Below are positions 1 through 64,000 of a stretch of 64,000 nucleotides of DNA, in pieces. The notes below the pieces were generated by a model. It saw nothing but the letters and a program-made list of their open reading frames with translations, ran no database searches and had not been told where the DNA came from. Numbering within the stretch: position 1 is the first letter of the stretch; each line of letters begins with the position of its first letter. Source of the DNA: Lepidostoma basale (lineage: Eukaryota > Arthropoda > Insecta > Trichoptera > Lepidostomatidae); assembly GCA_022606425.2 (NCBI GenBank), contig JAHDVF020001018.1, positions 744,001 through 808,000 of the forward strand. The letters are read 5' to 3'. The position numbers and the translations under genes were made by a program.

Positions 1-135
1 TTTATTATAATTTATGGGAATGACATATTTCACGTTGTCATTTTACAATGCCTTAACAAGGATTAACATGTCATTCAAATAATATTTTGTATAATCAAAC
101 TTATAGAAAGCATACGTTTTCATTAGAATTAATAA
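1..135. repeat. Decayed type-J palindromic element
   Basis: Two facing remnants can be seen: a reverse-complement 'acatatttcac' near 22 and a forward 'acatgtcattc' near 67, followed by the suffix typical of type J ('cttatagaaagcatacg', then an AT-rich tail). The hairpin has decayed. The left edge may lie outside the window. Confidence 0.45.
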
Positions 136-523
136 TAATGTTACTCTGATGACATGGAAAACTCCTAGTAATAAGTATATTGTATTTAAAAAATATTAAT
201 ATGACTCACCTTAATATTTATTTTCATAAGCCCTACGAGATTCTATAAATAGGAACAATTGTGAATCAAGACGTGTGTTAAAATTTTTATGAATCTATTT
301 ATCTCGAACAACTTTTGTATAATCGGGATAAATACTTTTCTCGGGAATGAAGATAGACAACCCACACAATATGTCGAAATAAATAAACCTATGCTCTTTT
401 GCCCGTGTCAACATAGCAGACGTAATCTCTGGTACTCTAAAATCCACAATATTAATAAATACATGTATGGCCATTAAGAGTAAGATGAGAATCTATAAAG
501 CATGCGTAAAACCAATTATAACA

Positions 524-786
524 CTTTGGTACGAAGCCAATACTTTGTGGTTTGACATATTTAATAATTGATTTAAACATTTTTTTAATACATTGTATTA
601 AAAACCACTTTATTATGATTAAGTAGCGCCAACCGGTTTCACTCTGTAGCGATATTTCTCAGGGCTATACACAAAAAGTTTTTTATATCCCCGAGGAAGC
701 TCGCTACAGAGTGAAACCGGTTGCCGCTACTTACTCATAATAATGAGGTTATATACAAAGTTTTAAAAAAACATTAAATTAAATTT
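524..786. mobile_element. Type A palindromic element with 12-bp target duplication
   Basis: Arms around 595-665 and 680-745 are inverted copies, each ending in a hammerhead-like motif beside ACCGGTT. The sequence ccaattataaca occurs at 512-523 and again at 787-798 and is one sequence in the uninterrupted family d host, so it is a 12-bp target duplication. The left side has an unpaired extension of about 55 bp ('ctttgtggtttgacat' at about 547) that recurs beside types B and G. No open frame, so non-autonomous. Confidence 0.75.
690..721 (+). ncRNA. Hammerhead-like motif (type A, right arm)
   Basis: Core CCGAGGA (690-696) plus an extra A (697), stem II GCTC (698-701) with GAGT (708-711, one G.U), GAAA (712-715), self-complementary CCGG and then TT. 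U4 of the consensus is C here, which would weaken catalysis. The left arm copy (628-663, minus) has lost G8 and part of stem II. Related in sequence to the type B copy at 55833. Confidence 0.5.
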
Positions 787-929
787 CCAATTATAACATA
801 TGGTGTTGAAGCAAGGTCAAACACAACAAGACCAAAAAAATTTGAAGACTTCCGAGATGAAGATATTGAAGATGATAGCAGGCATGACGCTAAAAGAACG
901 CCAGAGGAACACCAGAATAAGAGAGATAT

Positions 930-1578
930 AACAACATTTTGAATGTATACAAATTCTTGTAGACAAATACTGGATTTCACCCATTGCGGATAAATTATTT
1001 TTATTTTACAAGGATTAATTGTATCTCAATAGAGACGAAGATGCAAGTTGTTTTCTGGGAACAGAAGGTGGTGGCCGAGGCGTTTACAGGACTTATGACC
1101 TGTCATTGGTTGGGTTGAGCGATCGCTTCACGTTTAACAACATTCCCCATTCCGCCGTTATGACCACCACGTCTGACAAACTTTTTGGAACTTGTATATA
1201 TGGTAGGTTTCTACAAATATTTTCACAATATTATGTTCACTCTACACTAGCGTCATCTATATTAAGATTAGAAAGCATTAAGCAGAAAACCTTTATTAAT
1301 GTACTGTGAAAGTCTATGCAAATCATACAGTACTAGATTTCGCCTGGAGATGTCTCTCCAATTTTTTGCCTGCATGTACCAGTTATATTTATATAACAAC
1401 ATTTTGAATGTATACAAATTCTTGTAGACAAATACTGGATTTCACCCATTGCGGATAAATTATTTTTATTTTACAAGGATTAATTGTATCTCAATAGAGA
1501 CGAAGATGCAAGTTGTTTTCTGGGAACAGAAACAACTTGCATCTTCGTCTCTATTGAGATACAATTAATCCTTGTAAA
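930..1578 (+). mobile_element. X repeat, longest copy, with 13-bp target duplication
   Basis: The core (1016-1367) begins 'aattgtatctcaatagagac' and contains 'tgacctgtcattggttggg' and a 'gcgtcatctat' segment. A block of about 140 bp (930-1068) is repeated directly at 1395-1530, then the start of the core recurs inverted at 1531-1578. ataagagagatat at 917-929 and 1579-1591 is a 13-bp target duplication in family d. No coding potential. Six further copies lie in this window. Confidence 0.75.
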
Positions 1579-1730
1579 ATAAGAGAGATATGTGAGGTTT
1601 AGACGAGGCCTTAGAGGCTGAAGACCTCCTAAAAGAAGAAAAGACAGCTGGGAATCCAGCTTACAGGAGGAGCAACACTTTGGAGAACAGACCACATAGG
1701 TCATAGCAAGGACAAATAAGAAGAAGAATT

Positions 1731-3629
1731 TGATTAGATAAATAATGTATGTGATAAATATGTATGTAAATCTGTATGTATCTTCTATATTCGCCTTCAT
1801 TTTGTGTTATAGAGTCATTTTTGAATAACCATGAAAATATATTGTGTTTTCACAACACTTTATTACACATTTCAGGCACGTTTCGGAAGGCTCTCCTCTT
1901 TCCCCGGTGTGAAATTTTAAAGATTATAATTTGTCTGACACATGTCTATGAAGAGTGATATTTCATCCATAAATTAATTAGATTAATATAATTAGGACAG
2001 CCACCCAGCGAGTATACAATCGTTAGTTAAGTTCTTACTACATTATATATTATTTGCCCTTAAAATAATATTACTTCAATAGTCCTAGTGCATCAGCACG
2101 GTAAGGAAAAATGGATTGTAATAAATATATCCTTCCGGTATACAGCTTTGAGCAGTTTGCTCTTTGTCGTTTATGGACGGAAGTGTGAATAAGATTTCTA
2201 GAAGCAATTTGCAAAATAAGCATTATTGATAGGGTGCATTTTTAATGGTATTCTTATTATTCGAGTTTTCATTGGTAAAAAATGCAACTCTTAAAATTAT
2301 ATCTGTTTTTTTAATTTATTTATTTATTTGTTAAGGGTAACATACAGCGATATCAATAACATATATATAGTAAATAATTTAGAATAATTAAAATAGGGCC
2401 AATTACATGCTACCACAAATATAAAATAATAGTTAACAGTTAACAAATGACAGTGGGAAACGAGATTGAAGTAAAGCTAAAACAAAATGAGATTAGACAT
2501 AATATTTAAGAGTTAAAATATGAATAGAAACATGTAACATCGTAGTCACATCCAGGCCGAAATGTTGCTCTGATCATTTTTTTATCAAATTTCTCTTGTT
2601 CAAATGGTTATGTCTCCAATGTAGTTGTCACAGATTCGATACAATGCCGCGCTCTGAGCGTAGTTAGTGCGATAAACAGGAAAATGGAAAACTTGGCTCA
2701 CGGTGTGTCTCGTGCGAGACATGTTTTAAAAGTATTAAATTTCTAGATGAAATTTTTGGTTTCAGCATTAATTTAAACGCCGTCAGCAACTTGGATTTTA
2801 ATTAACATAATCTTCGTATAATTATATAAAAGTGCTATTATTATTTGGTACGTACTTTTTTATGATTTATACACATTTTCATGTATAAAAGTAAGCTGAA
2901 TGAACGATTTAATATATAATATATTTTCACGGTATTTAATTTATATATCACCAAACAAAATTCTGAATGTACAAAAATCAATTAAATGAAAGCAAATATT
3001 AAATATACAATGTTGTGTTTGTTTTACGTGTAAACGTATGTTATTACCAAAAATAAAAATCCTTGTTACACATTTGATTATGAATTATGTAACATTTCAA
3101 GTACATTTAATTTGAACATACCTTGAAGTACACCGAATATATTTATATATGTTTGGTAATCTTTAGTCATTAAAACTGAAATACTCGTATAATAATTACG
3201 TTTTAATTTTTTTCACTACGTTTATAAAACCCAATTAATTCGATTTTTTTTATAATTATTCAATTGCTAATTCACTTTGGCTCATTAAATAAAATCGTTT
3301 TAAATATTTCACTTAATTCTACGTCTTTAATTTTTTTTCCAAGGCTTTCATGGGCTAAAAGCTCCGAAGCTTCCGATTAAGTCAATCACATCTCATATTT
3401 CCACAATTTGCGGGTAGCCACCGCCCGCCACCTCCGCCCGCTTTTCCGGCGCCTGTCCCTAACTGAAAAGGTCATCTAAATCACCCTTTCTTACAGAAAA
3501 GAGGTCACGCTATTACATTAAGGTGTTTTTCATAAATCAGATCCACGTGAGTTTATTATTCTCGTGTTGAGGGCTACCTTTCATCTAATTATAGCTTCAA
3601 CAGACATGTGTATCAAAACCTATTAGATA
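1731..3629. other. AT-rich stretch without a recognised gene
   Basis: No long open frame on either strand and no match to the repeat families of this window. A slightly GC-richer patch at 3350-3480 ('gccaccgcccgccacctccg') stands out against poly-A/T-rich flanks. It may be ordinary intron. Confidence 0.5.
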
Positions 3630-4140
3630 TTGTTGTTTTATAGACATTCAACAATCAATAATATAATAGAATCAAATAATATAGACCTAAAACTGAGAAT
3701 ACTCCTCATCAAGACCTATGTATGGAGTATCTTGATGTACGGCTGCGAGACATGGTGCCTATCCGAAAGAGATAAGCGGAGACGGGAGGCTTTTGAGATG
3801 TGGTCCTATAGAAGACTATTTGGAATTTCCTGGAGAGACCACATCACGAATGAGGACGTTCTTCAAGGAATCGACGGAGGAAGGCACCTGCTCAGGACCT
3901 TGTCCGAAAGGCGTGCAAGATGGATCGGCCATGTAATACGTCAAGAAGGTCTCTTGCATGCCATAATGGAGGGTATGACCGAGGGGACAAACTCTAGGGG
4001 ACGCCCAGGCTGAGAGTACCTGGAGGACCTGTTGGTGGACGTGCGCTGCTCATCATATGCAGATTTCGAAGAGCCGCACAAGACAGAGAAGAATAGAAGA
4101 AATTGCTGCAAACCAATCCCAGGATTGAAACTTTCTAATT
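3630..4140 (+). pseudogene. Non-LTR retrotransposon C-terminal region, family b
   Basis: The frame 3630-4013 encodes the segment downstream of the reverse transcriptase: LMYGCETW, then EAFEMWSYRR, ISWRDHITNEDVL, RARWIGHVIR and RGRP. These are hallmarks of RTE/CR1-like insect elements. An in-frame TGA at 4011-4013 interrupts it just after RGRPG, and homology continues (EYLEDLL) in the same frame. 5'-truncated, no reverse transcriptase domain, dead. A worse copy lies at 41757. Confidence 0.75.
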
Positions 4141-4269
4141 AACTAACAATCAATACCTATTTATTACTATTTTATTTGAATTTTTCAACTAAGTGTTTTG
4201 TTTCTTCTATATTTGCTATTGCTTTGTCTTGCGAATTCACTTTTGAAAACGTTCTATTTTCTAAATAAA

Positions 4270-4555
4270 ATCAAGAAAGGGTCACTGTTTTGGACATAAG
4301 GAACGAATGGATGAGGGAAGAATGGTTAAAAAAATATATACAAGTAGTGTGAATGGAAAAAGAAGTCGAGGAAGGCCAAGGAAGACAATTATTGAAAGGC
4401 GGTCATGTTCGAAGTAGGAACAACCGACGAGCTTGCATGTCACGATGTGTGAATGTAGAAGAGGCGCGAGAGTTATGTCAGGATATAACAATGTGGCGAT
4501 CTATCCTCTTTGCCTACTTCTCCGGGATAACGGCATGATGGTTATTTAGTAAGTT
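4270..4555 (+). pseudogene. Family a (RTE-like) 3' fragment
   Basis: Matches the last 90 or so codons of the family a copy at 47640 (FGHMERMN, RSRGRPRK, RRACM-RCVNVEEARE) with frameshifts, then the 3' end 'cggcatgatgg' and a decayed (GTTA)n tail. Truncated at the 5' side. Confidence 0.7.
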
Positions 4556-5029
4556 AATTTTTTCTATTTCGAAACACTTTTTTGCACTTTTCACAAACAG
4601 GTTTCGGGACATAAAAACCCTTCGTAAGTGTAGAAATTTTAACTCTCCCAGTGGTTACAACAGTCGTTTAATTAAATACCTTTTTTGTTTTCTTTGTATT
4701 CTATAAACGAAAGGTATTAAGAAGAGGATAACAGAAGTGACTGGCAAATGGCAGTCGTTTCAAAATATATCTTTAACTGTAATTATAAAAATATGTAAAA
4801 CAGGTTTCAATATGGTCAGAACACGCTAAGCCAAAGTTTGTAGTTTATGTAAAAGATCATTTCTGTTTTGTCTTCGATATATTATATTTTAATGTATTTA
4901 AATAATGCGTGACAGGTTTATTTGATAAGGCAAAAGAAATATGCAAATGAAATGCAAAGTACGCAACAGTTTAATTCGTTCTCCGTATACACGGTTTTTA
5001 CAAAAAAACACGCAGTGTTTTTATACTGA
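4556..5029. other. Intergenic or intronic stretch; one decayed hammerhead-like arm
   Basis: At 4597-4625 the minus strand has GGG/CCC closing a loop, then GAAAC, preceded by 'ttacgaa' (core CUGANGA badly decayed). Otherwise nothing recognisable. Confidence 0.3.
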
Positions 5030-5310
5030 AGGGTGTTTTTTTAGGTGCATGAGAAGTTTCGATGGTTCATGTCTGTGGTTTGACAGTTGAGAATGTCAAA
5101 TTGTGTCGGCCAGATTTATTGGAAAAAGCATTGAATAATTGGACTGATCTAACTCGTAGTCGCAACAGACATATGCCAAAAATCATATTTAAAAAATAAA
5201 TGCCATGAAATTATCTACCAGATTGAGATTATAATAATAAAAAATTCATTTTAACAATATTTCTGTTTATATTATTATGTGAAGTTCTCAAGCTCTTAAA
5301 AAAACACCCT
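5030..5310. mobile_element. Small terminal-inverted-repeat element (about 280 bp)
   Basis: The ends 'agggtgtttttttaggtgca' (5030) and its near-complement ('cttaaaaaaacaccct', to 5310) form inverted repeats of about 30 bp. The interior (5105-5210) can be read as CRPDLLEKALNNWTDL... before stops, which could be a transposase remnant, but I cannot name it. A Tc1/mariner-like origin is a guess. No clear target duplication. Confidence 0.55.
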
Positions 5311-5394
5311 ATATAAGCATACAAATATTCCAAATATCTTAGTAGGTGGAGCAGGTCTGAACAAAATTTCCCTTGACTGACTAACTAAGTTACT

Positions 5395-6080
5395 CATCAT
5401 CATCATCGGCTGTTCCTCATGTCCGAGGAAGACTCTCCTTCATTGTTGTGGATCCGCGTGTGACTGAAGAGCCCAATCCTGAACCCACATATTCTAGGGT
5501 ATCTGGGACAGGGGCAAAACCACCGCCACCGTCTCCCAATGGTCTCTCCTTTCTACTCTTCCTCCCCTCGGCGGCGTCGTCTTTGCGCTGTAATTTTAGT
5601 CCTGCGTGCCTTTATGTGCTGTTATTCTCAGCCTAGGTCTGTTTTCTGTAGTCTTTCTGCAGTTTTCTTCAGCCCAGCAATCACAATCGATGTTAGTCTT
5701 TTGGAAGTTTGGTTTAAGGGGGGTTTTGTAGCGTTTCCTCTGACCACCGAGTGAAAATTTCCCTTGGGTCAGTGGAGAGTACATTCATTTTCTTTGGTAA
5801 TCTTGTCTCAGGTATTCTGATGACGTGACCAGCCCAGCGAATGCTCTTAGAATAATAGCAGCCTCAATACTAGTCATATTAATCTCAATAAATATTCTGT
5901 AATTTGTCCTGATTTATCACATTTAGGATTCTTCGTAGATAGCGTTGGTTGTATTTGATGTGTCTTCTGAATGGGGTCCATGTTTCTGAGGCATATAGGA
6001 GTGTTGGCAGAACAACGGACTTGTATACAAGCAACTTGGTGTCCTTCCTGAGGTCATGGTTGTTTGTTTTGGTCATTTGT
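5395..6080 (-). pseudogene. Non-LTR retrotransposon relic, family h
   Basis: The minus frame 6076-5885 reads KLLVYKSVVLPTLLYASETW...RRHIK, the typical post-reverse-transcriptase segment of RTE-like elements, followed by frameshifted remains to a (CAT)n tract near 5400, the likely 3' tail. Only the C-terminal part is present. Confidence 0.6.
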
Positions 6081-6254
6081 TTTGGTTACTAACAAACTAA
6101 CCATCACGCCGTCTCCCCAAAAGGGTTTTCTCAGAAATAATGAAACGGCACATTGTTATTTATTGGCGTTCATACATACATAGTTGCCGAAACCAATCAA
6201 GCCATTAACTCTAGTGGAATGAAACTAAATATATATATTACAATATAAAGGAAT

Positions 6255-6745
6255 TTATTATTTAGTGCCAACACTTATGTATGGAAGTGAAGCTTAGTGC
6301 TGGCAAAAAATGATGAAAGTAGGATAAGAATCACCGTAGAAATGAGATCACTAAGAAAAATGAACGGGAAAACGTTTTTATGATAGAATACCGAACGACG
6401 AAATAAGGAAGAAATGTAAGGCAGATGATTGTATCATAAGTAAAATCAAAAAAGGATGCCTGAGATGGTTTGGACATATAGAACGAATGGACTAGAGAAG
6501 AATGGTTAAAATGTTGTATATATATAATGTGAGTAGAAAGAGAAGCCGTGAAAGACCAAGGAAAGCATGGCATGACCAAATTAATTAAATACTGAAAGGC
6601 GGCTACATTTGAAGTCGGAAAAATCTACTAGCGTGTATGTTACGATGTATGAATGTGGAGGAATCTAGAGAGGTATGTCAGGACAGAACGATATGGCGGT
6701 CCATCCTCCCAACGGGATGATTAGTTAGTTTAGTTAGTTTCTGCC
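6255..6745 (+). pseudogene. Family a copy, C-terminal region
   Basis: Starts with the LMYGSEA-W segment near 6270 and runs through KMNGK, FGHIERMD and RGRPRK-like blocks with several frameshifts to the 3' end at 'gatgattagttagtttagttag'-type tail (about 6715-6745). It faces the next copy tail to tail across about 65 bp. Confidence 0.7.
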
Positions 6746-6807
6746 AAGGAATTTCAATTAACAACATTAATATTTGTGGTCGATTTTATTAAATATTATA
6801 TATTTCA

Positions 6808-7305
6808 AAAAACTAACTAACTAACTAACCATCACGCCGTCTCCTCGAAGGGGTAGGCAGAAAGAATGGACTGCCAAACTTTTCTTTCTTGACATATTTC
6901 TCTCGATTCCTCAACATTCATACATCGTGTCATTCACGCGCGTCGATTTCTCTGACTCTTCACATGGCCGACATTCAATATTTGATTTATTTGATCGTGC
7001 CCGTTTTCCTCGCTCTTTCTTATTTCTGGTTCCATTTACATCGTTAACGTATAATTTTTTAAACATTCTGTCTTCATTCATTCTTTCCATATGTCCAAAC
7101 CATCTTAATGATCCTTTCATTATTTTGTAACACCATCATTCGCACCGCATTCACTTCTTTTATTTTCATTCGACACCCTATCATATACAGAGTATCCACA
7201 CATTCGTCTAAGATATATCATTTCTACTGCGTTTATTCTACTTTCATCCTTCTTTTGCCAGTTCCATGCTTCGCTTCCATACAAACAGTTCAAGCAAAAT
7301 GCTTT
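6808..7305 (-). pseudogene. Family a copy in opposite orientation
   Basis: Read on the minus strand this is the same region as the copy just upstream: EMRS-like block near 7210, then GSLRWFGHMERMNEDRMFKKLYVNDVNG (7110-7030), then decayed sequence ending in the (TAAC)n tail at 6811. With the 6255 copy it makes a tail-to-tail inverted pair. Confidence 0.7.
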
Positions 7306-7317
7306 AACTTATTGAAA

Positions 7318-7620
7318 GTTAAGGCATTAACACTGTGGAATTCCAAATTGTATTTATCATCAAATTATATTTTTCTAAATTATATTATCATAATACGTAT
7401 TATTATTTAATTAAAAAATAATTGTTAGTTCCGACTTATAACAAATAGCCCAACTTAATTTTTAATTTTTAATTTTTTGTATCGAATTTAAAAGGCGTTT
7501 TTTATTAGTCTTTCTTTGTTTAGTTTTTGTTATATTTTTTACATCTGAAGATGGAGGTATCCTCTGAAACATGTCGTTTGATTATTAAAAAAGTGGTATA
7601 AACAATGTTTAATTAATTCC
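7318..7620 (+). mobile_element. Type K element, half copy
   Basis: The left end 'aaggcattaacactgtggaa' (7321) equals the terminal inverted repeat of the full K palindrome at 23351. The right part holds an outward-pointing hammerhead-like motif and AT-rich flank. One arm only. Confidence 0.6.
7545..7576 (+). ncRNA. Hammerhead-like motif with intact core (type K)
   Basis: Core CTGAAGA (7545-7551), extra T (7552), stem II GGAGG (7553-7557) with CCTCT (7561-7565; four Watson-Crick pairs and one G.U) around a 3-nt loop, GAAA (7566-7569), self-complementary CATG and the GUC triplet ending at 7575. Stem I is short (2 pairs). Every core position of the consensus is satisfied except for the extra base after A9. 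Confidence 0.6.
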
Positions 7621-7729
7621 CAAAATGCTTTAATGATATTTTTTTGCATACAAAACCGCTCAAGGTGCTAAATTCGCTAGTCTCAAGATTGACTAGCCAA
7701 TATTGACTATAAAAGAAATTTTAATTTGT

Positions 7730-7975
7730 TAGCTGAGACGTGACGATGGCAGGGGTATTTCAGGAGTCTGGGTGTCGGAGTATTGACATCGCCGCCCGGC
7801 CCGGGTCCCTCGTTAGCGCTCGACACGAGTGGGGAAATAATTCCATCACCACTCCCGCCACTGCCAAAGTCGTTGACAATCATAGACAGCATCCATTTTA
7901 TTGAAGGATGGTTGCCAAAGTCCATAGAGTGTGAAGAACGAACAAAATTATCCGCCAATTGTGGAGCAGGGCGAT
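7730..7975. other. GC-rich patch of unknown nature
   Basis: 'cgccgcccggcccgggtccc' at about 7790 sits in AT-rich DNA. Both strands are open over about 200-250 bp, but neither translation looks like a known protein (the minus one is rich in G, P and S). Could be the 5' region of a retrotransposon or an unrelated exon. No splice evidence was found. Confidence 0.3.
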
Positions 7976-8036
7976 AAAATATACTTCTGTTGATTTAATT
8001 AGGGGATAAAACGAATTTTTGAGTTTATCTTATGAT

Positions 8037-8445
8037 TTAATTGTATCTCAATAGAGACGAAGATGCAAATTGGAAACTGAATATGGTTGATCAAGGTGTT
8101 TACAGGACTTATGACCTGTCATTGGTTGGGTTAAGCGCACGCTTTATGTAATTACAACATTGCCCATTCCACATTTTTCTTTATGACCATGTAAGACAAA
8201 TTTTTGGAAGTTGTATATATGTTACAAATCTATGCCTAATTTCACATATCAGTTTCAATGTACCATCTATGAAGATTTTGATTACACATGTTAATCTTTT
8301 TAAGATTACTCTATATAATCCACATACTAACGCCATCTATGGAGATTAATTTTAGCATTTGGCAGAACATCTTTATTAACACAATGTGAAAGGCTATCGC
8401 CATTAGCGCATTGTTAGAAGCCGCCTGGAGATGTCACTCCTATCT
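8037..8445 (+). repeat. X repeat copy 2
   Basis: Complete core from 'ttgtatctcaatagagacg' to the 'cctggagatgtcactcc' end. Belongs to the subtype with 'gaatatggttgatcaaggtg' (shared with the copies at 21234 and 62130). Confidence 0.7.
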
Positions 8446-8872
8446 ATATGCCAACGAATTTGAACAGATATGATTACAATATATATATATATTTTTTTCG
8501 TGGGTGAAATCTAGTATTTGTATGCAAGTATAAGTATACATTCACAAAAAAAAATTATCTTATGGGCTTTGCTAGGAATTAATTGTATCTCAATAGAGAC
8601 GAAGATGTAAATTATTTTTATTTTTGGATACGGAATATGGTGGTCGAGGCGTTTACAGGACTTATTATCTTTAATTAGTTGGGTTAAGCGATCGCTTTAT
8701 GTAATACAACATTCCCCATTTCCCTTCTTACGAACTCTTCGTCTGATAGTTATTTTTGAAAGTTGTATATAAAGTCCATTGTTTTGGCCGAAACACTATG
8801 ATATTTTAACATTTTATAACTGTTAATGCAAAAACTTTGTTTTATATCACAATTGTATTTATTTTACTTTAC

Positions 8873-8908
8873 AACAGCTGTTTCATCAACCAATGTTGAC
8901 ATCATCAG
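8873..8908 (-). ncRNA. Hammerhead-like motif (type F, left arm)
   Basis: Mirror of the right-arm motif: core CTGATGA plus extra T, stem II GTCAAC/GTTGAT, GAAA, palindromic stem III CAGCTG. The cleavage triplet is GUU instead of GUC. Confidence 0.55.
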
Positions 8909-8953
8909 GTGTTACAAAAATATATTTAGATATATAATATATTTTTGTAACAC

Positions 8954-8989
8954 CTGATGATGTCAACATTGGTTGATGAAACAGCTGTC
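8954..8989 (+). ncRNA. Hammerhead-like motif with intact core (type F, right arm)
   Basis: Core CTGATGA (8954-8960), extra T (8961), stem II GTCAAC (8962-8967) with GTTGAT (8972-8977) around loop ATTG, GAAA (8978-8981), self-complementary CAGCTG (8982-8987), then T and C (GUC triplet, 8987-8989). Stem I is weak (2 pairs). The palindromic stem III has no loop, so pairing would have to be between two molecules. Confidence 0.6.
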
Positions 8990-9239
8990 GTAAAGTAAAG
9001 TAAATAAAATTGTGATATAAAACAAAGTTTTTGCATTAACAGTTATAATAAGTTGTATATATGTTACCATGTTGAGACACATTTCACATATTTTGGTTCA
9101 ATATACATTAGCGCCATCTATTGAGATTAGATGTAATTAAACAGAAAATCTTTATTAATGTAATGTGAAAGGATATCAACCCAATTATCACAAATTACTA
9201 GACAACGCCTGGAGAAAACTCTCCAATTTTTATATGTCA

Positions 9240-9330
9240 TTTGATAATGCCTTAGACCGGCAAAAGTCGTCATTCCTATAAATTATAATAAATATTCTTG
9301 AAAATAGACGTTTTTATTTGTATACATTAT
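9240..9330 (+). repeat. Solo type J arm
   Basis: 'ttgataatgccttagaccgg' near 9242 with a damaged GAAAC ('caaaagtcgtc') and the J suffix ending 'aaaatagacgtttttatttg'. Motif inactive. Confidence 0.5.
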
Positions 9331-9960
9331 TTATATGGAATTTTAAATAATTTTTCAAGAATAAATTAATTATCGGAATTTTTATTAATTTAAAATCACT
9401 ATTCAAAAAACAAATTATTAATACTATTATGTCGAGGAAATCTTGTGCAGGGAGATAATTGAACGTGTAAAATTTCAATATTACACATGATTTGATTTTT
9501 CTTTATTTAGAAAGATAAACATTCTTTTGAGAATTTTTTTTCTATGGTTATAGTGAAATGTTTAAAGTATTTGTGTCTGAGTGTTATATAATATTTATTG
9601 TTTTCTATATAATGGCCATTTTATGCTTTTATCTGCTCTTAGGCTACAAATATGATTTATTTAATTGTTTTAATAAAGTTGGTTGCATAAATAACTAATA
9701 TGTACTGTTATTATCAATGTATTAAATCGGTTTTAAGTGGTGTTTTAGAAAGATCTTACTAAGCGTTTATCCCTTATTTATGGTATGTAAGTTATTGCGA
9801 AGTATTGTTTGCAATAGGTGAACGGAGTTAAATTATCACTTGGCTCCTTTGTGATAAAATGAAACAGTTAGAAATTCAGAAAGCTTTTCAGATTTAGGTA
9901 ATGATACATTATAAATGTTATTAACTGTTTCATGAACAATGATGTAAAATAAATAATTAG
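9331..9960. other. AT-rich stretch without a recognised feature
   Basis: Only short frames and no repeat family that I recognise. Confidence 0.4.
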
Positions 9961-9964
9961 TATA

Positions 9965-10330
9965 AATGCAAATTCTAAGACATTATCAAATTGATAATAC
10001 ATAAGAAGGGCGAAACATGTCATTCCATAAAAAACTTAATAAAACTCCTAGAAGACTGACGTTCTCATTTATATTAATCATTATAAATGTATTTTTTCCA
10101 ATTATTATTAAACATACGATTTTAAAACACTTTTGCTGGTTTTTACACCACTTTATTTTTGTCAAAACTAACCGGTTTCGCTCCCGCTGGAGCTTCGTCG
10201 GGGTTACAAACATAATAAAGAACAATATATAAACATTTAAAATTTCCGGGGGGGGGGAGATAAGTTAAAGCAGGGCAAATGTGTACGTGATCAATTAGTA
10301 TGGTAGAATGATGAGTCATAAGCATTAGGG
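9965..10330. repeat. Type J arm followed by a type C arm
   Basis: The J arm (about 9985-10065) has 'gcgaaacatgtcattcc'. It is followed by a single C arm whose hammerhead-like motif lies at 10170-10201 on the minus strand. A C9-G9 homopolymer at 10249-10257 lies just beyond. Confidence 0.5.
10170..10201 (-). ncRNA. Hammerhead-like motif (type C)
   Basis: On the minus strand: CCGACGA plus extra A (10201-10194), stem II GCTCC/GGAGC (five perfect pairs) around AGCG, GAAA, CCGG, TT. Only U4 (here C) departs from the core consensus. Outside the stems, TAACC before and GGTTA after can also pair, an alternative to stem I/III. Confidence 0.5.
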
Positions 10331-10489
10331 GAATAACAAAGTTAATTTTCTTATTAATGATCTAGTGGCATAAAGGGGAGTTGAGGGAATTTAAATAATT
10401 AGACTAATCTTACCAATAGCCCCATTTTAAGCATGTTCCCTATTTTAAATATTTCCTTAAATTTGAACTCCCCTGAATGACTGGTGTAC

Positions 10490-10560
10490 AATTTACGTGA
10501 CAATAAAAATGGCGATAGATAGCCTACCTATCACAATATGTCATGAGAATCAAGATATTA
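10490..10560 (+). repeat. SINE 3' fragment
   Basis: 'aaaatggcgatagatagcct' and 'tatgtcatgagaatca' match the body of the SINE at 44892. The tRNA-like head is missing. Confidence 0.55.
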
Positions 10561-11439
10561 ACTTAAATAAATTGTATATATTAATTTTATTCAAACGATC
10601 TGTTGTATACAAAAAAATATATATATCATAATGAATTTTTCAATATAAAAAGTATTATATATTCAAGAGTTGAAGGTGTTTAATGCACGACTATTCCATT
10701 AATGTCATATTAAGAATGCGAACTATTCGAGTTGTATATTTTTCTCTTTCTTATCATCTAAAAGTGTTGTATAAATTCTTATTTTTACGATAGTCCTTGA
10801 ACAATAACAAAATATGGCTTTTATTTGAATAAATAGTAAATCATTATTATTATTTGTTCCTGATGAAAGAGTATAAAACCAACAGCAACAATAAACCGAT
10901 AAGGGGGTAAACAATTTTATTCCCTCACTCGACCAAGAAAATACTACGCAGAACTGACTATAAAGAATTTCACAGTATTTTTTTAGAGTAACACGCAACC
11001 ACGGAAAGCAGAAAATCAAAACGATAACATTTTATTATTGAAATTGCTATTTCTTAATGATAAAAAGGTTTCTTGTAAACAAACACGAGAAAGCGATGAA
11101 GATAAATAAAACAGCGTTAACCTAGACGATGTATTTTTAAAGAAAAAATTGGGAATTTGAAAGTTAATTAAATAAATATAATATTAGCAAATCGTGTTAT
11201 AAAATATTGCTTTTAAATATAACTTTCATGCCTAGAACAATTGCTGATCCGCTGATTATTTTGCGATGTCATTTAGAGTTGGTTTCTGGGGCAGTAGGGA
11301 TTGCATGGAGAATATTCCAGGAAGTGTGCCTCTATGAAATATCGTAATGAGCCATGTTGCAATGATACCAGCAATGCTTCCAACTCTCTTGCATCCACGA
11401 GTTGTCTTTTATACCCCACGAACCTTGCGCAATGTGACC

Positions 11440-11718
11440 ACTGAGATAATCATCAGCGTTATAGTAAGTACTGGACAAATGGCGTATTTCCAGCACTATA
11501 AAACTGGATTTAGCTTCAGGCTAAGGAAAGGTGTCCTAAATAGAAAATCCTCGAGGAAGGCGTGGGAAAATCACTCTGGATATTATTACCAGGCAACCCT
11601 TGAATGGGTCAGTATACTCGTACGAGACGTTGAGGGGCTTCTTTTATCTGACTAGGACAGAATTGTCTATTCTCAAGTGACGTCTGGGGGACCGGATAGG
11701 ACACCGGAAGAAGAAGAA
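11440..11718 (+). pseudogene. Non-LTR retrotransposon 3' fragment, family c
   Basis: A GKI-EEGVGK-like block near 11530 and the 3' end 'cgtctgggggaccggatagg' followed by GAAGAAGAAG match the ends of family c copies at 26690 (-) and 45915 (+). Several frameshifts. Confidence 0.6.
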
Positions 11719-11769
11719 TTTAGTTAGATTGATGGTTCATAATTTTGAAGAAATGTTATGAGACATTTT

Positions 11770-12180
11770 TCTGATTCTTAATCTCCCTAGCCATCTCTCC
11801 ACTGTTGTAAGTAGCCAATTTCTTCATTTTTCTCTATCCTATACGACTCTCAACCGTCTTCTTTCTCCAAGTAGAATTACATCGTCAGCCTGTCTATTTT
11901 GGGGTCAACCGATGCCATTTTTCCCTCTCATGGTCTCCAAGTCAAGAATCTGGGTGCCCATCTCTCTGTTCCCTCTCTGGCGATATTTCCTGCTCAATTC
12001 AACTTCAGTTTGGCGACACGGGGCCTTTTTGGTCCCGAAAAATTCAGGAAATGTTGAAGAGCATTTTTGTCTCTGGTCCGATCTCTTCCCCCCTCGACAA
12101 TACTCGCAAGAACTGAATACAAAAATTATCGAAAACCTCATAACATTACACCAAACTCTGACGAAAAATTTACTTTGGAG
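11770..12180 (-). pseudogene. Possible non-LTR retrotransposon C-terminal remnant
   Basis: The minus frame 12192-11905 contains ELSRKYRQRGNREMGTQILD-like sequence resembling the W-AGHIAR...W-T-ILDW region of family R, followed by REKWRNWLLTTVERW-like remains. Similarity is weak and judged by eye only. Confidence 0.35.
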
Positions 12181-12664
12181 TGGTTCTGACAATTAACCGT
12201 TTGAAAAAGTTGGCTATGACTAAAAAAAACAAACATTAATGATAAGAACGGGAGTCTTTTTTCAGGGGAGCGTTTTGTTATTTATTTTAAACGAAGTTGT
12301 ATGTTAAAAAGGTTGGGTATCTATGAGACTAATGTAAGGTAAAACATTGTATGTAAAGCTACGATATACGATAAAAATTGACTTAAAAAAATATTAAAAG
12401 GAACACAAATATATATTTTGGATACTTACTTTGGGGTATTAGTAACGTTGGTGAACGTTAACATTAGAGTATTTAAATACAAGGCTGATTTAAATGGAAG
12501 GTAAAATCGATAAATTTCGAAGAAAATATAGCACGACCACATTTCAAAAATTGTCAGCAATGTTACGAATAAAAATAAATTAATGGAAAAATTAAACAAG
12601 AAAAATACAATATTTCCAAAACACTGAAACAAAACTAATTTTATGTAATTTATGCGAATTAAAA

Positions 12665-12870
12665 CGTTTGTTTTCTAACAGTTTTATTATATTTTATGTG
12701 AATGACATTTTCGTCTGTCTAAGGCTTTTAAATTTTTTATTTGATAATGCCTTAGACAGGCGAAACGTGTCATTTACATATTTTATAATAATACTTCTAG
12801 AAAACAGACGATTTACTTCGGATTTGTTGATTAATTTGGAGTTTCACATCATTATTTTCATCCCTCTAAC
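12665..12870. mobile_element. Type J palindromic element
   Basis: Left arm 12680-12725 (minus, damaged: 'ttttcgtctgtctaaggc') and right arm 12735-12800 are inverted copies with a centre of about 15 bp. The suffix 'ttctagaaaacagacg' at about 12796 is the J signature. Non-coding. Confidence 0.65.
12741..12771 (+). ncRNA. Hammerhead-like motif with U3-A8 pair (type J)
   Basis: Core TTGATAA (12741-12747) plus extra T, stem II GCCT (12749-12752) with AGGC (12758-12761), GAAA (12762-12765), then CGTG-T-C. C3 and G8 of the consensus are both changed, to U3 and A8, which keeps the tertiary 3-8 base pair. Catalysis is doubtful because G8 takes part in the chemistry. Confidence 0.45.
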
Positions 12871-12904
12871 ACAAAGAAAAATTAAATCGTTTTCACCTAG
12901 TTAC

Positions 12905-13150
12905 AGTTGAAAACAATTTTTCTCCGTCACGTGATCCAGGATTCAGGCCAATCTCCATTACATTATGTCGGATAGGCAGAAGGCTCAGGGCTGTCCACGT
13001 TCTTGATAAACGATCGGGTTTCAAAAAGATGAATGAATCAATTTTCCAGCGACTATCGGCTTTCCCCGCACGTAGCGGCCACCGGCCTGGCGGGAGGTCT
13101 GCTGAGGGATACACCCTGTCCTTTCTCCAGGGAGACAGGATCATGGGGTG
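12905..13150. other. GC-rich patch of unknown nature
   Basis: 'gcacgtagcggccaccggcc' at about 13068 and an open minus frame of 83 codons (13144-12893) with no recognisable family. Unlike its surroundings in base composition; may be a fragment of an element I do not know. Confidence 0.3.
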
Positions 13151-13334
13151 ACACGTCTACTCGGTGCCAACTCCCACATTAATATCTCTCTACGTCGATA
13201 TGTTATTCTTATCGCTGTAAAAATACTCTTATGAGGATTGCCTAGGAATCTTTTACTCGCAAATAAATATATTTTCTTTGATATGTTTTTATTGCAACAT
13301 ACACCAGATTTTTTTTAACCAATAATGTGAAACT

Positions 13335-13583
13335 TTATGAAATAGTTAATGTCTAAAAATTTTAATGTCGAAAAGCCAAATTGTGGAAGACCAAGAAAAG
13401 AATTGTATGACCAAATTTATCAAATACTAAAAGACATTCGAAGTCGGAAAAATAAACGAGCGTGCATGTTACGATGTGTGAATGTAGAGGAATCTAGAGA
13501 GATATGTCTAGACAGTGCAGTATGGCGGTCCATATTCTCTGCCTATCCCTCCGGGGGAAATGCGTGATGGTTAGTTACTTAGT
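13335..13583 (+). pseudogene. Family a 3' fragment
   Basis: Frame 13349-13567 reads NVEKPNCGRPRKELYDQIYQILK, RSRKNKRACMLRCVNVEESREIC, WRSIFSAYPSGGNA and stops, which is the true C-terminus of family a. Ends in TTAGTTACTTAGTTAG and runs straight into a Jockey-like fragment. Confidence 0.75.
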
Positions 13584-13980
13584 TAGCTATCCGTGGCTTT
13601 ATCCCACTGCATTCCTATTGGGCATGCTGGGGACCAATAGTTTACAGATAAGAAAGGATGGGTGCACACATACCCATTTCTTCAGACTTATCAGAGGATT
13701 CTTTGAGAATTCCGTCATCTTGGAGGGTATCCATCTTTATGTTTCGAGTGGTTATCTTCGACAGCGTAAGCACAGACTGTTTTATCTCCCAGCATGCAGA
13801 ACTAACCTGCCTCTGGTGATGCCGGTGGGGAGAGCAATCAAACTGCTGAGCATGATCGTTTCGGAGATCGATGTCTTTCAAATTCGTGAAAGTTCGTTAA
13901 GACAAATACTCGACGACTTTTATCTCTTTTTAAATAACGTAGACCCCCAATTTCTAATCTCTCTTTCAAGTTGAAATCGA
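13584..13980 (+). pseudogene. Jockey-like non-LTR C-terminal fragment
   Basis: YPWLYPTAFLLGMLGTNSLQ, THFFRLIRGFFENS, HRLFYLPACRTNLPLV, PVGRAIKLLSMI-SEID-FQI match the C-terminal part of the fuller copy at 28913. The fused frame 13504-13974 is an accident of the junction with the family a tail. 5'-truncated. Confidence 0.75.
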
Positions 13981-14799
13981 CTCGAAAGTTCATGTAGACC
14001 ACTTTGGGAATCTATGTAATAGACTATTTAATTCAAGTATCATTGCATTCAAAACGTTTTTCTTTTTTAATGAATTCTGAGCATTATAATCAAAATAAAA
14101 GATTCTTTATTTTCCTCAACATTTGCAAAAAATGCTTGATTACTCCACGTTTAACCTAATATAACCTTACCTAGATTTATTATTGGATATTTGTCATACA
14201 TATTTTTAAATATTCACATGAAGCACTCACTTTGTGGTTGGACATTTTAAACTTATAGATATAAAATATGATAATATAACATTTCATATTTAACCATGGT
14301 ATTGTTATTATAACTGGTCATCAATTACAATGAACATGCTGTGGATTCAAAGTGTTAAATTATATTATATCTATAAATTTTATATATTTTTGATTTCATT
14401 CTATTGTATAATATGAAATAACTTTATATTTTAATTTTTTATTTCCAATGTTAAACAACTTGTTTAATCTAGTTAAAATAATATTTATTGTATATATTTT
14501 TTTGCGATTTTATTTTTAAAACATTTTAAAAATCTTTCAGTTATTGCTTGAAACGAGGAAACATTTGTTTGTTTTTCCGGATGTAAAATCAATTTTTCAA
14601 CGCTCGTTATTTACACTAAAGAATTCCTCAAAAATATGTTTATTTTCCAATTTTTATTCTATTTATAAACAAATCTTGAAATATGATTTTTTGGTTTAAA
14701 ACACCATTACATTGTCTTTGAAGATACAATCGTGATTGTTTGATTTATCATCAAAAATATCACAAAGGCGGTTATCGTAAATCCGCAAATATAAAAAAT
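13981..14799. other. AT-rich stretch; small piece related to type A/G extension
   Basis: At about 14220-14255 'actcactttgtggttggaca' matches the one-sided extension of A and G elements, so this may be a severely truncated copy. No gene seen. Confidence 0.4.
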
Positions 14800-14975
14800 A
14801 AAAAATCGATCATCATCATCATCGCCATCAGCCTGTATCCGTCCACTCCTGGACGTAGAACTCCTGCACCTGTTTCCGTGTCTGTCGATCCTGGGTAATA
14901 CTCAACTATGTCGTACCGGTGGTCTATTTTATGTCGTCCCTCTATCGCTGTTGGGGATGTTCATAAATCTTTTGA
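14800..14975 (-). pseudogene. Non-LTR retrotransposon tail fragment, family i
   Basis: A (GAT)n tract at about 14809 is followed by 'gtatccgtccactcctggac', which on the minus strand encodes the VQEWTG-type end seen in family R. Only the extreme 3' end remains. Confidence 0.45.
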
Positions 14976-15099
14976 TGTGTTCATGTACAAAACAATTGAT
15001 AATGTATATTTTATGAAAGCTTAAATGTATCATATAAAAAGTGTTTCAGTATACATAATTAGGTTTTTAAATCATCTACATTAATTCTTAAATTTAAAA

Positions 15100-15206
15100 T
15101 GAAATCACCAAATAAGGCAGTACATAATGGAGTTCTAGTGCCAAACCTTAAGTATGCCAATGAAGTTGTGTTTTGGCAAAGGAACGATGGAAGTAATATT
15201 GGATTA
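15100..15206 (+). pseudogene. Family a fragment interrupted by the E1 palindrome
   Basis: 'cataatggagttctagtgcc' (15124) and 'aatgaagttgtgttttggca' match the start of the LYGSEAW region in copies at 28800 and 47640. The fragment stops at the target duplication of E1. Confidence 0.6.
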
Positions 15207-15260
15207 ATAATTAAATAAAACGTTGTTTTTTAACTACTTCCACTTTTGTCTTTATTTAGA

Positions 15261-15301
15261 CAGCGACCGGTTTCGCCAGACTCGCTGGCATCGACAGACT
15301 G
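15261..15301 (-). ncRNA. Hammerhead-like motif (E1 left arm)
   Basis: Same sequence as the right-arm motif at 15981, on the minus strand: stem I CAGT/GCTG, core CTGTCGA plus T, stem II GCCAG/CTGGC, GAAA, CCGG, GUC. Confidence 0.5.
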
Positions 15302-15980
15302 GTAACACTATTGTAAACTTAGTCCTTTATATACATACAGATCAGGGGTGGTAAACATGATTCTATACAAAAATAATCTTCATATATTTATGTGAAAAAA
15401 TTCTGAATTTAACTATTGGTATTACAGGTATTCTTGGAGATTCGTGTTTAATACAATGGGTTTTAATTTTTATTATCTCTTACATATTCATATATAATGT
15501 TTGAAAAAATGGTAATTTTGTTTGAATTATTACTGAATTTAAATATTATATGTTATAGTTCTTGGTCCGTAAGGTTGGCCGCGCCTTATTCGGTTTTCCC
15601 AATCCATATAGCTGCTAGGGTCTGGAATCAATCAAAAACACATTTTGGGCAGTAATCGATTCCAAGAATATTTTTTATTTATTTATTTATTTATATGGGG
15701 TATAGCACCTTACGGACCAAGAACTATAACATATAATATTTAAATTCAGTAATAATTTAAACAAAATTACCATTTTTTCAAACATTATATATGAATATGT
15801 AAGAGATAATAAAAATTAAAACCCATTGTATTAAACACGAACCTCCAAGAATACCTGTAATACCAATAGTTAAATTCAGAAAATTTTTACATAAATATAT
15901 GAAGATTATTTTTGTATAGAATCATGTTTACCACCCCTGATCTGTATGTATATAAAGGACTAAGTTTACAATAGTGTTAC

Positions 15981-16021
15981 CAGTCTGTCGATGCCAGCGA
16001 GTCTGGCGAAACCGGTCGCTG
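15981..16021 (+). ncRNA. Hammerhead-like motif with three stems (E1 right arm)
   Basis: Stem I CAGT (15981-15984) with GCTG (16018-16021, one G.U); core CTGTCGA (15985-15991) plus extra T; stem II GCCAG (15993-15997) with CTGGC (16003-16007); GAAA (16008-16011); CCGG; GUC triplet ending 16017. The one core deviation is A6 to U, present in all E copies, which should impair activity in known hammerheads. Confidence 0.5.
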
Positions 16022-16238
16022 TCTAAATAAAGACAAAAGTGGAAGTAGTTCAAAAACAACGTTTTATTTAATTATTATTTAAAATTAACTTCCATCAAGA
16101 GATTTCAGTAAAATCATTTGAATATTGGATTATTTATTGAACATAACTGGTATCATATACTACGAGTATATCAACAAGATATTTTTTACTTGCAAGATAT
16201 AAAACTACACAAATCAATTGACGAAAACATACATTTTC

Positions 16239-16650
16239 TAGAAGCTATATTATATTTTATAGAATAGATATTTTTCGCCTTGAGACAGCTTTTTAAAATG
16301 TCATTAGAAATAACCTTTACCAAGGCGAATCTTAAAATATGATTTTTTGGTATAATCATGTCACTCTAACAAAATACATAGAAAACATACGTTTTAATCA
16401 AAACTACAAGTTAAACATAGAGTTTTATATCATTGTTAAAAAATAATAAAATACTGTATATTTATTAACTGTATTATATTTTATAAAGTTGACATTTTTC
16501 GCTATGCGATAGCTTTTTAAAATGTCATTAGAAATACCAAAGCGAATCATGTCACTCTAACAGAATATGATAAATTTATAGAAAACATACGTTTTAATCA
16601 ATACTACATGATAAATATAGAGTTTTATATAATTATTTAAAAAAAAAATT
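16239..16650 (+). repeat. Direct repeat of a J-related element (two copies)
   Basis: Copies at about 16239-16450 and 16471-16650 share 'gctttttaaaatgtcattag', 'agaaaacatacgttttaatc' and 'atagagttttatat'. Each has a small inverted pair built on 'ttcgcct'/'aggcgaa'. The GAAAC box is lost. Likely two insertions of one family, or a local duplication. Confidence 0.5.
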
Positions 16651-16719
16651 AACCGTTTTAATTTTGAAACAATTACGATACGCATCACAATTTATAAATT
16701 TATTTCTATGAAATTATCG

Positions 16720-16905
16720 CGACAGCTGTTTTGTCAACATAGTTGTTGAGTTATTTGCAACTTGACGATACCGACACAAGTTAGCGAAACAGATGTCGCA
16801 ATAATTTCATAGAAATTAACAAGTAAATTTAAATATGTATTTTAGTGTTCAAAAAATCAACCAGTAAAAAATGTTGAAGTATCATAGTGTATCAGCCAAT
16901 AATGG
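16720..16905. repeat. F-like palindrome, degenerate
   Basis: 'cgcgacagctgttttgtcaa' (left) and 'gcgaaacagatgtcgcaata' (right) are inverted. The sequence 'agtatcatagtgt' near 16880 is the F-type extension in reverse. Both hammerhead cores have decayed. Confidence 0.5.
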
Positions 16906-17359
16906 ATAATCTAACTGTATATTTTTACTTTTGTTTTACATTGCATAGAGCATGAATGATGTCAACACACAATTAAAATTGCATCAAGTAGTCTACGAAT
17001 ACCTTCGCACGATCCGAATACGTTATTGTGTGAGTTAGTGGAAATCCGAGGGCAGATACGTGGCAGGTCAAGGCCGAATACGCCATATCAAATTATGTAA
17101 CTATATTGGAATTGGTTGACCTATCACACCGCAACATCACAGTTGAACTTTGACTTATACCACGTGAAAGCCGCCAAAACAATGTTGGATTGAGCTTTTC
17201 ACGTGAAACATAATAGGGAATATTCGCATTCACGATTGAGTTCATGTAAGACAGTAATAATGATGACGTCACTCTCAGTAATGTGATAATATAAGACATT
17301 TTTAGTTCAAAACATTTATATGATTTGCATGTTGATAACAGCGTTTTTTTTAAAACAAC

Positions 17360-17862
17360 AAATATATAATGTGTGAAACCCTCTTGTATGGAAGTGAAGC
17401 TTGGAGCTGGCAAAAGAAGGATGAAAGCAGGATAAGCGCCGTAGAAATGAGATCACTAAGAAGATTGTGCGGGAAAACGTTGTATGATAGAATACCGAAC
17501 GATGAAATAAGAAAGAAATGTAAGGCAGATGACTGCATCATGGATAAAATTAAAAAAAGATCCCTGAGATGGTTTGGACATATGGAACGAATGAATGAGA
17601 GTAGAATGGTTAAAAAGTTGTACACCAGCAGCGTGAGTGGAAAATGAAGCCGAGGACGACCGAGGAAAACATGGCTTGACCACAATCATCAATTACTAAA
17701 AGGCGGTCACATTCGAAGTCGGAATAATCGACGTGCGTGCATGGTACGATGTATTAATTTAGAGGAAGCCCGAGAGGTATGCCAGGACAGAGCATTGTGG
17801 CGATCCATCCTCTCTGTCTACCCCTCCGGGGAAATTGCGTGATGGTTTGTTAGTTAGTTAGT
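17360..17862 (+). pseudogene. Family a copy, well preserved C-terminal region
   Basis: Frame 17369-17647 reads ETLLYGSEAWSWQKKDESRISAVEMRSLRRLCGK, then IRKKCKADDCIMDKIKKRSLRWFGHMERMNESRMVKKLYTSSVSGK. One TGA at 17645-17647 replaces the R codon of RSRGRPRK, after which the same frame continues (RPRKTWLDH, RSRNNRRACMVRCINLEEAREVCQD, WRSILSVYPSGEIA). The 3' end has TTTGTTAGTTAGTTAG. 5'-truncated without reverse transcriptase domain. Confidence 0.8.
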
Positions 17863-18633
17863 TATAATGTGCTGTGTTAATGATTTTTATAACGACACAA
17901 TATTCGTTTATACGAGTTAGGCAACTACAAAAGCTTTTAAAGTATAAAAAATACCTTTAGTGAAAAACCTGTCCTAGCACGTCAACGGCTGAATATCGTG
18001 CTTCCAAATAATTCAATCTTATCTCATCTGTTGAAGGATCCACCACAGCAGACTGACACTTCAAATACCACCGTGTGCTTCAACTCCCATACAGCCCACG
18101 TTAACTACGGCAATATATTATTTTCTTCCTTCACAAACATAGGTGCTTTACTGTAGAGGATTCTCATTTTCTCAAGGATATTCCGAGACTTCTTTATTAC
18201 ATTATCTTTAATACACTCCTATCAGGATATCAGAAGCAGGAATAATAGGCTCGTGCCAACCTTCACGCCCACGTGATTCATAATAAAACAGTTTATTATC
18301 TTAAATATTCGATCACGTCATACGAGTACATTCAGCTAGGTGATTATTTCTTTAGCTGCGGTCACACCGACGTGTTTCGGTTGGGGACACGCTGGCCGTC
18401 TGTCCGAAAATGACAGAGATTGATTTAACATCGTTGTCAAATTACGAGTATTTTATATGAAAATGTCACTCTATTGATTAAGCTTTTGTATTAACTTTAA
18501 TTTATGGAAATACATGAAAATAAAGGGCGCTACTGATTTGTGATCACAAAGTTAATGACCAAAAATTTATAAATTCAAATTTATTTTCAAATCGAATTAT
18601 TCTTTATTTTACATTGTGTAATGGTTATTTAAG

Positions 18634-18885
18634 AAAATCAAATGATTTTACTGAAATCTCTTGATGGAAGTTCATTTTAAAGAATAATTCATTTTAAAGT
18701 CGATTTTTTTTAACTACTTCCACTTTTGTCTTTATTTCAACAGTGACCGGTTTCGCCAGTCTCGCTGGCATTGACAGACCAGTCTGTGGATGCTAGCGAG
18801 CGTGGCGAAACCGGTCGCTGTCGAAATAAAGACAAAAGTGGAAGTAGTTAAACAACATCGTTTTATTTCATTGTCATTTAATATT
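18634..18885. mobile_element. Type E palindrome, compact copy (E2)
   Basis: The extension 'gaaatctcttgatggaagtt' (18652) and both arms are present, but the centre is deleted: the two motifs abut at 18779-18784. Arms of about 75 bp. Confidence 0.7.
18780..18820 (+). ncRNA. Hammerhead-like motif (E2 right arm)
   Basis: CAGT/GCTG stem I; core CTGTGGA plus T (18784-18791); stem II starts GCTA and closes with TGGC, where T.G replaces the C-G seen in E1 so pairing is kept; GAAA 18807-18810; CCGG; GUC. The partner motif on the minus strand (18741-18779) reads CTGTCAAT, so G8 is lost. Confidence 0.45.
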
Positions 18886-18896
18886 GATTTTATTTA

Positions 18897-19480
18897 GACC
18901 ATAGAACCGGTCAGGATCTTCAAGTATTCAGACATAGACCCGATGGGAGGAGCTAATCTTCGGGAAGAAATACAAGTCCAAGTAAACAAGGCAGCTGCAA
19001 TCTCTTGTGTACTAAAATCCACAATATGGAAAAACAAAGACATGGCCATTAAGAGTAAGATGAGAATATATAAAACATGCGTAAGACCAATAATAACAAA
19101 TGGCGTCGAAGCAAGGGCAAACACAGTAAGGACCAAATAAGTTTTGAAACACTGAGGACAATAGCAGGCAAGATACTGAAAGATCGCGCGAGGAACACCA
19201 GAATAAGAGAGATATGTGAGGTTGAGGATATTATAAGATGGAGCAGATAGAGAAAAAAGGGTTTGCTACGGTCATGTTCAAAGAATGGACACCACCAGAC
19301 TCCCCTATATTGCACTACATAATCAGCCTCATGGGACTCGTCCTCGTGGAAGACCTCCTAAAAGATGAAAGATTAGCGGGAGTCTACCTCACAGGAAGAG
19401 CAACACTCTGGAGAACAGACCACATAGTTCTACAAGAAGTAATATTTGCTATATATAAGCGCAGAATCAAATATGTATAT
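18897..19480 (+). pseudogene. Non-LTR retrotransposon fragment, family d
   Basis: Encodes MGGANLREEIQVQVNKAAAIS, the WKNKDMAIKSKMRIYKTCVRPIITNGVEARANTVRTK region (frame 18943-19140), then frameshifted sequence with REICEVEDIIRWS-like and RRATLWRTDH-like blocks. Lies immediately 3' of E2 and 5' of G. Confidence 0.7.
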
Positions 19481-19549
19481 AAATAAAAATTCAAACCTTA
19501 GTAAATTTTACTCAAAATAAAATAAAGAAATATTCAAAATTTTGTATGA

Positions 19550-19865
19550 AGCATTCACTTTGTGGTAAGACATTTAAATTTTTTTATTGTTTATATTTAA
19601 AATAAAATATAAATAAAGACACTGCACTTTGTTTTTCACCACTATGCGGTTATTTTAATTGCTGACTAGTTTCGCTTGTACCCAAGCTTCCTCAAGGCTT
19701 CGTAATAACTGAGTTAATGAGTTGACAGTTATTACAAAGCCCCGAGGAAGCTTGATAACATCCAAATTAGTCGGTAATTAAAATAACCGCATAGTGGTGA
19801 AAAACAAAGTGCAGAGTTTTTTATTTCTATTTTATTTTAAATATAAATAATAAAACAATAAAATT
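19550..19865. mobile_element. Type G palindromic element
   Basis: Arms around 19590-19690 and 19725-19860 are inverted ('actatgcggttattttaatt' against 'ataaccgcatagtggtg'). The left extension 'gaagcattcactttgtggta' (19550) is the one shared with type A. Non-coding. Confidence 0.65.
19664..19695 (-). ncRNA. Hammerhead-like motif (type G, left arm)
   Basis: Minus strand: TTGAGGA plus A, stem II GCTTG/CAAGC around GGTA, GAAA, self-complementary CTAG, then GUC-like 'tc'. The right-arm core at 19742-19749 is CCGAGGAA, but its stem II is damaged. The same stem II and CTAG recur at 40716 and 52234 with different loops. Confidence 0.45.
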
Positions 19866-20073
19866 TGTTCAATAACTTGGTGGTCACAAATCATTTGTGA
19901 TATTGTCTTTAATAAATTCATTAATTAATTAAAGAAAATATAAAAGCTTTATCAGCAGCGCGTCATTTTCAAATAAAATAATTTGATAACGCTGTCAAAT
20001 CTGTCTCTGTCATTTTCGGATAGACATTAATCGCGTCACCAACCGAAACACTTCGGTGTGACTTGTGCCTTAG

Positions 20074-21015
20074 CGCTATGCTTCGAGTTTGTCGACCGAA
20101 CCCTTCCAAGTGCCGACCTGGGCAACAATTCAATAACGTTTAAGCAAAAAATAGACAACATTCAAAATAAAACCACACCTGTCTGTGTTTAATCGAAAAA
20201 AACGTGAATTGATCTCTTGGAAAATGGAATATCAATTTTCATAAAGAAAATTATATAGCTAAAAAGTTTGCTTTTGTGAGGTAAATTGAGAATGGGTTAC
20301 TTGACCTCTGAGTAATTTGACCTTTTCATACGACATCCACCCACCTTTGTATAGCTTAAATGTTTTTTTTAAATCGATACATACGTTTTATCAAACATCT
20401 GACAATAGCGATTGTTCAATGTTTTTTCAGTCATTAGAAACAGTTTTGAAATAAATTTGTGATTTAGCTTTTTTCTGTCAACAAGTTTGTATTATTGTGT
20501 GATTAACAACGATAAAGCTACGCTGTTATTTAGGAAACACTTCATAAAAAATGCTACATTTTTTATCAGAATATATAAATTAGCATTCGTGTTAGTAATT
20601 GCATTTGAGTTATTATTAGCAAAGAAACATTTTTCACGTTAATCTCAACAAAAATATGTTTTCTAATTCCTGCAACGATTTAGATATTCCAGATACTCAA
20701 AGATTAGAATTTTACAAATGTTTATTTTCCGTTTATTAAAAAATAAAATCCATCAAATCATTATTAAAATGTATTCATAAACTATAAACATTAATATCAC
20801 ACTATTGTACTTTAAAAATACATATTAAAATGCTTGTTTCAATCAAAGAGTTAACTAAATTATATTGTACGCAATACACATTTTTAAAGTTTCAATTCTA
20901 TAGATTGGTTCTTGGGTATTTGTAATCTGGTAGTTTCTAGTTATTTTCGACATTGCAATACACTTACGTGTTTAGATTATTACGATTGATAGAATAATTT
21001 ATTATCTTGGAGATG
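20074..21015. other. Stretch without recognised feature
   Basis: AT-rich, short frames only. Near 21029 a GAAACGTC sequence preceded by 'ggagatgg' resembles a decayed type L motif. Confidence 0.35.
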
Positions 21016-21233
21016 GTGTTTATAACCTTCTTCGAAACGTCGCCGGTGGAAGAATACACACAAGACAGTAATTTATCAAAAATCTCAAAATAAAACTAAA
21101 CTCTTGGCTTAAAATTGATTCGTTCTGATATGTTTTTTCATGTAATGTGTTAAATTCACATGTAACATATAATTGGTGAAGATTTATTGGTATGAAACAA
21201 GACGAGCCGTTTGCGATGGTTACAAATTCGAGA

Positions 21234-21363
21234 TTTAATTGTATCTCAATAGAGACGAAGATGCAAATTAGAAATTGAATATGGTTGATCAAGGTGTTTA
21301 CAGGACTTATGACCTGTCATTGGTTGGGTTAAGTGCACACTTTATGTAATTACAACATTCCCC
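21234..21363 (+). repeat. X repeat copy 4, 5' part only
   Basis: Runs from 'ttgtatctcaatagagacg' to 'gtaattacaacattcccc' and stops; the 3' two thirds are absent. Confidence 0.65.
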
Positions 21364-21394
21364 CAAATTCAAATTCGAGTGCTCTAAAATGAAG

Positions 21395-21640
21395 TTTTTG
21401 TAAAATTTTTTTTTTAAATGTTTATTTAGTTGAAATCCGCTAATTTTTATGTGTTTTGACCGGTTTCGGCAGCTCGCTATCATCTTTTGGTAAACGCAGA
21501 AGTATAAGAATATGGCAGCGAGCTGCCGAAACCGGTCGACGACACAAATATTACTGGATTTTAATTAAATATACATTTAAAAAAAAATTGTTTCTTCTAT
21601 TTTTATTTTCTATATTTACAATGTGGAATTTCAAATAACA
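21395..21640. mobile_element. Type H palindromic element
   Basis: Inverted arms meet near 21500: 'gaccggtttcggcagctcgc' (21459) against 'gcgagctgccgaaaccggtc' (21519). Stem II GGCAG/CTGCC is perfect in the right arm (21514-21518, 21523-21527), but the core there reads AAGAATAT. The left arm core reads AAGATGAT with a shortened stem II. Both motifs are probably dead. Confidence 0.6.
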
Positions 21641-21894
21641 AAATATGTATATTTTTAAATATGCTATGACATTTGATTACATTCAATAATAGCATTCAAA
21701 ATATATTACCATTTATTCAAAGTATATTATTATTATTATCCATTATTGCAAATATTTTTGAGAACCTACTGAAAACTGTTCTTCATTGTGATATAATAAA
21801 TGACTTAAATAAAATATATATTGGTCATTTGACTTTGTCACTAATAAAGACCATACTAAATTTAACCCCCTAGAAAATGATCATGGTAAGAGAT

Positions 21895-22012
21895 CAACAT
21901 TTTAATTTTCCACGTACGTGCATGGCACTATGTATGATTATTAGGAATCCAAGAGAGGTATGTCGGTATAGAAAAGTATGCCGGTTCATTCACTCGGTCT
22001 AATCTTTCGGTT
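21895..22012 (+). pseudogene. Family a 3' fragment, strongly decayed
   Basis: 'cgtgcatggcactatgtatg' and 'agagaggtatgtcggtatag' correspond to the RACM-RCMN-EE-REVC segment; tail lost. Confidence 0.55.
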
Positions 22013-22160
22013 ATTATTTCTTCTTATAACGATAATACTTATAACAGCAGATTTATAATCTCGTGAATATGGCTTAAACTCTTATCAAAAAGCGCGGCAG
22101 GTTTAGATGAGGTTATATTGGGTAAGGTGAGCTTACATTTCTGCCTCTTGCGATTTAATA

Positions 22161-23005
22161 TTGGGTGTATCGGAAAGTTCGGTACGCTTTTTTGTACAAA
22201 AATCGCATTTATTTTAAAGGTAAAATAAATAAAAACACACCAATCAAAATATTGTCCATCGTTAGCCACTACTTTTTCTGGTAATAGATGAAACCATCGT
22301 CGAAAAAACGCCTCGTCTTTTGAGGTAATCCAGGTATCGACAAAATTCTTGACATCTGCATATGAATGGAAGTGCTGCTCTTCATGGATCTGAACAAGTG
22401 GTAGTCCGATGGTGCACGTCTGGTGAATAAGGCGGGTGCGGTATAATCTCCCAATCCACATTTTGTATACAGTTTTTGACCGCGATTGCGATGTGAGGTC
22501 GAGCGTTGTTGTGTTAGAAGATCAGCATGCTGTACCTGTTGTCCCATTCCGGTAATTTTTTAGCCAGTGCCTGCTTTAATCGCAGTAGTTGTTGTCGGTA
22601 GACTTTCCCCGAGATCGTTTAATCCGGTTTGAGGAGTTCATTTTTCGGTCAAACTTTTTCGGTTTTCCAGGGCGATCAGCTCTGAAGCGTCTATACCATT
22701 ATCTGCATGGTTTATTCGATGAGGAATGATCGCCATAAACTTCCACAAGCATTTTATGCACCTCAGCTGCACTCTTTTTCCAATTAAAACAGAACAGTAG
22801 AACTTCCCGTGTTTCTTATTTACCACGAAAGTCGACATTTTAAGGTCGATAAAACAAATATTGTTGTAAGAATGACAAACATTTTCGAACCGAGCTTAAT
22901 TGACAGGTGCTCAGGCTTGCTAAAAAAAAGGCCCACCAGATTTGAAGACTTGAAACAGCCAGAGTCCTCTGTTGTAAAACGGACCGAACTTTCCGAAACA
23001 CCTAA
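22161..23005 (-). pseudogene. Decayed mariner transposon with internal deletion
   Basis: Terminal inverted repeats 'gggtgtatcggaaagttcgg' (22163) and 'ccgaactttccgaaacacc' (22983-23001) flanked by TA (22159-22160 and 23006-23007). On the minus strand the remains of a mariner transposase can be followed in several frames: VYRQQLLRLKQALAKKLPEWDNRYS (about 22600-22535), a DNARPH-like block about 22505, PSDYHLFRSM (22410-22381), then HSYADVKNFVDTWITSKDEAFFRRWFHLLPEKVVANDGQYFDW to the C-terminus (about 22366-22243). At 845 bp it is too short for a 1.3-kb mariner, so the N-terminal half is largely deleted. No function. Confidence 0.8.
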
Positions 23006-23569
23006 TACAAAAATAACAAAGATGAAAACTTTCGAAAGACATTCATTATTACGGCATTATCTGGCAAAATCTGCATACTTAAGAACTGACTCTCGAATGG
23101 AAAGGGTTTTCTTTAATTTACAATTTAAATTTGTACTTTTTGGAGTATAATAAATGTACGTATATTATTCGTAAATTGAAACATTACAATAAGGAGTGGG
23201 TTTGAGATGGAAATATTTAAACTAAGATGTCCTTAAATTATTCTGAATATTTTAATACATAATTACAATCTCTTCTTATATAATTTAAATCATTTGTTTT
23301 ATTGTGAAATATACAAAAGAATATGTGAATTGAAAACATTATGATTTAAAGTTAAGGCGTTAACACTGTGGAATTCCATTGTGATTTGGAATATAATTAA
23401 TAACACTGTTCAATACACTTTGATTTATTAAATATTTTTACAAATCACAAGCCGTAATTGTTATTTGTTCCATTGATAAGTTTAGTTAATTTTAATTAAT
23501 TTTATGTATACATTTTCAGTAACTTGAAATAAGTACCTTCGACAACTACAAAATTGAATGAGTTTATTT

Positions 23570-23613
23570 TTCTCGACATGTTTCGAAGGCTTACACCTTC
23601 ATCATCAGGAGAA
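23570..23613 (-). ncRNA. Best hammerhead-like motif in the window (K left arm)
   Basis: On the minus strand: stem I TTCTC (23613-23609) with GAGAA (23574-23570), five pairs; core CTGATGA (23608-23602), extra T (23601); stem II GAAGG (23600-23596) with CCTTC (23589-23585) around a 6-nt loop; GAAA (23584-23581); self-complementary CATG (23580-23577); GUC with the scissile C at 23575. All three helices and all core bases of a hammerhead are present. The departures are one additional base between A9 and stem II and a stem III too short to form within one molecule. Confidence 0.65.
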
Positions 23614-23845
23614 CGATATAAACTAATCAAAATTATTATATATTACTTGTGTTAGTTAACTTGGCTAGGGATGTAACAAAAAAACATATCAATGGGTTAA
23701 ATTTTGAAAGGATTTTTAGATGGAAATTTAACCCATTGATATGTCTATCGTTATCTCCGTAGTACTAGCCAAGTTAACTAACACATGTTATGTATAATTT
23801 TAGGTTATTGCACTCAGTTTATAATAATTTCGGTTAGTTTATATC

Positions 23846-23890
23846 GTTTTCCCGATGATAAAAGTGTAAGCTTTCGAAACACGTCGAGAA
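23846..23890 (+). ncRNA. Hammerhead-like motif (K right arm)
   Basis: Core CCGATGA plus T (23852-23859), stem II AAAG/CTTT flanked by an A.C mismatch, GAAA (23876-23879), then CACG-T-C and GAGAA, which can pair with the upstream TTTTC. Slightly decayed sister of the left-arm motif. Confidence 0.5.
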
Positions 23891-23979
23891 AAATAAACTC
23901 AAAAGTGAAAAAAAAAACAGTGTTTTAATTCATAAAAAATTCGTCATTATGGAATTCCAGTGTTAACGCCTTAGGTTAA

Positions 23980-24690
23980 TATAAAATCAAATTAAAAGTT
24001 TATTAATATTATTATATATTAAATAATGCCACACCACCATTTAAGTGCTTCATACGAAAGTAAAAAAATATTATTTGTATTTTTTCCTTTCCCTGTAACG
24101 TTGGTTTTTGTAAAAGTAATGTCAGGTTACGTAAGTTTACGGATTCTTGGAAAAATTTATCCTACAATATAAAGAAAATATTTCCAGTATTTTATATAGG
24201 TAAGAGACGAAGATTTTTCATAGAAGGTATTTTATATAATACTATAGTGCTGATCACGCGATGCGAATATTAATCTTAAGTATTTAGAAACTGTTAGACA
24301 AAAGAACAAGAAAGGGGCAAAGAAAATCTCGGGGATGTATTATTAAAAGATTCATAAAGGCACCTGAAGTATGCGATTCCAGTACGACATCTTGTTCCTT
24401 GAAGAGTATCGGCGGGAGCTATAGGCGAGATTGTGATCTTACATTATTTACATACAAGCGCAGGAAAACAGAGGCCGGGTTTTACGAGCCTAAAGTCAAT
24501 CATTTTCTCCGGGTAACCCAGCGCTCGCTCGCATGTGTCCCGTTTCACGTGCTAGATGTTTACGCTCGTAAATATGTACCTGTTGAAAAAAAAGAAAGTC
24601 GAATGCTTCTAGACCTGCCTAAAAATGTACACTTGATTTACATACATACTTTTGTTTCTAGTTCACTTATTTACTTTTGAACGAACGCAC
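23980..24690. other. Unclassified stretch with a moderately GC-rich patch
   Basis: 24380-24570 is less AT-rich ('taacccagcgctcgctcgca') and includes CACGTG at about 24546. The 93-codon frame 24399-24680 has no recognisable family and no splice context. Possibly intronic regulatory DNA. Confidence 0.3.
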
Positions 24691-24694
24691 TTCT

Positions 24695-25215
24695 TAATGG
24701 TAAACTAACTAACCAACCAGCACGCTGTTTCCCCGAAGGGGTAGACAAAAACAATGAACCGCTATACTTCTATGTCCTAACATACTCTCGAGTTTCCTCT
24801 ACATTCATACATCTTCGATTATTCCGATTTCAAATATAGTAGCTTAGTTTATTTATTATTTGATTAATTTGATCATGCCATGCTTTTGTTGGTCTTTTCA
24901 TTCCATATGTTCAAACCATCATATGGTCTAAACATATGGAATGATGATGGAATCATCTGACATTTCTTCTTTCATTGTTTCGAAGTTTGGTATTTTATCA
25001 CACGAGTATATAGTGTTCCTGCACATTCTTCTCTGTGATCTTATTTTTACCTATTTATCCAACTTTCATCCTTGATCCAAGCTTCACTTTTGTACATAAG
25101 GTGTCTAATTTATATTGTCTTATTTGCCATTTACACACACATCCATGCCGTGCATATTTAAGTTTCTTCTGTATTCGCCACTACTCTGTGTTGCAGATTC
25201 ATTCAACAATGTTTT
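24695..25215 (-). pseudogene. Family a copy, heavily mutated
   Basis: From the (TTAG)n tail complement at 24702 through the RRACM, RPTKAWHDQI, WFEHMEW and SRI-like blocks on the minus strand with many frameshifts. Contains a local inversion near 24905-24945 ('atatggtctaaacatatgga'). Confidence 0.6.
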
Positions 25216-25500
25216 CTCAGAAACCCTTCATAAGGGTTTTGTATGTACAATATAAATATTATATTTTAACAAATATTTATATTGTACAATATATACAAAT
25301 AATTGATGAAGGGCTTCAGTGTTTGAAATATGTTTGTTTTTAAACTTTAATTTTTTAAATAAAGTTCTTGTTGTTTACAAATATTTGTTAAAATATTTAT
25401 GTTGTATATACAAAACACTGATGAAGGATTTCTGTGTCCGAAACATGTTTTTTTGTTTAAATTTTTTAAAGTTCGTGTTGTTTACAAAGTTTAAAAAAAA
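25204..25500 (+). repeat. Cluster of three hammerhead-like arms
   Basis: One minus arm near 25210-25240 and plus arms near 25303-25338 and 25418-25449, each followed by 'tttgtttaaa..ttttttaaa' and a shared 'caaatatttgttaaaatatt' spacer. Looks like a palindrome with one arm duplicated in tandem. Confidence 0.5.
25418..25449 (+). ncRNA. Hammerhead-like motif with intact core
   Basis: Core CTGATGA (25418-25424) plus extra A, stem II GGAT/GTCC (25426-25429, 25436-25439), GAAA (25440-25443), CATG, then UUU (GUU triplet). Confidence 0.5.
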
Positions 25501-25507
25501 TGTTTAG

Positions 25508-25867
25508 AGATTTGAGTGCCTGTGCCGTCCTAGAAAATGTAATGTATTTGTATTTGACTCGATCATCAAGCGGATCAGTCCTTCAGGTAGACATTTAAGT
25601 AAAAATGCAATAAATCGATGTTTTTTATAACTACTTCCACATTTGTCTTCATTTCGAAACTGGTCGCTCTTGTGACAAATGTGGAAGTAGTTATAATAAA
25701 CATCATTTTATTTAATTATTATTTAAAATGAACTTCTATCAATAGATTTCAGTTAAATCATTTGATTGTCTTATAGACATTTAAGTATCAGTGCTCTCCA
25801 AGATATTGTAATGTATTTGTATTTGACTCAATTATCTAGCAGGTCGATCTGTCAGGTAGACATTTCA
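25508..25867 (+). repeat. Direct duplication flanking a shortened E element
   Basis: Blocks 25508-25595 and 25772-25867 share 'atgtaatgtatttgtatttg' and end in 'aggtagacattt'. Between them is a reduced E palindrome (25605-25765): 'aactacttccacatttgtct' against its complement, with 'aaaatgaacttctatcaata' as extension. The motif is cut down to 'cgaaactggtcgc'. Confidence 0.55.
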
Positions 25868-26214
25868 GATTTCCATGGCAAGGATATTCTAAGTTTGAAA
25901 CTAGAAGTACAGACCAAAATACATTAAACAATCTTGTTGTATGTATAAGATATGTTTTCGTGTAGCCTTCCAAAATCGAAGTACAAACGCGGTGAAATAA
26001 AATGTTTGTGTGTTATCGAAATAAGACTACTAGACATTGTTTTTCTTTGTTGACTTTTCTATTTTCCTCCTCAAATAATATTTAGGATGCTGGTTTTTTA
26101 TAAATGATAGAATGATGGAATAAGTTACTAAATTTAGATTTCTGGGGTGGAACTGCTCAGTCAAAATGACCTTGTCAGCGAAATAATGAGACAAGTTAAC
26201 AACGCTTAACCGGT

Positions 26215-26350
26215 ATCAGGTTGTTTCAAAGAGTATTGTCAGATGGTACCAACAACGCAAATGACAGTGGCATGCGCACATGAAGAGGGTGGTTCTCTTC
26301 AAAATCTCACACGTTGTGATGTATCAGATTCTTGTTGGCTACCGTCCCCC
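26215..26350 (+). pseudogene. Non-LTR retrotransposon fragment, family e
   Basis: Reverse-complement match to 60790-60890 ('gctaccgtccccccagaata' against the GGGGGGATGGTAGCC stretch there). Decayed and short. Confidence 0.5.
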
Positions 26351-26434
26351 CAGAATATCACCAAAAATATGTTTTTTTTTAAATGTAACATTTTTTACTG
26401 GTTTCTTGAGATGTCACTTGGGTCTTAAATTTAG

Positions 26435-26676
26435 TAGTTTCCCATTGCTTTCTACATTTGTATACAGCATATAATATAAACCCAAATACTGTATACAACT
26501 TTTAAGTTATTGATTCTCATGACATGTTATGGGTAGGCAATCTATCGTTATTTTATTGTGAAGTGAATTCTACACCATACCGAAGACAGTGTGACATACA
26601 CACTGCCATCGCCAGGAATCAAACCCTGGACATTCGGCATGGCATTCATAGCTCTTGCCGCTCTGCTACGAAGGTC
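26435..26676 (-). repeat. tRNA-derived SINE, subtype B
   Basis: On the minus strand the head 'gaccttcgtagcagagcgg' (26676 leftward) corresponds to an A box, and 'agggtttgattcctggcg' to a B box, followed by the body 'acactgtcttcgg' and 'tgtcatgagaatca'. Its 3' part differs from subtype A and matches the copy at 50435. Confidence 0.65.
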
Positions 26677-26689
26677 GTCTACATGGTGG

Positions 26690-27180
26690 TAAAAAAATGT
26701 ATTTTTTTCTTTGAGTGCCATGTCAGGTTCCCCGACGTCGGCTATCACCCTGGCGTAGGCCTCTCTGTCCTGTGCCAGACGGAACAACTCCCCTAACCCC
26801 CGAACTCCGGTCCATTCCTTGATATTATCGAGCCAGGACATCAGAGGACTTCCCACACCGCGCCTACCTTCGATCTTCCCTTTTATGATGAGGTGAAGCA
26901 GATTGTATTTCTCGTTGCGGAAAATGTGTCCCAAATATGCCATCGTTCTTGACTTCACATCAGACAACAATTCTCTTTCTATTCTGGCTCTATGTAGCAC
27001 CTCATTGTTGGTGACCATATCAGTCCATAAGATCCGCAACATTCTGCAATGAAACTACATTTCAATTGCTTCTATATGATTTATTGTGTTCACTTTCGAG
27101 GGTCCAGGTCGTGTAGTAATATGGACCGAATATAGCACTTGACCTTCCTCTGTCTCAATTTTAAGTTGATGTTGACATTG
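26690..27180 (-). pseudogene. Non-LTR retrotransposon C-terminal region, family c
   Basis: Minus frame 27042-26548 starts MLRILWTDMVTNNEVLHRARIERELLSDVKSRTMAYLGHIFRNEKYNLLHLIIKGKIEGRRGVGSPLMSWLDNIKEWTG (I-W-D-VTN-EVL, YLGHI-R, GKIEG-RG are the usual landmarks) and continues to VIADVGEPDMAL. The C-terminus then reads into the adjoining SINE, so the last 60 residues of that frame are not LINE. 5' part missing. Confidence 0.75.
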
Positions 27181-27414
27181 CAGAAGAATGGTCTCATATT
27201 ATTGAATTGGACCCTCGTAATCTATATTCTGCACCTCACTTCTATTTCGGGATCGACGTTGTCTGTTGATGAAAAAAGTTTGCCTGGGGTAAACCTGTTT
27301 TAAAATTCGACATTTACTACTTTGCTTGGAGGGAATTTTGGCTTTTCCACACCACGCTTGCCATGTGGGTTGGTGTGTAATATTTCCAGCCGTCCCTGAC
27401 ATGGGGAACAGACG

Positions 27415-28195
27415 CTGTTTGTAGCCGCCCTCTGTGTATCAGACGCTACTAAGAGACAGAGTCAGAAACGATACGGTGAGAGAAAAAACAATGGTCACTG
27501 ACATCATCCACCGGGTGGCGACTCTTAAATGGCAATAACCAGGTCACGTAGCCAGAAGCTCAGATGAAGTGGACAAGAAGACTGCTGATTTGGAGACCGT
27601 GGACGGCGAAGAGAAGTGCAGGGCAACCGCAACTACGGTGGAAGGATGATCTAAACCAGTGATTCCCAAAGTAGTCTATATAGACCCCCAGGGGTCCATG
27701 ACAAGTTGCAGAGGGTCTACGATAGTTGCATAAAAAATTGGGGGTCTATGCGATGGTTCAAGTAAATTGAAACCGAATATTGAAAACGCAAAACGAATAT
27801 CTAATCTTCGGCAACCTTTTTTTTATTTAGCTCATTTGGGGAAAATCGGACGATCGAATCCGTTGGCGACCTTTTTTTTTTAGCTCTACAGCGACTTCCG
27901 GCTAGAAGTTAGAGGATTTGGCGGCGACCATATCTATTTTTTTAAGGTTAACGGCAACCCCAGCCAATAGAAATCGGCAGCGCCCATTTTTTTGCCATCA
28001 ATTAGGAAATCAGGGTGTCTACACGAATTAGAAAAATTCTGCAAGGGGTCTACGGGATAAAAAAGTTTGGAAACCTCTGATCTAAACAGACACGTCGGAA
28101 TAACCTGGATGCAGTCTGCACAGGACAGAATGACATGGAAGCAAATGGAGGAGGCCTTTGTCCAGGAGTGGACGGGAATTGGCTGAGGAAGAAGA
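27415..28195 (+). pseudogene. Non-LTR retrotransposon relic, family R, split by a hAT element
   Basis: 27415-27656 and 28080-28195 encode the RLRDRVRNDTV..., LKWQ-AGHVARSSDE, TWRPWTAKRSAGQPQLRWKDDLN / RHVGITWMQSAQDRMTWKQMEEAFVQEWTGIG segments, ending in GAGGAAGAAGAAAAAGA. The minus copy at 31192 shows the uninterrupted order. Confidence 0.8.
27657..28079. mobile_element. hAT-type non-autonomous element with 8-bp target duplication
   Basis: Ends 'cagtgattcccaaag' (27657) and 'tttggaaacctctg' (28066-28079) are inverted repeats. atctaaac is duplicated at 27649-27656 and 28080-28087 and is single in the family R copy at 31192. 423 bp, no open frame. Confidence 0.85.
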
Positions 28196-28799
28196 AAAAG
28201 ATGAAGAATCCACTGCCAAGATATTTAAATATTTGTTCTCTTTCTACACTGGCGCCATTTAGAGGACAACTATTAGAGTAAGACTATAGAAAACAAGCGT
28301 ATACATGTAGCTAAGTTTTATTTTTCGAAAAACATACTTAATCACTGCAGTACTTGATTTACACGTATCATAAGCTTCAGTATATTGTATGCCGTCTTGA
28401 ATAAACAATCGCGAGTCGTGTATCTTTCCCTAAGTCTGCCGTAACGCTATTTAACTTAACTAAATACTTTGGTAAACAAAAACTTGCGTAGGAACGTGGG
28501 ATTATATGAACTGAAGCGCCTTTTTAAGGGATTTTTGTTGAATCTGCTAAGTCTGTTAAATATGGAGAAGATTACGGAAACTACAGCGGCGTGAGTTTCT
28601 GAGTTTCTCACGTAATAAAAAAAACGTTTTTCACAATCAACTTACATTAGACAATTTACGTTATAAATAATAACTTGACTCTTCATTCGATATCTCTCTC
28701 CGTTTTTGGATCCTCGATATCTTTAAAGAAGGGTTGGAGCTGGAAACAAAATAAATAGTGCACTCAAAGTCATTACCTCAAATAGAAATATATCTATTG

Positions 28800-28912
28800 A
28801 AGCAAATATGGAGTTCTGAGAGATGGATTGCACAATGGAGTTCTAGTGCCTACCCTTATGTTTGAAAGTGAAGCTTGCAGTTGGCAGAAGAAGGATGAAA
28901 GGATGATAAAAA
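28800..28912 (+). pseudogene. Family a fragment cut by a Jockey-like insertion
   Basis: 'cacaatggagttctagtgcc' through 'ggcagaagaaggatgaaagg' is the start of the LYGSEAW..KKDES segment; it ends abruptly where the Jockey-like frame starts. Confidence 0.65.
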
Positions 28913-29697
28913 TACGATGAAGGATCTTGGGATCATTTATGAGAGTAGGCTGACTTTTCGTGCGCATATCGAGAGGATTTGTGACATTGCACTGAAGATG
29001 TTAGGCTTCATCATTCGGACCGGAAGAGTTTTCAGAAATCCCAATGTGCTCAGAGTCCTATACAACGCGTTGGTTCGGAGCAGACTCGAAAGTGGTTATG
29101 TGATATGGAGTCCTCACGAGGCGAGATATTCCGTTATGCTGGAGAGAGTTCAGAAAAAATTTCTGAGGTATCTCTACATGAGGGAGTATGGTAGTTATCC
29201 GTGGCTCTATCCCACGGCATTTCTTTTAGGAATGCTCGGAACCAATTCTTTACAGCTTCGAAGAGATGGGCATCTCATAACCCATTTCTTTAAATTAATC
29301 AGGGGATATTTCGAGAACTCGGCCGTGCTAGAGGGTGTTGGTCTTTTTGTCCCTGATAGATTTTTCCGACAGCGACAGCACAGATTGTTTTACCGACCGG
29401 GCACCAGAACCAATCTGCCTCTGGTGACACCGGTGGGAAGAGCAATTAGTCTGCTGAACGCGATCTCCTCGGAGATCGACGTCTTTTATATTAGTGAAGG
29501 TACGTTCAGGGGACAAATACTCTTGACTTTAGAAAGTATGTTGTCTTCCTAATGTCTTACCATCTCTAATGCGTTCCTGGTACTTTGTTGTATTTTTATA
29601 ATATTTTTCCTGTACTCAATAGATGCCTTAAACATTTTCCTGTTTGTAATGTCTTTTGAGTTAATAAACTGATTTGATTTGATTTGATTTGATAAAT
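28913..29697 (+). pseudogene. Jockey-like non-LTR retrotransposon, 5'-truncated
   Basis: An open frame of 211 codons (28917-29552) covers the C-terminal third of the reverse transcriptase ORF: DLGIIYESRLTFRAHIERI, LGFIIRT, LYNALVRSRLESGYVIWSPHEAR, ERVQKKFLRYLYMREYGSYP, then a conserved tail with HRLFYRPGTRTNLPLVTPVG and SEIDVF. After the stop there is a 3' UTR of about 110 bp ('ttttgagttaataaactg') and a (TTTGA)n tail at about 29670-29694. The catalytic YADD part is missing, so it is dead even though the frame is open; insertion is relatively young. Confidence 0.8.
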
Positions 29698-29739
29698 GCC
29701 GTAATAATAAATTTACAAATCAAACATCAAATATGGTTT

Positions 29740-30300
29740 TGTTGAAATTTATAGATGGCATATAATTAATAAAATAGCATAGCTTGGGGTACCAATAATT
29801 GATTTAATCACTTTTTTCGAGAAAACCATATTCTTTATTATTGAGATAAATTGTCGGCAGCTGTTTGGTGTCTTGTCTTCTCTCTTTGATACTGATGAGA
29901 GAGTGAGTCTATTTAAATAACGTTTTGTTAACATACTTCCCAAATATACATTCATCCACTTGTTCCAGATTTTCACCATAAACGCTAATGTTGCAGACTG
30001 CCATGCTTTCTTATTTTTCGAAAATAGTTACCTTAGGCTTTTTCACATTCATCATCAGATCATATCGCATGCATACATCATACAAATCATACCTATTAGA
30101 GACCAGGACTTGTAGTTCATGCTCTTTGTATGCAAGTAGGACAGCGTCATCTGCATTCAATATACAGCTTACTGACACTCCGCTCATTTTGGCACCTACA
30201 TCCAACCCTTTCAGCTCTTTCATACACTTTTCCATATATAGATTAAATAACCACGAGAACATAACGCAACCCTGTTTGACACATTTATTTAGTATCTAAC
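29740..30300 (-). pseudogene. Family a reverse-transcriptase region
   Basis: Minus frames 30262-30011 (SWLFNLYMEKCMKELKGLDVGAKMSGVSVSCILNADDAVLLA) and 29979-29749 (SSVSKREDKTPNSCRQFISIIKNMVFSKK) represent the palm region and what follows, out of frame with each other. The YADD box reads NADD, so catalysis would be lost. Confidence 0.7.
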
Positions 30301-30429
30301 CAGGCTGTAAGATCCCTATGAACTAATTTTTATTTTATTTTTAATTTCGTAGTTAAAGTTCATTGTAAATATTGAAAATAAAAAAATGTGCAAAATCTTT
30401 TTAAAATGTGTATTAAGTTAAAATCCACA

Positions 30430-30490
30430 AACATTTATGTCTTCGACCGGTTTCAGCATCAGTAAAATGGGACACCAATAGCCGGGACAC
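30430..30490 (-). repeat. Truncated type H arm
   Basis: On the minus strand 'tactgatgctgaaaccggtc': core CTGATG runs into GAAACCGGTC with stem II deleted. Confidence 0.4.
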
Positions 30491-30709
30491 GAACCAAATA
30501 AATTATTTAAATTTAGAATTACTCGTCCTTTTGAAAGCTTAACTAACATTGAAAATCATCATCATGAACATTAGTCACACCCGTAATTGCTTTTTAATTG
30601 TTTTGAAATTAAAAATAATTTAATTTGCAAAAAAAAAATTAATGGTTCGCAACCCATCACACCGCGTCTCTCGCGGGGGGCGGGGGGGGGAGAGAAGGAT
30701 TGAGTACCG

Positions 30710-30795
30710 CATCGGTTAAAGTGTTGTAGTCCATTCTTTCTGCTTACCCTTTCGGAGACACGGCGTGATGGTTAGTTTAGTTAATTAGTTAATAT
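30710..30795 (+). pseudogene. Family a tail fragment
   Basis: 'tagtccattctttctgctta' (W-SILSAYPF) and 'cggcgtgatggttagtttag' mark the end of family a. Just upstream lies a run of G's (30674-30692). Confidence 0.6.
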
Positions 30796-31191
30796 AATCA
30801 TATTAATATTAATAATATTATTCGAACCTTTTAACAATATTGGATAATATAGAATCGTTAAACTTCAACCCCCCACCATTTGCCCCCCGCCGTGCCGCGG
30901 CCACAAGTCACCGAGCTGGTGTTTTTATCATATGTACTCTTTGTCACATAATACACATTATTATTAAATTTATGTGCTGCGTAGAATATAACCATTTGTT
31001 CAAATATTTACACAAATCATTCAATGTTGCCAGTCTGCAGCGCAATCACGTAAACACAACGAGTAGGCCAGAAGAATATAATCTACAAAACAATAGAAAT
31101 TAATATTTGGAACACTTTTATTTTCAATTTAAAAAAAGAGAACAAAGAAATTCAACTTATTCTTAAATATCTTAAGAATTTATTAGTGATC

Positions 31192-31900
31192 AATGTCTTC
31201 TTCTTCTTCTTTTCCTCAGCCTATTCCCGTCCACTCCTGGACAAAGGCCTCCTCCATTTGCTTCTATGTCATTTTGTCCTGTGCAGACTGCATCCAGGTT
31301 ATTCCGACGTGTCTGTTTAGATCATCCTTCCACCGTAGTTGCGGTCGCCCTGCACTTCTCTTCGCCGTCCACGGTCTCCAAGTCAGCAGTCTTCTTGTCC
31401 ATTTTTCATCTGAGCTTCTGGCTACGTGACCCGCCCATTGCCATTTTAGAGTCGCCACCCAGTGGATGATGTCAGTGACCTTTGTTTTTTTCTCTCACCG
31501 TATCGTTTCTGACTCTGTCTCTTAGGTTTATTCCTAACATGGCTCTTTCCATGGCTCTTTGGGTCACTCGCAGTTTCTCGGCACTTTTTTTGGACAATGT
31601 TAGAGTTTCAAGATCATAAGTACCACCTGGCGGAACGCAGGCTTCATAGACTTTTCGTTTCAGGTTGATCGGTATTTTCCGGTTTTAAAGGATGTAGCTC
31701 AGGTTTCCGAAAGCTGCCCAGCTTAGTCCAATTCTTCTTTTTAGCTCTGCGGCCTAGTTATCTCGGCCCAATCGAATATTGTGTCCCAGGTATATACTCG
31801 TATAATATATTCTTGAACATTCTCAATTCTGTTGCCGTCCACGTTGATTTTTAAGCCTTTCCGTTCCCGTGTCTTAATGTCTTTCTTATTATTAACATTT
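31192..31900 (-). pseudogene. Non-LTR retrotransposon relic, family R (longest copy)
   Basis: Minus strand, in order: KGLKINVDGNRIENVQEY (about 31860-31800), WAAFGNLSYIL..KIPINLKRKVYEACVPPG (31730-31640), TLSKKSAEKLRVTQRAMERAMLGI-LRDRVRN (31600-31510), then an open frame 31458-31264 with LKWQWAGHVARSSDEKWTRRLLTWRPWTAKRSAGRPQLRWKDDLNRHVG. The 3' end is (GAAGAA)n at 31196. Shows the pre-insertion sequence of the copy at 27415. Confidence 0.75.
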
Positions 31901-32164
31901 TGAACAGTTGTTTGATAAATAATAATAGTTAGAATCAAACCACTTCAGTTATTATAAATATTGTTTTTTTTTAAATCGAGATATCTGAGATATGTATAGT
32001 GGTGGTTATCTTCGTGTATATTTTAAATAGATTATTTGATTGCTTGGAAATGTTTGATTGACATTCAAAAAAATACTGTGGGTGCTTAAAAAAATAGAAC
32101 CACTCTAATTATTATTTATTTATTTATGCTGTTAACTAAAATATTTTGGTAGAAATTCATTATA

Positions 32165-32300
32165 AATAAACTGACTAACTAACTAACCATCACGCCGTCT
32201 CCCGGGAGTGGTAGGATCATAATGGACCGCAACAATGTTCTGTCATGACATACTTCTCTCGCTTGCTTACATTCATACATCTTGTCTCCATCTCCACATC
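32165..32300 (-). pseudogene. Family a 3' fragment
   Basis: Starts with the tail complement 'actaactaactaaccatcac' (32169), covers the YHS-SGRR-A end and RCMNV-ASERS, then is lost in a (TCTCCA)n tract. Confidence 0.6.
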
Positions 32301-33596
32301 TCCACGAATGAATTTAAAAAAAAATGCAACGGTTTCAATAGCTTCTTTAACCAAACTTGTTACATTAATAAAACTAGTTGAAATAAAATATTTAAATTTA
32401 TTAATTTAGCCACATTATTTTAAACACGTGTGCCAATTCAAAGCTATAACTTTTGAATTTCAGGTAATCACGAAATTAAAAACACTGTATACTTTACCAT
32501 TGCAATTTAAAAAAAACTGAAAAGTGAATAACACATTTGAATCACGTGTCCGTATATCCTTGTATATTTGTGTAACCATTTTGTTTGCTGTCATGGTGAC
32601 GAGAGTTTACTAAAACACACGAGGTATATTACCCTGGAGATTATTAAATTAAATAATTCCCGCTCATAAACAGTCGCACTGTCGAAATGACATGGCCTTA
32701 TCTTATCTTCCGTGTGGATTTATGAATCTGATGAGTCAAAAGAATTAACGGTGTACTGTCAACATGTGGCACGAACAGAAAACACATTTTCTTTTGATTG
32801 CATTCCCCAGTCGGGTCTTACCTGCCGAGGAATGCCCATTGAAATATGACAGCAAAGTCACATCTCGTTCGCTTCCCTTCGAGATATAAACACCGCGCCA
32901 ACAAAGGATTAATCTTTTGTTTTGTTCTATCTTTGAATCAATTAATTTCGTGCTTACCTATTTGAGATTATTGGTGTGATCTGTGATAAAAGGTTGTAAA
33001 TATTAATCAGTTGATAGGTTTGCCGGTTAAAATGTGAATGTACTTTTATAGGTGAAAACATGAATTCAAGAAATCACCGAAAAAACAGTTCTACTTTCTG
33101 TGAGTATTGCTGAATGTTTTCATTATGAATCCTTATCGATAATTTAGATAAAGCGTATCCGAGTTTATTTATTCACTTAGTTATCGAAAAATATATAAGG
33201 CGAAGTGTTGGTTGATTTATAACTTTAATGATTTGAACAAGCTAGGTTTTTTTAATATTAGAACTAATTAATAATAATAAAAATATGTCATGAACAATTG
33301 GATATTCTTTATTAAAAGGACTTAATTATTCTATCATAAATTGCATGTGAATTAACATTTCACACTAAAATGAGTACCTAAAGCCATATTTGTTGAGCAC
33401 TGTTGCTTATTTATTACTTTTATTGATAATTAATTAAATCGATATTTCTAAGAATTTAGTAGTCTGTTAGCAATTTACATTGAATTTTGTGTCACCTAAC
33501 GTACATTTTTAGATAATTGTATTACTATAGGTTACCGTATACACCGTGTTACGAAAATAACTATCGTAATTTTTTTATCGATAATGATTTTTTAAA
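32301..33596. other. Non-repetitive stretch without a recognised gene
   Basis: No family from this window matches. 32690-32900 is of average composition ('ggcacgaacagaaaacacat', 'ttcgcttcccttcgagatat') and would be a candidate for conserved intronic sequence. The rest is AT-rich. Confidence 0.4.
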
Positions 33597-33644
33597 AGTA
33601 GGATGAACACAGAATAAATACGGCAAAGATATTATCCCTTAGAT

Positions 33645-36082
33645 CATAGGTTTCCCATATTTTCTGGGCCACTGCCCCCTTTACAAGAAAAATAAAAGTT
33701 ATTCGAAATATGGGAAAATGATTACAATACATACAATAACAAAATAAACCAATATTTAAGTTTAATTTGCAAAAACACTCCGGGTGCGAGTGTCTAATGC
33801 ATGGTTTGATGAAGAATGTCGTAGAAACAAGAGACTAATGCGTAGGTCTGAACGTATGTACCGAAACACAGGCCTAAGCTCTTCAAGAGAAGCCTGGGTG
33901 AGATCGCAGAATTCTTTTAGAGACCTGATCAAGAAGAAAAGATCGGAGTACTGGAAATGTAAAATTGAATCGGAAAAGGAAAATCCCCGACATCTATGGA
34001 ATTCCGTTAAATCAGTACTCGGAAATAATCAACAAGAAAAGGCCTCTACCAAGTTATCTCCTCAGGACTTCGCCCAATTCTTTGAAGATAAAATCGCTGT
34101 GATTCGTGCAACGACTTCATCTACAACACCACCAACTTTCACGACATATGAGGGAAAACTTCTAACTAAATTTAATATCACAACACCTCAAGAAGTGATT
34201 AAACTTATCTTAAACGCACCTAATAAGCAGTGTTCGCTTGATCCGATTCCGACATGGCTTCTCAAGAGATGCTGTCACCATGTTGCTCCATTTTTAGTCA
34301 AAATTTTTAACAAATCTCTACTAACAGGACAAGTCCCCCTTTTGCTCAAGAAAGCTATTGTTTCTCCCATATTAAAAAAACCTCAACTAGATTCCGAAAA
34401 TCTTAGTAACTTCCGGCCCGTCTCAAATCTACCTTTCATCTCTAAAGTTCTTGAAAAAATTGTAGCCTCCCAAATTTCAACTCACCTTTCGACAAACAAT
34501 ATTTTGTCTAAATTACAATCCGCCTACAGACGTTTCCATTCAACGGAGACGGGATTGCTTAGAGTCATGTCAGATTTAGTACTGGCAAACGAATCGGGCA
34601 AATTGGCACTGCTTTCCCTTCTGGACATGAGCGCTGCGTTTGACACAATTGATCACTCATATCTTATCCAACGATTAGCGATCACGTATGGTTTTAGAGG
34701 TAATGCCATAGACTGGCTAAATTCATATCTGTCGGATCGTTCACAAGCTGTGCAGCTAGCAGGTAAAAAATCCTCATTTACTAATATCCAATCTGGTGTG
34801 CCACAAGGCTCTGTTTTAGGACCCCTTTTATTTATCATGTTTACAAATGACGTTGCCAAAATAATAGAATCCTTTGGCCTCCTCTCACATTGCTATGCTG
34901 ATGATCAGCAACTTTATTTTTTCTGCAACCCTGATGACACCAAACATCTTACGTCAATAACTGTCAACTGCATTGATGCCATATCCAGATGGATGGCATC
35001 AAACAAACTTAAACTAAATCCATCCAAAACGGAATTTCTCTGGACTTCTTCCGCAAAGCGTCAACATCTTATCGATCATTCCTCAATTTCAACAGCTGAC
35101 AATGATATCGTTCCCAAAAACTCCACAAAGCTTCTTGGTGTTTATCTTGACGCAAATCTCTCTCTAAAATCCCAAATTAATAACACGGTCAGCGCTAGTT
35201 TCTTCCACCTAAGACGATTAAAATCCGTCAAAAGGAGTATTCCCCATGACACTTTCAAAACTCTTGTAAATTCCTTCGTTGTGTCACGACTTGATTATTG
35301 TAATGGAATTTATGCAAACATTCCAAAACAACAAATAAACAAACTTCAATCTGCGTTCAATGCAGCAGCAAGGCTCATTAAAGGCATTCCAAAAAGTCCC
35401 ATATAACACAACATCTCAAAGAACTTCACTGGCTTAAAAGTCCAGAAAGAATCCAGTATAAACTCTGCTGGACAGTCTTCAAAGCGCTACATGGAATGGC
35501 ACCAAGTTATATATCTGAACTCTGTAAAGCGGACAGCCTAAATTCACGGAAATCCACACTTCGCTCGGCGAACTCCTCAGCAATAGGAAGATTAGTTGAG
35601 CCGAAGCGTTGCCCCAGTACGAATTTCGGGGATCGAGCGTTCGCGGTAGCCGGTCCATCAGCTTGGAACAATCTCCCTTCACACCTTAGATGCATAAATG
35701 ATCCGACAGATTTCAGAACTAAATTGAAAACCCATCTTTTTCATATTTCATACCCAAATTAAACATTTATACTTTGTTCTACTATACTTTTAAACCAATC
35801 GTTTTTTAAGCGCTCACATTTAGATTTTTAGATTTAAAACACGTCTTAATGCGCCCTTGAGGTGATTACATCACAAAAACGGCGCTTTAAAAGTTAGCAT
35901 ATTATTATTATTATTATTATTATTGCTTTATTAGTACCTACGTGATTGGCGTGTTTTTTTTTTGTCTTTTTAGACTATATTTTTTTATCTACCGCTCTCT
36001 ATTTTTTCTGGGTCTTCTACTGCCCCCCTGAAAGTCTCAAATGCCCACAAGGGGGTGTTATCGCCCACTTTGAGAACCTAGG
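33645..36082. mobile_element. hAT-type non-autonomous element containing a CR1-like insertion
   Basis: The left end 'cataggtttcccatattttc' (33645) and the right end 'gcccactttgagaaccta' (36063) match, in the same order, the complement of the uninterrupted 328-bp copy at 54608-54935. 8-bp target duplication as described for the host. Interior left part to about 33783, right part from about 35925 ('gcgtgttttttttttgtctt'). Confidence 0.8.
33784..35924 (+). pseudogene. CR1/L2-group non-LTR retrotransposon, 5'-truncated, reverse transcriptase domain intact
   Basis: The 540-codon frame (33784-35406) starts in the linker between endonuclease and reverse transcriptase (NAWFDEECRRNKRLMRR, KKKRSEYWK), then the reverse transcriptase: SNFRPVSNLPFISKVLEKIV, SAYRRFHSTETGLL, LLDMSAAFDTIDH (about residues 279-291), GVPQGSVLGPLLF (about 338-350), HCYADDQQLYFF with Y371-A-D-D374, and a thumb-like KLKLNPSKTEFLW. 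One frameshift at about 35390-35400 separates the C-terminal segment (LKELHWLKSPERIQYK, then 35496-35762 ending FKTKLKTHLFHISYPN-like). The 3' UTR contains 'gcgcccttgaggtgattaca' and ends in about eight ATT units at 35900-35924. No endonuclease, so immobile. It codes for RNA-templated DNA synthesis by family. Clade within CR1/L2/Daphne is not resolved by eye. Confidence 0.85.
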
Positions 36083-36616
36083 CCTTAGACATAAATGTGG
36101 TAAAACTATGTACGACAGAATTTCAAAATTCAGGAAGAAATGTAGAGCGAAATAAAGTATTATGAATAAAATTACGAATATATAACTGCTTTGGTTTGGA
36201 CATATGAAACGCAGGGATGAAGAAAAAATCGTTAAGAAGATACGTTTACTATGTGAATAGAGTACAGAGGAGCATGACCAGATTAATCAAACTTTAAATA
36301 TCGGCCATGCTAGAAGTCGAAAGAATCGACTTGCCTGTATGCGAGCTGGCGGAATATAGAGGAACCTAGAGAGGTGTTTCAGGATAGTAGTTTTGGTGGT
36401 CCATTCTCTCTGCCTCACCTTCTGAGGAAACAGCATAATGGTTTTTTGATGTTAATATCTAAAAGGTTATCATCAAGACTGATGAAATAGTATGTCTACT
36501 GTTTGCACAGTGTAATCGAAGGTATTGTTGGGTTTCAATCCTGAGAATTGAGGTGGCTCTGAGGATGGCTCTGAGAAGGTGACTGAGGTGGCTCTATGAA
36601 TGGGCGGGCTGAAGCC

Positions 36617-37270
36617 TGAGATAGTTTGGACAAGTGGAACGAATGGATGAGAGTAGAATGGTTAAAAAGTTGTACACAAGCAGTGTGAGTGGAAAAAGAA
36701 GCCGAGGACGACCGAGGAAAACATGGCAAGACCAAATTAATCAATTACTTAAAAGCGGCCACATTCGAAGCCGGAATAATCAAATCAAATCAAATCAAAT
36801 CAAATCAGTTTATTTTCTCAAAAGATATTACAAACTACAATTTTAGTTTAAGGCATCTATTGAGAACAGGTAAAACATAAAAAATATATAATACCAGGAA
36901 CGCATGAGAGATGGTTCGACATTAGGAATACAAGATACTCTCCAAAGTCAAGAGTATTTGTCATCTGAACGTACTTTACCGAATATGAAAGACATCGATC
37001 TCCGAAGCGATCATGTTCAGCAGTTCGATTGCTCGCCCCACCGGCATCACCCGAGGCAGGTTGGTTCTGCATGCTGGGAGATAAAACAGTCTGTGCTGAC
37101 GCTGTCGAAGATAACCATCCGGAACATAAAGATGGATAGCCTCCAAGATGACGGAATTCTCAATGAATGTAGAGGAATTCCGAGAAGTATGCCAGGACAG
37201 AGCATTGTGGCGATCTTATCTTTGCCTACCCACCCGGGGAAATGGCGTGAGGGTTAGTTAGTTAGTTAGT
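36617..37270 (+). pseudogene. Family a copy interrupted by a Jockey-like fragment
   Basis: 36617-36776 encodes MERMDESRMVKKLYTSSVSGKRSRGRPRKTWQDQINQLLKSGHIRSRNN. 37160-37270 resumes with NVEEFREVCQD, WRS and the (GTTA)n tail. About 24 nt of the RRACM-RC segment are missing between the two parts, so the insertion deleted target sequence. Confidence 0.75.
36777..37159 (-). pseudogene. Jockey-like 3' end inserted in family a
   Basis: Begins with (CAAAT)n at 36780, the complement of the (TTTGA)n tail, then the 3' UTR ('cagtttattttctcaaaaga') and on the minus strand SEIDVF, PVGRAIEL, RTNLP-like blocks to 37155. 5'-truncated. Confidence 0.75.
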
Positions 37271-38050
37271 TAAGAGCAATTTTTTTCTTGGATTATAAAC
37301 GCTACAAACTTATAAAGAATACAGTATTAGTAAAGTGTTGACATTAATGATCCCCTCAAGACAATCAATTATAAAATCTCGTTATCTTTTATTCGACATT
37401 CTTCAAATCACAAAGTGGGGAGGATGGCGGAAGAATTTCAATTGAGAAATTTCCTCTGAAATTTGAAGCCCCCTCACTCGGGGGCTCAGTCCCGGGGATA
37501 CCGACAGAGAAAAATATTCTGACCGATAATTACACGTTTTTATTTATTTCCTCGGCAAAAAAATATCGATTGTGAGCGTCATATTTATATTATTGTGTGG
37601 GAAGGCAAGATAGTGTAGTAAGAACCTTTAAACATTTATCAAATTAGGTACCTACGTAGGGCATCATCACAGAAAAATAAGAAGCGAGTAAATTTTTGAA
37701 TTACGAATGGAATGACGGCCTACGTTAATTGAGCCACTATTTTTGAAAATGGAATAGGGGGTTTTGAGATACTTAAGGATAAGCGTTTGAATGAATTTAA
37801 AAATATTGGCAAATGTTAAACAACAATGGTGATGTTTTTACCACTATAATTTTGTTAAACTTTAAAATGTAATAATGATTATTGTTATTGTTAAACAAAA
37901 TAAACATTCTTTAAGCTCATTATGGACTTATTCTACTTTCAATAATAATATATTGTAAGAAATAAAAACAAGATAAAAAATAAGTCCACATTTTTATATA
38001 CATAGGCTTTACATTTTACACGATTTTTTATTGAATAATTTATAGAAGAA
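37271..38050. other. Stretch without a recognised feature
   Basis: 37430-37510 is somewhat GC-richer ('gaagccccctcactcggggg' can fold into a hairpin). Otherwise AT-rich with no family match. Confidence 0.35.
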
Positions 38051-38054
38051 GTTT

Positions 38055-38245
38055 TGTTGTTGTTGAAATTGAAGGACGCTGAGGGCCCGGTAGGACACAG
38101 ATGTCCTGGCTGCGAAATGTGAGGGAGTGGACCGGCATCCGAAGTGTAGAGGAGCTGTTCCGAGTGGCGCAGGGACAGGTTCGCCGAGGTGATCGCCAAC
38201 GTTCGGGGGACCCGACAGGGCACTTGAAGAAGAAGAAAATAGAAG
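38055..38245 (+). pseudogene. Family c 3' fragment
   Basis: EGPVGHRCPGCEM-GSGP, RSCSEWRRDRFAEVIANVRGT and the terminal AGAAGAAGAAAATAG match the end of the copy at 45915, with a frameshift near 38160. Confidence 0.65.
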
Positions 38246-38432
38246 TAGTCGTGGTCCATTGAATGTATAAATATAAAAAAATGATATCAATATCTTACCA
38301 AAATTACAATTTACTATTTTTTTCCAAACGTGAACTTATCAATAATAACGGCTCAATAAACGATATTTAAAAAATGATAATACACAAAGAAATATTTTAT
38401 ATATGTATAATGTAACGATAAGGAAAAAACTA

Positions 38433-38585
38433 ACTTACCATTATGCCATTTCTCCGGAGGGGTAGGTAGAGAGGATGGACCGCCACACTGCTCTGTCCTA
38501 ACTCTCGAGCTTCTTCTTCATTCTAACAAGGTAATACACATGCTCGTGGATTTTTCCGACTTCGAATGTGGCAATTGGAAATGGT
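38433..38585 (-). pseudogene. Family a 3' fragment
   Basis: 'ttaccattatgccatttctc' marks the C-terminus (complement), followed by SLYLPLRRNG-like and RTE-typical WRSILS blocks; stops at 38585. Confidence 0.6.
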
Positions 38586-39107
38586 ATATATTATATGATA
38601 TATATTTTCTGACAAATTTAAAACGATAACAATGGAATTCACAGTTTATTGATAAATATATAAAATATAAAACATTCAAAATGCTGTTTTTGCACTTTCG
38701 TGTTATTATTTTTTTCGATATTTTTAAAAATATTTTTCAAGGTGGATAATAAATAAAATTTAAATTGTAAAAAATAAAAAATGAAGGGTTTTCGTTACTA
38801 AAAAACATGTAGTTTCTTCTGTTACCTAAGTTGATATGTTGAATCACAGGGAACTTTCAAGCATGGCATTGTTCGATCTGGCTCAATTTAATATCTAAAG
38901 TAAGGCTGCCTCTCAAGACAATGTTCGATGTATTCCCTCAAATAATCGATATAATGGCCCATTATCACGTGTCTAATAACAGCACATCCTTATTAACGAT
39001 TAGAGTAAAAAACATTGAAAATGGTAATGCTTCTTCATTCAGAAAAATAAACATTTGAAAGTTGTAACATGGTTTAATTTAATTCTTTTTTCGATTTTTA
39101 AACGATT

Positions 39108-39124
39108 CTTTTGTTTTATTCTAG
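39108..39124 (+). promoter_or_regulatory. Splice acceptor of the host exon
   Basis: A pyrimidine-rich tract (39080-39120, mostly T) ends in CTAG, AG at 39123-39124. The reading frame becomes EF-hand-like immediately after it. Confidence 0.75.
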
Positions 39125-39268
39125 ATCTCCGTACGGCCTTTGGACTGTTGGACCGCGACAGCGATGGTCACGTGACGTTTAGTGAACTCCAATTCATGCT
39201 CAGAAATCTGGGCATCGAAGTCAAGGACGAACTTCTCCAAGACCTTATGAAGGACGCTAGTAGAGCAG
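39125..39268 (+). CDS. Eip63F-1: Internal exon of an EF-hand calcium-binding protein, probably Eip63F-1
   Basis: A 144-bp exon between a consensus acceptor (AG 39123-39124) and donor (GTGAG 39269-39273), phase 1 at both ends, encoding LRTAFGLLDRDSDGHVTFSE, then LQFMLRNLGIEVKDE and LLQDLMKDASRAG. The loop DRDSDGHVTFSE has the ligand pattern D-x-D-x-D-G-x-(V)-T-x-x-E of a functional EF hand, flanked by E and F helices. From memory the segment matches the first EF hand of the insect ecdysone-induced calmodulin-like protein 63F-1 (LRTAF-LLDR, ELQFMLKNLGI, DELI-DL). That protein is a small cytosolic calcium sensor induced by ecdysone. The G+C content and third positions differ clearly from the surroundings. 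No frameshift. Upstream and downstream exons are not visible in this window, so both flanking introns are long (over 39 kb upstream, over 24 kb downstream). Calmodulin or troponin C are less likely because the helix sequence differs. Confidence 0.8.
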
Positions 39269-39276
39269 GTGAGCCA
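39269..39276 (+). promoter_or_regulatory. Splice donor of the host exon
   Basis: GCAG|GTGAGC: good donor consensus. The open frame continues into the intron to 39375 only by chance; the residues after RAG lose all EF-hand character. Confidence 0.75.
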
Positions 39277-39469
39277 CATTTGATCCGAGTGAAAGAAAAC
39301 TTTATTTGTCTGATAATGTTATTACTAAACATTATTTTTAAACCAAAAGAAATCGGTTATATATCGTTATACTGAGATGGCACATTTAATATTTTAAATT
39401 TATCTAATTCTGTATTTAAAAACGCACTTATACCTACAAAAATGTAAGTGTCGGTTTTTAATAACAAAT

Positions 39470-39665
39470 TTTATGAAGTTTTTAATATTTTACAACTGAA
39501 ATCCTCTTTTTCCACTTTAGTTATATTTTTCTGGACATGTTTCGATGATATTGTAGCTTTTTTATCTAGAGAATTATAAGAACAACATACACGCCGAGAA
39601 ATATAAACTAAAAATGGAAAAAAATGTATTTGAATTCATAAATAGAGAGTTCCATAGTTTTTGTA
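39470..39665. repeat. Type K arm, decayed, within the downstream intron
   Basis: 'ttctggacatgtttcgatga' (39528) is the complement of a GAAACATGTC box, and 'attcataaatagagagttcc' near 39633 resembles the K end. Core and stem II are damaged. Confidence 0.4.
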
Positions 39666-40409
39666 TTTTTTTTTTTTTACTTTTATGCTTGTTATATTCT
39701 AAAACAAAATCATTTATAATATCTACTCATGGGAATACAATAAACTAATTGTACGTTTATAAAATAAATTTATATACTAAATAAAAGGAGTCAAGTAAGG
39801 TACTGAGGCGAATGAAGTTTCATTAGGATTTTGGAAATAATAGAACATGTCGAAAGTAGGACTTAAGAAGTTCAAATGATTGTTTTCCAAAACATCATAG
39901 AAACATTATTATGGCTAATTGCGTATTTTTTAAAGAAATAATAAAATCTTATGTAATTTCTATCGTGTAGACTTTTGAACTCGGGTATTCTAATAAACTC
40001 AACTAGTAACACATTTTAAAAACTTAATTACCGACCAACGAATGACAGGAATATGATTTAAATTAATATTTCTTTATTTATGGAAGTAGGAAATTTTTTG
40101 AATATTTTAATGTATATCCAATTTAGCGCTGTGTACGACATTTTTATATTTGCATAAAGTATACCATATTATGAAATCGCATGTTCGGTATGTTACCGGT
40201 TTTTATAAACACTTTATTTGTAATTTAAAATCAGAAACTAAATGTTACCACTGTATAATTTGAAATGTGACATTAAAATGTACAAAAAAGTGTTACCTGA
40301 CTTCAAAAATCGCTTTGGAATTAATATATTTTTTATGGGGCAAAAAGTGAAAATGGAAATATTTTTTAGCATGAAATATTCTAAATATAAAACACCAAAA
40401 ATTAACTCA

Positions 40410-40535
40410 CTGATGGAAGCCCATCGTCTCCTCAAAGGAATATGCAGAAAGAATGGACCGTCACACTGTTTTTTCGTGGCATACTTCTTTCGCTTCCTCA
40501 ACATTCGTACATCGTGTCATGCAAGCAAGTCGATG
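40410..40535 (-). pseudogene. Family a 3' fragment
   Basis: Minus strand MTRCTNVEEAKEVCHEKTV and 'ggaatatgcagaaagaatgg' (complement of the W-SILSAYS end); tail missing. Confidence 0.6.
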
Positions 40536-40564
40536 TATTTTTTTGCAAGTCTGTTTTATTATAA

Positions 40565-40740
40565 TTAATAGAAATGACATGTTTTGCCTGTCTAAGTTAT
40601 TATCAAATGTTTAATAAAACTTTTAGAAAACGGACGTTCTCATTCATATTAATTATTAATTATGAAACAATATTTTTTTAAACTATTTCTTAAGAAGTTT
40701 TTTATTAGGCTGATAAGCTTGTATACAAGCGAAACTAGTT
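40565..40740. repeat. Type J arm followed by a type G arm
   Basis: The J arm has 'gacatgttttgcctgtctaa' (40577). The G arm at 40710-40740 has stem II GCTTG/CAAGC with loop TATA, GAAACTAGTT, but a core shortened to CTGATAA. The loop differs from the copies at 19664 and 52234 while the stem is unchanged. Confidence 0.5.
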
Positions 40741-40779
40741 GGTTTTAAATATGATTATAAATATGAAGTGTGTTAAATG

Positions 40780-41750
40780 TAGCACAACAAATTCAGTTTA
40801 AAAAGACTATTTTATCACTAGTGTAATTAACCATTACAAAATATTGCAAGGAATACGAGTAATTTAAATGATTAAATATTGTAATTTTTAAAATTTTGAA
40901 AAATTCAAGTTTTTTTCTATGTACTCTTCTTTTCGGCTTTTCTTTCTCTAAAAACTCTAAATAATATTTAATAAGACTTAATAATTTTTTTTTATTATTG
41001 TTTTCATTGTGGTTTTATTTATTCCGTGAAAAATGTTTTGGTAAGGTCTCTAATAAAGATGATTAATTTTTTTTAAGATCATGCAACTATGTAGGTAGAG
41101 TTATATTGGTAATAAGAGAATTGTTGTATCCTGTGTGTTCAGCACAATTCCGTCATGTAGTATCAACATTTCCGTTATATAAAGCAAAATGCAAAAGGTA
41201 GTTTCATACTACGTGACGAGCATGGTGCATAGCATCTTCGCCGTTATTGCATTTTCGTCGTATCCTTTATGCTCAAATGTCCTGATGCGCCACCCTTTCG
41301 TGGCATCGCCGTTGACTTTATCATTACATTGTTCAGGACATGTATTATATTTTCTTCTCCGTACCTGGTTCAGTCAGTTTCTTAAAGCACGGCAGACAAG
41401 TTTTTCCATCACCATGAAAGCAATTTCTGACAAGCCAATTTATTTGGCGTATAAAATTTTGATGTGTGAAATCGATTTTTGAGAAAAGAATTCACAAACA
41501 AATCTGATTTCTTATAAACTACATATACATACACATGTACACAATTCATTTAAGTATTTTTTTAATCAGTAGCGGATTGAAATGTTTAACAGTGTGGATA
41601 GCTTCATTATCAATAGTAAAAAATAGTGTGGGGTTACTATAACCCCACACTATTTTAAATTAAGAATGCACCATTTATTTTGTTTCCATCTCCAACCTTT
41701 CTTACGATATCTTTCTCCATTTTTCCGTATCTTGTGATATTAATCATCAA
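40780..41750. other. Stretch without a recognised feature
   Basis: A 97-codon frame (41189-41482) exists but has no family resemblance, and the opposite strand is as likely. 'aaccccacactatttt' at 41641 forms a short palindrome with 41622. Otherwise AT-rich. Confidence 0.3.
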
Positions 41751-41756
41751 GTGATT

Positions 41757-42130
41757 GATCAATCAAGAAGAAATATGGTGCCCAATCGGAAGAGATTACA
41801 AAATACTGGAAGCCTTTCAGATGTGGTACTACAGGAATTTTTTTGGAATTTCCTGGAGAGACCATTTCACGAACGACGAGGTTCTCAGCAGAATCGAAGG
41901 AAGATTGAAAATTGTTAAATCTATTTCTGAAAGGTAAACCTGATGAATCAGCCATGAATGTCTCCTGCAGTTCATAGAACAAATCATTGATGCCCATGAC
42001 AGGAATATGAAAAACAGGTGTGCGAGGACATAAACTGCATCTCATGTGTTGAATTAAAGATAGTTGCAGAAGACCTCAAAGATTCATGAAAATCTCCATA
42101 GACAAGACAAAGAGCATGGTTACATCAAGG
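41757..42130 (+). pseudogene. Family b fragment
   Basis: Frame 41755-41937 contains ILEAFQMWYYRNFFGISWRDHFTNDEVLSRIEGRLKIVKSISER, homologous to the copy at 3630, followed by degenerate sequence. Confidence 0.7.
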
Positions 42131-42229
42131 TTACATCATGACGATGCAAGCTTGCATTAGTTAATAAAATAATAGAACAAGTGATGCATTTCAAGTATTT
42201 AGTACAAGTGATTGAATGATCATTCGATA

Positions 42230-42590
42230 ACTTGCCCTTATTTCTCACGGTTTGCACTTATCTCACAATCCGTCATACATTCTTCCTTTTTAAATATCAT
42301 AACTTTAGACTTTGATACGTTCATTCGTACATCGTGTCATGCACGCAAGGTCACATTTATTGCAAACTTTGTACATTCTTGATAATAGGACTTGTAGATC
42401 ATCCATGTTGTCAGCGATTAAAACAGCATCGTCTGCTTATATCAAACAGCTGATGGACATATCGTTCATTTTCTCACCAACGATTAAGTCATCTAATGTT
42501 ATAATTCATAAAAAAATCCTCATTAAAGAATTCCACTCTATTTATGCCTCAAGTTTATTAAAAAAAAATGAAGCATTTGTGATGATCTAA
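42230..42590 (-). pseudogene. Family a-like reverse-transcriptase fragment
   Basis: On the minus strand: DDLIVGEKMNDMSISCLI, a stop, ADDAVLIADNMDDLQVLLS, corresponding to the palm region around the YADD box (Y replaced by a stop). Ends in sequence shared with family a 3' parts near 42320. Confidence 0.6.
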
Positions 42591-43079
42591 AAAAATACAA
42601 TTTCAAATATTTTAGATTTTTTATCAATTAAATTCTTTTCTTGTTTGCCATTGAGCCGAAAATAAAGAAGTTTTTAATGATATCCGTTTAATATCACCAA
42701 CCACCCCTGTTATGTATAAGCGAGTATATACAAGAATGTGTATCTGTATAATATATCTGTCGGGTACATCGCATTCACGGTACATAGCTGTCATTCAGAA
42801 ATTTCCATTTTAACCCTAGTAATCCTTCATCTGGAATTATTTCGCGTTGTGCTATAAAATCACTGCGTCATCAGTTGTGTGCAAGGAATAATAAATCACT
42901 GCTATGTCTGAAGTAAATATATTATATAATACATATATAAACTCCTATGACAAAATAAATAGATAAACGAACGAAGAAAATAATAATAATATGTATTAAG
43001 TTTATTTATAACATAACCAAATTAAAAATAAGTGGAATAAAACCAAAAACATATTAATTAATAATTAATACGAATGAAA

Positions 43080-43250
43080 ACATTTGTTTTATATGAGTTT
43101 TATTATATTTTATGGGAATAATACGTTTCGCCTTACTAAAGCAATATCAAATGTGAAAATGCCAGTAAGGTGAAACATTTCATTTCCATAAAATATAATA
43201 AAATTTTTAGACAACACACATTTTTATTCGTATTAATTATTTAACACGTA
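43080..43250. mobile_element. Type J palindromic element
   Basis: Arms 43085-43155 and 43160-43235 are inverted ('aatacgtttcgccttactaa' against 'gccagtaaggtgaaacattt'). Hammerhead cores are lost. Confidence 0.55.
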
Positions 43251-43751
43251 GTTTAATATTATTGTTCAGGAAAAAGAAATACATATTTGAAAGTTTTTTT
43301 TCCCATTATTTGCAATGAACTTCTACCAAAAAGTTTATTTTCTACTCTTCCATGAAATGTTTTGTTTATATATATTTATGCCAAGGCGATGCTGCATTTC
43401 TAGTATTTTTGATTATTTGAGTTTAAAATATCATCATTCCAATCTTCAGCCATCCCAAATTTAAAGTAATCTTACCAACGGAAATGTAGTCACAATGAAA
43501 GAACCTCCAGAGCATTCTGTAAATCTCAGTTTATATATTGTTTGGTAAAACTTTAAATTTACTTGTTTATATGATATAAAATATGCAAAACTTCAAGGAG
43601 TGTTTAAAAATGGAATTAATGTGCTGTGAAGTTGATAAAATTTTGCTTATAAAATTACGGGCTTAATGTTAAATCGGAATTCCCATAGATATGCTTATCA
43701 ATGTATATAAGAATACATATATGGGAATATCTAGAAAATAGATACCCTATC

Positions 43752-43905
43752 AATCCCTCTGGTGACACTGCTGGGAAGAGCAATCATTATGCTAAACACG
43801 GTCTCTTCGGAGATCGACGATTTTCATATTAGTGAAAGTACGTTTAGAAGACAAATACTCTTGACTCTAGAGAGTATATTTTCTTCTTAAAGTCAAACCA
43901 TCTCC
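43752..43905 (+). pseudogene. Jockey-like C-terminal fragment
   Basis: 'ccctctggtgacactgctgg' to 'cttgactctagagagtatat' encodes LVTLLGRAIIMLNTVSSEIDDFHISESTFRRQILLTLESIFSS and a stop, colinear with the end of the 28913 frame. Confidence 0.7.
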
Positions 43906-43969
43906 CATGTTTATTATTTCTTGAACAATGATGTAAATCTCCATATTGAATAATTAATATGAATGAAAA

Positions 43970-44150
43970 CACCTGTTTTCTAGAAGTTGCATTATATTTA
44001 ATGTGAATGACATGTTTCGCCTGTTTGAACTATTATCAAATACAATTCCAAGCATATTTGATAATGCTTTAGACAGGCGAAACATGTCATTCACATAAAA
44101 TATGGAAAAACTTCTATAAAACAGACGTTTTCATTCGTATAAGTCATCAC
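43970..44150. mobile_element. Type J palindromic element, well preserved
   Basis: Arms about 43978-44040 and 44055-44125 are inverted. Suffix 'ataaaacagacgttttcatt'. The plus motif lies at 44058-44088. Confidence 0.65.
44058..44088 (+). ncRNA. Hammerhead-like motif with U3-A8 pair (type J)
   Basis: Core TTGATAA plus T (44058-44065), stem II GCTT/AGGC (44066-44069, 44075-44078, one T.G), GAAAC, CATG palindrome, GUC. Same U3-A8 replacement as at 12741, and stem II keeps pairing despite the C to T change. Confidence 0.45.
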
Positions 44151-44179
44151 TCATGTAGAACATATGGTTCCTAAAAAAC

Positions 44180-44398
44180 GAATTAAATAACCATCACGCC
44201 GTCTCTCCGAACGGGTATGCAGAAATAATATACTTCCACACTTTTCGTTACTGACATATTTCTCTCGATTCCTCAACATTCATACATCGTGTCATGCATG
44301 CACATCGATTTCTCCGAATCATCACGCGGCCAAAGTTTTATATTTGATTTATTTGATAGTGCCACGTTTTCCTCGGTCTTTCTCTATTTCTAATTCCA
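44180..44398 (-). pseudogene. Family a fragment
   Basis: Starts at 'taaccatcacgccgtctctc' and covers the RCMNVEESRE, HRRACM and RPRKT segments on the minus strand; runs into a Jockey-like tail. Confidence 0.65.
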
Positions 44399-44512
44399 CC
44401 ACTTTTATATTTTACCTGTTCTCAGTGCCTTAAACTTTGATTTTTTGTAATATCTTTTGAGAAAATAAACTGATTCGATTGATTGATTGATCGATTTATT
44501 GATTGATTAAGA
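44396..44512 (+). repeat. Jockey-like 3' UTR and tail
   Basis: 'aatatcttttgagaaaataa' (44449) followed by (GATT)n from 44478; only the untranslated end is present. Confidence 0.6.
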
Positions 44513-44891
44513 AAATTCGGCAGTACAAACATATTTATCTTGAACTATATATGTTAACATTATTAACGAGTTTGCATATACGATACTAATTTTAAAATGT
44601 AAGATAAAATGCATCGTAATAATGCAGTAATATTGGTATTTTTAACACTTATGTTATACGCTGTATCTTTTCTTGCTACCCTCTAAAATTAAAAGCTCTC
44701 CAAAGAGATCATATCTGATACCAAAACATGTCATCTAATATGAGATCCTTATCCGAAGTTATCCAAGTCATATGTTTAAAACTATTTGTTTTAGATACTT
44801 CTTTATTTAAAATAGAAATAAATTTTATATTTAAAATATGTTTCAGGACACAGAAGCCCTTTCATGTCTCGCTTCCATAATAAATTACGAT

Positions 44892-45147
44892 CTTCGTGGC
44901 CGAGTGGTGATTGCTACGACTACCACATCGAAGGTCTCGAGTTCGATTCCCGGCGATAGCAGTGTGATCTTTACACTGTATTTGGTCTGGCGTAGAATAC
45001 GTGTGACCAAAAAAATGGCGATAGATGAATTACCTATCATATGTCATGAGTTCAACATGATAGCTATACCCTTGATAGCTATATCGATTTGGTTCGCGTT
45101 GTAATGATATAAAGAGCGATTCAACAAAATAATAATAATAATAATAA
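44892..45147 (+). repeat. tRNA-derived SINE, subtype A, full length
   Basis: The head TGGCCGAGTGG (44897-44907) fits an RNA polymerase III A box and GTTCGATTCC (44941-44950) a B box, 33 nt apart. A body of about 170 bp ('aaaatggcgatagatgaatt', 'tatgtcatgagttcaacatg') follows, ending in (AAT)n at 45127-45147. The 5' head resembles a Leu/Ser-type tRNA. Confidence 0.8.
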
Positions 45148-45154
45148 GGTAATC

Positions 45155-45330
45155 GAATGAATTTACTTAAATCTCTTGAAGTAAAATAAATTTAAATAAT
45201 AATTAAATTTAACGATGTTTTTTTAACTACTTCCACTTTTGTCCTTATTTCGACAGCAACCGATTTCGCCAGACTAGCTGGCATCGACAGACTGGTGACA
45301 CTGCTATTAACTGACGCCTTTATATAATAA
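45155..45330. mobile_element. Type E element, single arm (E4)
   Basis: The extension 'cttaaatctcttgaagtaaa' (45168) and one arm with 'aactacttccacttttgtcc'. The inverted partner is missing, so this may be the end of a longer element reaching to the right. Confidence 0.6.
45254..45294 (-). ncRNA. Hammerhead-like motif (E4)
   Basis: Stem I CAGT/GCTG, core CTGTCGAT, stem II GCCAG/CTGGC, then GAAATCGGTT: the CCGG palindrome has lost one base. U6 as in other E copies. Confidence 0.4.
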
Positions 45331-45397
45331 TAAAGGTTCGGTTATTTTTAGTATATTTTAAATATAATACATACAACATAATCTGTTTGTTGGTGGT

Positions 45398-45694
45398 TTA
45401 TGTACCGGGCACAGTGCAATATTGATTTGTTTTGTCCATAATCCGTAAACACACGGACGTGATGTGGGCGGAGGATTGGGTTGGTTCTATTGTGTATAGA
45501 ACTGTTCCAGGAAATGTTACTCGATAAACAAGATGTATGTCATTGGAAACTACAGACAAACAGGGATGATTTTGATACTTCAGACATACTGGGAGTTCAA
45601 GGTTTTTGCAACAAGTATACAGTATACTTATACTAAAGACCGTCTGTTTCAAAATATTAATGTTATGAATTGAAATATCTTGGTAGAAATTCAT
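45398..45694 (-). other. Unrecognised open frame of 98 codons beside E4
   Basis: Reads MNFYQDISIHNINIL... with a segment LELPVCLKYQNHPCLSVVSN and a C-terminus TNQYCTVPGT. No family recognised. It lies upstream of the E4 motif on the same strand, where the coding part of a longer E-type element could be expected, but this is only positional. Confidence 0.25.
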
Positions 45695-45914
45695 TGTACA
45701 ATAAATAATAAAACGTATATTTTTTATATTTTGAATACAAGAAAGCGATTCAGGAATACTATGATTCTCTCCGAAAGTAATTCGAAATGTAGACTATGCG
45801 CATGCCCGAGAACGTTTCTGGATTGTATTGAATTTTATTTTGACTATTTTTGTTTGACAGCAGTGTAGAAAACAAAAGGAAAACAATTTGGTATTGTTAA
45901 TAATTGTTATGTAA

Positions 45915-46365
45915 AATGCTGAAGTGTCTGTATTACTCTATGGCTCGGAGACTTGGACCCTGAAAGTGCACACTATGAACCGGTTGGGAGCATTCGAGAT
46001 GTGGTTGCACAAGAGAATGCTTCGCATACCGTGGACAGATTTCGTCGGCAATTTGAAGGTTTTGAGGAAAGCCAATTGTAGTAGACAACTGCTAAAGGAT
46101 GTTAAGGTCCGTAAGATTTCATATCTGGGTCACATTCTACGGGGAGATAAATACAGTTTGCTCCAACTAATACTGATGGGAAAAATTGAGGGGCAGCGTG
46201 GTCCTGGTAGAAGGCAAACGTCTTTGCTGTGCAACATAAGAGACTGGACCGGGATGAGACATGTGGGGGAGCTGTTCCGGGTTGCGCAAGATAGAGAAGC
46301 CTTCGCCGGAGTGATTGCCAACGTCAGGGGGACCTGATACGGCACGTGAAGAAGAAGAAAAATTG
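45915..46365 (+). pseudogene. Family c C-terminal region
   Basis: Frame 45924-46337: SVLLYGSETWTLKVHTMNRLGAFEMWLHKRMLRIPWTDFVGNLKVL, KVRKISYLGHILRGDKYSLLQLILMGKIEGQRGPGRRQTSLLCNIRDWTG, AQDREAFAGVIANVRGT, stop, then ACGTGAAGAAGAAGAAAAA. Intact from the YGSETW segment to the natural stop, 5'-truncated. Confidence 0.8.
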
Positions 46366-46559
46366 TGAAAATTTTCACGACGTTGATAAGATTTATTAAA
46401 TATAATACAACAAAAATTTAACGGCATAATAAGAAATTATACAGACGAGTATATCGCGAGATATTTGTACTGGCTTTATTATTGGCAGTCAAAGAGGATA
46501 GAGTCAGGATATATTAAAAAAAAAAAACATTTTACCTTAAGAAAATTAGTAAAATATTT

Positions 46560-47082
46560 TTGTAACATGTTGAATGCATACAAATACTTGTAGACGAATA
46601 CTGAATTTTACCCATTGCGGGCTATCATTTTTAAGGATTAATTGACAATTAACCCTTAAAAATGATAACCCACTATGAGTAAAATCCAGTATGCGTCTAC
46701 AAGTGTTTGTATACATTCAAAATGTTGTAAAAAACTGGTCTTACTTAAAAATCATAAAAATTGGAGAGACATCTAAAGGCGTTATCTAGCAATGTATGTT
46801 AATGGCGGTAGCCTTTCACATTGCGTTAATAAAGATCTTCTGTTTAATGCTTGAATCCAATCTTAATAGACAGCGCTAGTGTAGATTGAACTAAAAAATG
46901 TGAAGTGTTTCCCAACATTGTAGCATATCTTCCAAAAATTTGCCAAGAAGGGCGGAATGGGAATGTTGTATTACATAAAGCGTGCGTTTAACGCAACCAA
47001 TGACAGGTCATAAGTCCCGTAAACGCCTCGACTACCATATTCTGTTTCCAAATAATTTACTAATATTGAGATACAATTAATT
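46560..47082 (-). repeat. X repeat copy 5 with terminal palindrome
   Basis: Core 46760-47082 on the minus strand. At 46570-46745 'acttgtagacgaatactgaa' and its complement form a palindrome of about 2 x 75 bp, the inverted version of the terminal block in the 930-1578 copy. Confidence 0.7.
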
Positions 47083-47459
47083 CTTAAATATTTTTGTAGT
47101 TTCATTAAAATGATTGCTCGGATTTGTTCTCGCTGAGTTTATCTGTTGATGAAGCCATATCACATGTGTTTTAACAAACACGTAGACTACTGCCAATAAT
47201 AAATCCAGTACACATATCGCGCGATAGATGTGTAATTTCATTCCATATTCAAATTGAACTATGAACTTTATGCGCTTCCAGTTGAGCTTTTGCGCCGTAA
47301 ATCCAATTTATCGACTAATTGCGCATCGCAGTGGATGCTCAAAACTTAGAAGAGCTTACAGTGTTAGGTTTTTAGAAATATGCTTCCGAACGTGATCGGT
47401 TTAAACTAATGAGGGAAGTTAATATACTTTCACTGCTGGTCGAACGTTATTATAATATT

Positions 47460-47560
47460 ATTATAATAAATATAATAAAAAATTGGATGATTTATAGAGC
47501 GCCATTTTTATGAATTAATCATCTCAAGGGCGCTGTAGCTCCATTTTATGAACTAGTTGA
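47460..47560 (-). repeat. CR1-like 3' end
   Basis: 'agagcgccatttttatgaat' and 'tctcaagggcgctgtag' resemble, in reverse, the 3' UTR of the CR1-like element (GCGCC..A--GCGC hairpin). (AAT)n is at the outer end. Confidence 0.45.
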
Positions 47561-47572
47561 TGATAAATATTT

Positions 47573-48308
47573 TAGTTAAAATAAACATTTTGGTTCAGAA
47601 TAAACATTTTGTTAAAAATAAAAGTTTTGATAAGAATAAACATACAAACAAAAAAATAAACCATCATGCCGTTTCCCCGCAGAGGTAGGCAGAGAGAATG
47701 GACCGCCACACTACTCTATCCTGGCAAACCTCTCTAGCTTCCTCCACATTCATACAACGAGTCATACACGCACGTCGATTCCTCCGACTTCTAACATGAC
47801 CAACCTTTAAAATTTGATTAATTTGGTCATGCCATGTTTTCCTCGGTCTGCCTCGACTCCGTACCCCATTTACATCATTAACGTATACTTTCTTAACCAT
47901 TCTTTCTCCATCCATGCGTTTCATATATCCGAACCAACGCAGCGATCCTTTCATAATTTTGTTCATAATAACTTCTTCCGCTCTACATTCCTTTCTTATA
48001 TCAGCATATGAGATTCTGGCGTATACCGTTCTACCACACATACGTCTTAGGGACCTCATCTCTACCGCATTTATTCTGCTCTCATCCTTCTTCTGCCAGT
48101 TCCAAGCTTCGCTTTCATACATTAGGGTTGGGACCAGAACTCCATTGTGAACCATTTTTGTACAAAATAAACATTCAGTTGAAAATAAACATGATTGCTA
48201 AAAATAAACATTTTGTCAAAATAAACATTTAGTTGTAATATACATTTTGTTAAAAACAAACATTTTGTTAAAGATAAACATTTTTGTTAAAAATAAAACA
48301 TTTTAGTA
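47573..48308 (+). repeat. AT-rich minisatellite split by a family a copy
   Basis: Units of about 16-17 bp of the form AAAATAAACATTTTGTT occur about 5 times at 47573-47660 and about 9 times at 48160-48308. The array is continuous in register only if the LINE between is removed. Confidence 0.65.
47640..48160 (-). pseudogene. Family a, best preserved C-terminal region
   Basis: An open frame of 163 codons (48155-47664) with no interruption: VLVPTLMYESEAWNWQKKDESRINAVEMRSLRRMCGRTVYARISYADIRKECRAEEVIMNKIMKGSLRWFGYMKRMDGERMVKKVYVNDVNG, RSRGRPRKTWHDQINQIL, HVRSRRNRRACMTRCMNVEEAREVCQDRVVWRSILSAYLCGETA, stop. This is the segment after the reverse transcriptase domain and includes the natural C-terminus. 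It is used here as the reference for the family. No endonuclease or reverse transcriptase is present, so immobile. (TTTG)/(GTTA)-like tail is reduced at 47650. Confidence 0.8.
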
Positions 48309-48371
48309 TGGGGGCTGCACCTGACGCAGTCGATCAACATTTGCATCAGGATAGAAAAGTTTGAACAGGTG

Positions 48372-48619
48372 CGTTATTATTATTATTATTATATTTGTTG
48401 AATCACTCTACAGCGCTAGCAAAATCGATGTAAAGGGTATAGCCATCATATTGATTCTCATGACATGTGATATGTAGCTTATCTATCGCCATTTAATAGT
48501 CATATGAATTCTACACCAGGCCAAAGACAGTGTAACAATCCCACTGCCATCGCCGAGAATTGAACCCGGGACCTTCGGCGTGGCAGTCGTATCACTTTAC
48601 ACTCGCCACGAAGGTCTCC
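48372..48619 (-). repeat. tRNA-derived SINE, subtype A
   Basis: Complement of the 44892 element: (ATT)n tail at 48373-48391, B box complement 'agaattgaacc' 48556-48566, A box near 48600. Head ends at 'gaaggtctcct'. Confidence 0.75.
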
Positions 48620-48724
48620 TAAACTAAAATTAGTAAAGAAATTTAAATTTGGTTATCCATTTTTTTGACAGAAACATTATGATACTTCAACATAATTTAA
48701 TGTTTATATTGAATTAATGAAGAA

Positions 48725-48958
48725 AGAATGGTAAAATATATATATATTTAACGGTGTAAATAAATAGAGAAATACTGGGGAAAACGTGGCACGATCGAAT
48801 AAATCAAATATTGAATGTTGGCCAGGAGAGGAGTCAAAGAAATAGACGCGCGTGCATGACACGATGTATGAATGTTGAGGAAGCGAGAAAATATGTCAGG
48901 AAAGAAAAGTGTAGCAGTCGATTTTTTTCTGCCTAACCCTTCGGGAGACGGCATGATG

Positions 48959-48998
<40 letters not shown>

Positions 48999-49000
48999 AA
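48725..49000 (+). pseudogene. Family a 3' fragment with the longest GTTA tail
   Basis: GKTWHDRINQILNVGQERSQRNRRACMTRCMNVEEARKYVRK with a frameshift, the end 'cgggagacggcatgatgg' and about ten GTTA units (48959-48998). Confidence 0.75.
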
Positions 49001-49009
49001 TTAAAAAAG

Positions 49010-49100
49010 CACTGTTATTTCTACTATCACAATGTACTTTTAAGAGTTTGTCGCAACAGCTGTTTCGCTAACCTTTGTTGACGTATGTTGATTATAAACT
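49010..49100 (-). repeat. Type F arm, decayed
   Basis: 'tcgcaacagctgtttcgcta' (49052) is the complement of GCGAAACAGCTGTTGCGA, with palindromic CAGCTG intact but stem II and core lost. Confidence 0.45.
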
Positions 49101-49109
49101 AATCTTTGG

Positions 49110-49245
49110 TGGCAGTATAAATGTGGTAGAGATGAGACTCCTTAGATGTATGTGTAGTACAACTATGTACTATAGAATTTAAAATGTTAATATCAGGAGA
49201 GAATGTAGAGCGGAAGAAATAATAATGAACAAAATTATGAAAGGA
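49110..49245 (+). pseudogene. Family a fragment
   Basis: VEMRLLRCMC-TTMYYRI, INIRRECRAEEIIMNKIMKG: the segment just before RWFGHM. Followed directly by the family e fragment. Confidence 0.65.
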
Positions 49246-49249
49246 ACAA

Positions 49250-49755
49250 AGTCTTCTTCTTCTTCTTTCTCTTAGTTTAGGTCGTATAACCTGTTTGTGA
49301 CGGTGAGTTGTCCTGGTATGATGATGTCAAGCCAACTATCCATCTTTTTGGCGGCCTTCCTGGTAGGCTTTTGCTGCTTGGGTTTTCATCTTTAACAATT
49401 TTTGCAATTCTTGTATTCTCCATGCAGTCCACGTGGTCTCTCCAAAAGCGCCTTTTGCTCCTTCTTCATCTCACTATGTCCTCAACACAACAGACAGACC
49501 TTATCGTTTTATTTCAGATTAGATCACTGAGGGTTTTGCCTGCGATGGAGCGTAGGATTTGCATTTCTGCCACTCTAAGAAGGTTCCTAGTTCTATTGAT
49601 ATCGGCTCTGATCTCTATTCCATACAGCATGATGGAGTGGACGCATGCCAGGTATATCTTGACTTTACTTAAGGTTAGCACGTATTTGTTCCTTCATATG
49701 GTGTCGCGCAGTCAGCCACGGCTGACATGGAACGCTCTTAGCACTAAGTAGGCTC
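49250..49755 (-). pseudogene. Non-LTR retrotransposon C-terminal fragment, family e-like
   Basis: Minus strand: RIYLACVHSIMLYGIEIRADINRTRNLLRVAEMQILRSIAGKTLSDLI, then ERPRGLHGEY--NCKNC, KPKQQKPTRKAAKKM-G, and (GAAGAA)n at 49252. Resembles family d but distinct. The 147-codon plus frame here is a shadow. Confidence 0.65.
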
Positions 49756-49759
49756 CGAA

Positions 49760-50430
49760 GAGGAGTAAAAAAATCTGTCATGATGATATTTTTTACACAA
49801 ATCTATTTATGTGGCGTGATACAAACCATTCGTGTCATATTGGTATTAAAGAAAAATATTAAAGATTTAGAATGCTATTAAATACTTTGAGATTGTAGTG
49901 ATCTGTTACGTTAAAACACGGAACTGTAACTAAACGTATAATTGCGTAATATCGCGACGAAATCATTTTTACGAGAGCTTAAAATGGGAAATGACGATTT
50001 TTTTATTGACAAATATTATAGAAATAACATCTTGTCATCACGCGTATTTGCGTGATCGGGACTACGCGCACAGTTCTTGTCACGCACAAACGCGTGATCA
50101 GCAATCAACCTGTTAAAAACTTCAGGATAATTATGAAAATAATTCCCGCCGCACGGAGGTAGATACCGAGTGACCGAATTCTTCTTATTTTGTATATTCT
50201 TCTCGTAAAATCTACGATTTGAATGAATTCTACGAAATAAGAACATGAATCGTTATTAACATCAGCAATTATTTTGTATGAAATTATGTACTGTAGCGTA
50301 CGTATTAGCTGAATCATTCCTAGCAGGACCATCGCGCGGGTAAGACGTATGCATGTACATTTGTACATGTATTGCGAATATTTTATATTCTTCTACGCTA
50401 GTTTCAATCCATAGGATTAGTTTGCAGCAA
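49760..50430. other. Non-repetitive stretch with paired CG-containing hairpins
   Basis: At 50037-50057 'atcacgcgtatttgcgtgat' and at 50080-50101 'cacgcacaaacgcgtgatc' are each nearly self-complementary and complementary to each other. No gene recognised. Confidence 0.4.
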
Positions 50431-50434
50431 AGTG

Positions 50435-50742
50435 TAACATTTTTTCTCGTTTTTGGGAAACTACTTGGACCTCTTAATGTGGTAGTTTTTCGTTGCTTTA
50501 CACATTTGCAAACAGCAGGTAATTTGAACCCATTTACTGTATACAACTTTTTAGCTATTGATTTTCGTGACATGTGACTGGTTGCTTATCTATCATCATT
50601 TTATTGTCACGTGAATTCTACACCAGACCAAAGACAGTACGACAATCACACTGCTATCGCCGGGAATCAAACCCGGAACCGTCAATATGGGAGTCATAGC
50701 TCCTGCCTGCAGAATGAAAGCATGGCAGAATGCCATGAAGGT
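50435..50742 (-). repeat. tRNA-derived SINE, subtype B
   Basis: The B box complement lies near 50665-50675 ('gggaatcaaacccgg'). Body 'ctgtctttggtctgg' in complement, and a 3' part ('ccatttactgtatacaactt') shared with 26435. Head degraded. Confidence 0.65.
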
Positions 50743-50861
50743 TTGTGAAGGTTAGTTTAATATTATTTTCATATAATTTGACGATCAATTCACGATAAAA
50801 TGATTTTAATAGCTATCTCGTAGATTTTACTTAATTGTAATATAAAATACAAAAAAAAAAC

Positions 50862-51130
50862 ATCACGCTGTTTCACCGCAGGGGTAGGCAGACAGAATGG
50901 ACAGCCACACTACTCTATCCTGGCAAACCTCTTTAGATTCCTCCACATTCATACAACGAGTCATACACGCACGTCGATTCCTCCGACTTCTAACATTACC
51001 AACCTTTAAAATTTGATTAATTTGGTCATGCCATGTTTTCCTCGGTCTGCCTTGACTCCGTACCCATTTACATCATTAACGGATACTTTTTAACCATTAT
51101 TTTTCCATCCATGCGTTCCATATGTCCGAC
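50862..51130 (-). pseudogene. Family a 3' fragment
   Basis: Very similar to the 47640 copy over RSRRNRRACMTRCMNVEESKEVCQD and RPRKTWHDQINQILKVG-like segments. Ends at 'tccatatgtccgac', where a family c fragment begins. Confidence 0.7.
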
Positions 51131-51169
51131 GATGAATTTAAAACCTTAAAACATATAAAGGAAAAATTT

Positions 51170-51312
51170 AAAAACCTTAAAGCGAAGAATCCCTGGAGAA
51201 GGCAAACGGGAAACCATTTCAGACAAAATTTAATCACAATGGCGAGAAACCATTCGGCATAGTGATCGCCAACATCGAAAAAAACTGACATGGCAATATA
51301 AGAAGAAGAAGA
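51170..51312 (+). pseudogene. Family c 3' fragment
   Basis: 'ggcatagtgatcgccaacat' (VIANI) and 'gcaatataagaagaagaaga' mark the family c end; the preceding LEKAN-like part is garbled. Confidence 0.5.
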
Positions 51313-51639
51313 GAGCGAAGGTTGAACATTTTTCGTTTAATTGAGTTTTCTTTATTCACTAGGGATGTGCCATTACCAGTTCTCGCATTACAACTAATTC
51401 TGAATTCGTGACGAAAGCGAAATTGCTGTTCTGTATTAGGCCTCTTCTAATTTCATAAAATTGGATTAAACGGAGGGCCGAAGATTAGCGTATTAAGCGA
51501 ACTGCTGATTTATACCCCAGATATAAGGGAGATCTAGGGATTCCGCATAATTCAACTTCACGACACTGTTTGACGGTGCGGCAGAGTGTGTTTAACCGAA
51601 AGTCTAACAGATTTCTTAATAAAACATTTCTAACATTTT

Positions 51640-51960
51640 ACAATCTTCTCCTTCTTTTTGTCCTGTCACACCTCTGTGGTGCATTGGGCCCTTAAGGATT
51701 CTTCTCCACCCGACTCTATCGCATGCCTGATGCTTAACATCATCCCAAGTGAGGCCTGCTGCCTTAACCTCGTCCTGCAGGGCTCTTCTCCAGGTGGCTC
51801 TAGGTCTGCCTCGCTTTCTCTTTCCCCCCATAGGGGACCAGTCTAGTGCACCCTGAGCGATGCAGGCTGGGTTCCGTCTCAGAGTGAGACCGATCCACTG
51901 CCATTTGCGTCTAGCAACTTGTTCTCAAATTGGCTTTTCGCCTGCCATGGTCCTTCTTCT
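51640..51960 (-). pseudogene. Non-LTR retrotransposon C-terminal fragment, family f
   Basis: Minus strand: RKWQWIGLTLRRNPACIAQGALDWS (about 51915-51840) and KRKRGRPRATWRRALQDEVKAAGLTWDDVKHQACDRVGWRRILKGPMHHRGVTGQKE (51830-51655). RGRP-TWRR and W--++A-DR--WR are typical of the C-terminal region in several LINE clades. Confidence 0.7.
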
Positions 51961-52224
51961 TATCTACCTACTATATTATTAATTATTATATTAACATCTT
52001 ACCCGTATTAACTTCTTATAATACCTACTTTAAATGATTTTTTGTTCATTCTTAATATTGACAACGCATACCCTTACAAAAACGCAATTCACTCATAATC
52101 GACTAGCGACAAAATAATCTTGACTTGAATAAAACAATACGTGTCAAGCTGATGGATCTATAAACAATTTATTTTATGTGTTTCAATTTGTATTGTTTAT
52201 AGCTAACTAACTAACCATAATAAT

Positions 52225-52262
52225 ATGAATAAGGCTTGGGTCCAAGCGAAACTAGTTGGCAT
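52225..52262 (+). repeat. Truncated type G arm
   Basis: Stem II GCTTG/CAAGC with loop GGTC (52234-52247), GAAACTAGTTGGC. The core is replaced by the end of a (TAAC)n tract. Confidence 0.45.
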
Positions 52263-52334
52263 CAATAAAATAATAATACGCTTTTAGTATTTGTTACTGC
52301 ACTTTTAATTTGAATAAATACCTACCACTTTATT

Positions 52335-52400
52335 TTACTCAAAATATCAGTTTATTTACTCAAAAGACATTACAAACAGCATAAATGTTTAAGGCAGTTA
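52335..52400 (-). repeat. Jockey-like 3' UTR fragment
   Basis: 'tttactcaaaagacattaca' (52355) matches the Jockey-like 3' UTR in reverse. Confidence 0.5.
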
Positions 52401-52550
52401 ATTTTATAACACCAACCAGATTTATTATTTTATATCTATTAGTTTAAAATGTATAACCACAAAGTGAGTGTTTTATATTAAATATATTCATTTGGATTCT
52501 CCCGCCAAAAAAAACCTCTTAGCCGTGCGAAACATTCGATTCTCTCGATT

Positions 52551-53213
52551 ATGAACTGTTAATACGTTGACTGCGGACCACTGACAGGGACAGTGGTAAG
52601 AGGAGAACCCAAACATTAAGCGCCTGTCCAGGTCAGACCTTAAACTGTTCGATTTTAAGTAAGTACTCGTATGTGGGGGTTAAGCCATCAGGGAAAGTCT
52701 CATCAGTTCACATCAGCTTGCCGAAGGGATAGGCAGAAATAATGTACCGACACACTGTTATTCCCTGTCATACTTATCTTGCTTCCTTAACATTCAAACA
52801 TCACGAGCACTGATTGAGACAATGGTAAAGGGAGTACCCAAACGGTGGACCCCTCCCCAGGTCAGGCACTATAACGTTTGGTTTTGAAGCTCTGACATTG
52901 CACACAAGCTGATATGAACTGATTAGACATTCCCTGATGGCCTAACCCCCTCCTACTTATTTAAAATAGTACAGTTTAAGGTCTGACCTGGACAGGGGCT
53001 TGCTGTTTGGGTTCTCCTCTTACCACTGTCCCTGGCCAATCCCTTCGGCATGCTGATGTGAACTGATGAGACATTCCCTGATGGCTTAACCCCCACATAC
53101 TTACTTAAAATCGAACAGTTTAAGGTCTGACCTGGACAGGGGCTTGCTGTTTGGGTTCTCCTCTTACCACTGTCCCTGTAGTGGTCCGCAGTCAACGTAT
53201 TAACTGTTGATAC
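52551..53213. repeat. Four-unit inverted array, about 160 bp per unit
   Basis: Units at about 52551-52725 (+), 52800-52955 (+), 52955-53040 (-, partial) and 53041-53213 (-). The outer two are near-identical inverted copies: 'taatacgttgactgcggacc' at 52559 and its complement at 53185; 'ggacagtggtaagaggagaa', 'gtcaggtcagacctt'-like and 'ccatcaggga' blocks recur in each. A family a snippet lies at 52725-52805. Not related to the other palindromes here. Confidence 0.65.
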
Positions 53214-53410
53214 ATGCTCGTTGTCTGCAAGTAGGGCAGCGTCATCCGCATACAAGAGACAGTTTACTGACACTCCCCTCATTTTGGCACCTACATCTAA
53301 CCCTTTCAGCTCTTTCATACACTTGTCCATATATAGATTAAATAACCACGGGGACATTACGCAACCCTGTTTGACACCTTTATTGATATCAAACCAGGCT
53401 ATTAAGTATA
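53213..53410 (-). pseudogene. Family a reverse-transcriptase fragment with intact YADD
   Basis: Minus strand: GCVMSPWLFNLYMDKCMKELKGLDVGAKMRGVSVNCLLYADDAALLADNEH, then an abrupt switch into the inverted array at about 53213. The catalytic YADD is intact, but only about 60 codons remain. Confidence 0.75.
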
Positions 53411-54020
53411 AAGGTTCTAAATGAATAGGACCTGGATACTTTAAAAAATGTATTTAAAATTTAATATATTTTGATGGTTCGGCTATACCGCTTCGGCAAA
53501 GCACGGCGAATCCAAAGTGGGATTAATTCAGTGGTAACACTTTTAGGGTAAACTCGTTGTTGGTAGCCGTTTTAGCAACCATTCGGGATCCGCAATGCCT
53601 CGCATAAAACTTGAAATATAAAGTCTCACATAACGAGATTATGTGGAGCGTGTTGATTGTAACTTTTTGAATGGGAACAGCGATGGCGTAAACCGGAAAA
53701 TAACTTTTCTTAATTGAATTAAATAATTGCTGGGGTAAATTGCAAAAACCCCTCGGGCAGGATTAGTTTATAATTTTAATTAATATGTTTACTGTATATT
53801 GTACTTTTTTATTACATTATATATTATATATTCTCTGTTTCTTACAAATCTACGGAGCTTTGGTGTGAACAAAATGGCACATTTACTAACATTAGTTTTA
53901 CATTTTTGGAAACTCTTTGAAATTCTATAATAACGAATTTTGATGAATTAAAACACCGTTAAATAGTTGACATATCCATGCTAAAAACCACTTCGTCGCC
54001 ATTTTTAATAAAATCTATGG
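53411..54020. other. Stretch without a recognised feature
   Basis: Average to AT-rich; 'cttcggcaaagcacggcgaa' near 53490. No family match. Confidence 0.35.
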
Positions 54021-54024
54021 CGAT

Positions 54025-54150
54025 ACAATCACGTGAGGAGTCGGAGAAATCGACGTGCGTGCATGACACGATGTATGAATGTTGAGGAAGCGAGATAAGT
54101 ATGTCAGGAAAAACAAGTTTGGTAGATTATTCATTTCTACCTACCCCTTC
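54025..54150 (+). pseudogene. Family a 3' fragment
   Basis: RSRRNRRACMTRCMNVEEAR and 'gtatgtcaggaaaaacaag', followed by FLPTPS-like end; tail missing. Confidence 0.6.
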
Positions 54151-54218
54151 TGTTTCTCAACTATTGAGTATAATTCGAATCAAAATCAAATCAGTTTTTT
54201 TTTCTCAAAAGACATTAC

Positions 54219-54493
54219 TTCTTTTTTTTTATCTTCAATGGCTCTACAGCTCATATCAAGGTTTGGCCTCCATCAGTCCTCGTCTACAAGTACTTCTGTC
54301 ACATGCTGCATCCTTTATCTCATTTTTAGTAGTTGTGCAGCGTCCTTCCTCTCCTTATCTTTCAATTGGAGTCTAGGCCTACTGACCCTTCTCGTTCCAC
54401 CCAGATATCCTTCAAGGGTTCTCTTTATTGCTCGAGACGACATCATTTTCCACGTGTCCAGCCCATCCCAGTCGACCCAGTCTAGCACGTGCC
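54219..54493 (-). mobile_element. 5'-truncated LINE, family g, with 12-bp target duplication
   Basis: aaaagacattac at 54207-54218 and 54494-54505 flanks 275 bp that end on the minus strand in an A-rich tail (complement of 'ttcttttttttt'). The sequence is a relative of 61130-61560 and contains RWAGHVL-like and KRTLEGYLGGTRRV-like codons. Non-coding now. Confidence 0.75.
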
Positions 54494-54607
54494 AAAAGAC
54501 ATTACAAATATATTTAAAGTTTAACGCATCTATTTGAAAACTAATAAAATGTTTAATAGGAACGCTTGAGAGATGGTTCGATTTTAGGAAGGCATGTCAC
54601 TCTATAT

Positions 54608-54935
54608 ATAAGTTCTCAAAGTGGGTGATAACGCCCCCTTGTGGACGTTTGAGACTTTCAGGGGGTAGTAGAAGACTCATAAAAAATAAGGAGCGTGGGC
54701 AAATAAAAAAATATAGTCTAAAAAGACAAAAAAAAAAACACGCTCATCATTTCTTTATTTTCTTCGTTCGGTATTCTACCATATGTCGGTTTCAGATTCA
54801 TAAACGTTTTAATAATATTTTACAATTCAACTATGTGTTTCTAAATATTTGGAATAACTTTTATGGGAAGGGGGCGTTGAACGTTTATTTTTCTTGTAAA
54901 GGCATCGGTGGCCCAGAAAAGATTGGAAACCTATG
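54608..54935. mobile_element. hAT-type non-autonomous element, 328 bp
   Basis: Ends 'ataagttctcaaagtgggtg' (54608) and 'gattggaaacctatg' (54921-54935). ctctatat is duplicated at 54600-54607 and 54936-54943. An uninterrupted relative of 33645-36082, in opposite orientation. Confidence 0.8.
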
Positions 54936-55202
54936 CTCTATATGGTCAAGAGTATTTGTCTCTGGGCGCCACCTTCCAGTCTTGCTGTATAAAATATATT
55001 TGTATTATCATTAATTGGAACAAGGAGTGTTTTAATAAAGGATGAATTAAAAATATATTACTAATATATTTTTTTACCTTTTTCTGAATCATTCTAATTA
55101 ATTATCCGGATGATGCCAATATTGATAATGCAAGATTCATGATAAGTTGGTAAACTTAGAAATAAAATTTATACATACTTATTTAAGACTTTGATACAAA
55201 CA

Positions 55203-55718
55203 TCAAATCATCAAATCAAATCAAATCAGTTTATTTTCTCAAAAGATATTACAAACAATTATTATATTATAGTTTAATACATCTATTGAGAACAGATTAA
55301 AAGTCATCTCGTAAAAGATTAAATTTCGCATTTAGAGATATTGAAATTAATTTGATTAGTTTTACTCCAGCGGACGATATTATTTACATCTGACTGGAGA
55401 CAGTGGCAATCTTCATGGCTCTTTATCTCAAAGAATAATTTAAGATCATCTGCAAATAAAATAAATGACGAAAATTTTATAGCCCTCGCGATATCATTAA
55501 TGAAGATCGTGAATAGGAGTGGATCAAGGTTTGAGCCCTGTGGCACTCCTGAATATGCGGGAAAAAGTGCAAATTGAAATATACCGTATGAGGCAAACTG
55601 TTTCCTCTCCCTCAGGAAGCTTATAAAAATATAACTAACTTAGAAGATAAAACAATTTCTGACAGCTTATCCAGAAGTATATCATGGTTGACGGTATCTA
55701 AGGCTTTAGTGGTTTGAC
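55203..55718 (-). pseudogene. Jockey-like element with internal deletion
   Basis: The tail (CAAAT)n at 55206 and 3' UTR to about 55305 are joined directly to reverse-transcriptase sequence: minus frame 55546-55319 reads MPQGSNLDPLLFTIFINDIARAIKFSSFILFADDLKLFFEI... NNIVRWSKTNQINFNISKCEI (palm with FADD, then thumb). Upstream AL-TVNHDILLDKLSEIV remains to 55715. The whole C-terminal third seen at 28913 is deleted. The G preceding P of PQGS and the FADD box are intact. Confidence 0.8.
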
Positions 55719-55910
55719 ATATATTAAAAATAAAATTAAACACTTTTATTGAGTTATTATAGTAGGGTCACCCGGTTTCATTTTGCAGCGATCTTCCCCA
55801 GGGCTAAACACAAACCAAACAGTTTAGTTGCCGAGGAAGCTCGCTACAGAGTGTAACCGGTTAGCGTTACCAACTCAATAAAGTTGTTTATACCAAGTAA
55901 AGAGTTCAAC
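55719..55910. mobile_element. Type B palindromic element
   Basis: Left arm 55755-55805 and right arm 55828-55890 are inverted. Right motif CCGAGGAAGCTC...GAGTG-TAACCGG at 55833-55863: stem II as in type A, but GAAA is mutated to GTAA. Left motif (minus) has GAAACCGGG and core CTGGGGAA. The extension 'ctttagtggtttgacatata' (55708) matches type A. Confidence 0.6.
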
Positions 55911-56049
55911 ATTTTTAAGGCAATCTCTGCAATTCAAAATTGATAATGTTCAGCCACAGATATGGGATATTAAATACACAATATTAAAAAAACAAATAAC
56001 CACGGTAATGAAATGTGTCCAATTCGCGATGCTGAAAATCGTCGATTTA

Positions 56050-56815
56050 AATATTAAATTAATATGTTAGTTATTCTAAACTTCTCCTTCTTCCTTATTG
56101 TAGACCTATGTGGTGTTGCTCCTCATGTAAGGTGGATTCCCAGCTGTCCTTTAGGAGGTCTTTCACGAGGACGAGTCCCATGAGACTAATTATGCAATGC
56201 AATATAGGGGAGTCTGGTGGTGTCCATTCTTTGAACATGACCATACCAGTCCCTTTTTCGCTGTCTGCTCCATCTTATAATATCCTCAACCTCACATATC
56301 TCTCTTATTATGGTGTTCCTCTCGCGATCTCTCGGTGTCTTGCCTGCTATCGTCCTCAGTGTCTTCATTTCGGAAGTCCTCAAAACTTGTTTGGTCCTTA
56401 CTGTGTCTGCCCTTGCTTCAACGCCATATGTTATTATTGGTATTACGCATGCTTTATAGATTCTCATTTTACTCTTAATGGTCTTAATGGAACCCCAGAG
56501 ATTGTGGCTGCCTTGTTTACTTGGGCTTGTATTTCTTCCCGCAGATCAGCTCCTCCCACCAGGTCTATGCCTAGATACTTGAAGGTCCTGACCTGTTCTA
56601 TGGGTTGATTTTCTATAAGCAGGTTACATGTTTTGGGTGTTTTGGAAAAGGTCATACATTTTGTTTTTTCGATGGAGATCGTCATGTTGTATTTCTTGCA
56701 GGCATGATGTAGTCTGTCTAGCATTTTTTGTAGGTCATTATTGTTTTCAGCTATGATTATAGCATCGTTTGCATAACAGACCACATTGAGAATTTGCTAT
56801 GCTGTTCGATTCGCG
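56050..56815 (-). pseudogene. Family d, longest copy
   Basis: Minus frames 56784-56464 and 56467-56186: MVCYANDAIIIAENNNDLQKMLDRLHHACKKYNMTISIEKTKCMTFSK, LIENQPIEQVRTFKYLGIDLVGGADLREEIQAQVNKAATISG, then RIYKACVIPIITYGVEARADTVRTKQVLRTSEMKTLRTIAGKTPRDRERNTIIREICEVEDIIRWSRQRKRDWYGHVQRMDTTRL, ending with decayed HRRSTILENRP--RS. The catalytic YADD reads YAND, which would abolish polymerisation. A frameshift of one register at about 56465 separates the two frames. Confidence 0.8.
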
Positions 56816-57415
56816 ATGCTGAAATACGTCGATTCAAATATTAAATTAATATGTACCATGTTATTCTAAACTTGATTGTTCTTATTACTTCCAAAGCAAT
56901 GAAATGTGATAAGTTGGTCATACATAGTAATAAAATTTTAAGGGTGTCCTAACAACATTTTCTGAATTATGTAAGTAGCATAATAGTATGTAAGTAGCAT
57001 AATATCCATTACAGATCATTATTTGGGCACTCGCCATTATAATACAACTTCATGACATCGTTTCGTGAATCGAATTATTATTTTTTTAGTAAACATATCA
57101 TCGTGAAAGGTCAAACTGCCGCTTAGCACGGCCGGTCCAAATGAATTTATGGCAGAAAGTAACCGATAATTTGGTTTAGTAAGCCAAAATTTCTAAAGGA
57201 AAATATAAGTAGTGATCTAGATTGCCGGAGAGATTGTGGCGGGTTCGCACGAACTCCTGCCCTACCGAGGCGCTTGCTCGTGTATGACCGTGTGTGGCTC
57301 TCACGTGCGCACGACCGCAACATACGTTTATATATTATTGTATACTATTATTTCGAATTACTAACATAACAAATCATTTCAAATTTGATTTTTTAATAGA
57401 GTAATCAATAGATTT
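56816..57415. other. Non-repetitive stretch with a GC-rich patch
   Basis: 57215-57325 ('tgccctaccgaggcgcttgc', then CACGTG at about 57302) contrasts with the rest and matches no repeat family here. A regulatory element or conserved intronic sequence is possible. No splice signals were found around an open frame. Confidence 0.4.
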
Positions 57416-57775
57416 ATTAATTGTATCTCAATCGAGACGAAGATGTAAATTATTTGGAAACAGAATATGGTGGTCGAGGCGTTTTACAGGACTAATGACC
57501 TGTCATTGGTTGGGTTAAGCAATCGCTTTATGTATACAACATTCCCCATTCTGCCCTTCTTACGAACACCACGTCGGATAATTTTTTTTTTATGTTATAT
57601 GCTATCATGTTGAGAAACATTTTACATATTTAAGCTCAATCTACACTAGCGCCATCTATTGAGATTAGATGTAAGCATTAAGCAGAACATCTTTATAAAT
57701 GTAATGTGAAAGGCTATCAACCCAATTATCACACATTACTAGACAACGCCTGGAGGAAACTCTCCAATTTTTACG
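57416..57775 (+). repeat. X repeat copy 6
   Basis: Complete core, closest to copy 3 ('gaatatggtggtcgaggcg', 'ctagcgccatctattgagat', 'gcctggaggaaactctcc'). Confidence 0.75.
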
Positions 57776-57819
57776 TGCTCTTAATTTTGACCAGTCTTTA
57801 GATTGTTTTAGAAACAATA

Positions 57820-57965
57820 GATTTATTGTTTCTAAAACAATGACGTTAATATTAAATCATTTACACATTTGATAATGCTTTAGAAGGGCGAAACATTTCA
57901 TTCCCATAAAGTATAATAAAACTTCTAGAAAACTGACGTTTTCATTCGTATTAATAATTTAATAT
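57820..57965 (+). repeat. Type J arm
   Basis: 'ttgataatgctttagaaggg' with GCGAAACATTTC and the suffix 'ttctagaaaactgacg' (57923). Stem II is damaged. Confidence 0.5.
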
Positions 57966-58208
57966 GGAGTTCAAGAAAATAAATAATATCAGTTGGCATG
58001 AGAACAATTCAGAAATTCAGTCATATTTTATCTACATATTTATATAATATATAAAGTAAAACGTAGTGTTAATTTTAGTTATGTGGTTTAGTTTTTTAAA
58101 ATGGAGTTTTACATCACTGTTAAAAAAACGGACTAACTACCCATCACGCCATTTCCCCGGTGGGGTAGACAGAGATGATGCATCGCCACATTGCTCTGTC
58201 CTGGCATA

Positions 58209-59509
58209 CGAGGTCTGTTCAAAAAGTATCGCGAATTTTGAATTTCCGCTGGCTACGTATATTTGATTTTTGATTTTTTTGTAGCGTTATGTTGGTACTC
58301 ATGTCCCTTACTTATGCTGACAAGGTCGGCCATTTTGAATGTTTAGTTAATTTTTGACAGCTGTTTTGCTTGGATGTGTTTTGGCTCGTCTTCGATTTTT
58401 GCCTATTCCAAAAAATGGATCAAAGAATCTGTATCAAATTTTGTGTGAAAAACAAAATAAAGTGCGCGGACGCATTTCGAATGTTGACTGTGGCATATGG
58501 TGAAGCTACCTTGGACCAAAGCAACGTTTATCGGTGGTACAAAATGTTCTCAGAGGGCCGAGAAGATATGAACGACGAAGAGCGTGCCGGACGCCCGAGC
58601 ACGTCAACAACAGACGAAAACATTGATAAAGTGAAGAAAATAGTATTAGCAAATAGTTGCTGAGGACCTTAACATATCGATTGGCTCGTGCCATTCGATT
58701 TTAACCAATGATTTGGGCATGAGTCGGGTCGCCGCGAAATTCGTGCCAAAATTGCTCAATTTCGACCAAAAACAGCATCGCGTTAACATTGCTCAGGAGA
58801 TGTTGGACTCGGTCCGTGACGACCCAAATGTGCTCCAGAGGGTCATAACTGGTGATGAATCATGGGTTTATGGTTATGACGTGGAAACCAAAGCTCAATC
58901 ATCCCAATGGAAGCTGCCGCATGAGCCAAGACCAAAAAAAGCGCGCCAAGTTCGGTCGAACGTGAAGGTTTTGCTCACAGTTTTCTTCGATTGCAGGGGC
59001 GTGGTGCATCATGAGTTCTTGCCACAGGGTAGTACGGTCAATAAGGAATATTACCTGCAAGTTATGCGCAATTTGCGCGAAGCAATCCGCCAGAAACGCC
59101 CGGATTTGTGGAAGAACAAAAACTGGCTTTTGCACCATGATAACGCCCCTGCTCACACATCGTTGCTTGTGCGCGAATATTTGGCCAAAAACAACACAGT
59201 AATGGTGCCGCAGCCACCGTATTCCCCAGACCTGGCCCCCTGTGACTTTTTCCTGTTTCCAAAACTGAAGAGGCCCATGAAAGGACGACGCTACGCCACG
59301 ATTGAGGAGATAAAGACGGCATCGAAGGAGGAGCTGAACAAGATCACAAAAAATGATTTTTTAAGTGCTTCGAGGATTGGAAAAAACGTTGGCATAAATG
59401 TATTATATCCGAGGGGAATTACTTTGAAGGGGACAAAATAGATATTCATGAATAAATAAATTCTTTTTGAAAAAATATAAAATTCGCGATACTTTTTGAA
59501 CAGACCTCG
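58209..59509 (+). mobile_element. Mariner transposon, 1301 bp, TA target duplication
   Basis: Terminal inverted repeats start 'cgaggtctgttcaaaaagta' (58209) and end with the complement 'tactttttgaacagacctcg' (59490-59509); they extend about 30 bp with few mismatches. TA at 58207-58208 and 59510-59511. Length and structure are those of a complete mariner. The single ORF is broken (see transposase), so it is non-autonomous but recently inserted. Confidence 0.9.
58415..59455 (+). pseudogene. Mariner transposase with two disruptions
   Basis: Starts MDQRICIKFCVKNKIKCADA (ATG 58415). N-terminal helix-turn-helix with LDQSNVYRWYKMFSEGRED and AGRPSTSTTDENI up to VLAN (about 58654). A deletion of roughly 20 bp with frameshift removes a few residues, then VAEDLNISIGSCHSI and the catalytic half (frame to 59340) follow: ITGDESWVYGYD (first D), HHDNAPAHTS (second D), YSPDLAPCDFFLFP (third D), with 34 residues between the last two, i.e. 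DD34D. A one-base shift in a T run at about 59355 puts the last 30 codons (KCFEDWKKRWHKC..., stop 59453-59455) out of frame. Usual length is about 345 residues. It would cut and paste DNA at TA sites if intact. Subfamily is not assigned. Confidence 0.9.
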
Positions 59510-59594
59510 TACCTCTCGGGCTTCCTTTACATTCATACATCGTACCATGCACGCACGTCGATTTTTCCGACTATCACTGAACAATTATCGATTA

Positions 59595-59680
59595 TCACTG
59601 TTCAAGAAACAATAAATATGCTTTAGTAAGGCGAAACATGTAAATCCCATATAATATTAGTTATATGGGATTTACATGTA
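59595..59680. repeat. Type J palindrome, short
   Basis: 'taaggcgaaacatgtaaatc' (59626) then an inverted 'tatatgggatttacatgta' (59661); hammerhead core lost. Confidence 0.45.
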
Positions 59681-59793
59681 GTGAATCGAGAGTAGTATGT
59701 CAGGAAAGAAAATTGTAGCAGTCCATTCTTTCTGCCTACCCTTTCGGGGAGACGGCGTGATGGTTAGTTGATTAGTTAGTTAGTTATAATTTA
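59681..59793 (+). pseudogene. Family a 3' fragment
   Basis: 'agtccattctttctgcctac' (VHSFCLPF-like end), 'acggcgtgatggttagttga' and (GTTA)n tail. Confidence 0.65.
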
Positions 59794-60579
59794 TGAATGT
59801 ATCTATTATTATTAATAAAATATTTTTATTCTTAGTTTAGAACCTTTAAGAAGAATATATGACTAAAATGAAGGGATTCACAAGAAATATATTGATAAAA
59901 TAATACTCTCAAAGAAAACTTTTTATAAACACTGCGAGCAGATTCTTTTAGCGATTATTCTATGCTTACCTTTTCAAATTATCCTAACCTGATGTAAATA
60001 CTGATATATTGCGTCAGGTACAGTCCTCATAATACTCGTATATATATTTATTTTTAACTAATTCATAAAATGGAGCATTTTTAACAGCGCCCTTAAGATG
60101 ATAAATTCATAAAAATGGCGCGGTATAAATCATCAATTTTGTTATTTTTATTATGTCTAACTCTCGAATCTTAAATTTAATCTCTAGTATTTATTGTGAA
60201 ATCAACAAAATGTTGTTTACCTGCATAATCCTCCCTTCTGTTTTGATTGTTTTTTGGTTTTAGTTGTAGATTCAGTTTCCTTGCGAAAGTTTAAAATTCC
60301 AGAAACTTTCTGAACTTAGCAGCTTGAGATCAGGGAGAAGGGTATATTCTAGAATCTCATAAGTTGTCTTTATTTTATTTCAAAGTTCCAGTTCACAGCC
60401 GATGCCCCATCCAAGGCAAAGAAAATAGTAAACTAAGAAAATCAAATGTGTTGCAAACAAAACTAAAGTGTTCTTCTTTTGTATTGTGAGTGAAGTGTGT
60501 CTAAAATGTAAATAAATAAATAAATCTATATGTAACTCTAAAATGTAAAAAAAAATATAGCGTCTGTACTCTAGAAGTC
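59794..60579. other. Stretch with one CR1-like 3' end
   Basis: At 60055-60155 'aacagcgcccttaagatgat' and 'aaaaatggcgcggta' are related to the CR1-like 3' UTR and to 47460. The rest shows no known feature. Confidence 0.4.
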
Positions 60580-60692
60580 TTATTATATTTTATGTAACAT
60601 AAATGACATGTTTCGCCTTTCTAATAATGACTTGACTGTGAAACATGCCATTCCCATAATATAACATATTATAAAACTTCTAGTAAATAGAC
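60580..60692. repeat. Type J palindrome, decayed
   Basis: 'aatgacatgtttcgcctttc' (60602) and 'ctgtgaaacatgccattccc' (60636) are inverted, with the suffix 'ttctagtaaatagacg'. Confidence 0.5.
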
Positions 60693-61095
60693 GTCTTCAT
60701 TTTTCATCTTCTTCTCTTTTTGGTCTGTTCCTGTAGTCAGGCTGGCCTCTCTTGGTAGGCTGACTCCAAGACTCCCTGACTCGTTCATCTCTTTGGCGGT
60801 CTTCCGGGGGGATGGTAGCCAACAGAAATCTGATGCGCAACAGCGTGTGGGATTCTGGAGGGATCCATCCTCTGCACGTGCGCATTCCAGTATCTTTTGC
60901 GTTGCATCTTACGATATATTACACCTTGCAGATTTCGCAGATAGGCGTGTTTCTCACCCTATCTCGTAAAGTCTTTCCTGCGATCATCCTCAGCGTCCAC
61001 ATCTCTGCCACCCGGACATTAGCCTTCATTCTTTTGGTATCCGCTCTGGTCTCAACGCTATATGTCAGTATAAGTCTTATGCAGGTGTTTTATAT
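60693..61095 (-). pseudogene. Non-LTR retrotransposon C-terminal fragment, family e
   Basis: Minus strand: SVETRADTKRMKANVRVAEMWTLRMIAGKTLRDRVRNTPICEICKV, then CNAKDTGMRTCRGWIPPESHTLLRIRFLLATIPPEDRQRDERVRESWSQPTKRGQPDYRNRPKREEDEK and (GAAGAT)n. Decay is moderate (frameshift near 60890). Confidence 0.7.
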
Positions 61096-61129
61096 TATAT
61101 TATTCATTTTGTATATACAAAATATACAT

Positions 61130-61560
61130 AAACGTTATTTTTTTCTTCCAATGGCGTTGCAGTCCAAATTGAGCCTTGGTCTCCGTCAACTTTCGCCTCC
61201 TGCAGTCTCTGTCCTCAGCAGTCGTCCTTCGACCTCAGCCATAGTCTTCCCATCCTTCTCCTTCCCCCCGGGTGTCCACTCATAATGCGTTTGGGGACCC
61301 ATGAGTTTGGCATCTTCTGTACATATCCAGCCCATCTCAATATTTGTAACTTTATGTGCGTGGAGATGTTGGGCGCCTGGTACATGGAATAAAGCTCATC
61401 GTTGCGTCTCTCCTTTTTTCACGGGTTTACAAATCCGTCGCAGCGTCTTTCTTTCAAAGATGTCTAGCAGTTACGCTATTTTTACCGTCAAAGTCAGAGC
61501 CTCGCAGCCATACGCCAATACTGTCCGTATTACGGTCTTGTATAGCGTGATTTTTGTCTT
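61130..61560 (-). pseudogene. LINE C-terminal fragment, family g
   Basis: Minus strand: VIRTVLAYGCEALTLTVKIA, LDIFERKTLRRICKPVKKGE, then NIEMGWICTEDAKLMGPQTHYEWTPGGKEKDGKTMAEVEGRLLRTETAGGES. The A-rich end is at 61138. Related to the truncated insertion at 54219. Confidence 0.65.
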
Positions 61561-61679
61561 TCTAATATACGTTTTCATTCGTATTAATTATATAATTATA
61601 TATTTTATCTTCTTATATGTCTCAAATCGTTTTTCCTTTATTAGAATCTGTGATATTACGCCGTTACAGTAAGAGCATC

Positions 61680-62129
61680 GTCCAACGTTCAGGTGAAGCT
61701 TAATACAACTCAAAATACAACTTAAAAGATTTTCTCCTATCGCCTTTTCATTTTATCAAATTCATTTGATGTATTTCCAAGCTGTAACGGTAACTAGTCA
61801 CGCAGTAGCACGGCTGGCGTGTCAAATGCTTTTTTTGTATCCCCCGAAACATTTGAGATTGGACTCAATATTACTCTTTAAATTGATCGAACACTTTTCA
61901 ACCCGATTTTCCGAAATTTGCTTCTGTTAATACGCGTTATAATTTGATGACAAATATTTTTTGTGCCAAAACTATGATTTTGTTACAACAACTTTTTTAA
62001 TTCGCGTTACAAATAATGACATGCATCTTGTGTCATTATGTGTTTAAACATATTTATTTAATTTAAATTCACGTAAAATTAAAGTATTAGGTATAACGGT
62101 AGGTCTATAATTAATTAATATAGAAGGTT
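61680..62129. other. Stretch without a recognised feature
   Basis: AT-rich, no family match. Confidence 0.35.
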
Positions 62130-62440
62130 TAATTGTATCTCAATAGACACGAAGATGCAAATTGGAAACTGAATATGGTTGATTAAGGTGTTTACAGGAC
62201 TTATGACCTGTCTTTGGTTGGGTTAAGCGCACGCTTTATGTAATTACAACATTCCCCATTCCACCTTTCTTATGACCATGTCTGACCAATTTTTGGAAGT
62301 TGTATATATGTTAAAGTCCAACACCATAATTCACATGTCAGTTTCAATGCGCCATCTATGAAGATTTATGTTTATTAAGTATTAAGTAGCATTAAGCAGT
62401 AAGTAGTATTCGTATTAAGCAGTAAGTAGTATTTGTATAC
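62130..62440 (+). repeat. X repeat copy 7, 3' end rearranged
   Basis: Good match to copy 2 up to 'gcgccatctatgaag' (62350), then a run of short repeats of 'attaagcagtaagtagtatt' (62387-62440) replaces the normal end. Confidence 0.65.
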
Positions 62441-62674
62441 GAGTATATGTGTAGCACCGTGATATGAAATATGAAACCTTTAAACTCCCATATCTCCAAA
62501 ATATTTATTTGCACTTAATTCGGTTTTACACTCACGGTGCGATGTATACATTTAAAAAAATATAGAAGATTTTTATTTATTCATTTATCAAATCAAATGT
62601 TATTTGTTGTAAATGAATGTATTTCACTACTAAATAGTTATATATTTTTATATTATTTTAAAGCGTATATTTTA

Positions 62675-62810
62675 TGACGTGCGTGCATGGTACGATGTAT
62701 GAATGTAGAGGAAACCCGAGAGGTATGCCAGGACAGAGCATTTTGGCGATCCATCCTCTCTACCTACCTCTCCGGGTAAATAGCGTGATGGTTAGTTAGT
62801 TAGTTAGTTA
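62675..62810 (+). pseudogene. Family a 3' fragment
   Basis: RACMVRCMNVEETREVCQDRAFWRSILSTYLSG-IA and tail of four GTTA units; closest to the 17360 copy. Confidence 0.7.
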
Positions 62811-63445
62811 TATAAGCTGGGTTTGCTCTAAACTATATGATACGAAACATTCAGCGAAATTGTAATAAAATTAATTTCTATAAAATATACATTTTTTATT
62901 CATATAAATTATACATAATAAATTATTGTTGTACATGTATGTATTTCACAACACAATAGTTTTCTAAAACTTCTATTTAAACTGGGCTCGCTCTAAACTA
63001 ATATATACGATACAAAACATTCAGCGAAATTAGAATAAAATTTCGTTTGTGAGAAACTTCAAGCATTTGTCTGTAGTTTCCAGCTTGGAATGGTGCACTC
63101 TGCGTGGCGCTGCGCACAGCGGGACATTGTGGCGATTGTTATCATAAATATCCCGCTGCGGGGGAGGGGCACCTCGGTGCAATCTTCTCCGAACTGGGGA
63201 TGGAACAGTGTCAAACGCCGTCATGATTTATCCCCTCGCTGACCTTTTCTATAGCCCGGGGCTTCCGCCTTTTCCCACGCCCGGCGCTACCACCCACCGG
63301 CCGTCGATTTTCCAGAAGCATTCAATTAAACTTTTTTGTCATTTTGAAAATATTTTACTCAATTACTACACATCTCAGAATTCACGTAAAAATATTTCAA
63401 CGGATATATTATTAAACATAATTTTAAATATGTTTTGTGTTATTT
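62811..63445. other. Stretch with an unexplained GC-rich island
   Basis: 63075-63310 is strongly GC-rich ('atcccgctgcgggggagggg', 'gcccggcgctaccacccacc') between AT-rich flanks. 'aaacattcagcgaaatt' occurs twice (62844, 63017), part of a direct duplication of about 60 bp ('gggtttgctctaaacta'). No coding assignment. Confidence 0.4.
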
Positions 63446-63570
63446 GGGGTAACACCGTGTGATTTCTCCTTCTCGACCGACGTTTCGGAGATCGTTGCAG
63501 TCTCCATCTTTAGGGTAATGTGCCACCACCAAGGAGAAATCACACGAAACATATTGCTGCCAACCGTGAA
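63446..63570. mobile_element. Type L palindromic element
   Basis: 'gtgtgatttctccttctcga' (63458) and 'aaggagaaatcacacgaaac' (63532) are inverted. One hammerhead-like motif (63479-63513, minus). Confidence 0.6.
63479..63513 (-). ncRNA. Hammerhead-like motif (type L)
   Basis: Minus strand: stem I ACC/GGT; core CTAAAGA plus T (63513-63506; G5 changed to A); stem II GGAGA/TCTCC (five perfect pairs) around a 9-nt loop; GAAA; minimal self-complementary ACGT; GUC. Confidence 0.5.
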
Positions 63571-63599
63571 AATCTATGCAATTATAATTTAAAATAGTT

Positions 63600-63760
63600 G
63601 TTTACTTTGCTTTACACCATTTTATTATGTTTCATCGAGTTTACCGGTTTCGCTCTAGCCGGAACTTCATCAGGGTTACAAAAACGAACGGAACTGTTTG
63701 TTTTGTAACCCAGACGAAGCTCCGGCAGAAACGAATCTGATTGGTTCTAGAAAACAAAAA
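63600..63760. mobile_element. Type D palindromic element
   Basis: Left arm about 63605-63685 and right arm about 63695-63740 are inverted around 'tttgtaacc' sequences. The right core is CAGACGAA with a truncated stem II. Confidence 0.6.
63642..63673 (-). ncRNA. Hammerhead-like motif with intact core (type D)
   Basis: Minus strand: CTGATGA plus extra A (63673-63666), stem II GTTC/GAGC with one T.G, GAAA (63651-63648), CCGG, then T-A (GUA triplet). Compared with type C (GCTCC/GGAGC) one pair has changed to a wobble, so pairing is maintained. Confidence 0.55.
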
Positions 63761-64000
63761 TTGGGAAATATAAACAAAACAAACAATTGTTTTAAATTAT
63801 TTTCAATATAGGCACACTGTAAATTAAGTACTATAAAGTAAGATATATGATGTTTTTTTGGTGTATCTGACACTTTGTAAAGACGTTTTTGCTTCACAAA
63901 TTTTTCTGAATGCATTTTAGACGAATAGGTCCAGATTTCAAAACTATGGTTATGGCTTACGTTATGATTGATCATGAAATAAATATTAGAGTAACTTAAA

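What the first reader, a model, noticed from the sequence alone, without database searches (positions are those of the whole stretch)
628..63718. A superfamily of hammerhead-ribozyme-like motifs in at least ten otherwise different palindromic repeat families
Seen: the same ordered pattern (C-Y-G-A-N-G-A, one extra A/T, hairpin of 4-6 bp closed by G-C, GAAA-C, a self-complementary tetramer or hexamer, N-U-H) recurs in elements A, B, C, D, E, F, G, H, J, K and L whose flanks do not resemble each other. Intact cores are at 7545, 8954 (+), 8873 (-), 23570 (-), 25418 and 63642 (-). Known: this is the hammerhead core; an extra base between A9 and stem II is, as I recall, natural in a viroid hammerhead (chrysanthemum chlorotic mottle viroid). 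Inferred: these are mobile units whose RNA self-cleaves or did so recently.
Basis: partly seen in the sequence, partly recalled or inferred. Interest (0 to 1): 0.92.

Follow-up and report, generated by a model that had tools for sequence, protein, structure and literature searches.

The report
Penelope retroelement hammerheads with extra base
The scattered hairpin motifs are hammerhead-ribozyme folds carried at the ends of Penelope-like jumping elements, with thousands of matches in this genome; such folds are known from these elements, but here nearly all keep one extra base in the catalytic core and many elements sit as head-to-head mirror pairs.

Summary
The motif is real and not chance. 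A hammerhead descriptor with free spacer finds 6 window sites (shuffle mean 0.12), all with one extra base after A9 and a self-complementary stem III. The assembly has 5,386 matches to a +1 pattern and 0 to its reversed control. The overlapping pattern that also admits no insertion gives 108; of 100 listed, 25 fold best without it. Stems I and II covary over 48 copies from outside the window; a model from them finds 9 window sites at E<1e-3. Rfam hammerhead models found none of those tested.

The carriers are Penelope-like retroelements (PLEs): two families have the motif downstream of GIY-YIG coding sequence; others have a similar tail and, in three families, an ORF start. Palindromes are head-to-head copies, as expected if both cut target strands prime reverse transcription. 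This matches the published class of small PLE hammerheads; I could not read its two defining papers, so whether the +1 core is already described stays open. PLE-A, the family with the longest open frame, has A6U in all 44 folds counted, suggesting catalysis is dispensable there. Self-cleavage is untested.

The parts
558..774 (.). Head-to-head PLE pair of family F5 (ACCGGT stem III): decayed hammerheads at 624-669(-) and from 691(+); ORF-start-like tail MSNHKVLASYQ from 558 on the minus strand, 82 nt from the motif
   Evidence: (12.1 bits, E 0.53: weak); inverted repeat I14
4589..4635 (-). Diverged hammerhead, core altered to CTTACGA
   Evidence: 23.2 bits, E 2.3e-4
7538..7582 (+). Family F4 hammerhead (CTGAAGA T GGAGG...CCTCT GAAA CATGTC), the family found downstream of PLE-B GIY-YIG fragments; about 130 nt upstream resemble those copies
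   Evidence: (E 4.4e-5)
8808..9054 (.). Head-to-head palindrome of family F6: hammerheads 8868-8915(-) and 8947-8994(+), stem III ACAGCTGT, 6-bp stem II with G-U closing pair, weak stem I
   Evidence: I2; 14.0 and 13.4 bits
10163..10208 (-). Family F5 hammerhead, core decayed to CCGACGA
   Evidence: E 1.3e-5
15186..16096 (.). Head-to-head pair of PLE-A 3' ends (390-nt arms, 97% complementary), with A6U hammerhead folds at 15258-15304(-) and 15978-16024(+)
   Evidence: I1; E 0.012 each
18701..18860 (.). Solo PLE-A head-to-head pair, arms meeting next to the hammerhead core
   Evidence: (I17); not found by the model
19664..19690 (-). Part of a family F1 hammerhead (stem II, GAAA, stem III)
   Evidence: E 6.2e-5
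23568..23892 (.). Head-to-head pair of family F3: intact hammerhead 23568-23613(-) with 5-bp stem I; partner with U4C 23847-23892(+)
   Evidence: E 1.2e-8 and 0.03
25296..25456 (+). Two same-strand (tandem) F2-like hammerheads: decayed 25296-25341 and intact 25413-25456
   Evidence: E 0.07 and 1.6e-10
40703..40747 (+). Family F1 hammerhead (ACTAGT), one core base missing
   Evidence: E 2.3e-7
52234..52257 (+). Part of a family F1 hammerhead
   Evidence: E 3.2e-4
63635..63749 (.). Head-to-head pair of family F5: 63635-63680(-) core intact, 63704-63749(+) decayed
   Evidence: E 1.8e-6 and 1.1

Best explanation
These are the small hammerhead ribozyme folds of Penelope-like retroelements, left in the window as 5'-truncated copies of seven families. 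Shown: a type I hammerhead layout with a vestigial, mostly self-complementary stem III and one conserved extra base between A9 and stem II; a tail downstream (GTGGTnTAAAnACAAAGTTTT-like) and, in three families, the first codons of an ORF about 70-100 nt downstream; association with GIY-YIG or RT coding sequence in two families; head-to-head pairing of copies. Inferred: the PLE protein recognises this 3'-terminal fold plus tail, cuts both target strands and starts reverse transcription internally at ACAAAG-type box(es) on each cut end. This yields head-to-head copies with 3' ends outside and, when the 5' copy of the box is used, short solo copies whose 5' edge lies 10-20 nt before the core. Cleavage by the hammerhead, probably as dimers or with protein help, would separate units of tandem transcripts, but may not be needed for insertion.
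For: Non-chance. RNA structure: on 48 rows 78.9% of 621 cells paired against 59.0% shuffled and covariation 0.473 against 0.168, each reached by 0 of 500 shuffles; slid by 1-3 columns 33-44%. Stem I strands of the same copy pair 3.52 of 5 positions against 2.24 for exchanged partners. Folding one representative of each of F1-F4 gives stems I and II in 4 of 4. +1 base. PLE link: PLE-A has RVT_1 and GIY-YIG in one frame, with the fold about 385 nt past its stop; F4 motif 139-379 nt past the GIY-YIG open frame, same strand, in 5 of 7 longer loci. Tail, ORF start, 5' edge. Neighbouring pairs in 47 loci: head-to-head 19, direct 6, tail-to-tail 1. Published parallels, passages read: PAc protein cuts and extends both strands, starts internally in an AC-rich stem loop at two adjacent sites, and its hammerhead cleaves only with protein (PMC11167929); head-to-head inverted pLTRs and ORF start inside the pLTR in rotifers (PMC3846280); minimal type I hammerheads in PLE pseudo-LTRs (PMC7761336).
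Against: Two of the five covariation measures show little or no excess: pairs with a change on both sides 10 against 9.8 shuffled (389 of 500 reach it) and further pair types 35 against 30.3 (7 of 500). Minimum-energy folds of F1-F3 add a competing 3-bp helix between core and stem III, and none of four predicted dimers is a double hammerhead. No autonomous ORF was found for F1, F2, F3, F5 or F6 in the one GIY-YIG search (150 of 542 candidates scored). The 7 PLE-B loci were partly chosen because one search had shown the motif in 4 of them; 2 of 7 have none, and the motif is decayed in L049 and L051. PLE-A has A6U in all 44 folds counted and no ACAAAG box in 0 of 8 copies found. Several F1 copies lack the tail; 7 of 21 ORF starts have no motif within 170 nt. 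F6 has a weak stem I. No Rfam hammerhead hit. No cleavage, RNA or insertion data.
Confidence: 0.85

Rival explanations
1. Retrozyme-like small non-autonomous elements: short repeats whose RNA is cut out by the hammerhead, circularised and copied back, with PLEs only lending the enzyme.
For: Short units, thousands of matches, several families; published animal retrozymes of about 170-400 nt with type I hammerheads coexist with PLEs (PMC7229834). Same-strand pairs occur: 25296/25413 in the window and 6 pairs.
Against: Head-to-head pairs outnumber direct ones 19 to 6, which a circle copied into tandem DNA would not give. F1, F2, F5 and F6 copies start 10-20 nt before the core and continue past the cleavage site into a tail, so unit borders are not cleavage sites. 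GIY-YIG coding sequence is attached in two families.
Confidence: 0.08
2. DNA transposons or MITEs with terminal inverted repeats in which the hairpin is a transposase-binding DNA structure and the hammerhead resemblance is incidental.
For: Palindromic, MITE-like appearance; both strands equally represented.
Against: Hammerhead core bases in register with covarying stems I and II; unequal arm lengths in head-to-head PLE-A and PLE-B copies; RT and GIY-YIG coding sequence in elements of two families.
Confidence: 0.03
3. The fold is kept only as a structure (protein-binding or RT-positioning site near the RNA 3' end) and is not a working ribozyme in this genome.
For: PLE-A, with the longest open frame and copies 97-99.8% identical, carries A6U in all 44 folds counted while keeping stems I-III. 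In the green anole PLE, hammerhead-dead RNA still inserts (PMC11167929, passage). Stem III is 2-3 bp; competing helices in three of four folds.
Against: Families F1-F6 have copies with all core bases, an NUH site in 49 of 52 rows and a self-complementary stem III in 41 of 52 (the core bases, C and GT were fixed by the search pattern).
Confidence: 0.3

Closest known systems
Small hammerhead ribozymes of Penelope-like retrotransposons (Cervera & de la Pena 2014; Lunse, Weinberg & Breaker 2017; neither paper held, known here from titles, citing passages and recall)
   Same: PLE terminal repeats, type I layout, vestigial palindromic stem III, thousands of copies in animal genomes, proposed dimer action
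   Different: One extra base between A9 and stem II in nearly all matches (whether the published consensus has it I could not check); one family with A6U in all folds counted
PAc, Poseidon PLE of Anolis carolinensis (PMC11167929, passages)
   Same: Hammerhead at the pLTR-ORF junction, ORF start within tens of bases, internal RT start in an AC-rich site, both strands cut and extended
   Different: Its ORF starts inside the hammerhead (at stem II), whereas here ORF-start peptides lie 72-99 nt past GAAAC; short head-to-head solo copies here
Bdelloid Penelope elements with inverted pLTRs (PMC3846280, passages)
   Same: Head-to-head inverted pLTRs, first ORF codons inside pLTR or tail, palindromes at the junction
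   Different: Authors favour self-priming on an antisense template; both-strand priming would explain the pairs here without it
Plus-strand hammerhead of chrysanthemum chlorotic mottle viroid (passages of PMC3705267 and PMC11014351; original 2001 paper not held)
   Same: An extra nucleotide in the catalytic core; its place after A9 is recalled, not read
   Different: A viroid RNA; no element-level relation claimed
Animal retrozymes (PMC7229834: abstract, first part of Results, passages)
   Same: Type I hammerheads in short repeats co-occurring with PLEs
   Different: Tandem units spread through circular RNAs, with helix III and, in many, loop-loop contacts

Membership tests
Hammerhead ribozyme (type I) | Core C3-U4-G5-A6-N7-G8-A9 and G12-A13-A14 in order | tested here: met
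   6 window sites and 48 aligned genomic copies, the latter chosen by a pattern that fixes these bases; not met by PLE-A (A6U) or by decayed window copies
Hammerhead ribozyme (type I) | Stem II directly after A9 | tested here: not met
   One extra base in 6 of 6 window sites and in nearly all genome matches: 5,386 against 108 from an overlapping pattern, of which 25 of 100 listed prefer spacer 0. [quoted passage not shown]
Hammerhead ribozyme (type I) | Stems I and II paired and covarying | tested here: met
   stem I 67.5% and stem II 84.1% of cells paired; whole-structure pairing and covariation beyond all 500 shuffles, but the number of pairs with changes on both sides (10) equals the shuffled mean (9.8)
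Hammerhead ribozyme (type I) | N-U-H cleavage site | tested here: met
   H is T 43, C 4, A 2, G 3 of 52 rows (U16.1 was fixed by the search pattern, and two of the G rows are F6, whose stem III is longer)
Hammerhead ribozyme (type I) | Self-cleavage at H17 | not testable with these tools
   needs transcription and assay
Small PLE hammerheads | Vestigial, self-complementary stem III | tested here: met
   ACATGT 22, ACTAGT 16, ACCGGT 3, together 41 of 52 rows; window 6 of 6
Small PLE hammerheads | Cleavage as dimers | tested here: inconclusive
   RNAcofold minimum-energy dimers of four representatives were not double hammerheads; energy models do not score the core, and no assay was possible
Small PLE hammerheads | Location in PLE terminal repeats | tested here: met
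   PLE-A and PLE-B directly; F1, F2, F5 by tail and ORF start only; F3 and F6 by tail only
Penelope-like element | RT followed by GIY-YIG endonuclease in one frame | tested here: met
   PLE-A open frame of 758 codons: RVT_1 at 302-478, GIY-YIG at 651-734; first Met at residue 159, so the N-terminus is uncertain
Penelope-like element | Telomerase-like RT clade | not tested
   no tree was built; 1,341 homologues at E<=1e-10 among 7,995 scored candidates, 120 listed, the named ones from insects
Retrozyme | Units bounded by hammerhead cleavage sites, in tandem | tested here: not met
   head-to-head 19 against direct 6; 5' edge 10-20 nt before the core in F1, F2, F5, F6

The most novel reading that the evidence does not exclude
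A hammerhead class with an obligatory extra core base (+1 after A9) is the dominant form in PLEs of this lineage. The short head-to-head copies are minimal self-renewing retroelements: transcription starts 10-20 nt before the ribozyme, the PLE enzyme starts at an ACAAAG box 27-47 nt past it on both cut target ends, and the product is again the same palindrome. In one recently spread lineage (PLE-A) the ribozyme has lost A6 but the fold is retained for priming, which separates the structural from the catalytic role.
Probability: 0.25. Interest if true: 0.72.

Novelty: new member of a known kind. Interest (0 to 1): 0.5.

Why it matters
The role of the hammerhead in Penelope-like elements is called unknown in the review passages read (PMC7761336). 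This genome offers several diverged families with a common layout (fold, tail, RT-start-like boxes, ORF start) and a natural A6U family. So it can be tested whether the fold is needed for cutting RNA, for placing the reverse transcriptase, or both. The Rfam hammerhead models missed every copy given to them here (the window and 7 loci), perhaps because of the short stem III and the extra base, so annotation of such genomes may miss the class or call the palindromes MITEs or miRNA-like hairpins.

Tried and rejected
Rfam scans of the window, of 181 bases around the best site and of 7 genomic loci: no hammerhead; best hits were miRNA models on the long palindromes, all below gathering score. MITE/DNA transposon reading: rejected on covariation and RT/GIY-YIG linkage. 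Retrozyme reading: disfavoured by orientation and borders. Dimer folding: none of four predicted dimers was a double hammerhead. The GIY-YIG search also returned two frames of 623 and 621 codons on contigs that look bacterial (uvrC-like by my reading; not searched), used as a negative control for the covariance model (best 12.6 bits, E 0.079). L041 and L042 share their flanks, so they are one insertion in duplicate. Solved structures: no match to the PLE-A frame. A protein search of the genome for further PLE ORFs did not complete. L005 was left out of alignment A1 and of the orientation count because it overlaps L006 (in one search both are counted, 52 rows), and two identical rows (L067, L077) dropped out of A1: 52, 50, 48 rows. 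In row L089 of A1 the alignment is shifted. One search ended with an error after its output for L009-L038 was complete.
Full report
What was checked. Among the 120 listed relatives of its PLE-A protein, the named species seen are insects: Phthorimaea, Euphydryas, Diabrotica, Schistocerca. The host itself was not identified.

Is it chance? The pattern CTGATGANGN{6,30}GAAAC gives 5 matches in the window; 100 shuffles give a mean of 0.06 and at most 1. A descriptor that leaves the spacer after A9 free (0-3) gives 6 hits, all with spacer 1 and a self-complementary stem III; 60 shuffles give a mean of 0.12 and none self-complementary. On the 47 loci fetched for GIY-YIG (some overlapping) the same descriptor gives 27 hits: 23 with spacer 1, 2 with spacer 2, 2 with spacer 0. 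Genome-wide, CTGATGANGN{6,20}CGAAACNNGT has 2692 forward and 2694 reverse matches and none for the reversed control. CTGATGAGN{6,20}CGAAACNNGT has 55 and 53; the two patterns overlap where the extra base is G. Of the 100 listed matches of the second, 38 fold best with spacer 1, 25 with spacer 0, 2 equally with 0 or 1, 5 with 2 or 3, and 30 have no 3-bp stem at spacers 0-3. So the extra base is a near-constant part of the motif: A in 46 and T in 6 of 52 rows (two rows are duplicates, and that pattern fixed G as the base after it).

Is it an RNA structure? 48 distinct copies were aligned. They come from 47 loci on contigs C1-C8, the first listed of the 5,386 matches, so neither random nor from the window. 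With the hammerhead structure, 78.9% of 621 cells are paired (shuffled 59.0%), 154 cells have a change on both sides (74.4), and the covariation score is 0.473 (0.168); 0 of 500 shuffles reach any of the three. The other two measures show less: 10 pairs with a change on both sides against 9.8 (389 of 500 reach it) and 35 further pair types against 30.3 (7 of 500). Sliding the partners by 1-3 columns drops pairing to 33-44%. Stem I pairs are 67.5% kept, stem II 84.1%; the two stem III pairs and the stem II closing pair were fixed by the search pattern and carry no weight. Copies within a family are related, so independent events are fewer than rows. In a separate test the two stem I strands of a copy pair 3.52 of 5 positions, against a mean of 2.24 and a maximum of 2.71 in 500 exchanges of partners. 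Family-typical strands are TGCC/GGCA (F1), AATATCA/TGATATT (F2), TTCTC/GAGAA (F3), TACAC/GTGTA (F4). RNAalifold alone predicts only 4 pairs of stem II. Minimum-energy folds of one representative each of F1-F4 contain stems I and II in 4 of 4, but in F1-F3 a 3-bp helix between core and stem III competes, and none of the four predicted dimers is a double hammerhead.

Model search. A covariance model from those 48 copies finds 9 window sites at E<1e-3, of 41 listed up to E 10. Weaker matches coincide with palindrome partners and PLE-A copies. On 14 kb of bacterial-looking sequence the best match is 12.6 bits, E 0.079, so window matches of about 14 bits or less (F6, 624-669) rest on their family likeness. 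Rfam finds no hammerhead in the window, in 181 bases around 23600 or in 7 genomic loci.

What carries it. A GIY-YIG search (62 matches, 150 of 542 candidates scored, 30 loci fetched) led to two PLE families. PLE-A has an open frame of 758 codons with RVT_1 and GIY-YIG; its first Met is residue 159, so the N-terminus is uncertain. About 385 nt past the stop lies the fold CTGTCGA-T-GCCAG(CGAGC)CTGGC-GAAA-CCGGTC with a 4-bp stem I, and the 5' flank of the same copy is an inverted duplicate of that 3' UTR. Of the truncated copies compared, L043, L044, L045 and L047 are two head-to-head copies of unequal length with both 3' ends outside; L046 and L048 are single. The window palindromes 15186-16096 and 18701-18860 are such PLE-A ends. 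Position 6 is U in all 44 PLE-A folds counted: 27 in L009-L038, 12 in L041-L048, 3 in the window, 2 elsewhere, with double counting where loci overlap. Two further diverged copies seen were outside that count: window 18792 (CTGTGGA, also U6) and L025 (core rearranged). PLE-B: 4 of 30 loci had the F4 motif downstream of the GIY-YIG match on the same strand. Seven longer loci, four of them those same places, show it 139-379 nt past the open frame in 5 (decayed in L049 and L051); L053 and L054 have none. Window site 7538 is F4.

Tail and borders. Copies of each of F1-F6 have a tail like GTGGTnTAAAnACAAAGTTTT downstream of stem III, though several F1 copies and the window F3 copy lack it. ACAAAG occurs within 130 nt in 12 of 18 F1, 8 of 15 F2, 3 of 7 F5, 3 of 5 F6 and 0 of 8 PLE-A copies, against means of 0.23-0.65 copies after mononucleotide shuffling. 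In F1 it stands at +35 to +37 in 11 of the 12; boxes at +68 to +83 occur in 3 F1, 3 F2 and 1 F5 copies. F1, F2 and F5 copies run into ORF-start peptides: MSNHKVSASYE, MANIEE and MSHHKV. Of 21 such starts listed, 14 have GAAACnnGT upstream, at 72-99 nt except one at 150 (window 24026); 7 have none within 170 nt. Upstream of the core, F1 identity is 0.87-0.89 in the last 10 nt, 0.60 in the next 5, then 0.38-0.54; F5 falls likewise, F6 (5 copies) is noisy, F2 declines over about 20 nt, and PLE-A stays at 0.80-0.95. Among neighbouring motifs less than 450 nt apart in 47 loci, 19 pairs are head-to-head, 6 direct and 1 tail-to-tail; 25 loci have a single match.

How it probably works. In the PLE studied in vitro the protein cuts and extends both strands and starts reverse transcription internally, in an AC-rich stem loop at two adjacent sites that match the genomic tail; its hammerhead cleaves only with protein present and is not needed for insertion (PMC11167929, passages). 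The anatomy here fits: internal starts in the tail on both cut ends give head-to-head copies with 3' ends outside. A start at the box near the RNA's 5' end would give short solo copies with a fixed 5' edge; that step is inference. The bdelloid work also found head-to-head the most frequent arrangement and proposed self-priming on an antisense template (PMC3846280, passages). A double hammerhead in cis needs two same-strand motifs; head-to-head copies offer one per strand, so their transcripts would have to pair in trans.

Known or new. Minimal type I hammerheads in PLE terminal repeats, lacking helix III and thought to act as dimers, are known (passages of PMC7761336, PMC6155905, PMC6466107, PMC8490949; PMC7229834: abstract, first part of Results, passages). 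The two defining papers and the Terminon paper were not held; the 2001 viroid paper was seen only in reference lists. [quoted passage not shown] PMC11014351 (passage) says the extra viroid nucleotide weakens cleavage. The searches listed no paper that I could see to describe a +1 core in PLEs, which does not show that none exists. I therefore file this as a new member of a known kind, with the +1 core and the A6U family as the points worth following.

Noticed in passing
L039 (G000:C102:19000-26000) and L040 (G000:C729:132000-139000): Two contigs of the assembly (1.64 Mb and 0.25 Mb) carry GIY-YIG frames of 623 and 621 codons that look like bacterial uvrC, with neighbouring bacterial-type ORFs: perhaps endosymbiont or contaminant contigs.
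   Followed up: partly
window 33784-35406 and 58713-59441: A 540-codon reverse transcriptase frame (RVT_1) and a transposase fragment (Transposase_1, DDE_3; mariner-like by my reading).
   Followed up: no
window 1001-1053, 1466-1518, 1530-1582, also about 8040 and 8580: Another repeat (TTGTATCTCAATAGAGACGAAGATG...) in direct and inverted copies, unrelated to the hammerhead motif as far as seen.
   Followed up: no
window about 23356-23378 and 23950-23970: Outer inverted repeat (GGCGTTAACACTG...GGAATTCCA) around the F3 pair, outside the hammerhead arms; nearby, 24026 reads MPHHHLSASYE, like the ORF starts of F1 and F5.
   Followed up: partly
G000, e.g. C49:1286535, C281:19587, C864:112882: A further hammerhead-like family (GATGGCAGCGAGCTGCCGAAACCGGT) caught in the no-insert search, with a longer stretch between CTGATGA and the hairpin.
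   Followed up: no
window 8885-8979, 18708-18853, 46588-46702: Rfam miRNA precursor models match long palindromes with E down to 7e-10 but below gathering scores: a likely source of false microRNA annotation.
   Followed up: no
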